Made by a program: the position numbers and the translations under genes
Part shown: in pieces, positions 1 to 64,000 of the stretch
How positions within the stretch are numbered: the stretch's first letter is position 1
Layout of the letters: each line of letters starts with the position of its first letter
Notes under the pieces: generated by a model
Seen by the model: the letters and a program-made list of their open reading frames with translations, nothing else
The model's database searches: none
Told to the model about the DNA's origin: nothing
Source of the DNA: Pyrenophora tritici-repentis
Lineage: Eukaryota > Ascomycota > Dothideomycetes > Pleosporales > Pleosporaceae
Reading direction: 5' to 3'
Assembly: GCF_003171515.1 (NCBI RefSeq)
Contig: NC_089397.1
Span: 1,860,001 to 1,924,000 of the forward strand
DNA length: 64,000 bases

Positions 1-141
1 CATGGGTGCCTGGAGCAGGGAAGGAGCGTTTGCGCCCATGAAGAAGACGACGGCGTCGAGGTGGACGGTCATGGAGCGGGTTCCCCAGGGGGGGTATGGT
101 GGCGCCTGGGATAGGCATTGGTGGCGCGGAAGAGGAAAGAT

Positions 142-633
142 TGATTAGGAGGAGGAGGCGCGAGGCTGTTGTTATTAGCGAGGGGGGGAGGTGACGGCGA
201 TATTTTAATGGACGGTCAGGATCAGGGTCATGTTCAAGGGGGGCATTTGGGGCAGTAGAATGCCGAGAATGGTCATCCTGAGACTTTTGAGCAAGAGTTG
301 ACGGGTGAGGAGTGGGAGGAGAGTGAGTACGAGGATGGTGATTACGAGGATGGTGAGTACGAGGATGATGGGATTGGCGACGACGGTCAGACTTACAGTC
401 ATTTTCCGGGTCAGAACGGGGCCAGCGATCACAGCCAGAGCTACAGCCATTTCCCGGGTCAGAACGGGGTCAGCGATCACTCACAGAGTTACAGTCGTTT
501 CCCGAATCAAAACGGGCTTCTGCCCCCAAATTCTCCGGGAGGACAGCCTTTGAGGGTTGTTAATCTTTTCGCTGAAGACCAGCATGATGTCAATTCGGAT
601 TCGGATTCGGATTCGGATGAAGGGGGCAGCTAG
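142..633 (+). pseudogene. 3' part of an acidic repeat-containing protein, with an in-frame TAG
   Basis: I do not recognise the family. The frame is open from 142, is interrupted by TAG at 256-258, then runs to TAG at 631-633. After the stop the product is very acidic (runs of E, D, Y and G), then carries three imperfect copies of a 17-residue repeat built on YSHFPGQNG and SDHSQ. It ends in a Ser-Asp run followed by GGS. There is no ATG between the TAG and the tail; the frame could only start at TTG 298. The repeat and the acidic tail look like real coding sequence, so this may be the last exon of a gene that starts left of the window, or a decayed copy. The TAG sits where CAG (Gln) would fit, which is a RIP-type change. 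It converges on VPS53. Confidence 0.35.
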
Positions 634-795
634 GACATGGATACGACACTTTGTCATTGAAAGTTGAATATTGTTAAAGTAGGGAGGGCAAGGATACTAA
701 GTGCGTGAGCATTGAAAACATTGCCAAAGCAAATAAGCTAGATAAGAGTTTTTTGTACAAACAAACAAACATCACCCACCAACCAACCCACCCAT
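634..795. other. convergent intergenic spacer
   Basis: This short spacer lies between two converging genes and contains an ACAAACAAACA run and CCAACCAACCCACCC. I see no gene in it. It presumably holds both 3' UTRs. Confidence 0.5.
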
Positions 796-3496
796 CTACC
801 GCCCATCCTCACTCCTCCCAAACTTAAATCCACCCCCAACATCCCTCCTAAAAAACTTCCCAATATTCTTCAAATTACTCTCCAAATTCGCCGTGCCCCC
901 ACCACCATCCATACTCCCACTCGCCTGATGCTGCACCCCGCTAGCCCCCGGCGCCGGACTTCCAAACCGATCAACCCCATCCCTCGCCGCATTAACAAGC
1001 ATATTCCCCAACCCAGCTGCATCAAACCTGCCCCCACCCAGACTAGGTGTCCCACCACCCCCACCCCACCAAGCGCACTCGCCGCGCCAATCCCCCACCC
1101 ACATTCTGTATCTGCAGCGGCGTGAGAAAAGGCGAGTTCTGCACCAGATTCTCATGATTAGGCGAGGCGCGAAAAGCAGCAAAGAGGTCGAGCAATTGCA
1201 GTTGGTCTGCTTTGCGTATACCTTTCAACTCGAGGATTTTCCGGAAATTGGTATCGGATTTATCGGCAATGTGGATGAGGTAGGCTTGGACGAGGGCTTC
1301 CGGGGGGGAAGGGCGGACTTGGAGAGTTTTGAGAAGGGGGTCTATTTTTGCCATGGATTGGTTTACGCGTTTGATGAAGCTGTTGTGCGGACGGTTAGTA
1401 GTGTGATGGTAAGACGGGTGATATGGGTGGGTTTTGACATACCTTGCAGGCGGAGCCGTTCCAGCCTCCTCGTTCAGCGTAGGCAGCTCCGTGAAACCTT
1501 TTTTCAAAACATACGAATCCAGCAGCATTTGCTCGGCGCCGACTTCAGAGATGGGCTTGCATTGGACGATGTTGGCGATGTAGGTTGATGCCATTTGGTC
1601 GACGAGGTTGTCGCAAAAGGCTCGTGCGTATTGCTGCTTGTGGAGGTATTTTAGTATTTCCCCTGACCTTTCCTTGACGTGGCGGAGAAGCTCTGCAATG
1701 TATGTGCTCTGGTCGCCTACGCTTTCGAGCTTTGCCCAGGGTGTGTTGCGCATTTCTCGCCAGCTGGGGTCGCATGCGATTTCGACTTTTCGGACGAGCA
1801 TGCGGACGGTTGCGCTGGCGATGCCCATGAAGGCATCTGCTTGGCTTTGTAAATCGACTTTTTCTTTGAACTCTTCGTCTATGCGGCCTCTGATCTTCTC
1901 TTCGAGCTGGTTGCACGTCATGTAGCAGTAGTCTGCGGTGTTCAAGATGAGAATTGCATCCTCGATAGACGGTCCTTGGGCTCCAGACTTTTCACTGAGA
2001 AAGTAGTAGAGAACTTGCTGACCGTACTGATCGAGATATTTTGCAAAAGTCATGGACAACTCTTGTAATCGTGTGCCTGTCGACAGTTTCGCGCATTGTG
2101 CTAGGGTCAAGCGATAGAAGCTGAACAGTTCGGTAGATGAAGGTATGACGGCTTGGTGCGAAAACTCTTCTTCTGGGTTGCGCAATGGCTGTTGTCGGTA
2201 CTTTGGGACGAGGGTTGCAAGTTGCCTGAAGGGTCAGCCCGACGATCTTCTGAGAGCAGTGGGCAACATACTTGTCTTGCGACTCTACCCAAAGACTCAT
2301 GTAGGGTTCAAATGCCGCAGAGATGGCCTCACTAAAGCCATGTGACTTATCCTCCTTGGAAGCTGTCGAATCAGACGAAGAGCGGGACTGCACAGCTTTA
2401 GCAACAGCACACTTCACGGGCCAAGAACATACGCACATCGTTGGCGAAGCGCCGTTCTAGACTATGCTCAAAGTCAAGTGTCTCCTGCAAGCAGGAAAGA
2501 AGTAATTCGACGTCCAGACTTTGACCATCGCTTCTCCGTACAGACTTTTGCAGTATCGACTTGAAGTCCTCGCGGGTCCCTTCGCAGAATGAATTGGCCA
2601 ACATCTCATTCACACGCCAAGAGGCGGGAAAGATAGAGGCATGCTCGACATCATAAGTCTTCATCATCCGGTTGAACCAGCTGTATCTCCGTCCAATGTT
2701 GTCAAGCGAACCGGCCTGGGTGTTGTTAGCCTAGCACCACAGTCGCACGAATCGGGCTACGGACTTCATCGTTGCCACGGAAGACCTGTCGGTATTCGCG
2801 AAGCTGCGTATTGCAGTACCAGTTGATGAGTCGTGTGCGGGCATGCTCGCCGAGCGCATCGATGACCAGACACGCTTCCGCAAGCATGGCCTTGCGCTGT
2901 GCGGTTTCCCCCTTGGCAAAGGTCACCTCGAAGTCTTCGCAGACTTGTTCCAGCAATTCGCCCTGCACGTCTGCCACATTGCGACTCAGAGTAGCAATCT
3001 GGTCTATCGAGCGATAACTCTTGAAGTGTGTCACAAGCTGCAAAACAGCCTGTAGCAACTGAGCGCACTCGCCGTACTGCCGCGCCTTGCTCAAGCTCCG
3101 CAATTGCTCGTACGCCGTCGTCAACATTTGCAGCCGCTTCAGGGCCGTCATGGACAGTGTCAGGTTCTTCTTTGTGCTATCCAAGCGCTTTATGTCTGCA
3201 GTCATCTCGGTGATGGTCTGCTCCGTTTGCATTGCGCGCTCCCGTACGCTCTCAATCTTCTTGAACAGATCGGCCAGCTCTGCCTTTGCCGCCTGTATGC
3301 GCTGCACGCTATCGGCATCTGACGATGACTGCGAGGCGACGACGCCTGCGATATCTTCGTCGAGGTCATCTTGGTAGCTGCGAAGGGCGTCGGCCGTGGC
3401 AGAGACGGACGAAAGGGTGGCGGGGTGGGAGAAGATGGCATTCAGGTGGTGAATTGGATCGTATTCAGCTGCATTGAGCGTCAGTGCTGAATCCAT
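796..3496 (-). CDS. VPS53: Vps53, subunit of the GARP tethering complex (five exons)
   Basis: Vps53 is the core subunit of GARP (Vps51-52-53-54), which tethers endosome-derived vesicles at the trans-Golgi. Exons read on the minus strand are 3496-2765, 2715-2437, 2387-2272, 2225-1443 and 1379-796; introns are 49, 49, 46 and 63 nt. The N-terminus (YDPIHHLNAIF, then a long coiled coil with TALKRLQML) and the C-terminal half (FYRLTLAQCAKLSTGTRL, DTNFRKILELKGIRKADQ, tail NLKNIGKFFRRD) match fungal Vps53. The spliced length of about 830 aa fits the family. The start is ATG 3496; the frame extends to GTG 3508 but no ATG lies there. One problem remains: between about 1130 and 1043 the reading must change frame to reach the conserved tail, either through an unrecognised intron of about 82 nt or a 1-nt indel in a G-rich stretch. 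Confidence 0.9.
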
Positions 3497-3987
3497 GACT
3501 CTGGACACTACGAGGCTGGCGTACTAGATTCGAGCGATGTCGAAGGTGCAGGCATATGGCTTGGAGGGGGTCCGCATCAATCTGCATGCGTTCGCGATAC
3601 GCAGTCGCACTTGTCGCTCGTCGCTCGTCGCTCGTCGCTCGAAGCAAGGGCAGCGCTCAGCAAGACAGCAAGTGCGGCGTACGTGCAATGTAGTATTCTT
3701 GGCAATTTGGTGAGATGGCTACGTAGTCTATGCTTCATGACATCTGGAGCCATCTGTCCCTCCAGACTGCACGCATCCTCGTCAGTCCAGGGTCTCCTAC
3801 ATAGGGGCCCAAGCTTCATTGCGCTAACTGTGGGGAAGCTTCCATGGCACGACATGCACGCACAAAACTCATCGGAACACCTAGGTACTACACTGAATAT
3901 CATGAAAATAGCCTTTTCCCGAGTTACCGATTTACCCCCATTTTGCGACCGAGCGTGCTGCCCGGATAACAGGTATCAACACACCAC
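3497..3987. other. intergenic region upstream of VPS53
   Basis: This is the VPS53 promoter side and the 3' flank of the chitinase gene. The only structure seen is a 7-bp tandem repeat at 3613-3640. No credible gene is present. Confidence 0.4.
3613..3640. repeat. 7-bp tandem repeat, four copies
   Basis: Four head-to-tail copies of GTCGCTC lie about 120 bp upstream of the VPS53 ATG. It is a microsatellite in the presumed promoter or 5' UTR. Confidence 0.8.
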
Positions 3988-5262
3988 TTACTGCGGGAAT
4001 AGCCCTAGGAAGCCATTGTACACCAGGCTACGGTCCTTTTGCCTGAGGGAGCTTGCATCTCCCGTTCCCGTCCAGTAGAAGAGCCCACCCAGTCCGTGTT
4101 GTCGCACATAATTCGCTTTCATCCGAACTGTGTGCGGGTTGTCGTACGTGACCAGACCACCATCCCCTCCGATGCAGTACGCTGCACCAAGCTGATCATC
4201 GATGTGCTCCTCTGAGCCTGGACGTGGCAGGTCCCGGTACTCAAACGTGCCCTCCTCGCCCGCTTGCCCCGAGAACGGATGACCTATGCCATGGGTTCCT
4301 GTGAAACTTCTGCCATAGGCTGGTACGCCCATGACTATCTTGTTCCTCGGCACGCCCTGACGCAGCATGTAGGAAACGGCTGAGTGGCAAGAAATGGCAG
4401 CTTCCGGGCTGTGTGGGATATGTGGTGTGAACAGCTGCGCCTGATGACCACACTTACTAACCCATGGGCCCGAATAGTCGTACGCCATGAGGTTGATCAT
4501 GTCTAGGTAGTGCGCAGCATGCGCTAGATTGATGTGCTGGAGTGCCCATTCGCCCGCGGGAAGGGCCGAAGATAGCGTGTACTGTGGTGCTGGTAGGTAC
4601 TGTCGAAGTATAGCTAATAAAGCAATGTAATCCTGACCCTGTCTGGCATCCGAGGGGTGTTCCCAGTCGACTGTGGCCTGTTCAGTAATGCACCATTGAC
4701 CCAAACCAACAACTCACTGTCGATTCCATCGATGCCGAACTGTTGCACTAGTCCCAACGACGACTGAGCGAAGCGCTCACGGCAGGCTGGATCCCGAGCA
4801 ACAGCCGCAAAAGGCTCACTGCCTTTCCCACCGCCACCGACAGACAGCACTACTCGTAGTCTTGTGTACTTCTTCTTGAGCAGCGCAAACGAGTTTAGGC
4901 AGCCCTTGGTTGCAGGGATGTCGTCAGTGCCTGGCACTTCAATCTGAGCATCTGCCCATTCATCGCTCAGCTATTAAGAGGTTAGTGATGGGGTGATTGA
5001 CAGAGGCCGATCAACATACGTATACGGTGCCGTCGTCCTTTACCCTACGGTGATATTAGCGCATGTATTTTGCAGATCCCAACTCGGCCTACCATGCAAA
5101 TGCGTAGAACACGTGCGAAATGACATCGTAATTGAGCGAGACAGGAGGCTGATCACGATAGATGCGCCAGTTAGGGTAGTAAACACCGTTCCAATACATG
5201 GCTTGCAGCGGTGTGGAAAAGGTGGTTTCGTGATCAAGTGGGTTGATGTAGTGTCGGTTCAT
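3988..5262 (-). CDS. GH18 chitinase (four exons, no signal peptide)
   Basis: A family 18 glycoside hydrolase that cleaves chitin beta-1,4 bonds by substrate-assisted catalysis. Exons on the minus strand are 5262-5093, 5044-5020, 4970-4718 and 4670-3988, with introns of 48, 49 and 47 nt, giving 376 aa. The third intron splits the active-site motif; splicing yields DGIDIDWE (DxxDxDxE), with the final Glu as proton donor. Also present are the N-terminal strand YYPNWRIYRDQPP, SVGGGG, MAYDYSGPW, GVPAYGRSF and a C-terminal GGLFYW. ATG 5262 is preceded by an in-frame TGA. The N-terminus (MNRHYINPLD) lacks a hydrophobic signal peptide, so an intracellular enzyme of the ChiB type (autolysis, wall recycling) is more likely than a secreted one. 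The subclass assignment is inference. Confidence 0.9.
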
Positions 5263-6536
5263 TGTCGGTCGTCGTCAGCTATTTGCTTAGCTTGCTGCAC
5301 GTCAGGGCACCCTGCAGGTAGAAACCCGTACCAGTGTTTGAAGGATCAGAGTCGGACGGGTATCGGAACCTCTGCATTATATGTTAGCAGAGCAGAACAC
5401 CAAAAAATTATGTGAGATGGAAAGTGGGGATAGGTACGTAATGTAGCACAGTTTCCGTAGTTTTTGACTGAATTTATTTGTGTGACTGCCTTGGAGCTGA
5501 TTCCAGAAAGTACTCAGGGGGTTTATCGTATGTTAGATGGGTCTATGGAACACGCTCCGACTGTCATCGTATATACATGCAAGACAAATGACTGCGGTAT
5601 CGGTAGCGACTGGTGATGCAATGCATGAGTGATCGGGTTAGATGTAATCGGACTACAAACTTGTCTAGGATAATCGAGGTTTTCATTGCGGGACTTGCCA
5701 TGGCTATCTTTGGTTCTACTGCGGATGACACGGTGAAGCCAAGTCTGTCACTCTGATAGCCTATGGAACAGAGATGGACAGTGGCATGTCCCTTGTCTCG
5801 ACGGCCTGAGGTCGGAACATCTCCAGATCGATATTGTAATGTGGCCACTAGTCTACCAACAGGAGGGCAAGGAGATGATACCGAACTGTTTGAGCTCTAG
5901 CGTTTGCAAATATGCATGTCCGGAGCAAACAGGTGGCTTCTCGGAGCGTTGTGGGATAACAAAATAGGTGCTGCTTGTAATACCACCAGGAACGGCTTTC
6001 CGGCCAGAATGTGGGGAGCAATACGCAAGCAGTTAGAGCTGGTATAGCCAAGAAGCACTAAATAACGTCCTACGAGACCTGTAGGTGAGATTGAGGGTGA
6101 CACCTTCAGCCCGCAATGGCTTCTGAAAACACGTTGTTGAAGATGCACACGCCATGAAAAGCGTATCACCGGGCCGGTGGGAACGGAGTGAGCATTGTGG
6201 CGCAGCTGCAAAGACCGGTTCTACGGCACGGAAGATAGAGAAAGCTGCAGGTAGATCAGGGTAGGTCCAAGTCGAGCGGGACATGACGGCTGTGCAAGAC
6301 GGATTCAGTAAGCTGCAGTTGGATGCGGGACAGGCCGATGATCGCCGACGAACAATGAGATGCAGCTTCGAGTCTTGGCGCTCACGTGCCCTGGCGGCCC
6401 TTGCGCGACCAACCGTTCGCGACATCACATCACCACAACGCATCGTGATTCTTTGATCGCGTGCCTACTGAGCTCTTACTGCTGACAGTACATAATAACA
6501 GACTCACGGGAAGCATCAAGATACAACTGCGCGATT
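5263..6536. other. divergent intergenic region
   Basis: This 1.27 kb separates the 5' ends of the chitinase and YTH1 genes and should hold both promoters. Several minus-strand open frames (for example 6443-6033) show no recognisable family, codon pattern or splice structure, and I do not call them. Confidence 0.4.
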
Positions 6537-7360
6537 ATGACCGAGGTCATGACGCCAGTGCCGGCGCAAGCATCCGAGCAGAAGCCTGCTGAAGCTCAAC
6601 AACCACAATACACCTTCAAGTTCTCCGAATTTCTACGGCGTGAATATCGCTTTGGTCTAAACCCCGATCGCCCAACATGTAAAGCATATCTGCAAGGACA
6701 TTGTCCAGATGGCAACCGATGTCCCAATAAGCACAACGTCACGTCATCCTACAACAAGTAAGTCATGTTAAAAGTGTGCGCTCACTGCTTTCGCAAGCTC
6801 ACACAGCTTCTAGTCTCGTATGCAAACATTGGCTGCGAGGCCTCTGCAAAAAGGGCGAGACATGCGAGTTCCTTCACGAATACAACCTGCGACGAATGCC
6901 CGAATGTTCCTACTACGCCCGAACCCAGACATGCTCCAACGGCGACGACTGTCTCTACCTCCACATCGACCCCGAAGCCAAGCGACCTTCATGCCCACAC
7001 TACGACCGAGGCTTCTGTCCACTCGGCCCGCATTGCTCGCTAAAGCACAACAAAAAGGACAAGCTATGTCCATTCTACCTATGCGGTTTCTGTCCAGAAG
7101 GCAAAGGCTGCAAATATGGAGCACATCCGCGATACCCCACAGATCTCAAGAAACCCGAGGTACGTGTTGAGAAGAGCCCCGAAGAGCTCGAGGCGGAGAA
7201 ACTGGAACGCGAGCGTGAGATGATGAGGAGAGAGGAGGAGGAGCGCGAGCGGGATGAGAGGAATGGCCATCAAGGCGGTCGCGGATTTAGGGGTAACTGG
7301 GACCGCAAGAAGCGTGGAAGGGGAAGAGGACGAGGTGGTCGTGGACGAGGAGACTTTTGA
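6537..7360 (+). CDS. YTH1: Yth1/CPSF30 mRNA 3'-end processing factor (two exons)
   Basis: Yth1 is the CCCH zinc-finger subunit of the cleavage and polyadenylation factor and contacts the polyadenylation signal RNA. Exons are 6537-6757 and 6814-7360 with a 56-nt intron (GTAAGT...CTAG), giving 255 aa. Five CCCH fingers follow in order: CKAYLQGHC..., CKHWLRGLC..., [10 protein letters not shown]..., CPHYDRGFC... and CPFYLCGFC.... The first four have CX7-8CX5CX3H spacing and the fifth ends CX4H. The intron falls just before finger 2 (YNN|LVCKHW). The C-terminus is a charged E/R helix and then an RGG-type tail ([13 protein letters not shown]), longer than in yeast. The single-copy character and full finger set make this confident. 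Confidence 0.93.
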
Positions 7361-9054
7361 GCTGCTGTTGTTTTGCTGGGGAGAGCACCATCATTCTTAT
7401 CATAAGACGATCTTGCATCTCGGCTGGTCCAAACACCACATCTCCACAGACTTTATTCAGAGGGAGAAATGCGGGGACTTCAGTGTAAGGAAGACACCCC
7501 AGAGCTTGGCTCCCACACTAGGGCCCCAGCTATAACATTGACGGTCAAATGAGCTCGCAGCCTTGGCAGCGGCTCAGCACAGCCTTTGAGATACCCACAT
7601 CAATCCCACATTGATAACGGCAAATGGCTAAAGAGAAGGAGAGAAGTCCCAGAAGATTGGTCTGTCAAAGACTTGGGTAGCTACGAACACCAATGAACTT
7701 CGATACCATTATACATGAAAGCGCCATTGTCTACCTTTCATCTTCGTATAGTCCCCTCATCACGAATACAACTAAGTATTTCAGCAAATGGCTTTTTGTA
7801 GCTTGATACTATCATATGCCTTTTATTTTCTTCTTCTCTGGATCTTGTGGACGAGTAAGGAGGGGTAAGAAGCGTTGCTCGGGGCTGGTATAGTTGGTAG
7901 CGACTTCTTGATTTCTTATGACTGTAGTTTCGATGTTGTAACCCTAGTTGCTTTCCCGTGGCTAGATAAGTGTATGATTCCGCAGGAGTTATGATGGAGG
8001 AGAGTAGTAAATGACATATCTTACACAATCTAGACTTTGATGTCACTGCGCTGCAAGGGATTCTACACTTGTTCCTTTCCTATCGCCATACGATGGAGTA
8101 TATCGTTCCTCCACGAGATTTTCCGCGCCACCGTTGGTCTGTTACTCTTTTGTACACATTTGACGTCTGCTACACTGGAGAAGGATCCCCCTAGGACCTA
8201 AGCTTTACTGGCTAGTGCGAATCGCTTCTGGTCGGCGGCGTATGGGATCGATGGTATCTGTTTAGCTGCGGCGAGATCAAGGACAACCGCCGATAGACTT
8301 TCCATTTCATATTGGATGGTACTGGCCCGACACATAATAAATTTGTGCTCGTGCTAACACCAATGCGTTACAGCTCGCCAGGACGAAATTGATTCCATCT
8401 CGCGTATATTGCTGCCGGCAATATCCTTTGGTAAACATAATCGCGACCTCAAGGTGCGATGTCTGCTTCCAATGCGCTCGCGAGACTTTTGGCGTTAGCC
8501 TCGTATTCCATACAACAAGGAGCCTGCCTTGTTTCACCCCTGTCGATTACGCGGGGAAGCATATCCGAGGGACGTTCCGCAATGAACAGGACTAGGGTAC
8601 CGTTACTCTGGCGCCTTGCGGTTCATGCTTCCGCGCTCCCGTCACCGGCTTCAGCTGTACCACCGCTTATCTTCGAGGCTACATGATCGCTCACCGGTGA
8701 ACTATAGCTGCGGCTCTTCCAAGCATCTTAGCAAAATGACTGGTCGTCGAGGTCGTAACAACTTCAAGGCTACGCTCAGCCTGACGCACCTAAGGGACGT
8801 ACTCTCCCATGATAGGTCTACGATTGCACTGCCGGTGCAGGCAGCCGCCATTGAGTTGATAACATGTGTGCAACGATCATTCGTTCTGGACCAATGGATT
8901 GTGTTGCATGAACAACCCCGCCTTTTGCGCTTGGTGTGGCACAGTGATAAAGCAGCGAACAACCTCCGTCGAGCTACTCTTGGGGAACCCGTAACCTTTT
9001 CTTTCGTTATCACAGGAAATCTTTGGAGTTTCTGCCCTCAGAGGAAAGCTCAGC
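7361..9054. other. intergenic, no gene recognised
   Basis: About 1.7 kb between two plus-strand genes. Open frames such as 8616-9062 (+) and 8046-7738 (-) show no domain, no convincing codon use and no conserved splice pattern. The right end must hold the promoter of the C2H2 gene at 9055. Confidence 0.4.
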
Positions 9055-10460
9055 ATGTCTAATGACGGTCAGTGTGAGACGTGCAAACGCACGTTTGGCA
9101 GTCAGCAAGCTGCTGATCAGCATATGGATTCGTTGAAACACTGGAGCCCGCGACTTGAATGCGATATCGATGATCAGAAGTCGCTTGTTCAACGCTTAGC
9201 AGATTTGTCCATGGGAATCAACCCAGAAGAGCCAGCCAAATCTACTGTTGCGAGAAGCGAGACGGTTACAGCTACGCCCCAACTTCAAAATCACACGCCC
9301 TCCCAATCACTCGAAGACACGAAGAGTGGGAAGCCTCAATTCCCGTGCAATATCTGTACCAGGAAATTTCTCACACAAAGTTCTTTGGATCAGCACAGGC
9401 ACAACACAGGACACCAAGGGTCTCGATTTCAATGCAAGGCCTGTAACAAAGTTTTCCTTTCCCCATCCAGTGTTGATCAGCACAAAAAAGCTACGGGACA
9501 CCTCGGCAATCCATTTCAGTGCAAGATATGCAGTGGGAATCATCCCAACAAGCAGTCTTTAGACCAGCATGTGAAGGATACAGGACATCAGGAGCCCCAA
9601 TTCAAGTGCGACACTTGTGATGGAAAGTTCACGTCCAAATCCTCTGCCAAACAGCACATGGACGACAAAAGCCACCACAAGCAATACAACTGTCCCGAGT
9701 GTAAGAAGGGATTCAAGAGCCAGAATGCTTTGGATACGGTATGTTGTTCAGACTTAGTCAATCGCTTAGTCAGTTCTCTCTCAACCCTTAAGATGTTACT
9801 GACTATCGTAAGCACGTCAACATGACCGCTCATGGCGACAAGAAAGCGGCGTACCCGTCCCCCAGCCAAGAACACACTATCGAACCAAAAGCCGAACGGT
9901 TCCAAAACGAAAATCCAAGCAAAACACCGAAGCCTGCACCTCGAGTACCGCAGCTGAAAGCTCCCCATGTTGAACAAATCACAAGTTCCTGCCAAATGTA
10001 TCCACTCCTCCACCCGGCCATCGCAAATGCACTAGCCGAACACGGAATCCCAGTCCATTTCCACAACATAAACAGCGAAAAGGGATTCATCAACTACTAC
10101 TCAACCAACATTACCGGCAAGATTACGTGTGTAAACAAGTTATGCACCCGAGGTACCTGGGGCACCGGCAGAGTCGCAATAAGGATCAGGAAATATCCAA
10201 ACGATCGGTACAACGCCGCAGTGTATAACCAAGGGTGTCAAAAGTGCAAGAAACTGGGAAGATTGTTCGTAGATGAGCAAACATATATTGAGCGGGTTTC
10301 GTATAGATTGAAGAAGTGGACGGGTGTTGATGAGGAACCTCCGGAGTATAGGGAGAAAGGGACGCCGCCACATAGAGAGGATCTTTGCGAAGGTTGTAAG
10401 GCGGGGATTTGTATGAAGGGGGTGAAGAGGAACTACTGGGAAGATTTGGATGGCTTTTGA
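9055..10460 (+). CDS. C2H2 zinc-finger protein with C-terminal 3CxxC domain (two exons)
   Basis: Exons are 9055-9738 and 9813-10460, with a 74-nt intron (GTATGT, CTGAC branch, AAG acceptor), giving 443 aa. Six C2H2-like fingers occupy the first half: CETCKRTF, CNICTRKF, CKACNKVF, CKICSGNH, CDTCDGKF and CPECKKGF, most with H-X5-H spacing and a DQH helix motif. The intron interrupts the last finger; splicing supplies its HVNMTAH. The second half (about residues 300-443) has paired cysteines CVNKLC, CQKC and CEGCKAGIC, the pattern of the zf-3CxxC domain. The H-X5-H fingers resemble RNA-binding C2H2 types, so a nucleic-acid role is likely, but the target is unknown. Confidence 0.8.
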
Positions 10461-11232
10461 GCTTGTATCTTCGTGGGGTGGTTTGTTTTCTTTTGTTTGT
10501 GGGCATGTTGGAGGTGAGGTAATTGAGCTATTGGAATTTGCATTCCAAATTCACCAGAGTTTCCTGTGGCGCACTCACCTGAAATTAACATGATCGATCA
10601 GAATAAAAAGGTGATTGTAAACTCGAGGCACATAACTCCAGCCCTGGGAAGCGACAACTGTTGATCCTTGAGACAGGATATGCTGCACTACTTCATCGTT
10701 CCACGCTCTTTAGATTTCCGTTGACATATACCTCTCATGTGACTGTGCTCTCTTCTCACCGCCTGTGCCATGTTGCGGAATATGTTTCCCGAGCAAGCTT
10801 TATTCGATAAATGACTGCGTGAATCCTTTACTTTTGCCACACAGCTGATGATACTGTGCGTGTCGTTCTCCACATAACATACAACACTATAGAACAAAGT
10901 GCGAAAGCTTAGGACAGCTCTTGTTAGATCATGAAGGCAATAGTGTTTTAGCTGGGCTGGGACGCGCTATAAATTCCATCAGACATCGTGGAATACAGAC
11001 ATGGCAAATCAAGGGTCATGAGGTGAAGTAGAAGATTGTTTTGTTGATGTCACTGTAGCAAGCAGGCATTGACATGAGAGAAGCTTGTGATTGGGGATCA
11101 TGTAAGGAGTGTATTCATGATGTAGTTTGTAACAAAAATGCCAAGCTGACAGCCAACAAAAATGTCTATTAATAGCACAGTTTTTCCTTTAGGTACCGCT
11201 TTGGAAAGACAGAACCAAGATAAAGTACGAGT
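10461..11232. other. intergenic, no gene recognised
   Basis: 772 bp of AT-rich sequence with no open frame worth calling. It holds the 3' flanks of the converging C2H2 gene and first small secreted protein gene. Confidence 0.4.
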
Positions 11233-11651
11233 TTATTGAGCAGGAGGACGCTCAGATTCTGGGCTACAGTTCGCATAACCCAAGTCTGGGTGCCCTGGGA
11301 TTGGCTTAGGGTGAGTAATGCAACCCCAGCCTTCCGTGTTGCATGGATAAAGCTAGTTTTGTTAGCTTTACTTAGCTAAACATCAAGTGAGAAAATAAAA
11401 CACGTTCAACTTACACTAGAACAGAAGTAGGACTTGACACCATTATTGCACGATCCATACGGTGATACAAAAGTCGCTACCTTTGTACACTTCTGTTATT
11501 TTGTTAGGAATATGACCAGAAACTGGCAGTAAATAGAAAGAGCTTGAGGTTTGTGAAGGAAGCAAGCTGAGGTTATGGACAGAGGGCTAATCCATTTTGC
11601 GAAGGCTCCTGACATCATCGAGAGCAGAATAATCGAGGTACAGAGCTTCAT
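11233..11651 (-). CDS. small secreted six-cysteine protein, copy 1 (damaged first splice donor)
   Basis: Proposed exons on the minus strand: 11651-11592, 11492-11415 and 11352-11233, with introns of 99 and 62 nt, about 85 aa. Exon 1 encodes a signal peptide (MKLCTSIILLSMMSGAFA). The mature part has six cysteines with spacing C-X12-C-X8-C-X5-C-X6-C-X17-C and ends after YANCSPES. Intron 2 is canonical (GTAAGT...CTAG). Intron 1 has a good branch and acceptor (CCTAAC...ACAG), but the expected donor at 11591 reads ATTAGC, whereas copy 2 has GTAAGT at the aligned place. The gene may therefore be broken or may use a non-canonical donor. It is a paralogue of the gene at 11916-12334. Secretion and effector-like character are inferred from size, signal peptide and cysteines; no known family is recognised. 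Confidence 0.5.
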
Positions 11652-11915
11652 GTTGGTGGAGGGTGAACTGATTTTGATATTGTGTAACGGTAGGAATGCC
11701 AAGGTTTGCAAGAGTGTATTGGTATTGAACGCCACCCCGCACCCTCGATGGCTTTATGTAGCAAGAATCGGAGACCTCGGACCTTCTACGCCGCCGCACG
11801 TCAGATCGGATTCATTTCCGAGGCCCCAAAATATCCACAAATGAAAGCCGTCGCTGCTTTTTCCCGCCTTCAACCTGGAAACGACCACAACCAAGATAGA
11901 GTGTGTAGTCAAGGT

Positions 11916-12334
11916 CTAACTACAGTTTGCATATGACGGTATCACTCCTCTGTACATGAAGCACCCATTTTTTTTTCTACATGGGTTGGACTAATTCTGT
12001 CAGAATTTTCTACCCTCAGTAACCTAGAATCCTGGAATGTTTAACTTACCTCCCTACAAGGTACAGATACGGTGGCTCCATTCTCCGGCTGTACTCTGCG
12101 ACAATCCCCCCATCTCCACGGCGAATCCGGGTTGTTCCTTACGTACTCCGGGTCGGGAGGCACACACGTCTTTTGTTTTGTCAGCTTTAGAGTTCAACGT
12201 TATCTGCAGAAAGAGAGAACTTGAAAAGAGTGTATAAGAGAAAGGTGTATTTGAGGTAGAGGACTTACTCCACCCTCTCGTGCTAGGGCTCCGGATAGCA
12301 TTGAGAACACGGCAATCGAAGTGAGAAGCTTCAT
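11916..12334 (-). CDS. small secreted six-cysteine protein, copy 2
   Basis: Exons on the minus strand: 12334-12269, 12169-12050 and 11990-11916, all phase 0, with introns of 99 and 59 nt; 86 aa. Exon 1 is a signal peptide (MKLLTSIAVFSMLSGALA) followed by REGG. The mature protein has six cysteines, spaced C-X20-C-X14-C-X5-C-X5-C-X12-C, ending PSYANCS. It shares with copy 1 the exon 1 sequence, a first intron of identical length (99 nt), a GTAAGTT donor after the second exon, the C-X5-C step and the YANCS end. Another acceptor (CTGCAG at 12204) would give a two-cysteine product of 71 aa in a different frame; the paralogue comparison argues against it. The start lies only 86 bp from the pogo transposon. 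Function unknown; candidate effector by inference. Confidence 0.6.
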
Positions 12335-12420
12335 ATCGGTAGATAGCGCATTGGTTTTGCGTGTATAGGACAAATTTGACAGTGCCGTTCAATCCGGATG
12401 AGGGTCGAGATGAGGTTGTA

Positions 12421-12471
12421 ACGTGTCCGTGCACCTCATGCCCGGATTCATCTCATGCCCCGCCGAACACC
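12421..12471 (+). repeat. left terminal inverted repeat, intact pogo element
   Basis: 51 bp starting ACGTGTCCGTGCACCTC next to TA at 12419. It matches the reverse complement of 14479-14528 with two substitutions and one gap. Confidence 0.9.
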
Positions 12472-12519
12472 GACGCGTGTCTCAATACTACAACTTTGAC
12501 GCGCAATAACTCCACAACT

Positions 12520-14376
12520 ATGGCTCCGATTGATGAAGCGATTGCAGATTTAGAATCGCGCGATCCAGGAGAGAAATTCACATTAAAAGAAGTTGCTGAA
12601 AAATGGGGGGTTAACCGCTCAACGCTAGGGCGAAGATGGAGGCGCGTGACAGGGCCTAGGAGCGATGGATACGCTCAGCAGCAAGCTATCGGCCCACAAC
12701 AAGAGTTAGAGCTTGTACGATATATCACTAAGCTCACTAAGCAAGGCCTACCTCCTACAAGAGAGATGATCAGGAATTTCTCATCAGAAGTAGCCCATCA
12801 GCAGCTCAGCGAGAGCTGGGTTACTCGCTTCATTAACCGACACGAGATCTATCTTATCTCAAAGTGGACCACCGCCATGGATCGTACGCGCCACCTGGCT
12901 GATTCTGAGTCAAAGTATAGACTCTACTTCGAGCTGCTGCACCAGAAGATCACCGAATACCACCTAGAGGCTCGAGATATATACAATATGGATGAAAAGG
13001 GCTTCCTTATTGGTATGATAGGCAGGAGTAAGAGGATATTTAGCAGGCGTCAATGGGATAAGAAAGAGGTTCGAGCATCTCTCCAGGATGGATCACGCGA
13101 GTTTCTGACACTCCTGGCCTGCTGCTGCGCCGATGGGAGCTCGCTGCCTCCAGCCCTTATCTACGCAGCTAAAAATGGAGCCATACGATCGAGTTGGGTG
13201 GAGGATATTAAGGCAGGAGAACATGAGGTCTTTGTCTCATCATCTCTAACAGGCTGGTCAAACAATGACGTAGGCCTAGCTTGGCTAGAGCAGGTGTTTG
13301 ATCGCTATACAAAGCAGCGATCAGGGAGATGGCGATTGCTCATCCTTGATGGCCATGGATCTCACCTCACGATGGAGTTTATCAAGTACTGCGATCGCCA
13401 TAGGATCCTCCTCATGATCCTTCCTCCCCATTCGACTCATACGCTCCAGCCGCTCGATGTAGTGCTGTTCAAGCCACTCTCTCAAGCCTACTCCAACGAG
13501 CTCACTAACCATCTCTACAAGGCTCAAGGCCTCATTCCAATTAAGAAAGGAGACTTCTTCCCACTCTTCTGGAGAGCTTGGCAGGCCTCGTTTAAGCAAT
13601 CAACTATATTAAAAGCGTTTGAAGCTACTGGTATATGGCCAATAGATCCCAACGTTATCCTTCGTAGATTTGCCAGCACGCCAGAAGCTGAGAGAAGCTC
13701 ATCTTCAGGGCTCTCTGATCATGACTGGAGAAAGCTCGATCGGTTAGTACGAGCTGCTGTCAATGATAGCCATCAGTATGAGGCAAGAAAGCTGCGCTCA
13801 AGCGTTCACCATCTCTCTGTGCAGTATAAGCTTTTACAGCATGAGAACGAGGGCTTAAAGGAGGCTCTTCAACATAAAAAGAAGCATAAGAAGAAGGGCA
13901 AAGCTCTTGACCTTCAACAGCGCCAGGAGTATCACGGTGGCTCTGTCTTCTGGTCTCCTCGCAAGATACGCGAGGCTCGAGCTAGAGAAGTAGTACGGGA
14001 GCGAGATAAGATAGAGGAGAAACTCCAAAAAGCACAGGCCAAGAAGCAGCGTGAGGAGGTTCAACTGCAGCGTCAAGTTAAGCTCGAGGAGAAGCGTGTA
14101 GAGAGGCAGAGGCTCAAGGAGATAAGGGAGCTTGAGCGAGCTGAGAAAGCAGCTGAACGCGCGCGCAAAGTTGAAGCTCAACACCAGAAAAAAGCCACCC
14201 AACAAGCTCAACAACGCAAGCGTAAAGCCTCAAGAGCGCCCTCTTCTAAGAACAAGCGTCAAAAACGAGCGATGGAGGATAGAGCTCGCGATAGAGTTGC
14301 ATCTCCTCCATCGCCTCCACCACCAAAGACCACATCACGTGGCCGCAACGTCAACCTCCCACAAAAATTCAGATAG
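12520..14376 (+). CDS. pogo-type DDE transposase
   Basis: Cut-and-paste transposase of 618 aa from ATG 12520; the frame is open further upstream but leaves the element. An N-terminal psq-type HTH (FTLKEVAEKWGVNRSTLGRR, about residues 18-40) is followed by a CENP-B/Tc5-type DNA-binding domain (REMIRNF, ESWVTRFINRH). The DDE_1 catalytic core has D158 (NMDEKGF), D277 (ILDGHGSH) and D313 (LQPLDV), giving DD35D spacing. The C-terminus is a long charged coiled coil (residues about 440-600) with the conserved YHGGSVFWSPRK segment. All catalytic residues are present and there is no stop, so it may be active. The next pogo element encodes a related but distinct protein of the same length. Confidence 0.92.
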   Translation: MAPIDEAIADLESRDPGEKFTLKEVAEKWGVNRSTLGRRWRRVTGPRSDGYAQQQAIGPQQELELVRYITKLTKQGLPPTREMIRNFSSEVAHQQLSESWVTRFINRHEIYLISKWTTAMDRTRHLADSESKYRLYFELLHQKITEYHLEARDIYNMDEKGFLIGMIGRSKRIFSRRQWDKKEVRASLQDGSREFLTLLACCCADGSSLPPALIYAAKNGAIRSSWVEDIKAGEHEVFVSSSLTGWSNNDVGLAWLEQVFDRYTKQRSGRWRLLILDGHGSHLTMEFIKYCDRHRILLMILPPHSTHTLQPLDVVLFKPLSQAYSNELTNHLYKAQGLIPIKKGDFFPLFWRAWQASFKQSTILKAFEATGIWPIDPNVILRRFASTPEAERSSSSGLSDHDWRKLDRLVRAAVNDSHQYEARKLRSSVHHLSVQYKLLQHENEGLKEALQHKKKHKKKGKALDLQQRQEYHGGSVFWSPRKIREARAREVVRERDKIEEKLQKAQAKKQREEVQLQRQVKLEEKRVERQRLKEIRELERAEKAAERARKVEAQHQKKATQQAQQRKRKASRAPSSKNKRQKRAMEDRARDRVASPPSPPPPKTTSRGRNVNLPQKFR

Positions 14377-14478
14377 TACAAGTTAATCGCAAGTATCTAA
14401 TTACTGCAATGCTATGTTTTTATTAATATTAAGCTATTGTGTGGTGTTGTACAGCTTCAAATTTGAGATCGCTAAGAT

Positions 14479-14528
14479 GGTGTTCGCGGGGCATGAGATG
14501 AATCCGGGCACAAGGTGCACGGACACGT
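14479..14528 (-). repeat. right terminal inverted repeat, intact pogo element
   Basis: Reverse-complement partner of 12421-12471, followed directly by the TA target duplication at 14529-14530. Confidence 0.9.
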
Positions 14529-14703
14529 TAATTGATTTTTTTTGCGGTTAGGAGCGGAAGCCTTGCATTACGCTGCCTTTAAATAGTTTGACCAAGAGAG
14601 CTTTGCGCCGCGTGTCTCGTCTCTGCATGTCTCTCTAACTCTTATCCTGCGGGACGTTGAAGATCGTAATCGTATTTAAAGGCCGAAAATATCCACAAAT
14701 GTA

Positions 14704-14753
14704 CCCTGTCCGTGCGCGTTTTGAGCCAGTTCGAGTTTTGAGCCACCCCACCA
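14704..14753 (+). repeat. left terminal inverted repeat, second pogo element
   Basis: 50 bp, perfect match to the reverse complement of 16751-16800. It includes a direct repeat of GTTTTGAGCCA within the arm. Confidence 0.9.
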
Positions 14754-14793
14754 CCACAACCACCTATACAAATCGCATCATAACTCCACCATC

Positions 14794-16647
14794 ATGGACC
14801 CGATTCAGAAAGCGATTGAAGATATCGAATCGCGTGAAGCAGGCGCATCTTTTAGCTACCGCGAAGTTGCAAAAGCGTGGGGTGTTAACCGGACAACGCT
14901 CGCTCGAAGACACCAGGGCCGAAACCAGCCGCACACGCTCGCCCATCTTATCCTTCACCCACACCAAGAAACCGAGCTATTGCAGTACATCACAACACTT
15001 ACTGAGCAATGTACGCCACCTACACGTGCAATAATACGCAACTTTGCGTCATCTTTGGTTAGTAGGGAGGTTTCAGAAAGCTAGGTTACTCGCTTCATCA
15101 ACAGGAACCCAACCCATCTCATCTCACGCTGGCAGACCGGGATAGACCGCAATCGCCACAAAGCTAATTTAGAGGCTAAGTACAGCTTGTACTTTAAGCT
15201 GTTACACGATAAGATAAAGGAGTATAATGTAGAGCCCTCCTACATCTTTAATATAGATAAGAAGGGCTTTCTAATTAGGGTAACTAGAAGATCAAAGAGA
15301 GTCTTTGACAAGAGGATATACGATAGAAGAGGGGTTACAGCTGCTATTCAGGACGGTTCTCGAGAGTAGGTAACAGTCCCCGCCTGTATTTGTTCGGATA
15401 GTACAGCTCTTTCTCTATCTCTTATCTTTTAGTCAACTGCTGGGGCTCTAAAATTAGCCTAGGTAGAGGCAATCGATCTAGAAAAGCACTTAGTATTCGT
15501 CACCTTATCTCCCTCTAGCTGGACCAACAACGATATAGAGTTAGCCTAGCTTAAGGAGGTGTTTAAGAGAGAGACCAGACGGAAAGCTCGCTCAGGATAC
15601 CAATTACTAATCCTTGACGGCCATAGATCCCATATAACTATAGATTTTATCAACTACTACAACAACCACAGAATTCTATTAGCTATATTTCCTCCTCATG
15701 CAACTCATACGCTTCAACCGCTTAATGTTGGGATGTTTAGGCCTCTCTCAACTGCCTACTTAACTAAGCTCTTAAAATACCTTCACCGTAGCTATAGGAT
15801 CCTACTAGTACAGAAAGTGGACTTCTTTGAGCTGTTTTGGAGGGCTTAGGGTGCTACTTTTAAGCCTCAAACTATTATAAAGTCATTTAAAGCCACTAGG
15901 ATACACCCACCAAACCTTAAAGTTATACTTAAGAGATCCCGCAAAGAGGCATCTAGTTTAAATAAAAGCTCAACTTCTGTACTTAGTGGAGACAATTAGC
16001 TCAAAATTAAGTCTATTATACGCCGTACAGTGAAAGATCAGAGCAGTAAGGACGTCAAGAAGCTTCGCCGAAGTCTACACCACATCTCAGCTCAAAATAG
16101 TATCCTCCGTGGAGAGATTAGGGGCCTTAAGGAAGCTCTTTTAGTGAAAAAGGGACACCAAAAGAAGAGCTATACTCTACAACTTAACAACCCTAAGGAG
16201 TACCACGGTGGAGCTGTCTTTTGGTCTCCTCGTAAGGTCCGTCAGGCTCGGGACGATGAAGCAGTTCGACGACAACAACAACAAGAACTACAGCTTTAAA
16301 AAGCTGAGAGATCTCATCTTAAGGAGCAGGCTCGACTGTACAGGCTTCAACAGGCCAACGAGAGGCGTGTTAAGAGAGAAAGACTTAAGGAGGTAAGGGA
16401 GAAGGAGAGAGCCGCTAAGGCAGCTAAAAAGGAGCGCTAGAAAGCAGCTCGCGACGCTGAAAAAGCTATACAACTGTCCTAAAAGGGTAAGCGCAAGGCT
16501 TCACAAAGCTCTAGTCAAGAGCAGAAGCGTCAGAAACGTAGTGTTGTTGTTCCATCTCATGTAGAAGCTGAGGTGGCTGCACCAGCCGTCCCAACTCGAA
16601 CGACCCGTCACGGCCGCACCACCAAGCTTCCGGGTAAATACAAGTAG
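14794..16647 (+). pseudogene. pogo-type transposase pseudogene with RIP-like stops
   Basis: The frame stays in register for 618 codons, with no indel, but has ten internal stops: TAG at 15082, 15367, 15430, 15460, 15547, 15847, 15997 and 16438, and TAA at 16297 and 16480; none is TGA. Compared with the intact neighbour, at least five (15082, 15460, 15547, 15847, 15997) lie at tryptophan codons (ESW, SSW, AWLEQ, FWRAW, DHDW). Other changes such as DEKGF to DKKGF and DGHGSH to DGHRSH are G-to-A. This is the signature of CpA to TpA mutation on both strands, as RIP produces. The parent protein is otherwise the same architecture: psq HTH, CENP-B HTH, DDE core, coiled coil. Confidence 0.92.
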
Positions 16648-16750
16648 CTCAAATTGATCGCAATGATATAATTACTACAAATCTATAAAATCTCGCGATA
16701 ATAGCTATTGTGGGTGGCTCTACAGCCTCATTTTTGGGGTCTCCTCATGT

Positions 16751-16800
16751 TGGTGGGGTGGCTCAAAACTCGAACTGGCTCAAAACGCGCACGGACAGGG
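16751..16800 (-). repeat. right terminal inverted repeat, second pogo element
   Basis: Perfect partner of 14704-14753, followed by TA at 16801-16802. Confidence 0.9.
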
Positions 16801-16802
16801 TA

Positions 16803-19800
16803 CAGTACCGGTGAGATCGTAGGTAAGCCATCAGCGCTGGAGACCCGATGTACTGCCGAACTATAGAGAAGCACTGTCCTATCCATCCTGCACAACCCCA
16901 CCATGAAACGCGACCTTATAAGCCTGTAGAGCTTGTCGCATTTTGAAGACATCTGGAGAACTTTCAATAATCACGTAGTGAGGGTTGAAGTATTGTTTTG
17001 TCGCACACGATGACCGAACCTAGTCATGTACCCCATGCGTTTACGGGAGTGACGCAGTCATCTTCCAACATCCCCGGAGGGCTGAAAAGTTGAGATACCA
17101 AGCCCGATATGACTGTCGTATGGGCTGTGTGAGTTAGCTTGGCATCTCCACAGTGTCAAGTTTTTAGTCTTCGGGCGGTGAAAACATGTACGTCGGCGAA
17201 AGTACTACTGACTGTCAAATCAGATTAGGGTTGCTGTGATGACCTTGATTACTGTCGCTCGTAAAAGGTGGTCAGATGGGTGTTCTGTGCCGCTGCAAAA
17301 ACTCCTTCAGCTGACATCATGTTCTACAAAGTTCACCATCTAACCGTCTGAAAGATTTAGAGTGAACTAGTGTGGGTCTCCCGTAACATACTCATGGCGC
17401 TCCCGCTCGCCACTCTCCATCTCTAGAAATCGATCTCCTGTTCCTTGACGAGAGCTGATGCAGGGGTTTGTGTGCACGTTGTCCTTACGATCGCTACCGC
17501 CAATTTAAGAAGCCGCGCTGTTCCGAGACTCGCTTACTCCTTGACTCTTTGGAGGCGATGCCTTCACTTCTTTTTCTGGAGAGCCATGAGTGTTCTTTTC
17601 ATAAAGAAGATGACGGCATCAGAAGTTCACCTGTTCTCGTTTAGGGCCGGTTAGACCTCATAATCTCCAGTATCGAGCACGGACATATCTTACCCCTGCA
17701 TTGAGGCGCGGCGTCGTCTAGGCACCCGTATCTTAGACACCGTGTCAGCTTGGGAGAATCCAGATTTTTCGCGATTGAAATTAAGCATAGGAACAACTTG
17801 AAAGATGCTTGTCTGTTTCGATATCTGACATGGTCGCCAAGTCGACGCGTTTTGCAAATCAACGAATTGGAACTGTCTACGACGTCACCGAGCCATCATA
17901 GCATTTACGAATAACGTTTCTGTCCAGGATAGAGAACATGTTTTCTGTTTTGAGAATTCGATTATACTGGTCGAATGCCGATGAACTGGAGTGGATACAC
18001 ATCGACGTTGACCTAAGGGCGCGACAAGTCTGCCTTAGCTAGATCCATGGTCGGTTCCCAACAAAGGTCTCTTAATTTCAGGCTCCTTGAAACGCCACAG
18101 GCTATCGCTTACGGAATCCTGGGGGGAGGCTGAGCCTCAAATGTTGCTCGATCGCGCGGATACAGCCACGCGGCGAGTGACCACGCCGCAACGCCCACCC
18201 TTCGACCACTCGCTTCTTGCATCCTGTGGTAAGGTTCCAATCCTTGAGAAGACTTGTATTGACCATAAGCCTTGCGAGACTATCGTGACGATGAAATTCG
18301 AGAGCGACACGCGAATTATGACCCTGTCAGTTACATACTGAGTCACATGGGCGAGTGCCAGTAGACCGAACCTCCCTACACCTTGAATATCAGTTTTGGC
18401 GGAGAGCCGCAGCTTCTTAAGGTGCTCACAGCACGTATGGAGGAGATGGGAAGGGTTCCCAACTCCCTTATCGCACATGCAAGCGACGAGGACGGCTGTC
18501 ACTGTAAAACACGACCAAATTAGCATCTGCCAATTGAGATTCATCTCTACGCTATTTTGATACCTTGATTCGTCCAGAGAAGACCGCGTTATACGATGTC
18601 AGGGCGTAAACCATCGAGTGAATCTACCAGACCCGTAGCCATGATTGTTCGGAACTATTGCCCCAACACTAGACATCCAATCAATCGGGAAGAAATACTA
18701 TACCGCTGAATATAAGCACATCCTGAGTTTTGGAAGTTTTATCCAAGCAAGCTCCCACATACGGTCCAGTGTTTGACAACAACTACACATCAGCCGCATA
18801 TCACAGGAAATAGCCACACACACCACAATCCAAAATGTTACCAGGTTTATCTGAAACATTTAGGAGATGCCAATCATTACTCTAGTGATCGATAGCCTGC
18901 CGGCGTCCCGGTTTAGATCAAGTGAGCCCGGGTGGTCCTCCAGGCTTGGCGGCCGCACAGGCGTTGTCCAGTGTTGTCATACGCGTCTCTGAATGTTGCT
19001 GTTCTCTCCCGCAGGCTCCAGATAATATCCAGTAATACTACGCGTTCGGTTTGCGTCTCTCTGATCGGGTGTGGTCTATCGTCCTTTCCATTTACCGATT
19101 CTCTCGCTCGCAGGTGTCGACTTCGGGGGTTGGTGCTAAGGCCTCCACAACAAACACGTCGAATGGCTCTAGTTACACCCACCACCTTCCATCGGCTGAT
19201 TTTCGCGTCTGCGTGAGAGCGGGCTTCAAGGCCATCGGAGCCGCGGTGCGTGTCGTTAGATCTATACTTGTTTTTGCTAGTTACTCACGTAAGCTCCGGC
19301 GAGTGCCGCAACATCCCACCCTGCCCCATGTACCCCCTCTTTATCTTATCAAATGTAAACTAACAGGCCCTGAAAGGGTTTTCCTAGACTACCACTCTCC
19401 CACGCGAAAACATATGAGCGATGCTCCACCCACGCGACGTAAGCGACCGCCATGACGGCGCCGGCCTGTTCGGATAGGGCGCATGGCTCCCTCTCCACTC
19501 ATACGATGTCTAAGCGAACGTTTGAGTATCACAAAGTGGTGCTACCCTTGGTTGGGCTGATTGCAGGGCAGGGGCTCAACATACAACACCGGCGCAGAGG
19601 GTGCTTGGGTAGTGGACAATTATTGTTATTGGGCATAACTTGCTTAGAGCCTTGTCGGGGAACTGCTGGCAAAGGCTAACCTGTGTCATCCTATGCTCAT
19701 GAAGTTGTAGCATACCATCAGGGACATTGGTCATGACTTCAGTGACAACAAAAGTATATAGGACAACGCGACATGCAAGGGCGACGCCGGAAGTCTTTGA

Positions 19801-20298
19801 AACTTCCTGCTCTGGTGGAATCTGTCTTCCATGATTCTGTAGAAATAGAACGCACATGCATTGCTCTGACCTCTTGCTACCCGTGAAGAAAGTGTGACAT
19901 GTATGTTGAGGTCCTGCACCTTTCAAAACAAAGGGAAGATGCTCCGCGCATGCTGCACTGCATATATTGGGCTGAAGATTTGAGTTGATACATGGCTACA
20001 TATCTGGAGAATCTGACCCTAGTATGACACCCTCCGCGTGTATTTGCAAACGGCAGTGCAGCCTCTACTCCAACGATGCCGACAGCCACTTTATTGCTAC
20101 CTTTAGAGGATTTCATGGCTGTAGAACGCCATAGATGAAAGTGAAGTGACAAAGCTTGTTTGTGGATGTTCTCCTGACGCGAGAACACGAGAAGACGCGT
20201 CGTTGAGTAGTTGTGATTGTTGTTTTGCTCGCTGGGAGTGTTGAAAGATGATAGGCCCTGGTGAGAACATTGTTGCTCGGAGTTCCTAGTCACATCTC
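16803..20298. other. gene-poor stretch, no confident gene
   Basis: About 3.5 kb. A minus-strand frame at 18544-18137 might be part of a decayed multi-exon gene: a branch/acceptor-like TGCTAAT...TTTTACAG lies at its 5' end, but the downstream peptide matches nothing I know. A plus-strand frame at 19051-19455 ends in a basic stretch and is also unassigned. I do not call either. Confidence 0.35.
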
Positions 20299-20484
20299 CT
20301 ATCTCTCAGGTTCTCTCGTTGTATTCTTGCCGCTGCCGCCGTTCGCGTTAGCCACATCGCCCGTAAGATCCGGAGAGTCTGAAGTCTCAGGTTGAGATGT
20401 CGATTTGGCGGCAAGCTCTTTCTCTATTGCACCATTAGTTGACCGGGAACGCTTCGAGACTGTGGAGATACTGACTAGCTCTCC
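20299..20484 (-). CDS. possible terminal exon of an unidentified gene
   Basis: The minus-strand frame is open from 20484 to TAG at 20299-20301 (61 codons). It reads like a real low-complexity C-terminal tail: basic SKRSRS, then ELAAKSTSQPETSDSPDL, then an Asn/Gly/Ser stretch ending TTREPER. There is no ATG, and an in-frame TAA lies just upstream at 20485-20487, so it must be entered through an intron (possible acceptors at CCTAAG and GTCAG). Candidate upstream exons lie in 20500-20780, but I could not join them. The family is unknown. Confidence 0.3.
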   Translation of the reverse strand, partial: GELVSISTVSKRSRSTNGAIEKELAAKSTSQPETSDSPDLTGDVANANGGSGKNTTREPER

Positions 20485-21257
20485 TTAGGCTCGCATCGAG
20501 CGGCACCCATCTCCACCCAGAACGGTTGCTGGGGAACATGTCGGTATCTAGGTAGTGTTTGAGGACGTGTAAAGGACTAGCCTTGGGAATTCTGAGCTTA
20601 TAGGCTGATATGATTCTACCAAACAGTATCCTTGAAGGTAACAATGAGATGAGCGACTCTTGAGTAGTGGGTGAAATGAGACGGTGGGATTAAGCGAGTC
20701 GGGGTAGGGTGGTCGGGGCCACCAGATGCTCAGCCTCGCGGACGCCTGATAGACCTGGGAAGAAGCCAACAGCATGAGTTACCCTGGAGGGATAATGAAG
20801 GGTTGCCTATTCTCAGGCCGTTGCTTCTAGTGCTCTAGGAGCGATGAGACTTACACGAAAGACGGCTAGCCTCGCACAGTTGCTGTTACTCAAGCGGCGA
20901 GCCGTCACGGCGTGGCACCATGCATCATTTTATAGAGTTGGCTGTTAATTATGTCGCGACGCTTTTATGGTAGTTCTGTCTCGTAGTCACTGAAGAAGCT
21001 TTATGTAAGGACAAAGCGTAATCAGAAGTGGAAGGATAGCAAATGATTGCAAGTTGATTTGGATTGAGCCTGTGGTACTATGATCGTGATTTCTGTGGGG
21101 TGCTAAGGTTATCAATGACTCGCGAACGTACTTGATGCTGCAGGAGCACCTGATGCCCCTAGTCTCTTTTAGTCTTAGTCAAGGGTGGACGCGTTCACCG
21201 CTCGGCTCGACCTCGCATCCTCCACTTCAACCACAACACAGCTCACTGAGCGTCATG
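20485..21257. other. unassigned region
   Basis: Contains overlapping minus-strand frames (20775-20548, 20644-20435) that may belong to the gene ending at 20299. No domain is recognised. The right part is the 3' flank of the membrane protein gene. Confidence 0.3.
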
Positions 21258-22303
21258 TTACTCGCTTGTAATGCCGACAAAAAACACCATCGTCTGGAAG
21301 TATCTGTTTTCTCTTTAGTACTTGCATGAGCAAGAGACAGTAACGATTCGCAGACTTACGCAATCACCATCATGAACACAGGCATTGTTTCAGAACCCAT
21401 CCCCCCTGCCGAAGCAACGATAAGTAGACAGAAAAACGGCATGATCACAATCCGCTGCGTTTGGTTCTCGATGCTGTTGAAGATGGCGATTGGAGCAATT
21501 AGTAGCAATATCGCTAACACGTAGACGAAGGCCCTGGAAATGCCGCGGAGAGTCTCGACCGAGACGAAGTCGTAGCTATACTCTGCTTTGGTATTTCCAG
21601 TATCGTCGTTCGAGTTTGCGGCTTCCTCGTCGTTCTTTCCAATCCAGTTTCCACGCAGATACGCTGGTATCCATCGCAAGACGGTTTTGGACGGCCAGCC
21701 GATGTGGTTGTTTAGTGGATTAATGACAAAATTCAACACGAACCGCGTCGTGGGATCTAGGCCATCGTCATGAAGGGCGGCTAGATGGGACGGTATAGGT
21801 TTTCCCTCCTGACCATACATCGAAGCCATTTCCCCGTTGGCGGCGCGCATATTAAGCTCGTCAACTCGGCTATATGTGCGATACCATTCCATGTAGAGCT
21901 TTGAGGGTGGATGAACCGAGCTCATCCTCTTTGCGGCCTTTGCAACATCATCTTCCGAACTCGTTAGCCATTATTGGGACGCGGCAACTAATTTGTACAC
22001 ACCGAAGCGAAGAAGAGCGTCGACCAGGGGTTCCATCACACTTGCGTAATCATGCTCTTGTGGACTCATTCCAGCTTTTGAATTCTCCTCAAGAAACAGC
22101 TGGTAAGCTCGCGCACACCGATGGACTTTGCTTTCCATATACGCGATGGTCGTTTGGAATTCCTTGCTAAACCTTTCATGCACTGCGGCTCGAGGAACGT
22201 TTGCAATCATCTCGAAGAGCTTATCGTGACTGCGCATCGCCATAATGCGGTCCTTTGTGGAAGGTGGGTTGCGAGCGGGATTAGAGCTGAGATTGTTCAT
22301 CAT
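21258..22303 (-). CDS. DUF6594-like membrane protein (three exons)
   Basis: Exons on the minus strand: 22303-22003, 21951-21360 and 21303-21258, with introns of 51 nt (GTGTGT, GGCTAAC branch) and 56 nt; 312 aa. The N-terminal two thirds is soluble and helical. About residue 190 begins WIPAYLRGNWIG, followed by an acidic linker and DFVSVETLRGISR. Three hydrophobic segments end the protein: AFVYVLAILLLIAPIAIF, IVIMPFFCLLIVASAGG, and one across the last intron ending TMVFFVGITSE. This layout, with D-x-V-S before three C-terminal helices, resembles the fungal DUF6594 family, whose function is unknown. The family call is moderate; the exon structure is firmer, since all phases agree. Confidence 0.65.
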
Positions 22304-24118
22304 TGCGGAGGATTGGATAGCAAAGCGGCGTGACCCTCAAAAAGAACACGGCGTAATTGGGAAGTAAATTTTTGCTCAAGCTGGGAAACCGACGGCTGTA
22401 TTAATGTGTCCCAGTCACCCGCGGGAACATGGCCCCCATTCGATCACCAGAGGCTCCTTGCCAGTCTTTTCGCATCGTCAGCTTCAACATGCGCTGTCAG
22501 ACAGACCCTCCATTACAGAATGTCGCAATGAAAGGCTGCATATGCACACCCCAGGATTGGGTGATCCAACGGACGAAGCTTCACCACACCGCCAGAGACC
22601 GATTCCGCAACCCGCTCCAGGAAGTCCATTCACCGGTCATGCAACTCCAAATCCGCTGATAGTCTCAGCAATGAGACCATCGACTGAGAGAACCGCATGC
22701 AAAGTACAGCTGCGACTAATGCTGTTGACTAGTCAAGGCTTGCCGCTTTCGCGCTGTCATTGCTTTCAGCCGGCTGTGCTGTAGAGTGTCAACGACGAAG
22801 GATTCGAGATGGTGTGCGGGCATACGCCCCCAGTACACGGTTTGTGAGAAGCTGGGCGTTGGCACACCATCTCAGACATGGCTCGGCCCTCTCGCGCAGG
22901 TATGTCGGGAATGTATCATGGTCTCGAGAGGCGCAACGAAGAATCAAGGTTCGTGGCTAAGAGGGAAGCAGCTTTCGAGCTTGGGGCTCTTGCTGATCAA
23001 CAAGCGAGCCTTGAAATCGCCCGAGGAAGCCGCGAAAACCCATCGACCCCGCTATACCAAACAATCATCACGATCTCACTTTTCATCATTGACACTTACT
23101 CATGGCGACTGCCGACTGGTCAAAACATGGCGCGCGTGCATCGCGAGGTCGCAAGACACCCAAGTAGCGGTTGCAGCGCGATCAAGGGCCCGGCTGTACG
23201 GGGCTGGCCTCAATTCGCTACCATACCGCCGTGCCACTGATACGCTGTCGCGTTATCAGATGACTCTGGCGCGCAGCAGTACATGTTGTGCGACAGCTGT
23301 TAGGCAGACTGACGGCGTCTATCAGAGCTGAGCACCCACGACGACGCCTCCTTTCGGTATGATCTCCATGACAACTGGATGAGAAGCCCTGCACTAGGAA
23401 GAGCACCGTAAATACCACCATCATACCGGTGTAGAAGATGCTGGTATATCGCTACAGCCAGAACGGATCCATCGGCTTGGATGAACAGCGCAGACAACCA
23501 TCAGACAAACAGAACTCTAATAATACCTTTCAGCAACAATTCTTGGACGCGCCAATCTGTAAGTCTTGTGTGTTTTGGTTGTTGGCCGGGTAGGATTGGT
23601 CACTGTGGTCGCATACACCGCTTCGTTGCAGTTCTCAGCCTTGCCAATTGACACCCATGTACAGAAGGATTGAGGCTCATGATATCACTCGACAGCGCGT
23701 TGTCGCTTCCTTGACCGCAAGTCCAAATCTCCGTATGCCCCGCGATTCCGTCGAGTTGTAACGACAGACGTCTGCAGTTGTCACTGGAAACTGCCAGATG
23801 CTCGGAAGCAGCGGGCGTCAACTCGTGATCAGAATGAATAGGTCACGTGATTACCAAGGAGCCTTTCCAGCCTTGTTCGACTACTTCTTCTCTGCCAACA
23901 TGGCTTTCTGACGTGCCAGAAAAACTGGAGAAGCATCCCGCGTGACTCGCCGAAAGCTTCCAATGCTGTCCGACTATGATTTACTCTCACTTAGCCATGT
24001 ACGCGATACAAAAAGCACTAATGTTTAGCACACTAGAACATAGCACCCATATAGATTCCAAATCTGTTCTTTCCCTCTAAAGAAACGTTAGCGAAAGGTG
24101 CTAGAATATATCTACCAA
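22304..24118. other. intergenic, no gene recognised
   Basis: 1.8 kb between the membrane protein gene and the Copia element. Open frames here (for example 22786-23331) lack recognisable domains. The last five bases, ACCAA, are the target duplication of the Copia insertion. Confidence 0.4.
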
Positions 24119-24310
24119 TGTCGGATCGTGAGTATCGGTAGAGACGTCGGCTGCTGGACACTTCGGCCCGACTTCGGCCCACCTTGCGCAGAGCTTAGGT
24201 ATACCTTCGTAGCAGCTGTGTTCGTAATAAATCAATCACCATCACCGAACAGAATGCATTCCTAGTTATCGTTATTTCCTTTCAGCACTAGTGCTATAGA
24301 CCTTCCAACA
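24119..24310 (+). repeat. 5' LTR of Copia element 1
   Basis: 192 bp, TGTCGGATCG...CCTTCCAACA (TG...CA ends). Identical by eye to 29972-30163. Confidence 0.95.
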
Positions 24311-24325
24311 CTGATCAGTGATTGC
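24311..24325 (+). promoter_or_regulatory. presumed minus-strand primer-binding site, Copia element 1
   Basis: CTGATCAGTGATTGC directly follows the 5' LTR. The same 15 bases follow the 5' LTR of Copia element 2 although flanking internal sequence differs, which marks it as functional. It does not begin TGG, so it is not complementary to a mature tRNA 3' CCA end; priming from an internal tRNA fragment is an inference. Confidence 0.55.
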
Positions 24326-24639
24326 TTAAGGCGATCACAGACAGCAAGGTAGAAGAGACAGACCGCATCTTCGACGAACTCCCTGACGCACGACGTTATA
24401 CTCCCGGGAGAAGATTCTGTGCTAAGAACAGAGCGAGGCAGAGATAACACGAAGCACTCTTAACCTCCCTCTACAGCTGCTGGTTTAGCCTAATCCGCGA
24501 ACACAGAGCGCGTCAGCAACGCAATACAACTCAACCGTACGAGCGTCTCCGGACGATCCGATCACGTACAACAACAAGCGCTGGCACGACTAACCAGCGA
24601 GACAACAACACCGACAACGCGTCAACACCCGCTAGCAAG

Positions 24640-26541
24640 ATGGCGGATAACCAAAGCGAAATAAGCTCTGCAGACTCTGCTGAAGCTCAGAATCAACTAC
24701 AGAATGAGCAATCAGAACACCTCTTAGACTCACCATGGGCCAAATTTACCGCGGAACAACTTATGGAAAACTGTCCATACACAGTTGCACTCAAGGTCAT
24801 CAATACAGCTCTCTGGGGCGTACCCGCACCGGCGGACGCAAACGAGACACACGCAACAACGTGGGTCGCTAAAGCTATCCACGACTACAATGTGTCAATG
24901 GCCTGGGACGATGACCTCTTCATTGACTACAAATGGGACTTTGAAGGATGGACGAAGGAGCTATTTAGCAAGGTTGAGCGTGGTACACTAAGGTCTCTTA
25001 AGAGTGTGCTACGACACCGGGGAGTATACACTGGCAACAATCACGCCAGGGTGGCGGACTCTCTCTACAACATTCTAGGTATAGAGAATACTCTTGAATG
25101 GGAACCAGCAGAGTTTCGAGCCATGAAATTCGACCAACAGTCCGAAGCGTACCAGCGCCAGCAGAGCAATAAACGCCAACAGGACACTCAGCACACAGTC
25201 TATCCAGCTGTACAACAACCACCGCAAGTACAACAACCGCCGCAATTACAACAACCGCCGCAATTACAACAACCGCCGCAATTACAACAGCCACCGCAAG
25301 TACCACAGCCGTCGCAATTACAACGACCGTCGCAGGGCGAGCAACAAGAGCAGTATAGAGTGAGACAAGGCGTCCAGAGCCGTTCCCAAACAATAGAGCC
25401 ACAACAGCCGCTACACATGAGCGGTACGCTAGAAGGGCCTCAGCATCGACAACTGTGGGAGCAGGCCGCGCAGCCGCAACAAGGGCGTGCGCAACTACAG
25501 ACACGGCCGCCAGCGACTGCATATCGCGAAGTCACGCCATTTCCGCAACAGCCAACGAACCGCGTCCCTAACAGACCACCCGAACTACCATACGACCCGT
25601 ACAAGACGCTACCGCCGCGATGGTCCCGCAACGATCGACTCGACGCTAATACGATCACGCAGTTCTCTAAGCTATGGGACAATAGCAACAAGTATACAGG
25701 GAATGCGTACGATCTCCTAGACGATAAGATCAAGATCTTCTTCAGCATCTGCTGGCAGGTAGATATCCAAGAAGAGCAGTTTCACGCAGTGTTTCCCCGT
25801 ATCCTTACCGGACGTGCAGAGACATTCTACATACAGGTTGTAGAGAGAGATGACAGCTTTGCTGATGCGTACATGGCAATCAAAAACCACTTCGACCATG
25901 ACGTCCATCACCAGCACTACTACACAGACTGGACGACTACAACCTTCGCTCGCACCCGCACAGAGAACCCCGACAAGGGACTACACGAGGTTCTGCAGAT
26001 CCTGCTTGACAAGCTGCAGCTATGCCAGCGTGCCCTTGGCAAGAACTTTGAGGGCGAGGATGCCCTACGTACCACTGTCATCAATGCCTGCCGAGGAGTA
26101 CCAGAGCTTGAGATGGCACTGTTCAAACCAGCCACAATCTGTGAAGGACTCTTCTCAGACCTACGTTCTGCAGTTGAGACACACCTTGCACGGCAACACA
26201 CTGCCCAGATGGTCACAGAGGACCAATATTACTTAGATCGCCGATACAACGGCAATAGAAGAATCCGAGGTGGATCTCGAGGTGGAGGAGGATTCAGAGG
26301 CGGATCCAGAGGAGCATATCGAGGAGGCGAGCAGCGCGACGACAACGGACGAGGATTCAAGCCACGCTGGAGGAAGAAATGCTTTGTTTGCCAGAAGGAA
26401 GGATGCTGGTCTACCAACCACACAGACGAAGAGCGCAAGGCTGCCCGTACACAGTTCTTCTCTACGCTATACTTTACAGGTACACAGCCCCAAGGACTTC
26501 TCCGTACATCTTGCAGAATACGAAGGGATCGAGCACACTAG
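24640..26541 (+). CDS. gag: Gag polyprotein of Copia element 1
   Basis: 633 aa from ATG 24640. Gag forms the virus-like particle and binds the genomic RNA. Residues about 187-235 are a Gln/Pro repeat (LQQPPQ units, an 18-bp DNA repeat). The central capsid-like region includes YTGNAYDLLDDKIKIFF and LLDKLQLCQRALG. An Arg/Gly-rich stretch (about residues 540-570) precedes a zinc knuckle at about 581-594 with the order C-X2-C-X4-C-X4-H. The last about 20 residues after TGTQP no longer resemble element 2 because the frame is displaced by one base at a C4 run (26488-26491). Confidence 0.9.
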   Translation: MADNQSEISSADSAEAQNQLQNEQSEHLLDSPWAKFTAEQLMENCPYTVALKVINTALWGVPAPADANETHATTWVAKAIHDYNVSMAWDDDLFIDYKWDFEGWTKELFSKVERGTLRSLKSVLRHRGVYTGNNHARVADSLYNILGIENTLEWEPAEFRAMKFDQQSEAYQRQQSNKRQQDTQHTVYPAVQQPPQVQQPPQLQQPPQLQQPPQLQQPPQVPQPSQLQRPSQGEQQEQYRVRQGVQSRSQTIEPQQPLHMSGTLEGPQHRQLWEQAAQPQQGRAQLQTRPPATAYREVTPFPQQPTNRVPNRPPELPYDPYKTLPPRWSRNDRLDANTITQFSKLWDNSNKYTGNAYDLLDDKIKIFFSICWQVDIQEEQFHAVFPRILTGRAETFYIQVVERDDSFADAYMAIKNHFDHDVHHQHYYTDWTTTTFARTRTENPDKGLHEVLQILLDKLQLCQRALGKNFEGEDALRTTVINACRGVPELEMALFKPATICEGLFSDLRSAVETHLARQHTAQMVTEDQYYLDRRYNGNRRIRGGSRGGGGFRGGSRGAYRGGEQRDDNGRGFKPRWRKKCFVCQKEGCWSTNHTDEERKAARTQFFSTLYFTGTQPQGLLRTSCRIRRDRAH

Positions 26542-29500
26542 CCAGTACAATCAGAGAGGCTGGAGAGAGGAGGAAGACTGCGAGGATGACGACGATGACG
26601 ACGTCGCGGAAGCATACCTTGAACAGCAGTTTTTCACGGAGCAATGCCTTGCAGATCAGGCGTTCTTGCACCACATCTCTGGCGACGACGTATACCGCCA
26701 AGACGCGCCATCAGCGCCAGCGTCACAGTTCCTGCTTGAAGACCGCTACACAAGATCTGTGTACCAAGGGATCCTACCGGATACAGGCGCTGCCAACGTA
26801 TCCACAGTTGGCAAGGAGCAGTACCTTGCACTCACAAGGGAAGATCCTACAGTTAGGATGGATACGTCTACAGCAGGAAAGGCATCTATCAAATTCGGCA
26901 AGGGCGAGGCTACGTCATCTATTGGCACTGCACAGGTCTCTACAGACATTGGGACGATCAACTTTGAGGTGCTTGACGCACCTACACCATTCTTATTGTG
27001 CCTTGCAGACATGGACAGGTTAAAGGTCTACTTTAACAACACCACAGATGAGCTAGTCCAGGGTGACGTACACATCCCTGTAATTCGCAAATGGGGACAT
27101 CCTTGGTTCCATCTGAACAAAAGAGAGAGAGCAACTGTGTTCCTGACAGAGACAGAGTTGCGACGGCTCCATCGACGATTTGGACACCCAGCTGTCACGC
27201 GACTTGTCAAGCTCTTAAAGGATGCTGGCCATAACGACTTCGAAGAAAGAACCCTAGAAGAAGTCACTAAGTTCTGCCACCACTGCCAGCTCCACAGCTC
27301 CGCACCGCGCCGATTCAAATTCACTCTCAAGGATGATCACCACTTCAACTATGAGATCCTGGTGGATGTGATGTACCTGAGCAACAAACCTGTACTGCAT
27401 GTGGTCGATTCCTCAACAGCGTTTCAAGGCGCGAGGTTCCTTAGCGCTATCTCAGCTAAAGAAACATGGCAAGCACTGCGGATACTATGGATCGACACGT
27501 ATCAAGGACCACCAGACATTATCACGCATGACGCAGGCACTAACTTTGCAAGCACAGAGTTCCGCGCAGAAGCAAAGATCATGGGAGTCACATGCAAGCA
27601 AGTACCTACGGAGGCGCACTGGTCTATCGGCAAAACTGAGAGGTACCATGCACCTCTACGCCGCGCATGGGACATACTCTATGCAGAACTCACTGACACT
27701 ATGTCCGACGACGCGATTCTCCAGATGGCTGTGAAGGCTGTCAACGATACTGCTGGCCCCGATGGACTAGTCCCGACGCTACTGGTCTTTGGAGCGTACC
27801 CACGAATGACTGCAGAGTCACCGCCATCCCCGTCAATGGTCAAGCGCAGCGAGGCTATTCAAAAGGCGACGAAAGCCCTACGCAAGATCACGGCAGAGCA
27901 CCAAGTTGCAGACGCCTTGAACACCCGCAATGGACCAGCCACTGCAGACATGCTCGCGCTCCCACTCCAGAGCGAAGTCTTAGTATGGAGAGAGAGTGAT
28001 GGCTGGAATGGCCCGTACAAGATCGCCAGTACAGATGGCCACAACGTCACTGTTGACATGGTCAATGGTCCAACGACATTCAGATCCACTGTCGTCAAGC
28101 CATACTACAGACCGGACCACCTTTGGAGCGACCCCGATGCGCCACACGCGCCGAATGAGCCGCATGAGCCGGTAGCAGTACCACCGGCAGTGCAACCACG
28201 CAGGAGAGGCCGCCCTCCAGGGTCAAAGAACAAGCGGAAGGCGCACGCGTACATCACCAAGAAGGAGCAGGACGATCTTGAGCTAGCTATCAAGCTACGA
28301 AACGATGGAGTGATCACAACCTCAGGCGCCCCCTTTGAAGCGTCTGATGACCAAGAGATCAGCGACCTCGTAGGTCGTGGAGTCTTTAAATTTGAGCAAT
28401 ACGACGAGAGGCTACACAGCAAGATCCGGATCTTCAAGTCACGCCTAGTACGTGAGGTCAAGGGAAAGACAACCAAGCCCTATGAGAAATCCCGCCTAGT
28501 TATCCAAGGCTACCAGGACCACGGCAAGGAGACTATTCTGACGCAATCTCCAACCATACAGCGATGTAGCCAGCGCCTGATTATGTCGCTGGCGCCCGAG
28601 ATGGTACAACGCGGAATGAACATCGAGCTCCGTGACATTACGCAGGCGTATCCCCAGGCGCAGACAACCCTGAAGAGGACGATACTCGCACATCTTCCTA
28701 CTGAGCTAGTCCATCGATATCCAGAAGGCACGCTACTCCATGTGATCAAGCCGCTGTATGGAATCGCTGAGGCAGGAGTCCACTGGTGGACAACGTATCA
28801 CGGACACCATTGCAAGGAACTGGACATGGCAACATCGACGTACGACCCATGCCTATTGATCACGAACAGCGACGACGCAGGCATCTTCGGCATCGTTGGC
28901 ATGCAGACAGACGACACTCTCATGCTCGGGACACCAGCGTTCTCGTCACGTGAAGAGAAGAAGATCCAGAAGGCAGAGTTCAGGTCAAAGCCAAAAGCAA
29001 GGCTGACACCAGAAGTGCAGTTAGACTTCAATGGATGTACACTCACGATGGACGCCAGCAGAGTCTTGACCCTTAGGCAGAAAGGACAAGGAGGAAGGAT
29101 CAGGCTTGTGGATATCGGGGCACCCGACCGCGCGCAACAGTACACCGAGCAGCGCGCCCGCGGAGCGTACATCGCATCAACATGCCAACCAGAGGCGTCA
29201 TTTGACCTGTCCGTCGCTGCTCAAGCTCAGCAACCATCAGACGAGGACATCAAGGCACTCAACAAACGCCTGAAATGGCAGATGGAGAATCTCGATCGTG
29301 GCCTGCGCTACGTCACTGTCAATCTTATGGAGGCCAAGTTGATGGTCTTTGTGGATGGCTCCTTTGCCAACAACAAGGACCTCAGCTCACAGCTAGGCTT
29401 TGTCCTTATGCTCGTCAACGAGTCTATTGACGTGAACACCTTCACAATACAGGGCAACGTGATCCACTACAGCTCTACAAAATGCAAGCGCATCACACGG

Positions 29501-29887
29501 AGCGTACTGGCCTCAGAGATCTACGGCATGGTCAACGGCTTTGACATAGGCATTGCAGTTGCAACCGCGCTGAGGATAGTTACAGAACGACTTAGACTAC
29601 CTGCAATTCCCTTGGTTATCTGTACAGACTCGTACTCCTTGTACGAGTGCCTAGTAAAGCTTGGGACGACGAAGGAAAAGCGTCTCATGATCGACATCAT
29701 GGCGCTGCGCCAATCATATGAGCGTCGCGAGATCACGGAGATCCGCTGGATCAATGGTGAAGACAATCCTGCAGACGCCTTCACCAAGGCATCGCCAAAC
29801 CGCGCTCTTGAACGCTTTATTGACGGCAATAAGCTGACAGTCCGAGTAGAGGGATGGGTGCAGAGGCCGACAAGCTTTGATGGTTGA
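26270..29887 (+). CDS. pol: Pol polyprotein of Copia element 1 (protease, integrase, RT, RNase H)
   Basis: The frame is open from 26270 (no ATG; GTG first) and is +1 relative to gag; meaningful Pol sequence starts near 26490. Order: aspartic protease (LPDTGA at about residue 170 of the frame), integrase zinc domain (HRRFGHP...CHHC), integrase core with DVMYL, THDAGTNF and KTERYH supplying D, D, E, a basic GRPPGSKNK linker, reverse transcriptase (DITQAYPQA; QTDDTL in place of YVDD), and RNase H (VDGSFANN, TDSYSLYE, GEDNPADAFTK). No internal stop. Expression needs a frameshift between gag and pol or reflects a 1-nt insertion. Confidence 0.93.
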   Translation: MDLEVEEDSEADPEEHIEEASSATTTDEDSSHAGGRNALFARRKDAGLPTTQTKSARLPVHSSSLRYTLQVHSPKDFSVHLAEYEGIEHTSQYNQRGWREEEDCEDDDDDDVAEAYLEQQFFTEQCLADQAFLHHISGDDVYRQDAPSAPASQFLLEDRYTRSVYQGILPDTGAANVSTVGKEQYLALTREDPTVRMDTSTAGKASIKFGKGEATSSIGTAQVSTDIGTINFEVLDAPTPFLLCLADMDRLKVYFNNTTDELVQGDVHIPVIRKWGHPWFHLNKRERATVFLTETELRRLHRRFGHPAVTRLVKLLKDAGHNDFEERTLEEVTKFCHHCQLHSSAPRRFKFTLKDDHHFNYEILVDVMYLSNKPVLHVVDSSTAFQGARFLSAISAKETWQALRILWIDTYQGPPDIITHDAGTNFASTEFRAEAKIMGVTCKQVPTEAHWSIGKTERYHAPLRRAWDILYAELTDTMSDDAILQMAVKAVNDTAGPDGLVPTLLVFGAYPRMTAESPPSPSMVKRSEAIQKATKALRKITAEHQVADALNTRNGPATADMLALPLQSEVLVWRESDGWNGPYKIASTDGHNVTVDMVNGPTTFRSTVVKPYYRPDHLWSDPDAPHAPNEPHEPVAVPPAVQPRRRGRPPGSKNKRKAHAYITKKEQDDLELAIKLRNDGVITTSGAPFEASDDQEISDLVGRGVFKFEQYDERLHSKIRIFKSRLVREVKGKTTKPYEKSRLVIQGYQDHGKETILTQSPTIQRCSQRLIMSLAPEMVQRGMNIELRDITQAYPQAQTTLKRTILAHLPTELVHRYPEGTLLHVIKPLYGIAEAGVHWWTTYHGHHCKELDMATSTYDPCLLITNSDDAGIFGIVGMQTDDTLMLGTPAFSSREEKKIQKAEFRSKPKARLTPEVQLDFNGCTLTMDASRVLTLRQKGQGGRIRLVDIGAPDRAQQYTEQRARGAYIASTCQPEASFDLSVAAQAQQPSDEDIKALNKRLKWQMENLDRGLRYVTVNLMEAKLMVFVDGSFANNKDLSSQLGFVLMLVNESIDVNTFTIQGNVIHYSSTKCKRITRSVLASEIYGMVNGFDIGIAVATALRIVTERLRLPAIPLVICTDSYSLYECLVKLGTTKEKRLMIDIMALRQSYERREITEIRWINGEDNPADAFTKASPNRALERFIDGNKLTVRVEGWVQRPTSFDG

Positions 29888-29971
29888 TGCTACACACAGT
29901 TACCATCAACACATACTGTCACTACCGATACAAGCAGAGTTACTAGCTACCCAGAAAGAAAAGACTTCCAG

Positions 29972-30163
29972 TGTCGGATCGTGAGTATCGGTAGAGACGT
30001 CGGCTGCTGGACACTTCGGCCCGACTTCGGCCCACCTTGCGCAGAGCTTAGGTATACCTTCGTAGCAGCTGTGTTCGTAATAAATCAATCACCATCACCG
30101 AACAGAATGCATTCCTAGTTATCGTTATTTCCTTTCAGCACTAGTGCTATAGACCTTCCAACA
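29972..30163 (+). repeat. 3' LTR of Copia element 1
   Basis: 192 bp, same as 24119-24310, followed by the ACCAA duplication. A purine run (29953-29964) lies 7 nt upstream and may be the polypurine primer. Confidence 0.95.
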
Positions 30164-30928
30164 ACCAACCAAGTATGTTTAATCACGGATACAGCAATTC
30201 TAATGTATAGGATTGATGTCTCGCATCCCTTGATACACAAATTCGGAAACATTTGCAAGATGTTGGAAGCGAGCACGCATTGAACCACGTGACCAAAGCC
30301 TAATTCCAGAATCAACAAAAATGTTGAGAATATCTGGGTTCAGTCCAGATAGAAGGTGCTTGGGGGTCACATGATGTGCTGGTGTGGCAGGCACTGCCCG
30401 GTGGGCAATGGCATCCACCACAACAGCCTGAGAGAAGGACACATAATACGATAGTCAATACAATACGTTGCAGCCACCCCGCCTTGTCCCTCCTCCCACT
30501 CGGTTATCCATAGTAGTCATACTACTAGAGGGACCTTGTTCCAATAAAAAACAATAAAAACGTTATACATACACAACTACACCAAACTCTCACGAGAGAA
30601 ACAGCGCTACAGCGATTGACACTACACCTTCAACGCATGCGTGAATCACCTTCACGACTACGAATCTGCAAGTTGTACATAAAATAAAGATCATAGTCTA
30701 CAAAACGTGGACCCTTCCACAACAAAACTAACTTAGCTCACCGGCTCCGCATCACCATCAAAGGACAAGCCAATAAAGCGAGTTAATTCCATTGCCCAAA
30801 AGCTCACGTCTCACAGCCCATAATAACCCAAAAAACCATTCATTAGAATGAGAAAATTGAATATCAATACGCTATCATAAACCCCGCATCATAATACCCA
30901 AACCCATGATAACCACCACAACAACCAC
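30164..30928. other. spacer between Copia element 1 and the permease gene
   Basis: Holds the 3' flank of the permease. A minus-strand frame (30442-30200, 80 codons) has no recognisable domain and is not called. Confidence 0.4.
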
Positions 30929-32657
30929 CTACGCAATCCAAAACCAAACCTTCTGCGCCCAATTCTTCGCCACGGGCGCACTAGAAATATCATCCTTGCA
31001 CAATTCATTCATCTCCCTTACACCCGTCGTAACATCAATATGCTCAGTCTTGATAGCAAATGCCGTCCTAAAATACGCCTTGTGGCCAAAGTACAGCACC
31101 AAAAAGATGGGAAGAGTAATGTACGCAGCCAGAAAGTCTGAAACGGACCAATTCCTCGGCACAAACACCTGGAAGCCATTCGTGAGGGTGAGCAGGGAGA
31201 TGATGCCGAGGACGAAATACGTGAGGTAGGGTTGAAACGGCGTGCGGTAGGGAAGCGTGTGAAGCAGGTTGTTAAACACCATCGCCTTGCGGAACCGGAT
31301 ATACGTAATCATCACCACGATCCAAGCTATGAAGCCGGAGATGGTGGAGATGTTTGAGAACCAGAGAAACACGCGCGCACCCGTGTTTGAAACGTTTAGG
31401 TAGGCGAGCAGGCCGATTGCCCAGGTGGCGAGGACGGCGACGTAGGGGACGCCTTTTTTGCTTGTGCGGCCGAAGATTTTGGGTGCTTCGCCGTTGAGGG
31501 CCATGCCGTAGAGGACGCGCGAGCCCGAGAAGAGGAAGGCGTTGCCGGCGGACCAGGCGGATGTTAGCACTGCGGCGTTGACCACGTGGTTGAGGCCTGC
31601 GATGCCGGCGCGCTGGATGCCGATGACGAAGGGGGAGGCTGAGGCGTTGGAGCTGCCGCTCAGGAGGCGGGGGTCATCTGAGGGGACGATGACGCCGATG
31701 ATGAAGGAGCCGAGGCCGTAGAAGATGGCGAGACGGTATATGAAGCGACCGGCGGCCTTGGGGATGTTGCGGCGAGGTGCAATGGTTTCACCTGCAGAGA
31801 GCGCAATCAACTCGGGAGAGGTGATGAAGGCGAAACCAGCGCGGACAAAGGCGGTCCAGTAGGCCAGGAACTTTCCAGAGTTGCTTTCCACAATGTAGGG
31901 TTTGAATGCGCCGGGCTTGTTCCAGTACCTAAAGCCTAGCCTTCCCTGATCGTTTGGACTGCCTCCGAGCATGATGACAAGTCCGAGAATGATGAGGCCG
32001 ATGATGGTCAGGAACTTGATGGACGCGAACCAGAACTCGGCTTCACCAAAGACTTCGACTGCGACAATGTTGAGGAACAGGACGACGACGAGGAAGATGG
32101 TGATCCAAACGGCGTTGTGAACAGGCGTCTCCCAGTAGTCGAGCAGAATGGCGCCAGCAGTCGCTTCGGCAGCCACAAGAATGGCGTACGCGTACCAATA
32201 GTTCCATCCTACGGCAAAGGCCAAGCTGGGGTCTACGAAGCGCTTGACAAAGTACGGGATGGTGATGCCGCGCATGGGAAGATAGGTGACGATTTCAGCC
32301 AAGTTGTTCATGACGCTGTAGACGACGAGCATCATAGAAAGGTATGCCATGAACAGCGGCGCAGGGCCGACCAGAGCAAGAATCGATCCAGATCCGATGA
32401 AGAGACCAGTTCCAATGGCGCCACCAAGCGCGCTGTTTCAAGGTAAGCATGCGATTTGAATATACGCAAACGGCGCAAACTTACAGGAACTGAATATGTC
32501 TACTCTTCAGTCCACGGTGAGTATCTCCTCCGCGACCAGTCTCACCGCCAACAGTAGCAGCGCCATGCACAAACGGCTCTTCGAAACCAACATTAGTCTC
32601 CTCATAGCCATACGGCACAGCCTCGGGCTTCTCGTCAGCCAGCTGGTGGTTCGGCAT
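30929..32657 (-). CDS. amino-acid permease, YAT family (two exons)
   Basis: Proton-coupled amino-acid importer of the plasma membrane (APC superfamily, yeast amino-acid transporter family). Exons on the minus strand: 32657-32485 and 32432-30929, with a 52-nt intron (GTAAGT...ACAG); 558 aa. The intron splits the family signature, and splicing gives RHIQFLALGGAIGTGLFIGSG in two parts (to L, then ALGG). Other family marks are NNLAEIVTYLP, PELIALSAGET followed by PRRNIPKA (the usual ELVGxxAGE...PRKSIPKA), and about 12 hydrophobic segments with a charged C-terminal tail ending AQKVWFWIA. Related to the Gap1, PrnB and Inda1 proteins, but the substrate cannot be read from sequence. A TA-repeat lies about 85 bp upstream of the ATG. 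Confidence 0.92.
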
Positions 32658-32739
32658 GATGAGTAATATGAAAGAAGGAAGGGTTGGCTTGCCGGTAACA
32701 CCAATCTTGACTTTACACAAGACGGGGACACCAGAAGAT

Positions 32740-32755
32740 TATATATATATATATA
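32740..32755 (-). promoter_or_regulatory. TA-dinucleotide run upstream of permease
   Basis: Eight TA repeats about 85 bp upstream of the permease ATG (32657). The position and sequence suit a TATA-type core promoter, but this may equally be a simple microsatellite. Confidence 0.4.
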
Positions 32756-32760
32756 CAAGG

Positions 32761-35117
32761 CGCAACCTCGCGACGACTCGAATCAGGCAGCTAGAGCGCA
32801 CGAGGTAGTTTCCATGGCAGATTTTTCAAATGCGGTGCTATGGTCCGGCGCGATTTGACAGTTGCTAGTGCGGGCTTACCCAAGCGGCGGTGGCCAAATC
32901 CTTATCCATGGTGTGTGGGACGATCATGCACGGCGGCAGGCCACCAGCCCCCCTGTCAAAGCATGCGTGGAAAAGTCTGGGGAACCAATTATCGTTATGT
33001 AACAGCAAAGGCGGGGGAAGTTGTGTCCTTGGTTTTGCCTTGATGGTTGCAGCGAATTTCGCTTGACTCGAACAGATGACGCTTGAGCGCATTGCTTCGG
33101 TTCTAACAGTGTTGCGCCATGGGCACTGGCCAGAAACCGGTGTGTTCAAGCGCGGTCCGATGAGCGGAGTGAGGTTTTTAGTTTCTGAGCCGAGGAAAGC
33201 CGGCAAATGTGGGGAAAGAGGCTCAACTCCGGCGTTGCCCAGGACGGCGGACAAGCTTCTGGAAACTGAACTAGAAGGCTTAGCCTTGTTGGTTACCCGC
33301 CGATGGTTTGCGCGATGCTTCTGGGTAGCCATGGGAAGAACGTTTCTGGGGTTCGTTCTGGGGATGACTGACACAGACACCGAGAATTTGTAGGTAATCC
33401 GGGGATTCCGGGGTCGGTCGGCAGTTTGGTGCTGAGTCTGCGTGCCGCCGCCGCCTGCTGTCAACCAAAGCGACACACTACACCATCCCCCATTGCGACG
33501 CAGCCTTTTGAGCAGGGCCGAAACGTTTCGCGACTCTAATTCAACGTCCAAATTCGCTTGCAAATTTCATGGCATGACAATTGCATCAGGCGTACTTTGT
33601 TATCACTGCACTTTGAATAGTTACTCTTATCTTTTTTTTGCATGTCACCGCCCGAATTCGAAAACGTAACATATTCGATGGGTAAGGAGCGCGAGAGCAG
33701 GGGCCTATGGCTTGGAGCTTGCGAACAGTGGGGTTGCAGTGGAGACCAATCTTGGGTGCAGGTGGGACTTGGAGACGAACGCACGACCCACGACTGTCAC
33801 TGCAACACATCAGACGGACAGTTTGGCGTCCGCGGCTCCGCAGTGGTCTGACATGCAACACTTGCTCCAAACTTGTAGCTTTTCACTTTAAGACGTTGTG
33901 CTCGAAAGGCCACCTTGTCTCAACTTTCAAAGTCTCCGGTTGCCTCCCCTCTCGTTGATTGAATGACGTCATGCTAAATACCTCCCAACCATCATCAAAG
34001 ATTATAGGAAAGAGATAGCTTGGTCGCGCCATGTAGGGATTTCTCGTGTTGCGCACTCTGGGTGAGTTGTCATAAGCTTCCACATCTCGGCAGAAAAGAG
34101 CTTCGCCTCACCAAGCTTTTTGTTCGCGGTACGAAGCTACATGCAAACGCCACGAAACGGACCCTTCCAACAACATGTCTACATTATCGGACGCCCGGCC
34201 AAAACAAACATGCGATCAATCATAGCATCGAGAATGAGTCGCGTAGTAGCCACGCTGGTATATCCTCGACATGAAAGCCAGATGTTGCGACAACAGCCTT
34301 TCTTTCTTGGTCACCAAGACCTAAGGTATCCCCATTGCCTCCATCCAGATTGATACGTGCGACTCGCGTCTTTTGCGCAGATATTCCAATGACGATACCT
34401 GGTTCGGTGAGTTGTAGAAAGGGCGGTGGTGACTGCTATGGTGCTTAGAATGAAAAGTGAAGAGGCAGAGCTTATTGGACGCAGACATTATTGAGTGGGC
34501 GACGAGAAAGGTAGAGACTGTTAAGACACGTCAACAGCGAGACAGGTATCGCTGCACAGAAGGTATTTCCGCCCAAAGAACAAAAAGACTGCTCGTTTTA
34601 GGGATCTACCCAGAGGCTTGGATTGTTGCTGTACTGGGTCTCAGGTTGTTGTTGTGCTGATGTTTGCTGCTTGGCGGGATGACTGCAGGCCAAAACATCG
34701 AGCATTGACGCGGCGTATGTATCGACCCGGTTTCCTTCCAAGGCCGCCTTTGAAAAATGTTTGGTTGCTGTGGAAGAAGTAAGATGTAGACGTGAACACA
34801 GCGAGAAACGGTTGGTACGGAAAACATTGGTGAGCATCAAGGACTCAAAAACACCTTCTTCAATGGCCTCATGGCTCTAGATGCAATGCGCACATGCTGG
34901 AAATTGCAACAAAAACCATCATCAGTCGTCCCGTAAATGAGACAAGTCGCACTTGCTCTGTTTGCTGGCTATTCTGCAGTGTAGAAACGCAACTGCGTCA
35001 GGGTGACTGCGCTAGCGCGTCTTGGCAATCGCTCTTGCCATGACTATTAATGCCTCTCCCCGCCTTTCAATTTGCACCTCCAACCTAAACCACCTCTGCA
35101 ACTGAACACAGTCAATC
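32761..35117. other. divergent intergenic region, no gene recognised
   Basis: 2.36 kb between the 5' ends of the permease and F-box-like genes. The longest frame (33563-32865, minus, 232 codons) is rich in Arg/Thr/Pro without a domain and has no plausible ATG context; it is not called. A T8-type run and other simple sequence occur near 33630. Confidence 0.4.
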
Positions 35118-36242
35118 ATGGGGGTTTTCACGTAGGTTCTTCTATTCTGCAGATTGGGCTCGCGTTCCTTACTAACATCATCATAGACGGGCTAAGAACA
35201 AGCGCGAGAAGGACAAGACCGCGCGTAACGTCAAGGCGGCGTCTGCGAGCACCTGTGCGAGTAGCCCAAAGCCTGTGGTTGAGGCCCCGCTGTATTTCCG
35301 CATCCTCGATCTGCCTGCTGGTATGCACCGCTGCAATTATGATTACATACACGTGCTGACTGAGCAGAACTCCGGAACCGCATTTACGAGCACTGCCTGG
35401 ATGATGAGTACTATAACTTTGCCCCCAGTGTCCGCGTGCGGTCGCGACAAGCCTACAAGTATCGCATCTGGCGGTTTATCGGCTTGACTCAAGTCTGCAA
35501 AACTATTCGTTCCGAATTTCGCCCCCTCTGGGCCCGAAACTTGTGCGTCCGATTCGACAGACGCTCCGATATCGATCATTTCATGAAGAATTTTCTGCAT
35601 CACCGCAAAGGATTCAATCCTGTGCCTAAGCTTGTTCACTATGGATGGAAGCATGGGCTGGACAACAGACAGCCCTTCGATATTACCGACATCTTGCGCC
35701 TACGTTCGCATTCTGCAGAACTCAAGGTTGGTTTTCATCCGGCAGTAGTTGCAGACAGAGAGTGCATGTGGACCCCTTGTGCCTCTTGCGCTCCGAATTG
35801 TTACCGCCCACGCGACGATGACAGCGATGATGACGAAGACTGCACATGTGCAGATCCAGGCATGACCTACCAAATCTGGATGGTTAGACAATACGACGTG
35901 ATCAACTATACCTCAACCATGGAGCTCCTTGTCAATCATGGCAAGGAGGCTTTGTTACAGGACATACGAGACAAGAAGGTCACTATCGTCGTCTACTTTT
36001 CCCAGCCGTGCAACCACGCTGCGATCAAGTTTAGCTACAAACACGCATTCCAGACGGACAACTCACCTCCATCAGCTATGGACCTGCTCAAGCGGTGGGG
36101 ACTCTTGGATGATTTCGAGCCTACTGCAACCATGGAGTTTATCGTCGTATGCAAGAACAAAGTGGTCGAGGAGGTTGGTGGTTACAAAGTCACGAAGATG
36201 GTCGATCACACAACCATGGTTCACAAGCTGCCGCCCACATGA
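35118..36242 (+). CDS. F-box-like fungal protein (three exons)
   Basis: Exons 35118-35131, 35187-35320 and 35368-36242 with introns of 55 nt (ACTAAC branch) and 47 nt; 340 aa. The first coding exon is only 14 nt. After a basic N-terminus (RAKNKREKDK), residues about 33-60 read APLYFRILDLPAELRNRIYEH, the F-box-like/2EXR signature common in expanded dothideomycete families; the second intron lies inside it (LPA|ELRN). An unusual insert at about residues 200-230 combines five to six cysteines with an acidic run (DDDSDDDED). Such proteins may act as substrate adaptors of SCF ubiquitin ligases, but no substrate can be inferred. Confidence 0.75.
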
Positions 36243-36830
36243 TGCAACGAGCCATCTTCCGAGCGTACTTACTGTACTGTACATGGAGATTGTCCGAATA
36301 TGGTGGATATTTTTGGTAAAATGCGTGTGATGAGGTGTCAGGCAGATTCTTATGATCGAGAAGGACGGCATGGCGCTTTAATTACATGACCACAGCCAAT
36401 GTTCGGCTACATAATGAATGACATGATTTCTCTTCTCATTTTGCTCACACCCTGCTGTCTTCTGCGAATTTATGTCTTTGACTGAGTCCACAACATCCCC
36501 GCCCATCGACAACAATTTTATACCCAGAAAACAACTGCAGCACCGCAGCCCAGACCACAACATCCGGCTTCTTTACCATCGTTTCAACACACCACATCAT
36601 CATAATCATCCCATTTCATCCACCCATCATCCACAGTATTTTCCGGCCCCGGACTTCCAAAATCCAAACATACTCACTCATCACAGCACAAGCACCATCC
36701 CGAACATGACAAGTGACAAGGTCAGTTTTTTTTTTAGTTTTTTTTTCCACCCGCGGAGTTTCAAAAGAAGGCATTTGACTGGTCTTTTATGTTTTTGGTT
36801 CAAAGTCTGACACGCACATGGGAGGAGGAG
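36243..36830. other. boundary between genes and satellite block
   Basis: The right part looks like the promoter and 5' UTR of a plus-strand gene: a C/A-rich leader (36570-36700), then ATG at 36706 (MTSDK) followed at once by a GTCAGT donor-like site. No second exon follows; satellite sequence starts at about 36830. This may be a gene cut off by the array. Confidence 0.3.
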
Positions 36831-38348
36831 GAGGAGGAGGAGGAAGAGGGAGACATAGGTTGAAGTGGTCAGAGTTTTTTTATACGCACTCATTTGTTCG
36901 TCGCTGTTTGTTTTTGGAGAAAAAGAGAGACTAGAGGGAGAAGGAGACATAAAATAATGTGGTGTAGTAGCTTGTCACGTGTTCGGCGTTAGGTAATCGG
37001 CGCTAGGGTTGAGTATTTTAGGACGACTCCGCGTAGAGGAGCTCGACAGTTATCGTACACGATTCTTAATACTACCGTTTATTGTTCGGATACCTTCTTG
37101 TTCTCTACTCTCTACCGATTGCGGGTCGGCAGCCTCTCTTCTGACTATTGAGGCTATCCCTCTACCACAATAATCAAGAAGGCTGTTTTTTTCAGACGCA
37201 GTCATTTGTCGTTGCTGTTTGTTTTAGAAAGAGGGGGGAGAAGAATAGAGGAGGAGAAGGGAGACATGTAGTTGTTGATTATGGTATTTTTTTCAGCCCG
37301 TAGAAGCAGTCATGCAATGCGACTGCGTATTGTTTTAGAAAGAAAGAAGAGAGAGAGAGGGAGGGAGAATGGAGGGAAGAAGAGGAAGACGAAGAGGGGA
37401 GGAGGAAAGAGGCATGGAGTTGTTGAGAAGGTGGTTGTTTCTACACGCACATGGTTCTGATTTGTCGTTTTTTTGTATAGAGGGAGGAGAGAGAGGGAGA
37501 GAAAAGAGGGAAGAAGAAGGACGAGGGAGGAGAGAGATATAAGAAGAAATGGTACCGTATCATCTCGCAGAGAGACTCATGAATTCTTCAAAAACGTTTT
37601 TTTAGACAGAGGGAGGTGGAGGGAGAAAAGAGGGAAAACGGATCCATGCCTCCCGAATCCTAGATTTTTATCTCGCAGAAGCAGTCATAATCTGCAGGTT
37701 TCGAAGTTTTAGAAGAAAAAGAAGGAGGAGGGAGCCATTCCATATTCGTAATCGTTTTTAGCTCTCACGCGCACTCGTGTCTTTGTAGACAAATGTTTTA
37801 GAAGAAAGAGAAGGAGGAGGAGGGAGACATGGCATGATCCTTGGCTTTATTTTCACACGCAGTCACCTCCATGTCAGTGGGTCCTTTTAGATAGAGGGAG
37901 GGGAAAGGAGGGAGAGAAAGAGCTATAACCTCCCAGATCGTAGATTTTTATCTCGCAGAAGCGCTCATGTTATATCGCGATTGGAGTTTAGAAAAGAGGG
38001 GAAGAGGAGGGAGGAGGGAGCTATACCTTCCGAATCGCAGATTTTTATCTCGCAGCAGCAGTCATGTAGTCAACGCCTCGTACTTTTTAGAAAGAAAGAG
38101 GTAGAGAGTGAGAGAGAAGAGAGGAGAGAGCCATGACATCCCGAATCGCGGCTTTTATCTCGCAGAAGCGCTCATGGTATGCTGTGAATGTGTTTAAAAA
38201 AGAGAGAGGAGAGGGAGTCATCGCTTTAATGTGTGATGAATTTTAGATCGCAGAAGCGCTCATGAAGTAACGCCTACGTTATTTTAGAAAAGGGAGAGAG
38301 AAAGGAGGGAGCTATATGTCTGTATCTGATAGATTTGAGGTCGCAGAA
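36831..38348. repeat. polypurine satellite block 1
   Basis: A degenerate tandem array. Each unit has a plus-strand purine tract (GAGGAAG-type, 25-45 nt), then GCYAT, about 15-20 variable bases, a T-run, a box, a variable piece, TTTTAGAAA and the next purine tract. On the minus strand the box reads ATGAGCGCTTCTGCGAGATA. Box positions near 37665, 37757, 37850, 37943, 38036, 38148, 38238 and 38332 give spacings mostly of 90-94 bp, with some of 110-150. The 212-bp LTR-like element 36958-37169 lies within, and a hAT copy is inserted in the last box. Confidence 0.75.
36958..37169 (+). mobile_element. 212-bp solo-LTR-like element, copy A
   Basis: Runs from TGTGGTGTAG to CTCTACCACA with TG...CA ends and a 6-bp terminal inversion (TGTGGT/ACCACA). 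A 4-bp duplication ATAA flanks it (36954-36957, 37170-37173). The second copy at 55848-56059 is inverted and differs at one base that I could see. Non-coding. Best read as a solo LTR of a family with 4-bp target duplications (Ty3-like) or a small non-autonomous element. Confidence 0.7.
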
Positions 38349-41300
38349 CACAGATGTCAATGAGCAAGCTGAGCGAGCTCAGCCAATTGGCTTGCTCAGC
38401 CAATTGAGCGGAGGCCAGCAGCTCGCTCGGCTCGCTCGGATTGGCTGAAACAGGGCTGTCAGCTCGCTCGGCTTGATGGGCTCAGTCCCGATTAGGAAAG
38501 TTATATAGAAACCTTGGTGTTGAGTTTCTCAGCTAATATCCCACTTATGTACACCGTATTTCGCGTCCATCTCCTCATCGCTGATAGCCTCCTTTACAGG
38601 CACCTCACCACTGCCAAATCTAGCTCTTATCCATCGTCGATCGCACTGTATTGCTGCTAGAAGTTGCGGAGAAATGCTGCGCCGACGGGGCTCGAGGAGG
38701 TCACCCAGCTCGCTGAATAAGCGCTCACACTCACAGCTTGAGCCTGGGATTGATAGCATGTCGATAGCAAATTTGCTAAGGCTGGGTAGCGATCGCGGAG
38801 TCCTACCCAGTATTTTATAGGGTCGACGCCCTCGCTAGCGATCGGTTCGCTGCGTTTCTAAGCCTCATATTCATCCTCCTCGTTCTCCGTAAGCCCTGCC
38901 GGCTTAATAAAGCTGTTGATAGCGTCTTCTATATCATTGTGCCTAACTTTAGAGCGTAAGCGCGGCTTCGGTAAGCTTTTGTACTCCGCCCACAAATGTT
39001 GAAACTTGCGGTTGCTGCTCTCTAGCCAATCAGGCTTATCCGCCCACGCTGCGTCAAGGTAGCTTTTGTAGCGAGGATGAAGGATTATAGCAGCATAGTA
39101 AGCTGGCGAGAGGTCGAGCTTGTTGTAGTACTCGCGGGCTTTAACTAGGGCAGCGCGGAGGTTGATAGCAAGGTGGTCTTCGGGTGACTCTGTATGCTCA
39201 TCATAAATGACGTCTTCATAGCTTTGCAAGCGGTCCTCATAGACTCCAAGTAAGTATTCAAATACTAGAATAACCTCAGCGATTGCTCCAAAAGCACCGC
39301 TTTTGCCGCGGCCTTCAAGCCGTTTTGTAGCTTGTTTTAGTGGCCTAAGCACATCAATATACTCAGCAATCACCTGCCAGTCATGGGCATTGATCCCATC
39401 AGACCTCATCCAATCCGGCGCTGCAGGCAGCTTGTTGTTACGACTTCGGGCGTACGCGTCTTCAGTTTCAATCTTCTAAATATGGTAGTTGGCGTACCTA
39501 TTAACCGCTAATTACAACTCAACAGCGCGCTTAAAACACGAAACGTAAGAGTTATAGCGAGTAACAACTAGCTTAACGGGCTCCTTGATTTTGTGCTGTT
39601 CTGTTGGCGCGTTGACAGGCTGGTCCCTAATAGCGAGCTTCTGATACTTCTCAAAAAGAGCGTACTGTTGTGGTGTTTTGATGTAGTTAATAACCGCGAC
39701 AAGCACTCCTAATGGTCCATCGCCTCGCCAAGTAGCCATATTCTCAGCTTCGTTCACGCGCTCAGTCTCCTCGTTGTCGTAGGACTCTTTCTCCTCACCC
39801 CAGAGTAGCATCTGGCCAATGAGATTAAGCGTATAAGGACCGCAGCGAAGGCGACGCTCAGTAGCGCTAAAGCCTATCTGCAAGGCGAGAGTGTTAATCG
39901 TGGTGTTGTTGTTATGTGCGTTGTCGAGGACGAAGTAACCGAGCTTGCCCACAGTGATTTCGAACTGCTTGAATATTGCCATCACGACCTCAGCCATAGC
40001 CTCGCCGGTGTAGGCACCTGTCAGTTGTGGGAGCGCAATAGGCAAGTCCCTGAGCTCGCCAGAGCTATCAACGTAGTGGGCGACGATACCTAAGTAACCG
40101 CGCTTGCCACCTTTTGTCGTCCATCCGTCAAAGCTTACATAGACTTTGCTCATTGATTCTGAAAGGCTTGCGATAACCTTTAGTAACAGGTAGTTGTACA
40201 GGCGTATAACGTATCGTGAGACGCTGTTATAAGATGCCCACAAGGCTCGTTCTGCCTCTACGCTAGCTAATTATATCATATTGCGAAAAGACGATGATTC
40301 GAATTGTGAGAGTGGGAGGTTGTTTTCGACGAGCTAGGTAACGGCCGCAAGCCTAAACTCTTGTATATTGAAGTTGGTAAGCTCGTTGGCAACAGCCTAA
40401 GAGCAGCCCTTCTGAAGGGCGCGTTCGAGGAGAGTTTCTTTCCGAGGAGCGACGGTAGTGCGCTTACTTGGAGGCTTCAAGCCATGAACTTTCTTGTCTT
40501 CTCCGAGATGACGTGCTGGCGCTGATGGAGACTGCGAGACGTCATGTATGCCACGGCCAACAGTAGTGAACTTGTGCTTATAGCAATAGTGGCAGATCCA
40601 CGTGACTTTTGCGACGTTGCTGCGCAAGGCGATGCGATAGCCATGGCTGTATACCCAGCTTGCTCGGTTCGAAAGTGATGTGGGCGGCTTGCAGTGCTTT
40701 GGGTAGCGACTCTAATTAAAGCCGTCGTATTTGTCCTCTACCCATACGAAACCCTCGTCGACAGCCTCGCTAGCTGCTCCTGAAGCTGCAACAGTGGCAT
40801 GCTCGCTGCCCTCAGGTGGTGGGATGATTGTCTCTTCGGCGCGCGACTCTCGGAGGGTCGCTTCAAAATTTGGTGCTTGTGGCGCGGCGACGAGAGCTTG
40901 ACGCGGCGACAGCGGTGGAGGAGGTGGAGATGGTGAGAATGGCCGAGTATCGACTAGCACAGGTTGGCTGGCAGTCCCGCGATGACGCGCTGCGACTCTA
41001 GGGCGCTTCGAAGTTGTCGCGATTTCTAGAGCATTAACGCGTGTTCTTTTTGCTGGCATTATAGCAACGGCGAGGTAGATAATAGCTGCAAATAGAGACG
41101 CGTTGATGGAGTATAGGTGAGTGTGGTGGGTGATAAGTAGTAAGTGAAGTGTCGCAGAAGGAGAATATTGTTGCCAGGCCGTTAGCCGGAAATTTAGTAG
41201 CTTATTTGCTAGAAATATAGCAAAAAAGAGTGTATTTTAGGTTATAACTAGGTTTCGAACTTACGCACTACACCTAAAAATCATCGTGAGATTGCCCCTC

Positions 41301-41488
41301 CACCAAGTCCTTCAGCCCCAAGTTTCCAACCGCTCCATCCAACCAAGCTAAGCAAGCTGACTGAGCGAGCGCCTATCCCTAAGCTCGCTCGGCTTGCAAG
41401 CGCGCACTGCGCGCTCAGCTCATTCGGCTTGGTCAAAACGTCCAAGCCGAGCGAGCTGAGCGAGCCGGCTCGCTCGTTGACAAGTATG
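38349..41488 (-). mobile_element. hAT DNA transposon, copy 1 (decayed)
   Basis: 3140 bp, minus orientation, with imperfect terminal inverted repeats CACAGATGTCAATGAGC and CATACTTGTCAACGAGC. The 8-bp target duplication is TCGCAGAA on the left and CCGCAGAA on the right (one mismatch). Both ends carry many copies of GAGCGAGC/GCTCGCTC, typical subterminal transposase sites. It is inserted in a conserved satellite box. It is inverted relative to copy 2, which lies 841 bp away. Confidence 0.9.
38529..41059 (-). pseudogene. hAT transposase pseudogene, copy 1
   Basis: Aligns along its length with copy 2 (42759-45290). It carries the shared TAG just after DKYDGFN, further TAG/TAA stops at Gln and Trp codons (for example 38858-38860, TAG for the Trp of EAWKR), and a 1-nt deletion in a C-run at about 38785 that shifts the frame before the hAT dimerisation segment. 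Amino-acid differences from copy 2 are mostly C-to-T/G-to-A transitions (PHTLN to PYTLN, QMGFS to QIGFS, FERA to FKRA), as RIP would cause. Not functional. Confidence 0.88.
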
Positions 41489-42329
41489 CCGCAGAAGCAG
41501 TTATATAATTTCGAGCTTCGATTTTAGAAAAGAGAAAAGAAGGAGGAAGAAGGGAGCCTGTTGGGAATCGAACCTGCGGTAGATAAGGCAGCTGGTTGCT
41601 GCATGCACGAGCTTGGATTACACGGCTGACTAAGCCGTGTGGTCCGAGCTCTAGCTGCTGCCTTACTGCCGACCTCCCTCCACCTCCATAGAACAACAAG
41701 AACAATCACAATCATTTCAACTCGTTGCAACGAAGGTGATTCCGATACCTTAGCCGTATCAACAGAGCCATTAAGTATTCTTGTGAAGAGTTTTATCCGC
41801 GGAAGCGCTGATATCATTTTAATAATATGGTTTTAAGAATAGAGAAAAGGAGGAAAGAGGAGGGAGTTATGCCATCTTAATAAGGTAGATTTTTAGCTAG
41901 TAGAAACACTTATCCGGAGAATCCAGCCATGTTTAAAAAAGAGGAGGAGAGGAAGAAGGAAATTATAACATTATGTTATAGTGTTTTATCTCGCAAAAGT
42001 ACTCATATCATGTCTTGCACTTCCTTTTAAGAATAGAGAAAAGAATGAGGTAGGTAGAAAGGGAAGGAGAGAAGGAGGTTATATATGAGGGCGATATGGA
42101 TTTCAGCGTCTCCCACGCACTTATATAGTGCTGTTATTCTTATTTTAAAAGAGGGAGAGAGGACGAATCCATTCATGGCTCCGATCTTCATTTCAAATCT
42201 CAGGAGCACCCATACCACTGTGAGATCGCTTTTTTTTGATATAAGGAATGAGAGAGAAAGGAGGGAGGGAAGGAAGGAAGGAAGGAAAGAGTGTAAGGGG
42301 CTGCGCAAAGTATGCCGGTGCCTGGTAAC
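41489..42329. repeat. polypurine satellite block 2, between the hAT copies
   Basis: Continues block 1: the box ...CGCAGAAGC...TCAT at 41490, then purine tracts with TTTTAGAAAAGAG. A foreign stretch of about 130 bp (41557-41690) interrupts it and contains pol III box-like sequences. Further units follow at 41800-42320, including a (GGAA)n-like run near 42265-42290. Confidence 0.65.
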
Positions 42330-45300
42330 CATACTTGTCAACGAGCGAGCCGGCTCGCTCAGCTCGCTCGGCTTGGACGTTTTGACCAAGCCGAATGAGC
42401 TGAGCGCGCAGTGCGCGCTTGCAAGCCGAGCGAGCTTAGGGATAGGCGCTCGCTCAGTCAGCTTGCTTAGCTTGGTTGGATGGAGCGGTTGGAAACTTGG
42501 GGCTGAAGGACTTGGTGGAGGGGCAATCTCACGATGATTTTTAGGTGTAGTGCGTAAGTTCGAAACCTAGTTATAACCTAAAATACACTCTTTTTTGCTA
42601 TATTTCTAGCAAATAAGCTACTAAATTTCCGGCTAACGGCCTGGCAACAATATTCTCCTTCTGCGACACTTCACTTACTACTTATCACCCACCACACTCA
42701 CCTATACTCCATCAACGCGTCTCTATTTGCAGCTATTATCTACCTCGCCGTTGCTATAATGCCAGCAAAAAGAACACGCGTTAATGCTCTAGAAATCGCG
42801 ACAACTTCGAAGCGCCCTAGAGTCGCAGCGCGTCATCGCGGGACTGCCAGCCAACCTGTGCTAGTCGATACTCGGCCATTCTCACCATCTCCACCTCCTC
42901 CACCGCTGTCGCCGCGTCAAGCTCTCGTCGCCGCGCCACAAGCACCAAATTTTGAAGCGACCCTCCGAGAGTCGCGCGCCGAAGAGACAATCATCCCACC
43001 ACCTGAGGGCAGCGAGCATGCCACTGTTGCAGCTTCAGGAGCAGCTAGCGAGGCTGTCGACGAGGGTTTCGTATGGGTAGAGGACAAATACGACGGCTTT
43101 AATTAGAGTCGCTACCCAAAGCACTGCAAGCCGCCCACATCACTTTCGAACCGAGCAAGCTGGGTATACAGCCATGGCTATCGCATCGCCTTGCGCAGCA
43201 ACGTCGCAAAAGTCACGTGGATCTGCCACTATTGCTATAAGCACAAGTTCACTACTGTTGGCCGTGGCATACATGACGTCTCGCAGTCTCCATCAGCGCC
43301 AGCACGTCATCTCGGAGAAGACAAGAAAGGTCATGGCTTGAAGCCTCCAAGTAAGCGCACTACCGTCGCTCCTCGGAAAGAAACTCTCCTCGAACGCGCC
43401 CTTCAGAAGGGCTGCTCTCAGGCTGTTGCCAACGAGCTTACCAACTTCAATATACAAGAGTTTAGGCTTGCGGCCGTCACCTGGCTCGTCGAAAACAACC
43501 TCCCACTCTCACAATTCGAATCATCGTCTTTTCGCAATATGATACAATTAGCTAGCGTAGAGGCAGAACGAGCCCTGTGGGCATCTCATAACAGCGTCTC
43601 ACGATACGTTATACGCCTGTACAACTACCTGTTACCAAAGGTTGTCGCAAGCCTTTCAGAATCAATGAGCAAAGTCCATATAAGCTTTGACGGATGGACG
43701 ACAAAAGGTGGCAAGCGCGGTTACTTAGGTATCGTCGCCCACTACGTTGATAGCTCTGGCGAGCTCAGGGACTTGCCTATTGCGCTCCCACAACTGACAG
43801 GTGCCCACACCGGCGAGGCCATGGCTGAGGTCGTGATGGCAATATTCAAGCAGTTCGAAATCACTGTGGGCAAGCTCGGTTACTTCGTCCTCGACAACGC
43901 ACATAACAACAACACCACGATCAACACTCTCGCCTTGCAGATGGGCTTTAGCGCTACCGAGCGTCGCCTTCGCTGCGGTCCTCATACGCTTAATCTCATT
44001 GGCCAGATGCTACTCTGGGGTGAGGAGAAAGAGTCCTACGACAACGAGGAGACTGAGCGCGTGAACGAAGCTGAGAATATGGCTACTTGGCGAGGCGATG
44101 GACCATTAGGAGTGCTTCTCGCGGTTATCAACTACATCAAAACACCACAACAGTACGCTCTTTTTGAGAAGTATCAGAAGCTCGCTATTAGGGACCAGCC
44201 TGTCAACGCGCCAACAGAACAGCACAAAATCAAGGAGCCCGTCAAGCCAGTTGTTACTCGCTGGAACTCTTACGTTTCGTGTTTTGAGCGCGCTGTTGAG
44301 TTGCAATTAGCGGTTAATGGGTACGCCAACTACCATATTCAGAAGATTGAAACTGAAGACGCGTACGCCCGAAGTCGTAACAACAAGCTGCCTGCAGCGC
44401 CGGATTGGATGAGGTCTGATGGGATCAATGCCCATGACTGGCAGGTGATTGCTGAGTATATTGATGTGCTCAGGCCACTGAAACAAGCTACAAAACGGCT
44501 TGAAGGCCGCGGCAAAAGCGGTGCTTTTGGAGCAATCGCTGAGGTTATTCCAGTATTTGAATACTTACTTGGAGTCTATGAGGACCGCTTGCAAAGCTAT
44601 GAAGACGTCATTCACGATGAGCATACAGAGTCACCCGAAGACCACCTTGCTATCAACCTCCGCGCTGCCCTAGTTAAAGCCCGCGAGTACTACAACAAGC
44701 TCGACCTCTCGCCAGCTTACTATGCTGCTACAATCCTTCATCCTCGCTACAAAAGCTACCTTGACGCAGCGTGGGCGGATAAGCCTGATTGGCTAGAGAG
44801 CAGCAACCGCAAGTTTCAACATTTGTGGGCGGAGTACAAAAGCTTACCGAAGCCGCGCTTACGCCCCAAAGTCAGGCACAATGATATAGACGACGCTATC
44901 AACAGCTTTATTGAGCCTGCAGGGCTTACGGAGAACGAGGAGGATGAATATGAGGCTTGGAAACGCAGCGAACCGATCGCTAGCGAGGGCGTCGACCCTA
45001 TAAAATACTGGGTAGGACTCCGCGATCGCTACCCCAGCCTTAGCAAATTTGCTATCGACATGCTATCAATCCCAGGCTCAAGCTGTGAGTGTGAGCGCTT
45101 ATTCAGCGAGCTGGGTGACCTCCTCGAGCCCCGTCGGCGCAGCATTTCTCCGCAACTTCTAGCAGCAATACAGTGCGATCGACGATGGATAAGAGCTGGA
45201 TTTGGCAGTGGTGAGGTGCCTGTAAAGGAGGCTATCAGCGATGAGGAGATGGACGCGAAATACGGTGTACATAAGTGGGATATTAGCTGAGAAACTCAAC

Positions 45301-45470
45301 ACCAAGGTTTCTATATAACTTTCCTAATCGGGACTGAGCCCATCAAGCCGAGCGAGCTGACAGCCCTGTTTCAGCCAATCCGAGCGAGCCGAGCGAGCTG
45401 CTGGCCTCCGCTCAATTGGCTGAGCAAGCCAATTGGCTGAGCTCGCTCAGCTTGCTCATTGACATCTGTG
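42330..45470 (+). mobile_element. hAT DNA transposon, copy 2
   Basis: 3141 bp, plus orientation, flanked by a perfect 8-bp duplication CTGGTAAC (42322-42329, 45471-45478). Ends are CATACTTGTCAACGAG and the reverse complement of CACAGATGTCAATGAGC. Subterminal GAGCGAGC repeats are prominent at 42345-42470 and 45340-45455. It encodes one long transposase frame with a single nonsense codon. Confidence 0.92.
42759..45290 (+). pseudogene. hAT transposase with one in-frame TAG
   Basis: A frame of 844 codons from ATG 42759, broken only by TAG at 43104-43106. The N-terminus is basic and Pro-rich; after the stop comes a BED-like region (SWVYSHGYRI, CHYCYKHK). The catalytic region has SFDGWTTKGGKRGY and LDNAHNNNTTINTLA, then RRLRCGPHTLNLIGQ and VVTRWNSY. 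The C-terminus has the hAT dimerisation signature (SIPGSSCECERLFSELGDL). The TAG follows DGFN, where family members usually have Trp (TGG to TAG). The same TAG occurs in copy 1. Without readthrough the first ORF gives 115 aa; the 699-codon remainder has no ATG at its start. AATTAG at the stop could be a splice acceptor, but the intron would be only 30-36 nt. Confidence 0.85.
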
Positions 45471-45478
45471 CTGGTAAC

Positions 45479-46664
45479 AGGATTGTATTCGATGAAGAAG
45501 AAAGCTATCTGCAGTGCAACGATATCTATATACGTTTGGTTTGTTGTTCACGTAGCTTCTCGAAGCATCTAAAGTGCCGAGGAAGCTCCGAAGGTTCCAC
45601 CGAGGATCACCATAGCATCTGGGCGCTAGCCCGTTACAAAGAGGGAGGTTATATAAGAAGGAAAGGTGATGTTGTTCTTAGCTCTCACACGCAACCATAC
45701 TGCTGAAGAGTAGCTGTTTTTGAATAAAAGAAAAGAGGAAGGAGAAAAGGTGTTTTTTGAGGGTGATTGATTTTCAGCGTCTCACACGCATACATTTCGT
45801 GTCGCCTTGGTCGTTTCAAGAAAGAAGAAAAAAGGGAACCATGAAGCGTACATCATGCGGGTTTGATCGCTCACACGCCCTTATCGCATACTGCTCCGAA
45901 AGTTTTGAAAAGAAGAGAGAAGAGGGAGAGAGAACGCAGTTATTGTATGGTATAATGAAGTTTCTCAAAAGTCCCAGACACCCATGTGAGCTAAGAAACG
46001 AGATTTAAAATAGAGAATAGAAATGAGGGAGAGAAGATGGACATGTGAACAGGTGCTTAGTTTGTGTCTCTCACACGCACCTATAAGAGGCCCAGACAGG
46101 CGTTTTAAGAAAGAAGAGAGTCATCGAGTCATGAGTGTACGTTTTATGGCTTTGATCTCTTACACGCACCCATGAATGGCATACGACGAATTTTTGGAAA
46201 CAAGAGAGAGAGAAGGAGACCATTAAATGATACAACGACGTTTTTCAGAAGCTTCACACGCACAAATTCGATCCCTATACTCATTTTCTTAATAGGGAAG
46301 AAAGAGGGAGAGAAAAAGCGGTCATCTGAACGATATGGATCGGGTTTTTGTCTCTCCATATGACGCTCTGCAAGACGTTTTTTGGAAAATTGTAGGAGTA
46401 TATGGAAGGAGAGAAAATACGGACATACAATCGTGTCCATAGGATTTTTCATTTCTCGCACGCCCTCATAAGGCATCGGTGCGCGCGTTTTCAGGAATCA
46501 GAGAGGGCGAGAGGTTGGAGGCATGAATTTTTAAAACAATCTTTTACACTCCTACGCAGAAATAAGGTAAGGTATAATTTATCTTAAAAGAAATGAAGGG
46601 GAGAGAGGAGGGGGCCATGAATCTCTGCTACTATACTTTTGTCTCCCACGTATAACCCTCTTCC
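45479..46664. repeat. polypurine satellite block 3
   Basis: Units of about 90-120 bp with purine tracts followed by a T-run and a changed box, TCTCACACGCACCCAT on the plus strand (GGGTGCGTGTGAGAGA on the minus strand). No gene. It ends at the solo LTR insertion. Confidence 0.65.
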
Positions 46665-46854
46665 TGTCGAATCGTGAGTATCGGTAGAGACGTCGGCTGC
46701 TTGACACTTCGGCCCGACTTCGGCCCACCTTGCGCAGAGCTTAGGTGTACCTTCGTAGCAGCTATGTTCGTAGAAGATCAATACCAATACCAGTCACCAG
46801 AAGAACCTCGTTGTTGTTATTCACCCGTACGATCGTACAAGGCCTACCAACACT
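46665..46854 (+). mobile_element. solo Copia LTR, mosaic of two families
   Basis: 190 bp, TGTCGAATCG...CTACCAACA, with a perfect CTTCC target duplication (46660-46664, 46855-46859). The first about 110 bp nearly match the LTR of Copia element 1, while the last about 40 bp (TTATTCACCCGTACGATCGTACAAGGC) match the LTR of element 2 and not that of element 1. No internal sequence remains, as expected after LTR-LTR recombination. Confidence 0.88.
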
Positions 46855-48700
46855 TCCAACGTTTTCAGAAAGATATAGAAAGAGTGTTGTGTAAGAGGAA
46901 GAGCTAGAGAAAGAAGGCGATAGGAGTTCTTTATAGCCTATCTTCCGCGCATATCGGGTACATCGTATTCATTTTTAAATATAAGAAGGGACGAAGAAGG
47001 GGGCGTCATATGGCCTCAGTTTGCTTGTTTCCATCTCTCACATTCAACCTTGATATACAATTCTCAGAAAATCATAGAAAGAGTGGTGTGTAGGAAGGAG
47101 GGTCAGGAAAGGTCGATACGCTGGTTTTATGCCCCACCTTACGCATATACGGGTAGGGAGTGTTTTTAAAAAAAGAAGAGAGGGAGACGACGTCATCATG
47201 TAATCTGAGCTTGTTTTTTTTCATCTCTCACACTCAGCCATAAGATACAATTCTTGGAAAATTATAGAACGAGTGGTGTGTAAGAGGGAGAGTCAGGGAA
47301 GTTCGGTAGGCTGGTTCTATGCCCCACCTCACGCATACATCGGAAGCGTGTATTTTTTTTAAAAAAAAGAGAACAGAGAATGTAACGGTTTGGGACTTGC
47401 CAGGACCGACTTGGGTGAGAGTTGGGTACGGCTATCGCTACCACACTTTCTCATCACACACACCTATATAGCTGCAGTTCCTCCATAGCTACACAATGCA
47501 ACGTAGTCCTCCTCCTCTCCTCACACCGCTACAGAGAAGGAGGGAAGGTCGTTATATCATATCTGACTTGCCTTTTAGAGCTCTCACATAAAGCTTCTTG
47601 CGGTTGTTTTTGGAAAATAGTAGAAAGAGTGATGTGTAAGAGAAAGAAAGGAGAAAGGCAGATGGGGTAGTTTTATAGTGAACCTAACACGCGCATACGG
47701 TAAATTATACCACTTTCTAGGTGAAGGAGGGGAAAGAAATGCCGTCATACGTTCTACACGCAGGCGTTTTAGATCTCTCGCATATGAACCTTCTTCACCA
47801 CGTTTAGGAAACTGTGGAAGAAGAACGGTGTAAGAAGGACGGTGTAAGAAGGACGGTGTAAGAAGGACGGTGTAAGAAGGACGGTGTAAGAAGGACGGTG
47901 TAAGAAGGTAGACGGGGTGGCTATACTACAGTCAACCCACGCATAGATAGAGAGGCAATGCATTTTAGAAAAGAGGAGAGGGACGCAGGCACTCCATGGG
48001 CGGCCATTGCGGCAATTTTGTTTCACGGCATGACATGTTGTGTTAGGATTTTCAAGTAAAAGAAGGAGAATTTATTTTTACAGGATAAGGAGAGCGGGAA
48101 CTCTGTGCCTTTTGCAATAGTTTTTGTCTCAAGTCATCGAGCTCCACACAGGCCATTTTAGTAGAGAGAGAGTAGATTTGATAGACGGAGAGCGACAACA
48201 CCTATTGGATTGCTTTCTACTCAACTTTGTCTCACGTCATCACATCTTATGTTCGTCGTTTTTAGGCAAAGGAAGGACAGTGCATTTTGAAAAGACGAGA
48301 AAAGCGGGAACTCCATGCTGGTCTGCTTCGTCGTTTTTCTTGAAGTCATGGAGTTCCATATGGAGATTTTTTATAGGAAGTAAGAAGGGTGGATGTTTGA
48401 AGAAGAGCGCGGAAACATTGTAGGGTCGCTGCTAGTGCGATTTTATCTTACACCGTGGCGTCTTCTGTTCATATTTTTTATGCATAGGACGGTTAATTTT
48501 GAGAATAAAGAAGAAGGGAACAACACCAATTTGTGGGCTGCGTATTTTGGAGAGAAGTAAGGAGGATGAATTCTAAGTAGAAGAGAGCGGGAACATCATG
48601 GGGTGGCGACTTTTCGTCTTTTTCTGGTTACACCTCATGTAATCTGATGTGGAAATTTTCGTGTAAAAGAAAGAGTGGAGAGGAAGAAACGGGCGGAGAC
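46855..48700. repeat. polypurine satellite block 4
   Basis: Continues the array with the box variant CTCTCACACTCAACC / CTCACGCATA and the AGAGTGGTGTGTAAGAGG-type purine segment repeated at about 46880, 47080, 47270 and 47630. Contains the 14-bp repeat at 47823-47906. The second Copia element is inserted at its right end after GAGAC. Confidence 0.6.
47823..47906. repeat. 14-bp tandem repeat, six copies
   Basis: Six head-to-tail copies of GGACGGTGTAAGAA, the first with one substitution (GAACGG...). It is a local expansion inside a satellite unit. Confidence 0.9.
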
Positions 48701-48897
48701 TGTTGGAAGGCCTTGTACGATCGTACGGTGAATAACAGTAGCTAAGGTAATCTTGTGTATTGGTATTCTGGTGTATGATGATTCTACGAATGTGGGGGCT
48801 ACGAAGGTATACATAGCGTTGGGTCCGAGTTGGGCCGAAGTAGGATCGAGGCGGTACATTGGGCCTTATTAGGCGACACACCGTGTGTATGCCGACA
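48701..48897 (-). repeat. 3' LTR of Copia element 2
   Basis: 197 bp; read on the minus strand it runs TGTCGGCATAC...CCTTCCAACA. Same as 54505-54701. Confidence 0.95.
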
Positions 48898-48991
48898 CTG
48901 GCAATCTTTTCTTATTGTAACGACTGATGTAAGGAAAAACGGGTCTTCTAAAAAGGGCACAATGAGAGGGATTCCAAATAGGCATATGTGC

Positions 48992-51900
48992 CTACTCCGT
49001 AGGTCGCTGCACAGATCCCTCTACTCGGATTGACAGCTTGTTGCTTTCGATGAAACGTTCTAACGCGCGATTTGGTGTTGCTTTCGTGAATGCGTCCGCG
49101 GGGTTGTCCTCTCCGTTGATCCAGCGGATCTCAGTGATCTCGCGACGCTCGTATGACTGCCGAAGCGCCATGATGTCGATCATCAGTCGCTTCTCAGCAG
49201 TTGTTCCGAGTTTGACGAGGCATTCATACAAGGAGTATGAATCCGTACACACAATAAGTGGGATCGGTGGTAGACCTAGGCGTCCTGTAATTATCTTGAG
49301 GGTTGTTAGGATAGCGATAGCGATGTCGACACCGCTAACCATGCCGTACGTTTCTGAGGCAAGAACGCTCCGGGTAACGCGTTTGCATTTGGTCGAACTC
49401 CAATGGATTACGTTACCACGAATATCAAACGTGCTGTCTTGTCGACTCGACTCATTCGCAAGGATAAGTAGGTACCCTAGCTGTGAGCTAAGGTCTTGGT
49501 TGTTCGCGAAGGATCCGTCTGTGAACACTACCAGCTTTGCTGTAGCGAGGTCGAGAGGGACGTATCGCAGGCCTCGTTGTATGCTCTCAGATTGCCACTG
49601 CAGCCGGCGGTTAAGCTTCACGTATTCTGTGTCCTTAGGTTGTTGTATTTGCGCAGCCGCGGAAAGATCGAACGATGCTTCAGGTTGGCATATCGACGCA
49701 ATGTACGCGCCACGCGCGCGCTGCTCCATGTACTTCTGTGCTCGGTTTGCTGCCTTCGGATCAATGATTTCGATCTTGGCACCTTGTCCCTTCTGCGTAA
49801 GTAGAATCGTGTCTCCGCGCAACGTTAGAGTACATCCGTTGAACTCGAGTGATACTTCTTTGGACAGTCTCTCCTTGGGCTTAGCTCGAAAATTGGCTTT
49901 CTGGAGCGCAGCGTCTTCTGCACCAGAGAATGCAGGCGTCCCAATCGCGAGAGTATCGTCTGTCTGCAGGCCCACTATTCCAAACGCTTCCCGTCTCCCG
50001 TTCGTGATCAGGAGGCACGGGTCATACGTTGATGTAGCCATGTCGAGCTCCTTGCAGTGGTGTCCTTGGTACGTAGCAAACCAGTGGACTCCTGCTTCCG
50101 CGATTCCATAGAGTGGCTTGATTACGCGAATAATTGTTCCCTTGGGATACTTTGTTATAAGCTCCTTTGGGAGGTGCGCTAAAACCGTGCGGAATAGCTC
50201 TGTTTGTGCCTGTGGGTACGCTTGCGTGATATCTCGTAGTTCCACAACCATGCCCTCATCGAGTAATGCAGGCGCTAGGGCTAGAATCAGGCGCTGGCTG
50301 GCTCGTTGGATGGTTGGCGACTGCGTCAGGATCTCGTGTTTGCCCTCGTCATTGTAACCTTGAACAACGAGGCGTGATTTCTCGTACGGGACCATGGTCT
50401 TGCCTTTGACTTCGCGGACCATGCGCGATTTAAAGATACGATACCCGCCGTGTAGAGTTGGGTCAAACAGCTCAAAACTGAATACTCCACGGCCGACGAG
50501 GTCGTCGATCTCCTTCTGATCGGATGCTTCGAATGGAGCGCCCGGGACGTTAATCACGCCGTCATTGCGTAGCTTGACGGCCAGGGCGTAATCGTCCTCC
50601 TCCTTCTTCGACAGGTACTGCACCTTGGGCTTGTTCTTTGATCCAGGTGGGCGGCCCCGCTTGCGCGGCTGAGCCGCTTGGTTGGCTTCCGCCGGTGGTA
50701 CCGGTAGTGGCGGTTCATCAGCAATCGCTTCGTCTGTGGTCGGAGATCCACCTGTGCCTTGATCTGCGCCGTCTATCGCTGTAGTCAGATCGCGATAGTA
50801 CGGTTTTACGACAGTGGATCGGAACGTCGTTGGGCCGTTGATCATGTCTACAGTAACATCGTGGTCCTTCATATCGATGACTCTATACGGCCCTTGCCAT
50901 CCATTCTTCTCGCGCCATACCATCACCTCACTCTGAAGAGGCAGTGACAGTACCCCGTCTGTAGTAGGCCCATTCCTGGTACCAAGTGCGTTGCTCACCG
51001 CATGTTCCGCTGAGGCCTTCCGCAGCGCCCTCATCGCTTTCTGGATTGCCTCCGCGCGATGGGTTATCGAGGGAGATGGTGGTGAATCCATGGATATCCG
51101 GGGGTATGCACCGAAGACGAGCAGCGTGGGTACGAGCCCGTCTGGGCCTGCGGTGTCGTTGACGGCCTTGACTGCCATCTGCAACACTGCGGCGTCGCTG
51201 GTGCCAGTGTCAAGCTCTGTCCTCAGGATCTCGTACGCGCGTCTGAGCGGTGCGTGGTATCTTTCTACCTTGCCGATAGACCAATGGGTCTCGGTTGGCA
51301 CTTGTTTACATGTGATTCCCATGATCTTCGCCTCTGATCTGAATTCGACTGACGCGAAGTTGGTGCCGGCGTCGTGGGTGACGATATCTGGCGGCCCTTG
51401 GTATGTATCAATCCAGAGCAGGCGGAGTGCTTCCCAGGTGTCTTTCGCGCTCATAGACGGTAGAAATCGCGCGCCGTTGAATGTTGTAGCCGAATCGATC
51501 ACGTGAAGCACTGGTTTCCCACTCAGATACATCACATCTACGAGGATCTCGAAGTTGAATTCCCGATCATCTTTCAGCCTAAACTTGAATCGGCGCGGCG
51601 CTGGATCATGCGCTTGGCAGTGATGGCAGAACGTTTGGATCTCTCGGAGCAGCCGTTCATCCACGTCCTCGTGTCCTGCGCGTTTGAGCAATCGTATCAG
51701 CCGTTCGACGGCTGGATGCCCGAACCTCCGGTGTAAGCGTCGGAGCTCAGTCTCCGTAAGGAATACGCGCGCGCGCTCTGCCTTGCTTAGGTGGAACCAC
51801 GGGTGTCCCCATTTGCGAATCACTGGAAAGGTAGCTTTTCCTTGTACCAGCTGGTCCGTAGTATTGTTGAAGTACACGTGGAGCCGGTCCATGTCTTTCA

Positions 51901-52270
51901 GACAGAGGAGAAACGGGGTGGGTGCGTTCAAGACCTCAAATTTGATCTTTCCAATCTGTGTCGATACATGTGCGGTTCCAATCGAAGTAGTGACGCTTCC
52001 TTTGCCAAATTGCACAGATGCGTTTCCAGCAGTAGACGTATCTAGAGTTACGGTGGGGTCCTCAGTTTGGAGCGCCCAGAACTGCTCCTTTCCGGCTGTC
52101 GATACATTTGAGGCACCAGTGTCAGGAAGAATGCCTTGGTACGTGATTCGCGAGTATCGATCCTCGATAAGGAACTGCGTTGCGGGCGTAATAGGCTCCT
52201 TGCACCTGTAGACGTCTTCTCCAGTCACGTGGTGCAAAAAGGCCTGATCTGTGAGGTACTTAACTGCCAA
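48992..52270 (-). CDS. pol: Pol polyprotein of Copia element 2
   Basis: An open frame of 1092 codons; it extends a little further upstream (to about 52345) without ATG. Protease LPDTGAS at about residue 50, integrase zinc domain (HRRFGHP...CHHC), integrase core (DVMYL, THDAGTNF, KVERYH), basic GRPPGSKNK linker, reverse transcriptase (DITQAYPQA, QTDDTL) and RNase H (TDGSFANN, TDSYSLYE, GEDNPADAFTK). No internal stop. The frame is -1 relative to gag, unlike element 1, where it is +1. Confidence 0.93.
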   Translation of the reverse strand: MAVKYLTDQAFLHHVTGEDVYRCKEPITPATQFLIEDRYSRITYQGILPDTGASNVSTAGKEQFWALQTEDPTVTLDTSTAGNASVQFGKGSVTTSIGTAHVSTQIGKIKFEVLNAPTPFLLCLKDMDRLHVYFNNTTDQLVQGKATFPVIRKWGHPWFHLSKAERARVFLTETELRRLHRRFGHPAVERLIRLLKRAGHEDVDERLLREIQTFCHHCQAHDPAPRRFKFRLKDDREFNFEILVDVMYLSGKPVLHVIDSATTFNGARFLPSMSAKDTWEALRLLWIDTYQGPPDIVTHDAGTNFASVEFRSEAKIMGITCKQVPTETHWSIGKVERYHAPLRRAYEILRTELDTGTSDAAVLQMAVKAVNDTAGPDGLVPTLLVFGAYPRISMDSPPSPSITHRAEAIQKAMRALRKASAEHAVSNALGTRNGPTTDGVLSLPLQSEVMVWREKNGWQGPYRVIDMKDHDVTVDMINGPTTFRSTVVKPYYRDLTTAIDGADQGTGGSPTTDEAIADEPPLPVPPAEANQAAQPRKRGRPPGSKNKPKVQYLSKKEEDDYALAVKLRNDGVINVPGAPFEASDQKEIDDLVGRGVFSFELFDPTLHGGYRIFKSRMVREVKGKTMVPYEKSRLVVQGYNDEGKHEILTQSPTIQRASQRLILALAPALLDEGMVVELRDITQAYPQAQTELFRTVLAHLPKELITKYPKGTIIRVIKPLYGIAEAGVHWFATYQGHHCKELDMATSTYDPCLLITNGRREAFGIVGLQTDDTLAIGTPAFSGAEDAALQKANFRAKPKERLSKEVSLEFNGCTLTLRGDTILLTQKGQGAKIEIIDPKAANRAQKYMEQRARGAYIASICQPEASFDLSAAAQIQQPKDTEYVKLNRRLQWQSESIQRGLRYVPLDLATAKLVVFTDGSFANNQDLSSQLGYLLILANESSRQDSTFDIRGNVIHWSSTKCKRVTRSVLASETYGMVSGVDIAIAILTTLKIITGRLGLPPIPLIVCTDSYSLYECLVKLGTTAEKRLMIDIMALRQSYERREITEIRWINGEDNPADAFTKATPNRALERFIESNKLSIRVEGSVQRPTE

Positions 52271-52302
52271 TCTTTGGTCCTCATCATCTTCGTCTTGCTC
52301 CT

Positions 52303-54141
52303 CTAGGAAGAACTGGTCGACTTCTTCCCCTCGTACGCGACGAGAAATGTGCTAAACTCCATTTGCTCTCCCGTAATCGCGCAGTGTGTGATGTACTGCG
52401 CTTTTGAGCGTTTTCTTTCTTCAAGCGTGTGGTTTGTGGACCAACAGCCTGTCTTGCCGCAGACGTAACATTTCTTGTCGATTTGTGTGTTGACTCCAGA
52501 GCGGTGCTGAAGCCCACCGCGTCCGCGGGTGAATCCGCTGCGTCCACCGCGAGGGTTGTAATTCCCTCGCAATCTTCCAGAGCTGTTGTTGTTGTACCGA
52601 CGATCCAAGTAGTACTGGCTATCCGTATCCGCCTCAGTGAAGTTGACGGAGACGGTCATGGCGAGTGAGTTTTCGATTGACGATCGCAGATCTCCAAACA
52701 GAACCTCGCATTCTAGAGACGGCTTGTAGAGTGCCATCTCGAGCTCCTTCACGCCTCGGCATGCTGTGATTACAGTCGTTCGGAGCGCGTATTCTCCCAT
52801 GTACTGCTGTCCAAGTGCTCTTTGACACAATTGGAGCTTGTCCAGCATGATGTCAAGGACCTCGTGGAGGTTCTTTTCGGGGTTCTCCCTGCGGACTTTG
52901 ACAAACGATGTCGTCGTCCAGTCCGCGTAGTAATGGCCGTGGTTGACGTCTGTGTCGAAGTGGTTCTTGAGCTTTGTGTAGGCAGTCAAGAACGTATCCA
53001 TCCGCTGATCGACGAAGTGGAGGTAATACTCCTCTGCGCGGCCGTCGAGAATCCGTGGAAAGACTGCATGGAACTGCCCTGGCTCGATGTCTGCGTGATA
53101 ACAGATGCTGTAGAAGATCTTCAATTTATCGTCTAGGAGGTCGTACGGCTTTCCCGTATACTTTTTGTCTCGGTCCCACATTTTCACGAAGACATTGATC
53201 GTCTTAGGATCCAGTTTCTCATTGCCAAACTCGATTGGTGGAACTGCCTTGTACGGGTCTGTTTCACCAGAGGGCACAATTGGGGGAACGCTCAGTCCCT
53301 TCGGACGTTGCGGGTATGCTGGTGTATACTCGCGGAATCGGTCGAAGTTGTTGTAGGTGAGGGGAGGTTGCTGACTTTGGACGCGCTGATAGGCTGGCTG
53401 CGGTGCGGATTCAGTTGTCTCTACAGGCTGGCTTCGGATTGGTTGGTTTTGGGCTTTCTCAATCGTTTTTGCTAGCTGGTCCTGAATCTGTTGTTCTTCC
53501 TCAACGGTCTCCTGTCGTCCTTGCACACGGGCGTGGGTCTGGTCTTGATCGCGGGTTTGCCGACTGTCTACGTCTCGGCCTCTTGTCCTTACAGGCGTTT
53601 GGGTTCGGCTCTGGGCCTGGCTTGATAATCTCCTGTCTGTGGACTGTACTGATCCTTCACTGCGTTGTTGCCGTAGTGCCCGCTCTTGCAACATGTGCGC
53701 AGCTGATCGTGTGTCAAACACAGCCGACTGGAATACGTCCTGAGGCCATTCTAGGTACTCCTCCATGCGTAATAACCTAGCTAGAGACTCACTAGGTGCC
53801 ATATTAATACGGCCAGTATACACTCCCTTAAAGCGGAGGATCCGCTTTAGTTCCTTTGTGTATATTGGCTGGGCACGTAGGAACATTGCCTCTGTCCATC
53901 CTTCAAAGTCCTGACGGAACTCCCAAAAGAGTTCTTCATCTGCTGTTGGTCGATCTGTATAGTCCGCAATCGCACGCGCAATGTACGTTGTTGCTGTAGT
54001 AATCCCTACCTCATCGTCTGGAGCTTCAACGTTGTCCTCCCAAATCTCTGGATCGATGTGATGCCATTCTCTTGGTTTTATGTTTGTGGTCCCTAGTAGC
54101 GCCTCTAGTGTGGGTACCACTCTTCTACTACTGCTCGCCAT
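52303..54141 (-). CDS. gag: Gag polyprotein of Copia element 2
   Basis: 612 aa from ATG 54141; the frame is open to 54279, but only TTG occurs there. Arg/Gln-rich middle, capsid-like YTGKPYDLLDDKLKIFY and MLDKLQLCQRALG, RGG-like stretch and a zinc knuckle KKCYVCGKTGCWSTNH with the order C-X2-C-X4-C-X4-H as in element 1. It stops at TAG 52303 shortly after a G4 run (52327-52330 on the minus strand), where a -1 shift leads into Pol. Confidence 0.9.
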   Translation of the reverse strand: MASSSRRVVPTLEALLGTTNIKPREWHHIDPEIWEDNVEAPDDEVGITTATTYIARAIADYTDRPTADEELFWEFRQDFEGWTEAMFLRAQPIYTKELKRILRFKGVYTGRINMAPSESLARLLRMEEYLEWPQDVFQSAVFDTRSAAHMLQERALRQQRSEGSVQSTDRRLSSQAQSRTQTPVRTRGRDVDSRQTRDQDQTHARVQGRQETVEEEQQIQDQLAKTIEKAQNQPIRSQPVETTESAPQPAYQRVQSQQPPLTYNNFDRFREYTPAYPQRPKGLSVPPIVPSGETDPYKAVPPIEFGNEKLDPKTINVFVKMWDRDKKYTGKPYDLLDDKLKIFYSICYHADIEPGQFHAVFPRILDGRAEEYYLHFVDQRMDTFLTAYTKLKNHFDTDVNHGHYYADWTTTSFVKVRRENPEKNLHEVLDIMLDKLQLCQRALGQQYMGEYALRTTVITACRGVKELEMALYKPSLECEVLFGDLRSSIENSLAMTVSVNFTEADTDSQYYLDRRYNNNSSGRLRGNYNPRGGRSGFTRGRGGLQHRSGVNTQIDKKCYVCGKTGCWSTNHTLEERKRSKAQYITHCAITGEQMEFSTFLVAYEGKKSTSSS

Positions 54142-54489
54142 TCCTACTGCCGGTGTCCTGGCTACCGGTGCTCTTTCCGATGATGTTCTCTCTCCTGCTA
54201 TTGTGTTCTTGTTGACGCTTGTTGCGCTAGCTGCGTTCGCTAGAGATGCGTCGGTGGTCGTGGGTTGTACACGGGTCAAATCTCAACCGGTCGGTTGGCG
54301 CGTGTATAGACGGCGTCTTGGAACGCTTCTGATACGGCTGTAACGGTCGGTCGCTAGCCACGAACGACGCCTGATATAGCTAACAGTGAGCTTAGCATAG
54401 ATAACTCCGCCTTGCTGATATAGGCAATCTAGGGAACGCGCGGGGTAAAGAATCTATCTCTTCTTAACCTAACTGTCTGTGACTGCCGT

Positions 54490-54504
54490 GCAATCACTGA
54501 TCAG
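54490..54504 (-). promoter_or_regulatory. presumed primer-binding site, Copia element 2
   Basis: On the minus strand CTGATCAGTGATTGC directly follows the 5' LTR, the same 15 bases as in element 1. No TGG start, so not the usual tRNA 3'-end match. Confidence 0.55.
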
Positions 54505-54701
54505 TGTTGGAAGGCCTTGTACGATCGTACGGTGAATAACAGTAGCTAAGGTAATCTTGTGTATTGGTATTCTGGTGTATGATGATTCTACGAATGTGGG
54601 GGCTACGAAGGTATACATAGCGTTGGGTCCGAGTTGGGCCGAAGTAGGATCGAGGCGGTACATTGGGCCTTATTAGGCGACACACCGTGTGTATGCCGAC
54701 A
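54505..54701 (-). repeat. 5' LTR of Copia element 2
   Basis: 197 bp, identical by eye to 48701-48897, with the GAGAC duplication outside. Confidence 0.95.
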
Positions 54702-55760
54702 GAGACTGTATTTTTCTGAGCCTACCTTCTTTTTCCGACTCATTTCGAGTTAAGTATGTGAGTTTTGGAAAAAGCGGACATAGATAAATTTCTAAATGAT
54801 TGAAAAAGAGGAGGCACCATCAAACTGTTACTCGACTATGCTTCAAGCCATGACGGAATTCCTGAAGGTCTTTTGTGAGAAGCGGATGAAAATAAGTTCT
54901 AATTGAGAAAAAGCAAGAGTGGACAATTCATAGGTTCGTCGGTATGCATGTTAAGTTTCTCCCATGACATGATGATTTGTAGGATTTCGTGGAAACCCAG
55001 GGGCGATGATTTTAGAAGGGGAAGAGGAGACTCCATAAATGGAATAAAGTACCAATTTGTATTTTTCACATAGCACGATCTGCCGGGTTTTTGGCATATA
55101 TTGAGAGAAGAGGAGTTTCGAGGGGGAAAGTGGACTCTATGAGCTGCCAAGCATAGTTTGTGAATTTCCCGTCATGAGATCGATAATTGCGCTCTTTTGG
55201 TAGGAGGTATAGCAGTCAATCTTGAAAGAATAGGAAATGGAGAAGACACCATTTATAGTTGAATCTCGAATGTGGTTTTGGTACACCATGCAACAAACTG
55301 TGGATTTTTGGTAGAATTCAGAAAGAGTGGTGAACAGTTAAGAAAGAAGGAGAAAGAAGTAGGTAGAGTGGTTCTATGTGAATCACACCTATGCGGTAAG
55401 ACTGATAAGCTTTTACAAGAAGGAAGGCGCAGAAACTCCATGGTGACAGCGGTAGTGGCGTTTCTTCTCACATCGCTTGCGCCTGGTATTATTTTGGTAT
55501 AAAGTGGGAAGACCGAAGAAGTATAAGTAGAATAAAGGGAGAAAGAAGGTAAGGAGGATGGTCTTATAGTACAGGTACGCTCATATTTTTTTTCATAGTA
55601 GTATCACAGAAGGGGAGAGAGTGCGCACTGCATGCGACGAAACTTCTGTATTTGCGTTGGTCACATCAGTTCTTGATGGTTCAATTTTGGAAAAGAAATT
55701 GATGTGATGGAATAAAAGAGTAATTGTAAGACGGCGGATGACGCGCTTTTATACTCGGAA

Positions 55761-55776
55761 GGGGGGGGGGGGGGGG
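55761..55776. repeat. G16 homopolymer
   Basis: Sixteen consecutive G on the plus strand inside a satellite unit. Its length may be an assembly estimate. Confidence 0.7.
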
Positions 55777-55847
55777 AGCAGGGAACAGCCACATGTACTT
55801 TTTTGAATGGCTTTTTGATCAGATCCTCGAATCATGGGGTTAGATAT

Positions 55848-56059
55848 TGTGGTAGAGGGATAGCCTCAATAGTCAGAAGAGAGGCTGCCGACCCGCAATC
55901 GGTAGAGAGTAGAGAACAAGAAGGTATCCGAACAGTAAACGGTAGTATTAAGAATCGTGTACGATAACTGTCGAGCTCCTCTACGCGGAGTCGTCCTAAA
56001 ATACTCAACCCTAGCGCCGATTACCTAACGCCGAACACGTGACAAGCTACTACACCACA
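55848..56059 (-). mobile_element. 212-bp solo-LTR-like element, copy B
   Basis: Inverted copy of 36958-37169 with one base difference seen (C for T in the CCGTTTAYTGTTCGG segment). Flanked by a different 4-bp duplication, ATAT (55844-55847, 56060-56063), so it is an independent insertion and not part of a larger duplication. Confidence 0.75.
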
Positions 56060-58881
56060 ATATGTGTACCTTTTATGGAAACATAAATAGGGACGTTTTG
56101 ATATTTTGGCAGAGAGGGTAGAGTATGCTATTAATGTTTGTTTGTTTTAATCATAGACTGTAGCAAGAGAGAACGGCAGAGTCTTTAGTCATTCCCTGTA
56201 TGGTTTAGAAACTTTTGCGCAATATTTTCGTATTGATATAGGAGTGGTGATAGACAGTCTACGGAGTTTTGAAAAGGTAGCGGAAGGAGGAACATAGAGG
56301 AGGTGCTTGTAAATTTTAATTGATGAGTAGCAGTCGAAGGGCCGATGAAGTAGTTCGAGTAATTCTTTGGGTAGTTTTGAAAGCGTTGCGAACTTTGGTA
56401 ATAGCCTCGGAACGGTGTCTTTGCTCTCTGTTGACGGTGGATGCAATCTTAGCGTTCGAAGACTGGAAGATGCATGAGCTTCTTATGCAGCCAGTTTATT
56501 TCGGGGGTAGAACGAGAACTGATGGCGGAGACATAGGTACCCTATCTGACGATGTTGATGGCAATAGGTATCATGATCCTATTCACAGCATTTTTAGACG
56601 GTGACACGGCACTCTATAAACTGGTGAAATCTAATTTTCAAGGCAGAGGCATCTTGTAGTTTTGGAAGAACTGGATAAGGGGAGCGGTGGGACTAGGAAA
56701 TCAGTTTACTAGCCTAGGAGCTGATCTTTATTTTGAGAAATTGGTGGAGTAGAACAGAGAGCAGCAGCAACATAACGGGTAGGTTTGTAGGTAGAAAGGG
56801 AGAAAGAGAATCTAGGATAATTTTAAGAAAGAATAGAGTAGAAATACAAGTAGAGAAACCGACAGTTATGGTGATGCTTTTCCGGAATGTTCATGCTCAG
56901 AAGAATAGGTGCTGCAGCGGCAGCAACACCACATCCTGGACTTAACTTGTAGTTTTGGAACAGAGAAGAAAAAGGGGGAAATTGAAGTGGGGGAGTAGCT
57001 AAAGTTTTATAGAAGAGAAGGGGTGAAAGCAGAAAGAAAAGCAGAAAACATGATCTTGACTTGGAGCCATTTTTAGAAGAAATGGAACTAGCAGCAGCAG
57101 TAACACTACATATAAGTCCCCTCTTCATCTTTTAGAACAGATCTGGAAGGGTACAGAGGAAAGAAGAGAGGAAGGGGATAAGTGGTACCTTTATAGAAAG
57201 ATAAAGTTAGAATGAGAAGGCCAAGCCAACACATGGACATGCTTCGAGCACATTTTGTTTCTGCAAAGACTTACAACAGTGGCAGCACTACCTGAACATC
57301 GGTACTGGCGATTTTTCTTTTGGACCATGGAATCGCCCACAGAATTTTGAAGCACAACAACATTAGAAGCGGAGGAACAAAGAGACACATTTCGTCTTCT
57401 TCTGTAAATTTTCTTATAGTTCTTAGAAGAAGATGAGTGGTAGAAGGAGTAAGGATAGCCCGGCACATTCTATTGTCCTGTATGCAATTTTCTATGTTCT
57501 GGCAGAAGGAAAATCGGGCGAGCGGACACATGCGTGATTTCATTAGCACGTTTTCCTGCTGCTTCCGCCACTTCCAATTTCTGCAAGAGAGGAAGGAGGG
57601 CGAGCAGAACCAAATTCATAATATCGATGGATTTATGTTTCTCGAAAGCAGGAGTAGATTATGTTTACAAGCCCAGACCCGACTGTAACGCCGTTATTGC
57701 GTCTAGTGTCTGCATTTTCTATGAATTTCAGAATATGAGCAGAGAGCCCACATCGTGGTCTTCTTCTTTATTTTAAGGGTAACAGACAAGCAGAATGAGA
57801 AAGAATCCCACATGCATGCTAGGTTCTGCTTTTCTTTGTTTTGTAAAAGACGAATCACGGTGGGAGAAACACTACACATACGTGGGGACATCATAGTGTT
57901 TTCGCAGGCTAGCACTGCTGGTAGCCTCGACACCGTTATAATCTTCAATCACCTTAATTTCTATCTACTCCGCTGGATTAAGAGGAGGAAGCACACATAT
58001 ATAGTGGTTGCAGGCCTTTCTTAGAAGACATTTAGCGTGGTCACTATTGTTTTATAGAGGAGGGTGGCGAAGAAGCAGCAGCAAACATCGCTTTTTTTAT
58101 GCGTATTGGGAGAAAGAGAGGAAACTTTCTAGTAAAAAACGGAAAAAGAGAAGAGGGGGCCACATTTTAGGAGTCTATGCCTTATCTTAGAGGAACTGGA
58201 TGCATTATGTAAAGGCAGACGGAGCGCGCATCCCAAGACATCATGTCTTCGGCGGGAAGTTTCAAGTAAATATAGGAATGTTTTCAGTATGGAAGGAAGG
58301 AGGATAGAAGGGAGGGTGAAGAGGTAGACTCATGATTCAAAAGTGACCGGCCCTTGGATGATATGAATCTTTTAAGATTTTAACGGGCAGAGGAGCGCGC
58401 AGCTGCAGACATGCCTTCCTCCCGCATGATTTTTCGAGTAAAGATAGAATTTTTTTTGTAGTGATAGAGAAAGAAGGAGGAGAGAAGGGGAATAGAGGAG
58501 TTTATATAGAAAGATGGAGCGCACATTCCCGAACTTATACAAGAATTTATCATCTCTTTTAGATAGATTCGGTAAACAGTTTCTAGTAACTAGAGAATAA
58601 GGGATATAGGAGAGGCGGGGAGACCTATATACGTTGCGCAAACTCGTGCTTTCTTTTACAAGTTTATACAGACAGAGGAGACGCGCAGTTCTAATTCTAT
58701 GCGAATCTGCTAGAGTTTTTTGAACAAGTATCGTAACCGCATAACCGGTTTCTAGTAGAGGCATAGAAGAGGTAAGACGGTAGAAAAGGAAAAGAAAGGT
58801 TTTCTGGCAATATAGGAGACGAAGAACGCAGAGGCAGACAGATGGTATATGTTCTCTAAGGGTTATCTTTTAGTAACAGCT

Positions 58882-59080
58882 GCACCTGCGTACTCGTATT
58901 CGCGGCGCACCTATGCGCAACTACGACTTGTATCCGCCGCGTATGCGCTCCTAATGCGCTCCCGCTGCGCACCTGCGACTTATGTCCGCTGCTTATGCGC
59001 TGCCTATGCGCTTCGTATGCGCACCTGCGACTCGTATGCGCTACGTATGCGCACCTGCGCACTCGTATTCGCTGCGCACC
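58882..59080. repeat. GC-rich minisatellite with TATGCGC motif
   Basis: About 200 bp built from variants of CTCGTATGCGCTGCGCACCTGCGA, with TATGCGC or TATTCGC recurring every 9-21 bp. Nearly the same 30 bp opens and closes it. Its base composition is sharply different from the AG-rich surroundings. It lies in a plus-strand open frame (58849-59265) that is probably incidental. Confidence 0.7.
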
Positions 59081-61870
59081 CGCCATATCAACACCCACCC
59101 CTCTCCGCCTCGCCTAATTATCCCTCCAAACTTGCATGGCTTTTAGATGACGGCAGAGCATATATTCCGGTAATGCGGAAGAAAGGAGAAAGCCAGAGGC
59201 AGCTACATGGAAGCGATTTCCGCCTACTGTTTAGCAACACCAGCCCCTCCTCTTATCCACCCTAACGTTCGATAGATTCGAACAGTAAGAGTATCTTTTC
59301 TGGTAATATAGAAGTAAGGGAAGGAGAACGAGGCATCTATATAAATTAATCTTAGTAGGTTTTAACCAATAGTATCCACCTGGTCATCTATTTTTACGTC
59401 ACTCCTTTTGAGTAAAACAAAAAGATGTCTTTGGGTGTAGAAGAAAAAGAGGAGGAAGAATCAGCCTTATAAAATCACTGCTTCATTGTTTCAGCAACAC
59501 CCACCCATCCTACTCTTTCTAACAAACTTCCAATGTTGTCAAACACCCACGACGCACACCTGCAGCGCATTTTTGTGATAGGGTAATAGAGGGAGGCAGC
59601 GCTATCTCACCTTCCCACATCATTCTTGGAAGCACCCGCCCCTTCTTCTCATCTTTATAAACTTCAATTTTTCCGACGACATAAAAGAAAAGCTGGAAGG
59701 AAGACACAACTACATTTAGTAGTCTTCTTGGAGTTTTGAGACACAGCAGCTGACCCCGCTATTGCCGTCGCCTGCACCGCTTTTGAGTAAAGACAGGGTA
59801 ATTTTCTGGTAAGAAAAAGAGAAGGAGGAAGGAACACACAGCCCCATGGGCCTTGGCTTTTTTCATGTGTAGCAACAGCTTCACATAAGTATCAAAGGTC
59901 TCGGGTAAAGAAGGAAGCAGACACACGCCCATAATACTTTTTGAGATCAGGTCTTAACAAACAACCACTCCATCATGCGGCAAATCAACAGAAAATTCAA
60001 GTAACACAGAAACACTTTGTATGAATTGAGAAAGAAGGAAGGAAGAAGGAGGAAAGGAGAGAGAGAAGATAGCAGCCACATCCGCCGTTCGCGAAATGAT
60101 TCCAGAAGCACCCACTCCGTCATCGACCCTCCTCACTCTCATTTTAAGTAAACACAGCAAGAATGTTTTGGTAAGAGAAAGAATAAAGGAGGGAATGACG
60201 CAGCCACATAGGCTATGCCCATCCATGTGTAGGGACGACCATTTTCGATAAATTTATCAGTTTCGAACCCCATAGAGCCAATTTTTCGACCCAGGAAAAA
60301 TAAAAGAGCCAAGAAAGGAGCAGGCGAAGGCACATCTGCATCAGGTGGAGTAATTTCGATAACAGCAGCCCCTATTCATAGTGAAGGCGCACTCATTTTC
60401 GAGATTTTGAGTAAAGGCGGGAAGAATTTAATGGTAAAGTAGGTAGGAGGAAAGGAGAGAGAAGAGAGAAGAAAACAGCTGCATGGCTTTCTACGAGGCT
60501 CTTCTAGAGACAGACACACCCCACCCTCTCATGAATGATTAGGTTTCCCATTTTAAACGCCCAGAACAACCATGGCCCTGACTTGGAAACGTAGAAAGAC
60601 GGAGAAAGCAGCCACATGACTAGTTTCGAAGCTTTTTTAGAATCGTTCCCACTCCACGCACTGCGTCATCCATCAGCTCGTATAGTATTTTGAACACTCA
60701 CAGACAACAGTTTCCGGTAACGTAGGACGAAGTAGACAGAGAGAAGAAAGACGCAGCCGTATTTCCTTTTTGCTGAGTATGTTTTTTCTAGAAACAGCAC
60801 TCGCCACCACCCAGTTATCCTTCATACCTTATCTGAATTTTGAGTAAACACAGGAAGAGTTTTCAGGTACATTAGTTAGGAGGAAAGGATGAAGTAGAGA
60901 GAAAGAGAGCAGCCCTTTATATCTTAAGCCAAGCACGTTTTTCAGATAAAGCTGCCACTTCAACCCGCCACACGCCTCAATCTCATATGCTCTTGGGTTT
61001 TTGTATTTTAAACACTCGAACGCCTACATTAAACATTTCTAAACGTGAACAGAGAATGGTAAAAAGAGAAAGGAAGACAGGAAGTAGCCACACACATCCG
61101 GGGTTGACCCGGCCTTTTTGAAAACAGCAGCGTCGTTCAGTCATAAGGTTCCAGAGAACATGTTTTCGGCTTTTCAAGCAAAGACGGGGAAGATTTTCAA
61201 GTAGAAAAAGGAGGAATAGAGAACGAAAGGCAGCAATCATAAGTATGATGTCGATAGGGGGGTTTTTTTTTCGAAAACCGCGACCTCCCCGCCCAGTCAT
61301 CAAACATATTTTCTTTGTCTTTTGATATAAATTCATGGGAGATTTTGATAACATAGAGGGAGAGAAGAAAGATGGAAGGCGCTCTCACAGCTCCTTCGTT
61401 GATCAAATTTGGGTAAAAGCAGCGGCCACTGCGCCTGGTCATGCATCATGAGGATCGTCGTTTTTAAGTTTCCAAAGACAAAGAAGATTTTTAAGTGGAG
61501 AAAGATAGATAGAAAAATAAAGACGCAGCTATATCGCGTACATGTCTGCCATTTTTAGAAACAACGGCCGCCCAGTCAGGTGTATGTCGATTGATAACTT
61601 TTAAGAAAAGACATAGAAAAATTTTCAATAACTTAAACAAAGTAAACACGTTAAGGAGAGGAGAGAGGAAGACAGAAGAGGGAAGGAAGGAAGCAATTCC
61701 ATAATCATTTCTAATTGCTAGTTTCAGAAACAACGCCGTCCCGTCATAGAGTATGTGAGAATCTGATTTTGAGTTTTTAACCAGATAAAAGTAGAAGGAC
61801 GAAAGAGAGCAACCACATGATTCGTGTTTGTTGTGAATTTCAGAAACAACAGCCGCCCGGTCATTGGTTC

Positions 61871-62057
61871 TGTCAGCCAACACAGTTGGGTGTCCGTGCG
61901 TCAGCCCGATACTCTTATCAGATCTTCTAGCATCTTCTACAACCTTCACCACTCTACTATCTACGTCATGTACTCATGCATATCTTATGTATATAAGCAC
62001 ACATCTCTACTCAGTAGAATAATCAACCAGTTCTCTCCTTTCTGTTGTACGCCCACA
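61871..62057 (+). mobile_element. solo LTR of a third family
   Basis: 187 bp, TGTCAGCCAACACAG...GTACGCCCACA, with a perfect 5-bp duplication GGTTC (61866-61870, 62058-62062). It contains TATATAAGCACAC (TATA-like) about 70 bp before the end, as LTR promoters do. Unlike the two Copia LTRs in this window except at the TG...CA ends. No internal coding region. Confidence 0.85.
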
Positions 62058-64000
62058 GGTTCCGGTCCGGACTTTGGAGTTTTCAAGTAAGGATAGAAAA
62101 GGTTTTATAGTAATTAAAAGTAGAAGATGGGAGGAAAGCAGCCCCATGGAGTGGTAAGTTTAGCAGTTTTAGACACAACAGCAGCGTCCGCCCAGTCATG
62201 TCTCTTTGGCATAGTCTTTTTCATACATGTGGAAGTTTTCTGATGACTTGAACAAAGTAGAGAGAGGCGAGAAGAAGGAAAGCAGCCCCATATCCCTTCC
62301 AGCAGCAATTTTCAGGAAACGCAGCAACGGCCCAGTCCTCAGTTGAATGTTTACAAATTTTTAAGATTATAAGTTTTTGAGTTTCCAGGTAGAACAAAAT
62401 AAAAGAAGAAGGATGGAAGAAAAGGAACGGCCCTATCACACAAAGATACTCTAGTTTTAGAAATAGCCACAGTCCCGTCATTCGTTGGTGAAACCCTGAC
62501 TTCGATTTTTCAAATACAGATAAGAAAGGAAGAAAGCAGCCATATGTCATACAAAGTTGTCTGTTTTAAAAATAGTAGCAGCTGCCTGGTCATATGGCAA
62601 GCCCGGACGAATTTTCAAGATTTCAAGTAAAGAAAGGTAGAAGTAGAGGAGAGGAAGAAAGCAGCCGCATGTTATACTGACCTGTCTTTTTTAGAAACAG
62701 CAGCCGCCCCGTCGTTCTTTGGTACAACTTTGATCTCGAGTTTTAAAGTTAGAAAATATTCTGTGGTAAGGAAAAGTAGAAGAAGGAAGAAGAGAGGAGA
62801 AAGCAGCCATGAATCGTACTGGTTTAGTAATAGCTGCCACCCCTTAGTTATACGACCAGCGGGAGTGGGTTTTCGGATTTTCAAGTACACAAAGGTGAAA
62901 GAAAGAACAAAGGAAAGCGAACAGCTCCATGATTCTTTCATTAGGCAGTTTTCAGTAAAGGCAGCGATCGTTGACAATTCCAAGATTTGTCCAATTGATT
63001 GCCATCCTTCAAGAAACGACTACGTTATGAAGCGAGCGGATTTGATACACGAACGCCCCGGCCCGCACCTCCCAGTCATGCAGCGATGGTAGGGAATTTT
63101 CTATAAATTTCTGGAAGTTCTGATACTATAGAGAGCTGGAGGAAAGAGGGAAGAAAGGTAGAAGAATGGAGAGCGGGGAGAAGACAGCAACGACATGAAC
63201 TTATAACGCCGGTAATTATTAGAAACAGTAACCGCCCAGTCGTGCATAGCGATACGTTTGTTTTGAACAAATGAATGGAAAAGTTTCTGATGTCGTAAAA
63301 AGATAGAAAGTCGAAGGGAGGAAAGAGGGAGAAACAGCAGCCACCGCGTCAAAGGTTTTCGGCACTTTCGTTGCAGAAAAATACATAGAATGTTTGGATT
63401 TTCTAATATCTTAGAAAGGTGGGAAGAGGGAAGAGGGAAGGGAGGACGAAGCCAGCAAGCCCATGGCGACTTTGTCCATCCCTTTTAGACACAGCAGCAA
63501 CTCATTCATCGATTGCTTTCATATTCTATTTAGAAAAGATACATGGAAGAATAAGGTTTTCCGATAACGTAGAGGGAGAAGGGAAAAGAGAGGTGAGACG
63601 CAACCCTATGCGTCCTCCCATTAACGACTTTCAAGAAAACAGCGGCCCCAAGTCATAAGCAGTCAATGTTTTATTTTTAGTTCGTAATATAGCCATTTTG
63701 GGATGTCTAAGAATATAGAAGAAGGACGAAAGGGAGGGGGTAAGGAGGAAGGAACAGGGGAGATAGCAGCAAGGGTATAGTCATCAAATGGTACCGCTAT
63801 TGTTTTAGAGAAAGCTAGGAAGAGTATTTAATAAACCAGAAGGAGGGGAGAAATAGCGAGGGGGGGGGAGAGACAGCAATGCTATGCCTTCGACTCAGGC
63901 GTAGTTTTTGGAAAAAGCGCCCACCCCGCCGGTCCAGTCATGGATTTTCTGCCAGCCAATTTTAGAAAGATACGCGGAAGATTTCATGATATAGAAAGAG

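Follow-up and report, generated by a model that had tools for sequence, protein, structure and literature searches.

What is the purine-rich repeat that fills the right-hand part of this stretch of the Pyrenophora tritici-repentis genome: satellite DNA, as it first appeared, or an array of another kind? The window, by which we mean the whole 64,000-nucleotide stretch that was analysed (C8:1,860,001-1,924,000), belongs to a genome of 40.9 Mb in 41 contigs. The original prediction described a polypurine satellite running from 36.8 kb to the window end, possibly centromeric, subtelomeric or otherwise heterochromatic. The repeat is present, but its borders lie elsewhere: it forms a single bounded locus with its onset near 36,725 and its end near 71,665 (L003:7665), ~7.7 kb beyond the window, and ~15.2 kb of array is left once insertions are subtracted. 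Its parts within the window are as follows, with insertion edges and labels set by eye.

36,725-38,345, minus strand: left section of the array, with box TCTCGCAGAAGCAGTCAT on the plus strand and a period of ~95 bp
~36,945-37,188: probable solo LTR within the left section, by eye
37,686-37,710, minus strand: example module, with plus-strand CAT at 37,686-37,688, an 18-base spacer and TTTT at 37,707-37,710, reading AAAA-N18-ATG on the minus strand
38,063-38,088, minus strand: example module with a similar box and an unrelated spacer
38,346-41,488, minus strand: transposon insertion, presumably hAT-like (by eye), inverted partner of 42,292-45,472 and outside the array proper
41,489-42,291, minus strand: array section
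~41,556-41,768: tRNA-like, SINE-like insert, labelled by eye
42,292-45,472, plus strand: transposon insertion, likewise taken by eye to be hAT-like
45,473-48,699, minus strand: middle section of the array, with box TCTCACACGCACTCAT on the plus strand
~46,672-46,862: probable solo LTR in the middle section, by eye
47,814-47,908: 14-bp minisatellite in the middle section
48,700-54,708, minus strand: LTR retrotransposon insertion, which we take by eye to be Copia-type
54,709-64,000, minus strand: right section of the array, with box AGAAACAGCAGCCGCCCAGTCATG on the plus strand, continuing to ~L003:7665
58,501-58,508, minus strand: TATATAAA, 96 bases upstream of a module ATG
62,145-62,170, minus strand: right-section example module, with plus-strand CAT, a 19-base spacer and TTTT

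A further TATATAAA lies on the minus strand at the array end near L003:7665. The gene adjoining the array (35.4-36.2 kb of the window) has 100% identity over the query to a P. tritici-repentis F-box-2 protein, and the orientation of open stretches around arrays is mixed. A search skipping common words found no alignable copy of the window array DNA beyond the array.

The strand asymmetry anticipated for the repeat held. In positions 36,001-66,000 (window plus continuation), purine runs of at least 15 bases cover 1511 plus-strand and 31 minus-strand bases, versus 84 and 0, respectively, in bases 1-36,000. The proposed order of CAT, variable piece, T-run and purine tract was also borne out, since plus-strand CAT-to-next-TTTT distances have their peak at 18 bases (94 cases, with 44 at 17, 35 at 19 and 24 at 16) when counted over the window array and seven other arrays; five control trinucleotides had no such peak in the same arrays. 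A period of ~90-145 bp was recovered in part. Of the five sections tested, three had purine/pyrimidine autocorrelation peaks that exceeded the 95% level of block shuffles, at 95 bp (36.7-38.35 kb), at 89 and 194 bp (45.5-48.7 kb) and at 134 bp (59.1-64.2 kb). The sections at 54.7-58.9 kb and 70.4-71.66 kb had none, and pooling all array sections gives a peak only just over the threshold (0.077 at 108 bp vs. 0.07). Tandem Repeats Finder, by contrast, listed no 85-150 bp unit and missed the array architecture here. Module-to-module distances are highly variable; the fixed distance is that from CAT to the T-run only. The gene-bearing left flank has a small autocorrelation peak of its own (0.072 at 92 bp; no shuffle level was computed for the flank).

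The informative strand is the minus (pyrimidine) strand. Read in that direction, the unit consists of a pyrimidine tract, (C/T)TAAAA, 17-19 free bases, ATGT[C/G]T and the next tract, and AAA followed by ATG at an offset of 21-22 is by far the strongest spaced trinucleotide pair (z 45, in 52 kb of arrays and across offsets 6-83). The window array holds 88 modules on the pyrimidine strand versus 4.9 expected (shuffle maximum 10) and one on the other strand versus 3.4 expected. Twelve other arrays, from places picked by CAT-N-TTTT pattern matches and including those matches, hold 267 on the pyrimidine strand; taken singly, all are enriched there, with 5 to 53 modules versus 0.4 to 3.3 expected, the smallest case being L018 (5 vs. 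0.4). Expectations come from 100 dinucleotide shuffles for the window and 50 for each other array, all of them approximate, with a possible loss of some letters (a few per cent), and array bounds in L015-L025 were drawn by eye from profiles, with enrichment counted inside them afterwards. Polarity is strong and imperfect: the 12 further arrays also hold 18 opposite-strand modules versus 8.8 expected. In 148 kb of flanking DNA (36.5 + 111.5 kb), modules are at or under chance.

Non-coding, polar arrays of this type are scattered through the genome as a family to which this locus belongs. Searching for purine tract, CAT, 12-22 bases and TTTTAGA as one pattern gave eight matches elsewhere in the genome versus two for the reversed control, and the six stretches fetched around those eight matches are all arrays that share the skeleton and carry other boxes. 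A tighter CAT-TTTT pattern yielded 72 matches (2 for the reversed control), and pyrimidine-strand patterns 15 (control 0) and, in a shorter form, 70 (control 18). The 72- and 15-match searches, minus three overlapping duplicates and leaving the 70-match search unused, give 84 distinct matches, which group into 47 clusters across 9 contigs, counting the window's; at least two matches occur in 20 clusters and a single one in 27. Five further listed places are all arrays, as are four of six single-match places, bringing the arrays to 15 of the 17 other places fetched. Those four (L036-L039) were judged by module counts alone, with 15, 13, 16 and 10 modules on the pyrimidine strand and 3, 2, 0 and 0 on the opposite one, while L034 (2 and 0 modules) and L035 (3 and 1) are not convincing as arrays. 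Sampled arrays are dispersed and measure 0.7-15 kb. A TATA-end pattern (purines-GGTTTATATA) has seven matches versus none for its control, only three of them near match clusters.

A short pattern of CTAAAA, 17-19 bases and ATG has 1037 matches versus 719 for the reversed-pattern control, and because 121 such matches fall inside 52 kb of arrays, the excess of ~318 suggests that arrays total, very roughly, 140 kb. A fungal wheat pathogen thus seems to carry that much repeated, non-coding, strand-polar architecture. Judging by a limited literature search and the lack of any tool match, the family is apparently undescribed, which upholds the earlier impression that it matches no known family, within the bounds of one genome and of P. 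tritici-repentis genome papers searched by term. Two such papers (PMC9594970 and PMC5913888) do not describe these arrays under the terms used; the reference list of the second includes an article from 2012 about non-coding Pyrenophora DNA.

Neither chromosomal placement suggested for the satellite fits this distribution. A centromeric satellite is not supported, given the spread of the clusters, with 10 on the window's 2.4-Mb contig and 16 on the largest contig rather than one block per chromosome. A subtelomeric one is likewise unsupported, given the ~470 kb between the window array and the nearer contig end and the interior position of most clusters; some lie 0.2-0.5 Mb from the ends of C1, C3, C8 and C9, where contig ends are not necessarily telomeres. 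The arrays do resemble satellite DNA in their head-to-tail repetition at ~90-140 bp in some sections and in their transposon insertions. However, their units are inhomogeneous, and what they have in common is a spaced skeleton, which is also common to arrays with unrelated boxes. A homogeneous satellite was rejected, given the Tandem Repeats Finder result and the low ungapped identity of successive units.

The units preserve two short marks and the distance separating them, whereas the intervening letters vary freely. All 394 sampled spacers are distinct, and no equal-length pair shares 14 positions. In the window, 24 pairs with boxes at least 70% identical (ungapped comparison) have a spacer identity of 0.30 versus 0.26 for random neighbours. 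Elsewhere, box-alike pairs have spacer identities of 0.35 in L022 (9 pairs), 0.35 in L019 (8), 0.47 in L024 (5), 0.17 in L025 (2) and 0.31 in L017 (6), with no such pair in L023. Among neighbours of rank 1-6, identity is 0.26-0.29 for spacers and 0.31-0.34 for boxes, compared with 0.27 and 0.275 across arrays; successive units are barely more similar than units from different arrays. This difference in boxes, together with their drift along the array, could be read as the mark of a neutral satellite that expanded and then decayed, leaving the pattern as a relic. Decay, however, would not erase the spacer letters yet keep the length, the A-run and the ATG, and identical spacing in arrays with unrelated boxes would go unexplained. 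Neutral decay would hardly produce conserved marks and a fixed length alongside free letters, and we regard such a relic as the least probable of the readings weighed here. Marks and spacing that persist around variable letters point to a mechanism under selection, not to junk.

The spacers were also considered as transposon guides, a possibility to which the comparisons lent no support. Within the 215 kb compared, 12-base matches between spacers and transposon pieces number 3 versus 3.0 for shuffled spacers; 11-base matches to all DNA number 191 versus a shuffled mean of 158.5 (maximum 179), and control pieces from the boxes exceed this with 216. Joined spacers queried against the whole genome gave no match, in an uninformative search that missed the spacers' own places too.

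The reading that we favour, tentatively and with slightly less than even confidence, is that the units of these dispersed, polar arrays are non-coding and promoter-like and are read from the pyrimidine strand. TATAAA occurs 79 times on the pyrimidine strand of the arrays and 19 times on the other strand. The module ATG that follows is 87-109 bases downstream at 12 of 17 TATATAAA sites, and 47 of 108 TATA[AT]A boxes are followed by such an ATG at 78-112 bases. The corresponding number in 500 circular shifts is 25.0 (sd 4.8, maximum 41), although 14 of 49 opposite-strand TATA boxes also fall inside this range. The mean distance from TATA to module ATG is 93.7 bases over 44 units, as computed inside the preset 78-112 window. 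Downstream of TATATAAA, the pyrimidine share climbs as far as 0.91 (at 30-40 bases), and A becomes frequent from base 60 on. The combination of a TATA box at the preferred distance with a CT tract characterizes a TATA-bearing minority only, the box standing at that distance in 38 of 389 modules.

TATA-bearing units look like snRNA-type RNA polymerase II promoters. The U2 gene in L028 of this genome has TATATAAA 39 bases ahead of the Rfam match start with a CT-rich tract between; like the TATA-bearing units, it combines TATATAAA with a CT-rich tract, which is ~30 bases long and precedes the RNA match. A second U2 match (L026) has a TATA-like ATATAAT with a similar CT-rich tract, and a third (L027), which may be a pseudogene, has neither TATA nor CT tract. 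The RNA polymerase III promoter of the U6 gene in L030 also has TATATAAA ahead of its start, but here 30 bases separate TATA from the match start and no CT tract is seen by eye. Because TATA and CT tract together recall the U2 promoter, the purine tracts are probably the reverse side of core-promoter CT tracts, which would explain them better than the H-DNA element once proposed. U2 genes differ from the array units in being single genes with a structured product, and in having no A-run/N18/ATG within 200 bases upstream. The pair was not found in the 200 bases before any of the three U2 matches examined, so U2 promoters were rejected as carriers of the element, as was the U6 promoter, which was inspected by eye. 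Given the absence from U2 and the lack of any excess in the flanks, the A-run/ATG pair does not belong to promoters of this fungus in general and seems dedicated to the arrays.

On this reading, each module comprises, after a TATA box in some units, ~40-60 bases of CT-rich tract, (C/T)TAAAA, a 17-19-base spacer and ATGT[C/G]T, followed by the next unit. Transcription by RNA polymerase II would start near the end of the CT tract, the A-run and ATG, which lie roughly two turns of DNA from each other, may both be contacted by one factor or complex, and the product would be many short or overlapping non-coding RNAs. An RNA start ~40 bases after TATA would place the A-run and ATG downstream of that start, and a promoter reading alone leaves their fixed distance unexplained.

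There are two real rivals. The modules may instead be duplex-DNA sites where a dedicated protein takes hold of both the A-run and, two helical turns away, the ATG box, with the arrays acting as a loading platform for silencing, insulation or pairing, with transcription incidental. A spacing tolerance of about one base and free spacer letters are what we would expect of rigid two-point contact with duplex DNA, and no RNA folding was detected relative to shuffles in 60 sampled windows per strand (z 0.06 and 0.10). Yet a passive platform needs no direction, and the modules are nearly all co-oriented, as are the TATA boxes and CT tracts, which leads us to consider this alternative unlikely. The second rival, more doubtful again, takes the pair as an RNA-level signal on the pyrimidine-strand transcript, for example for 3'-end formation, with an A-rich element, cleavage 18-20 bases on and a GU/U-rich element. 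The order of parts would suit such a signal: the A-rich element is followed by ATGTCT, ATGTGT or ATGTTT and then by a U/C-rich stretch, and the module lies downstream both of TATA and of the start expected from U2. Its precision would not, for no trinucleotide is more enriched than ATG at that distance (8.2-fold) and the spacing is tight, whereas known poly(A) signals tolerate wider spacing.

The ATG itself raises the alternative that the units are decayed or short protein-coding starts, each with a promoter, a short leader, an ATG and a frequent Ser or Thr second codon. The TATA box, the CT tract and the A-rich, T-poor stretch preceding ATG are in line with this, as are second codons for Ser in 98 of 388 cases and for Thr in 46 of 388. 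However, in-frame stops after the module ATG come no later than those in other frames (mean 24.0 vs. 28.4 and 26.8 codons; 17.3 vs. 23.5 and 25.3 in the TATA subset), minus-strand ATG-to-TAA distances are unphased (32, 28 and 26 in the three frames), and A is scarce at position -3 (0.15), where the usual start context has A. We therefore think coding starts very improbable, and micro-ORFs were rejected in both orientations; the plus-strand ATG-to-TAG frames (16, 6 and 14) are uneven but few, at 36 cases. A three-base signal is weak at lags 3, 6 and 9, is gone by lag 12 and accompanies CTT/TCC-type runs.

Splicing was considered as well, with the T-run and a following AG as 3' splice site or the arrays as strings of mini-exons, and was rejected: AG follows the T-run in 80 of 233 cases, and splice words lack strand bias (pyrimidine vs. 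purine strand, GTAAGT 2 vs. 7, GTATGT 15 vs. 20, CTAAC 22 vs. 13). Rfam at gathering score had no hit in the window or in 11 loci (L018 and L036-L039 lay outside the scan), and a tRNA search of the window found none.

Should the promoter-like reading hold, its boldest extension, which we rate as a long shot, is that the arrays are clusters of minimal RNA polymerase II mini-genes, which may number about a thousand. Each would yield a short capped non-coding RNA with a unique piece of ~18-21 bases, by way of a dedicated factor recognizing A-run/N18/ATG, making the arrays an independent fungal counterpart of nematode piRNA clusters. Modules that start transcription would amount to a new kind of promoter array and, if short RNAs are made, to a new small-RNA source in fungi. 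The likeness is to nematode type I piRNA (21U-RNA) clusters, where small non-coding units, each driven by a promoter and having a motif and a unique sequence of its own, occur in great number; the array units, too, hold unique sequence at a fixed distance from a motif. We mean by this that the arrays may work in a similar way and claim no membership. The two systems also differ: the host is a fungus, the motif and its spacing are other, the sampled arrays are short and dispersed with TATA in a minority of units, and the unique piece of the fungal unit sits between two motifs.

The repeat arrays are interrupted or adjoined by several other elements, both in the window and in two stretches from elsewhere in the same genome (L015 and L017) that carry arrays of the same skeleton:

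Window 36480-36725: promoter-like stretch, rich in CA and containing ATGACAAGTGACAAG, that adjoins the array on its left
Window 38346-41488 and 42292-45472: pair of mutually inverted hAT-like elements, labelled by eye
Window 41556-41768, and L015 reverse complement ~5290-5600: tRNA-like, SINE-like element
Window 47814-47908: minisatellite inside the array (14-bp unit x 6.8)
Window 58878-59125: minisatellite inside the array, a block rich in GCGCATACG
L017 reverse complement ~1900-2430: distinct short repeat containing CT-rich blocks (TTTTGGAATACAAACCCCC... and TCATAAATCGCTGTTTTCCTAA)

The tRNA-like, SINE-like element lies within two separate arrays and contains the B-box-like GGTTCGATTCCC; ARAGORN found no tRNA in the window. 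Two readings are possible for the left-edge stretch: it may be a promoter for the plus strand, or transcripts from the pyrimidine strand may have their 3' side there. The short repeat in L017 immediately adjoins an array and is possibly a second array type.

On contig C1 of this genome (G000:C1 343,656-348,763), a search for CTAAAA-N17-19-ATG, the short pattern for array modules, returned a dense cluster within ~5 kb, a group known from these pattern matches alone and, among the matches listed, on the plus strand throughout.

Both hAT-like copies in the window interrupt the array and are apparently near-identical. A further inverted pair of similar kind, with a small palindromic insertion in each copy, occurs past the window end (~L003:614-6398).
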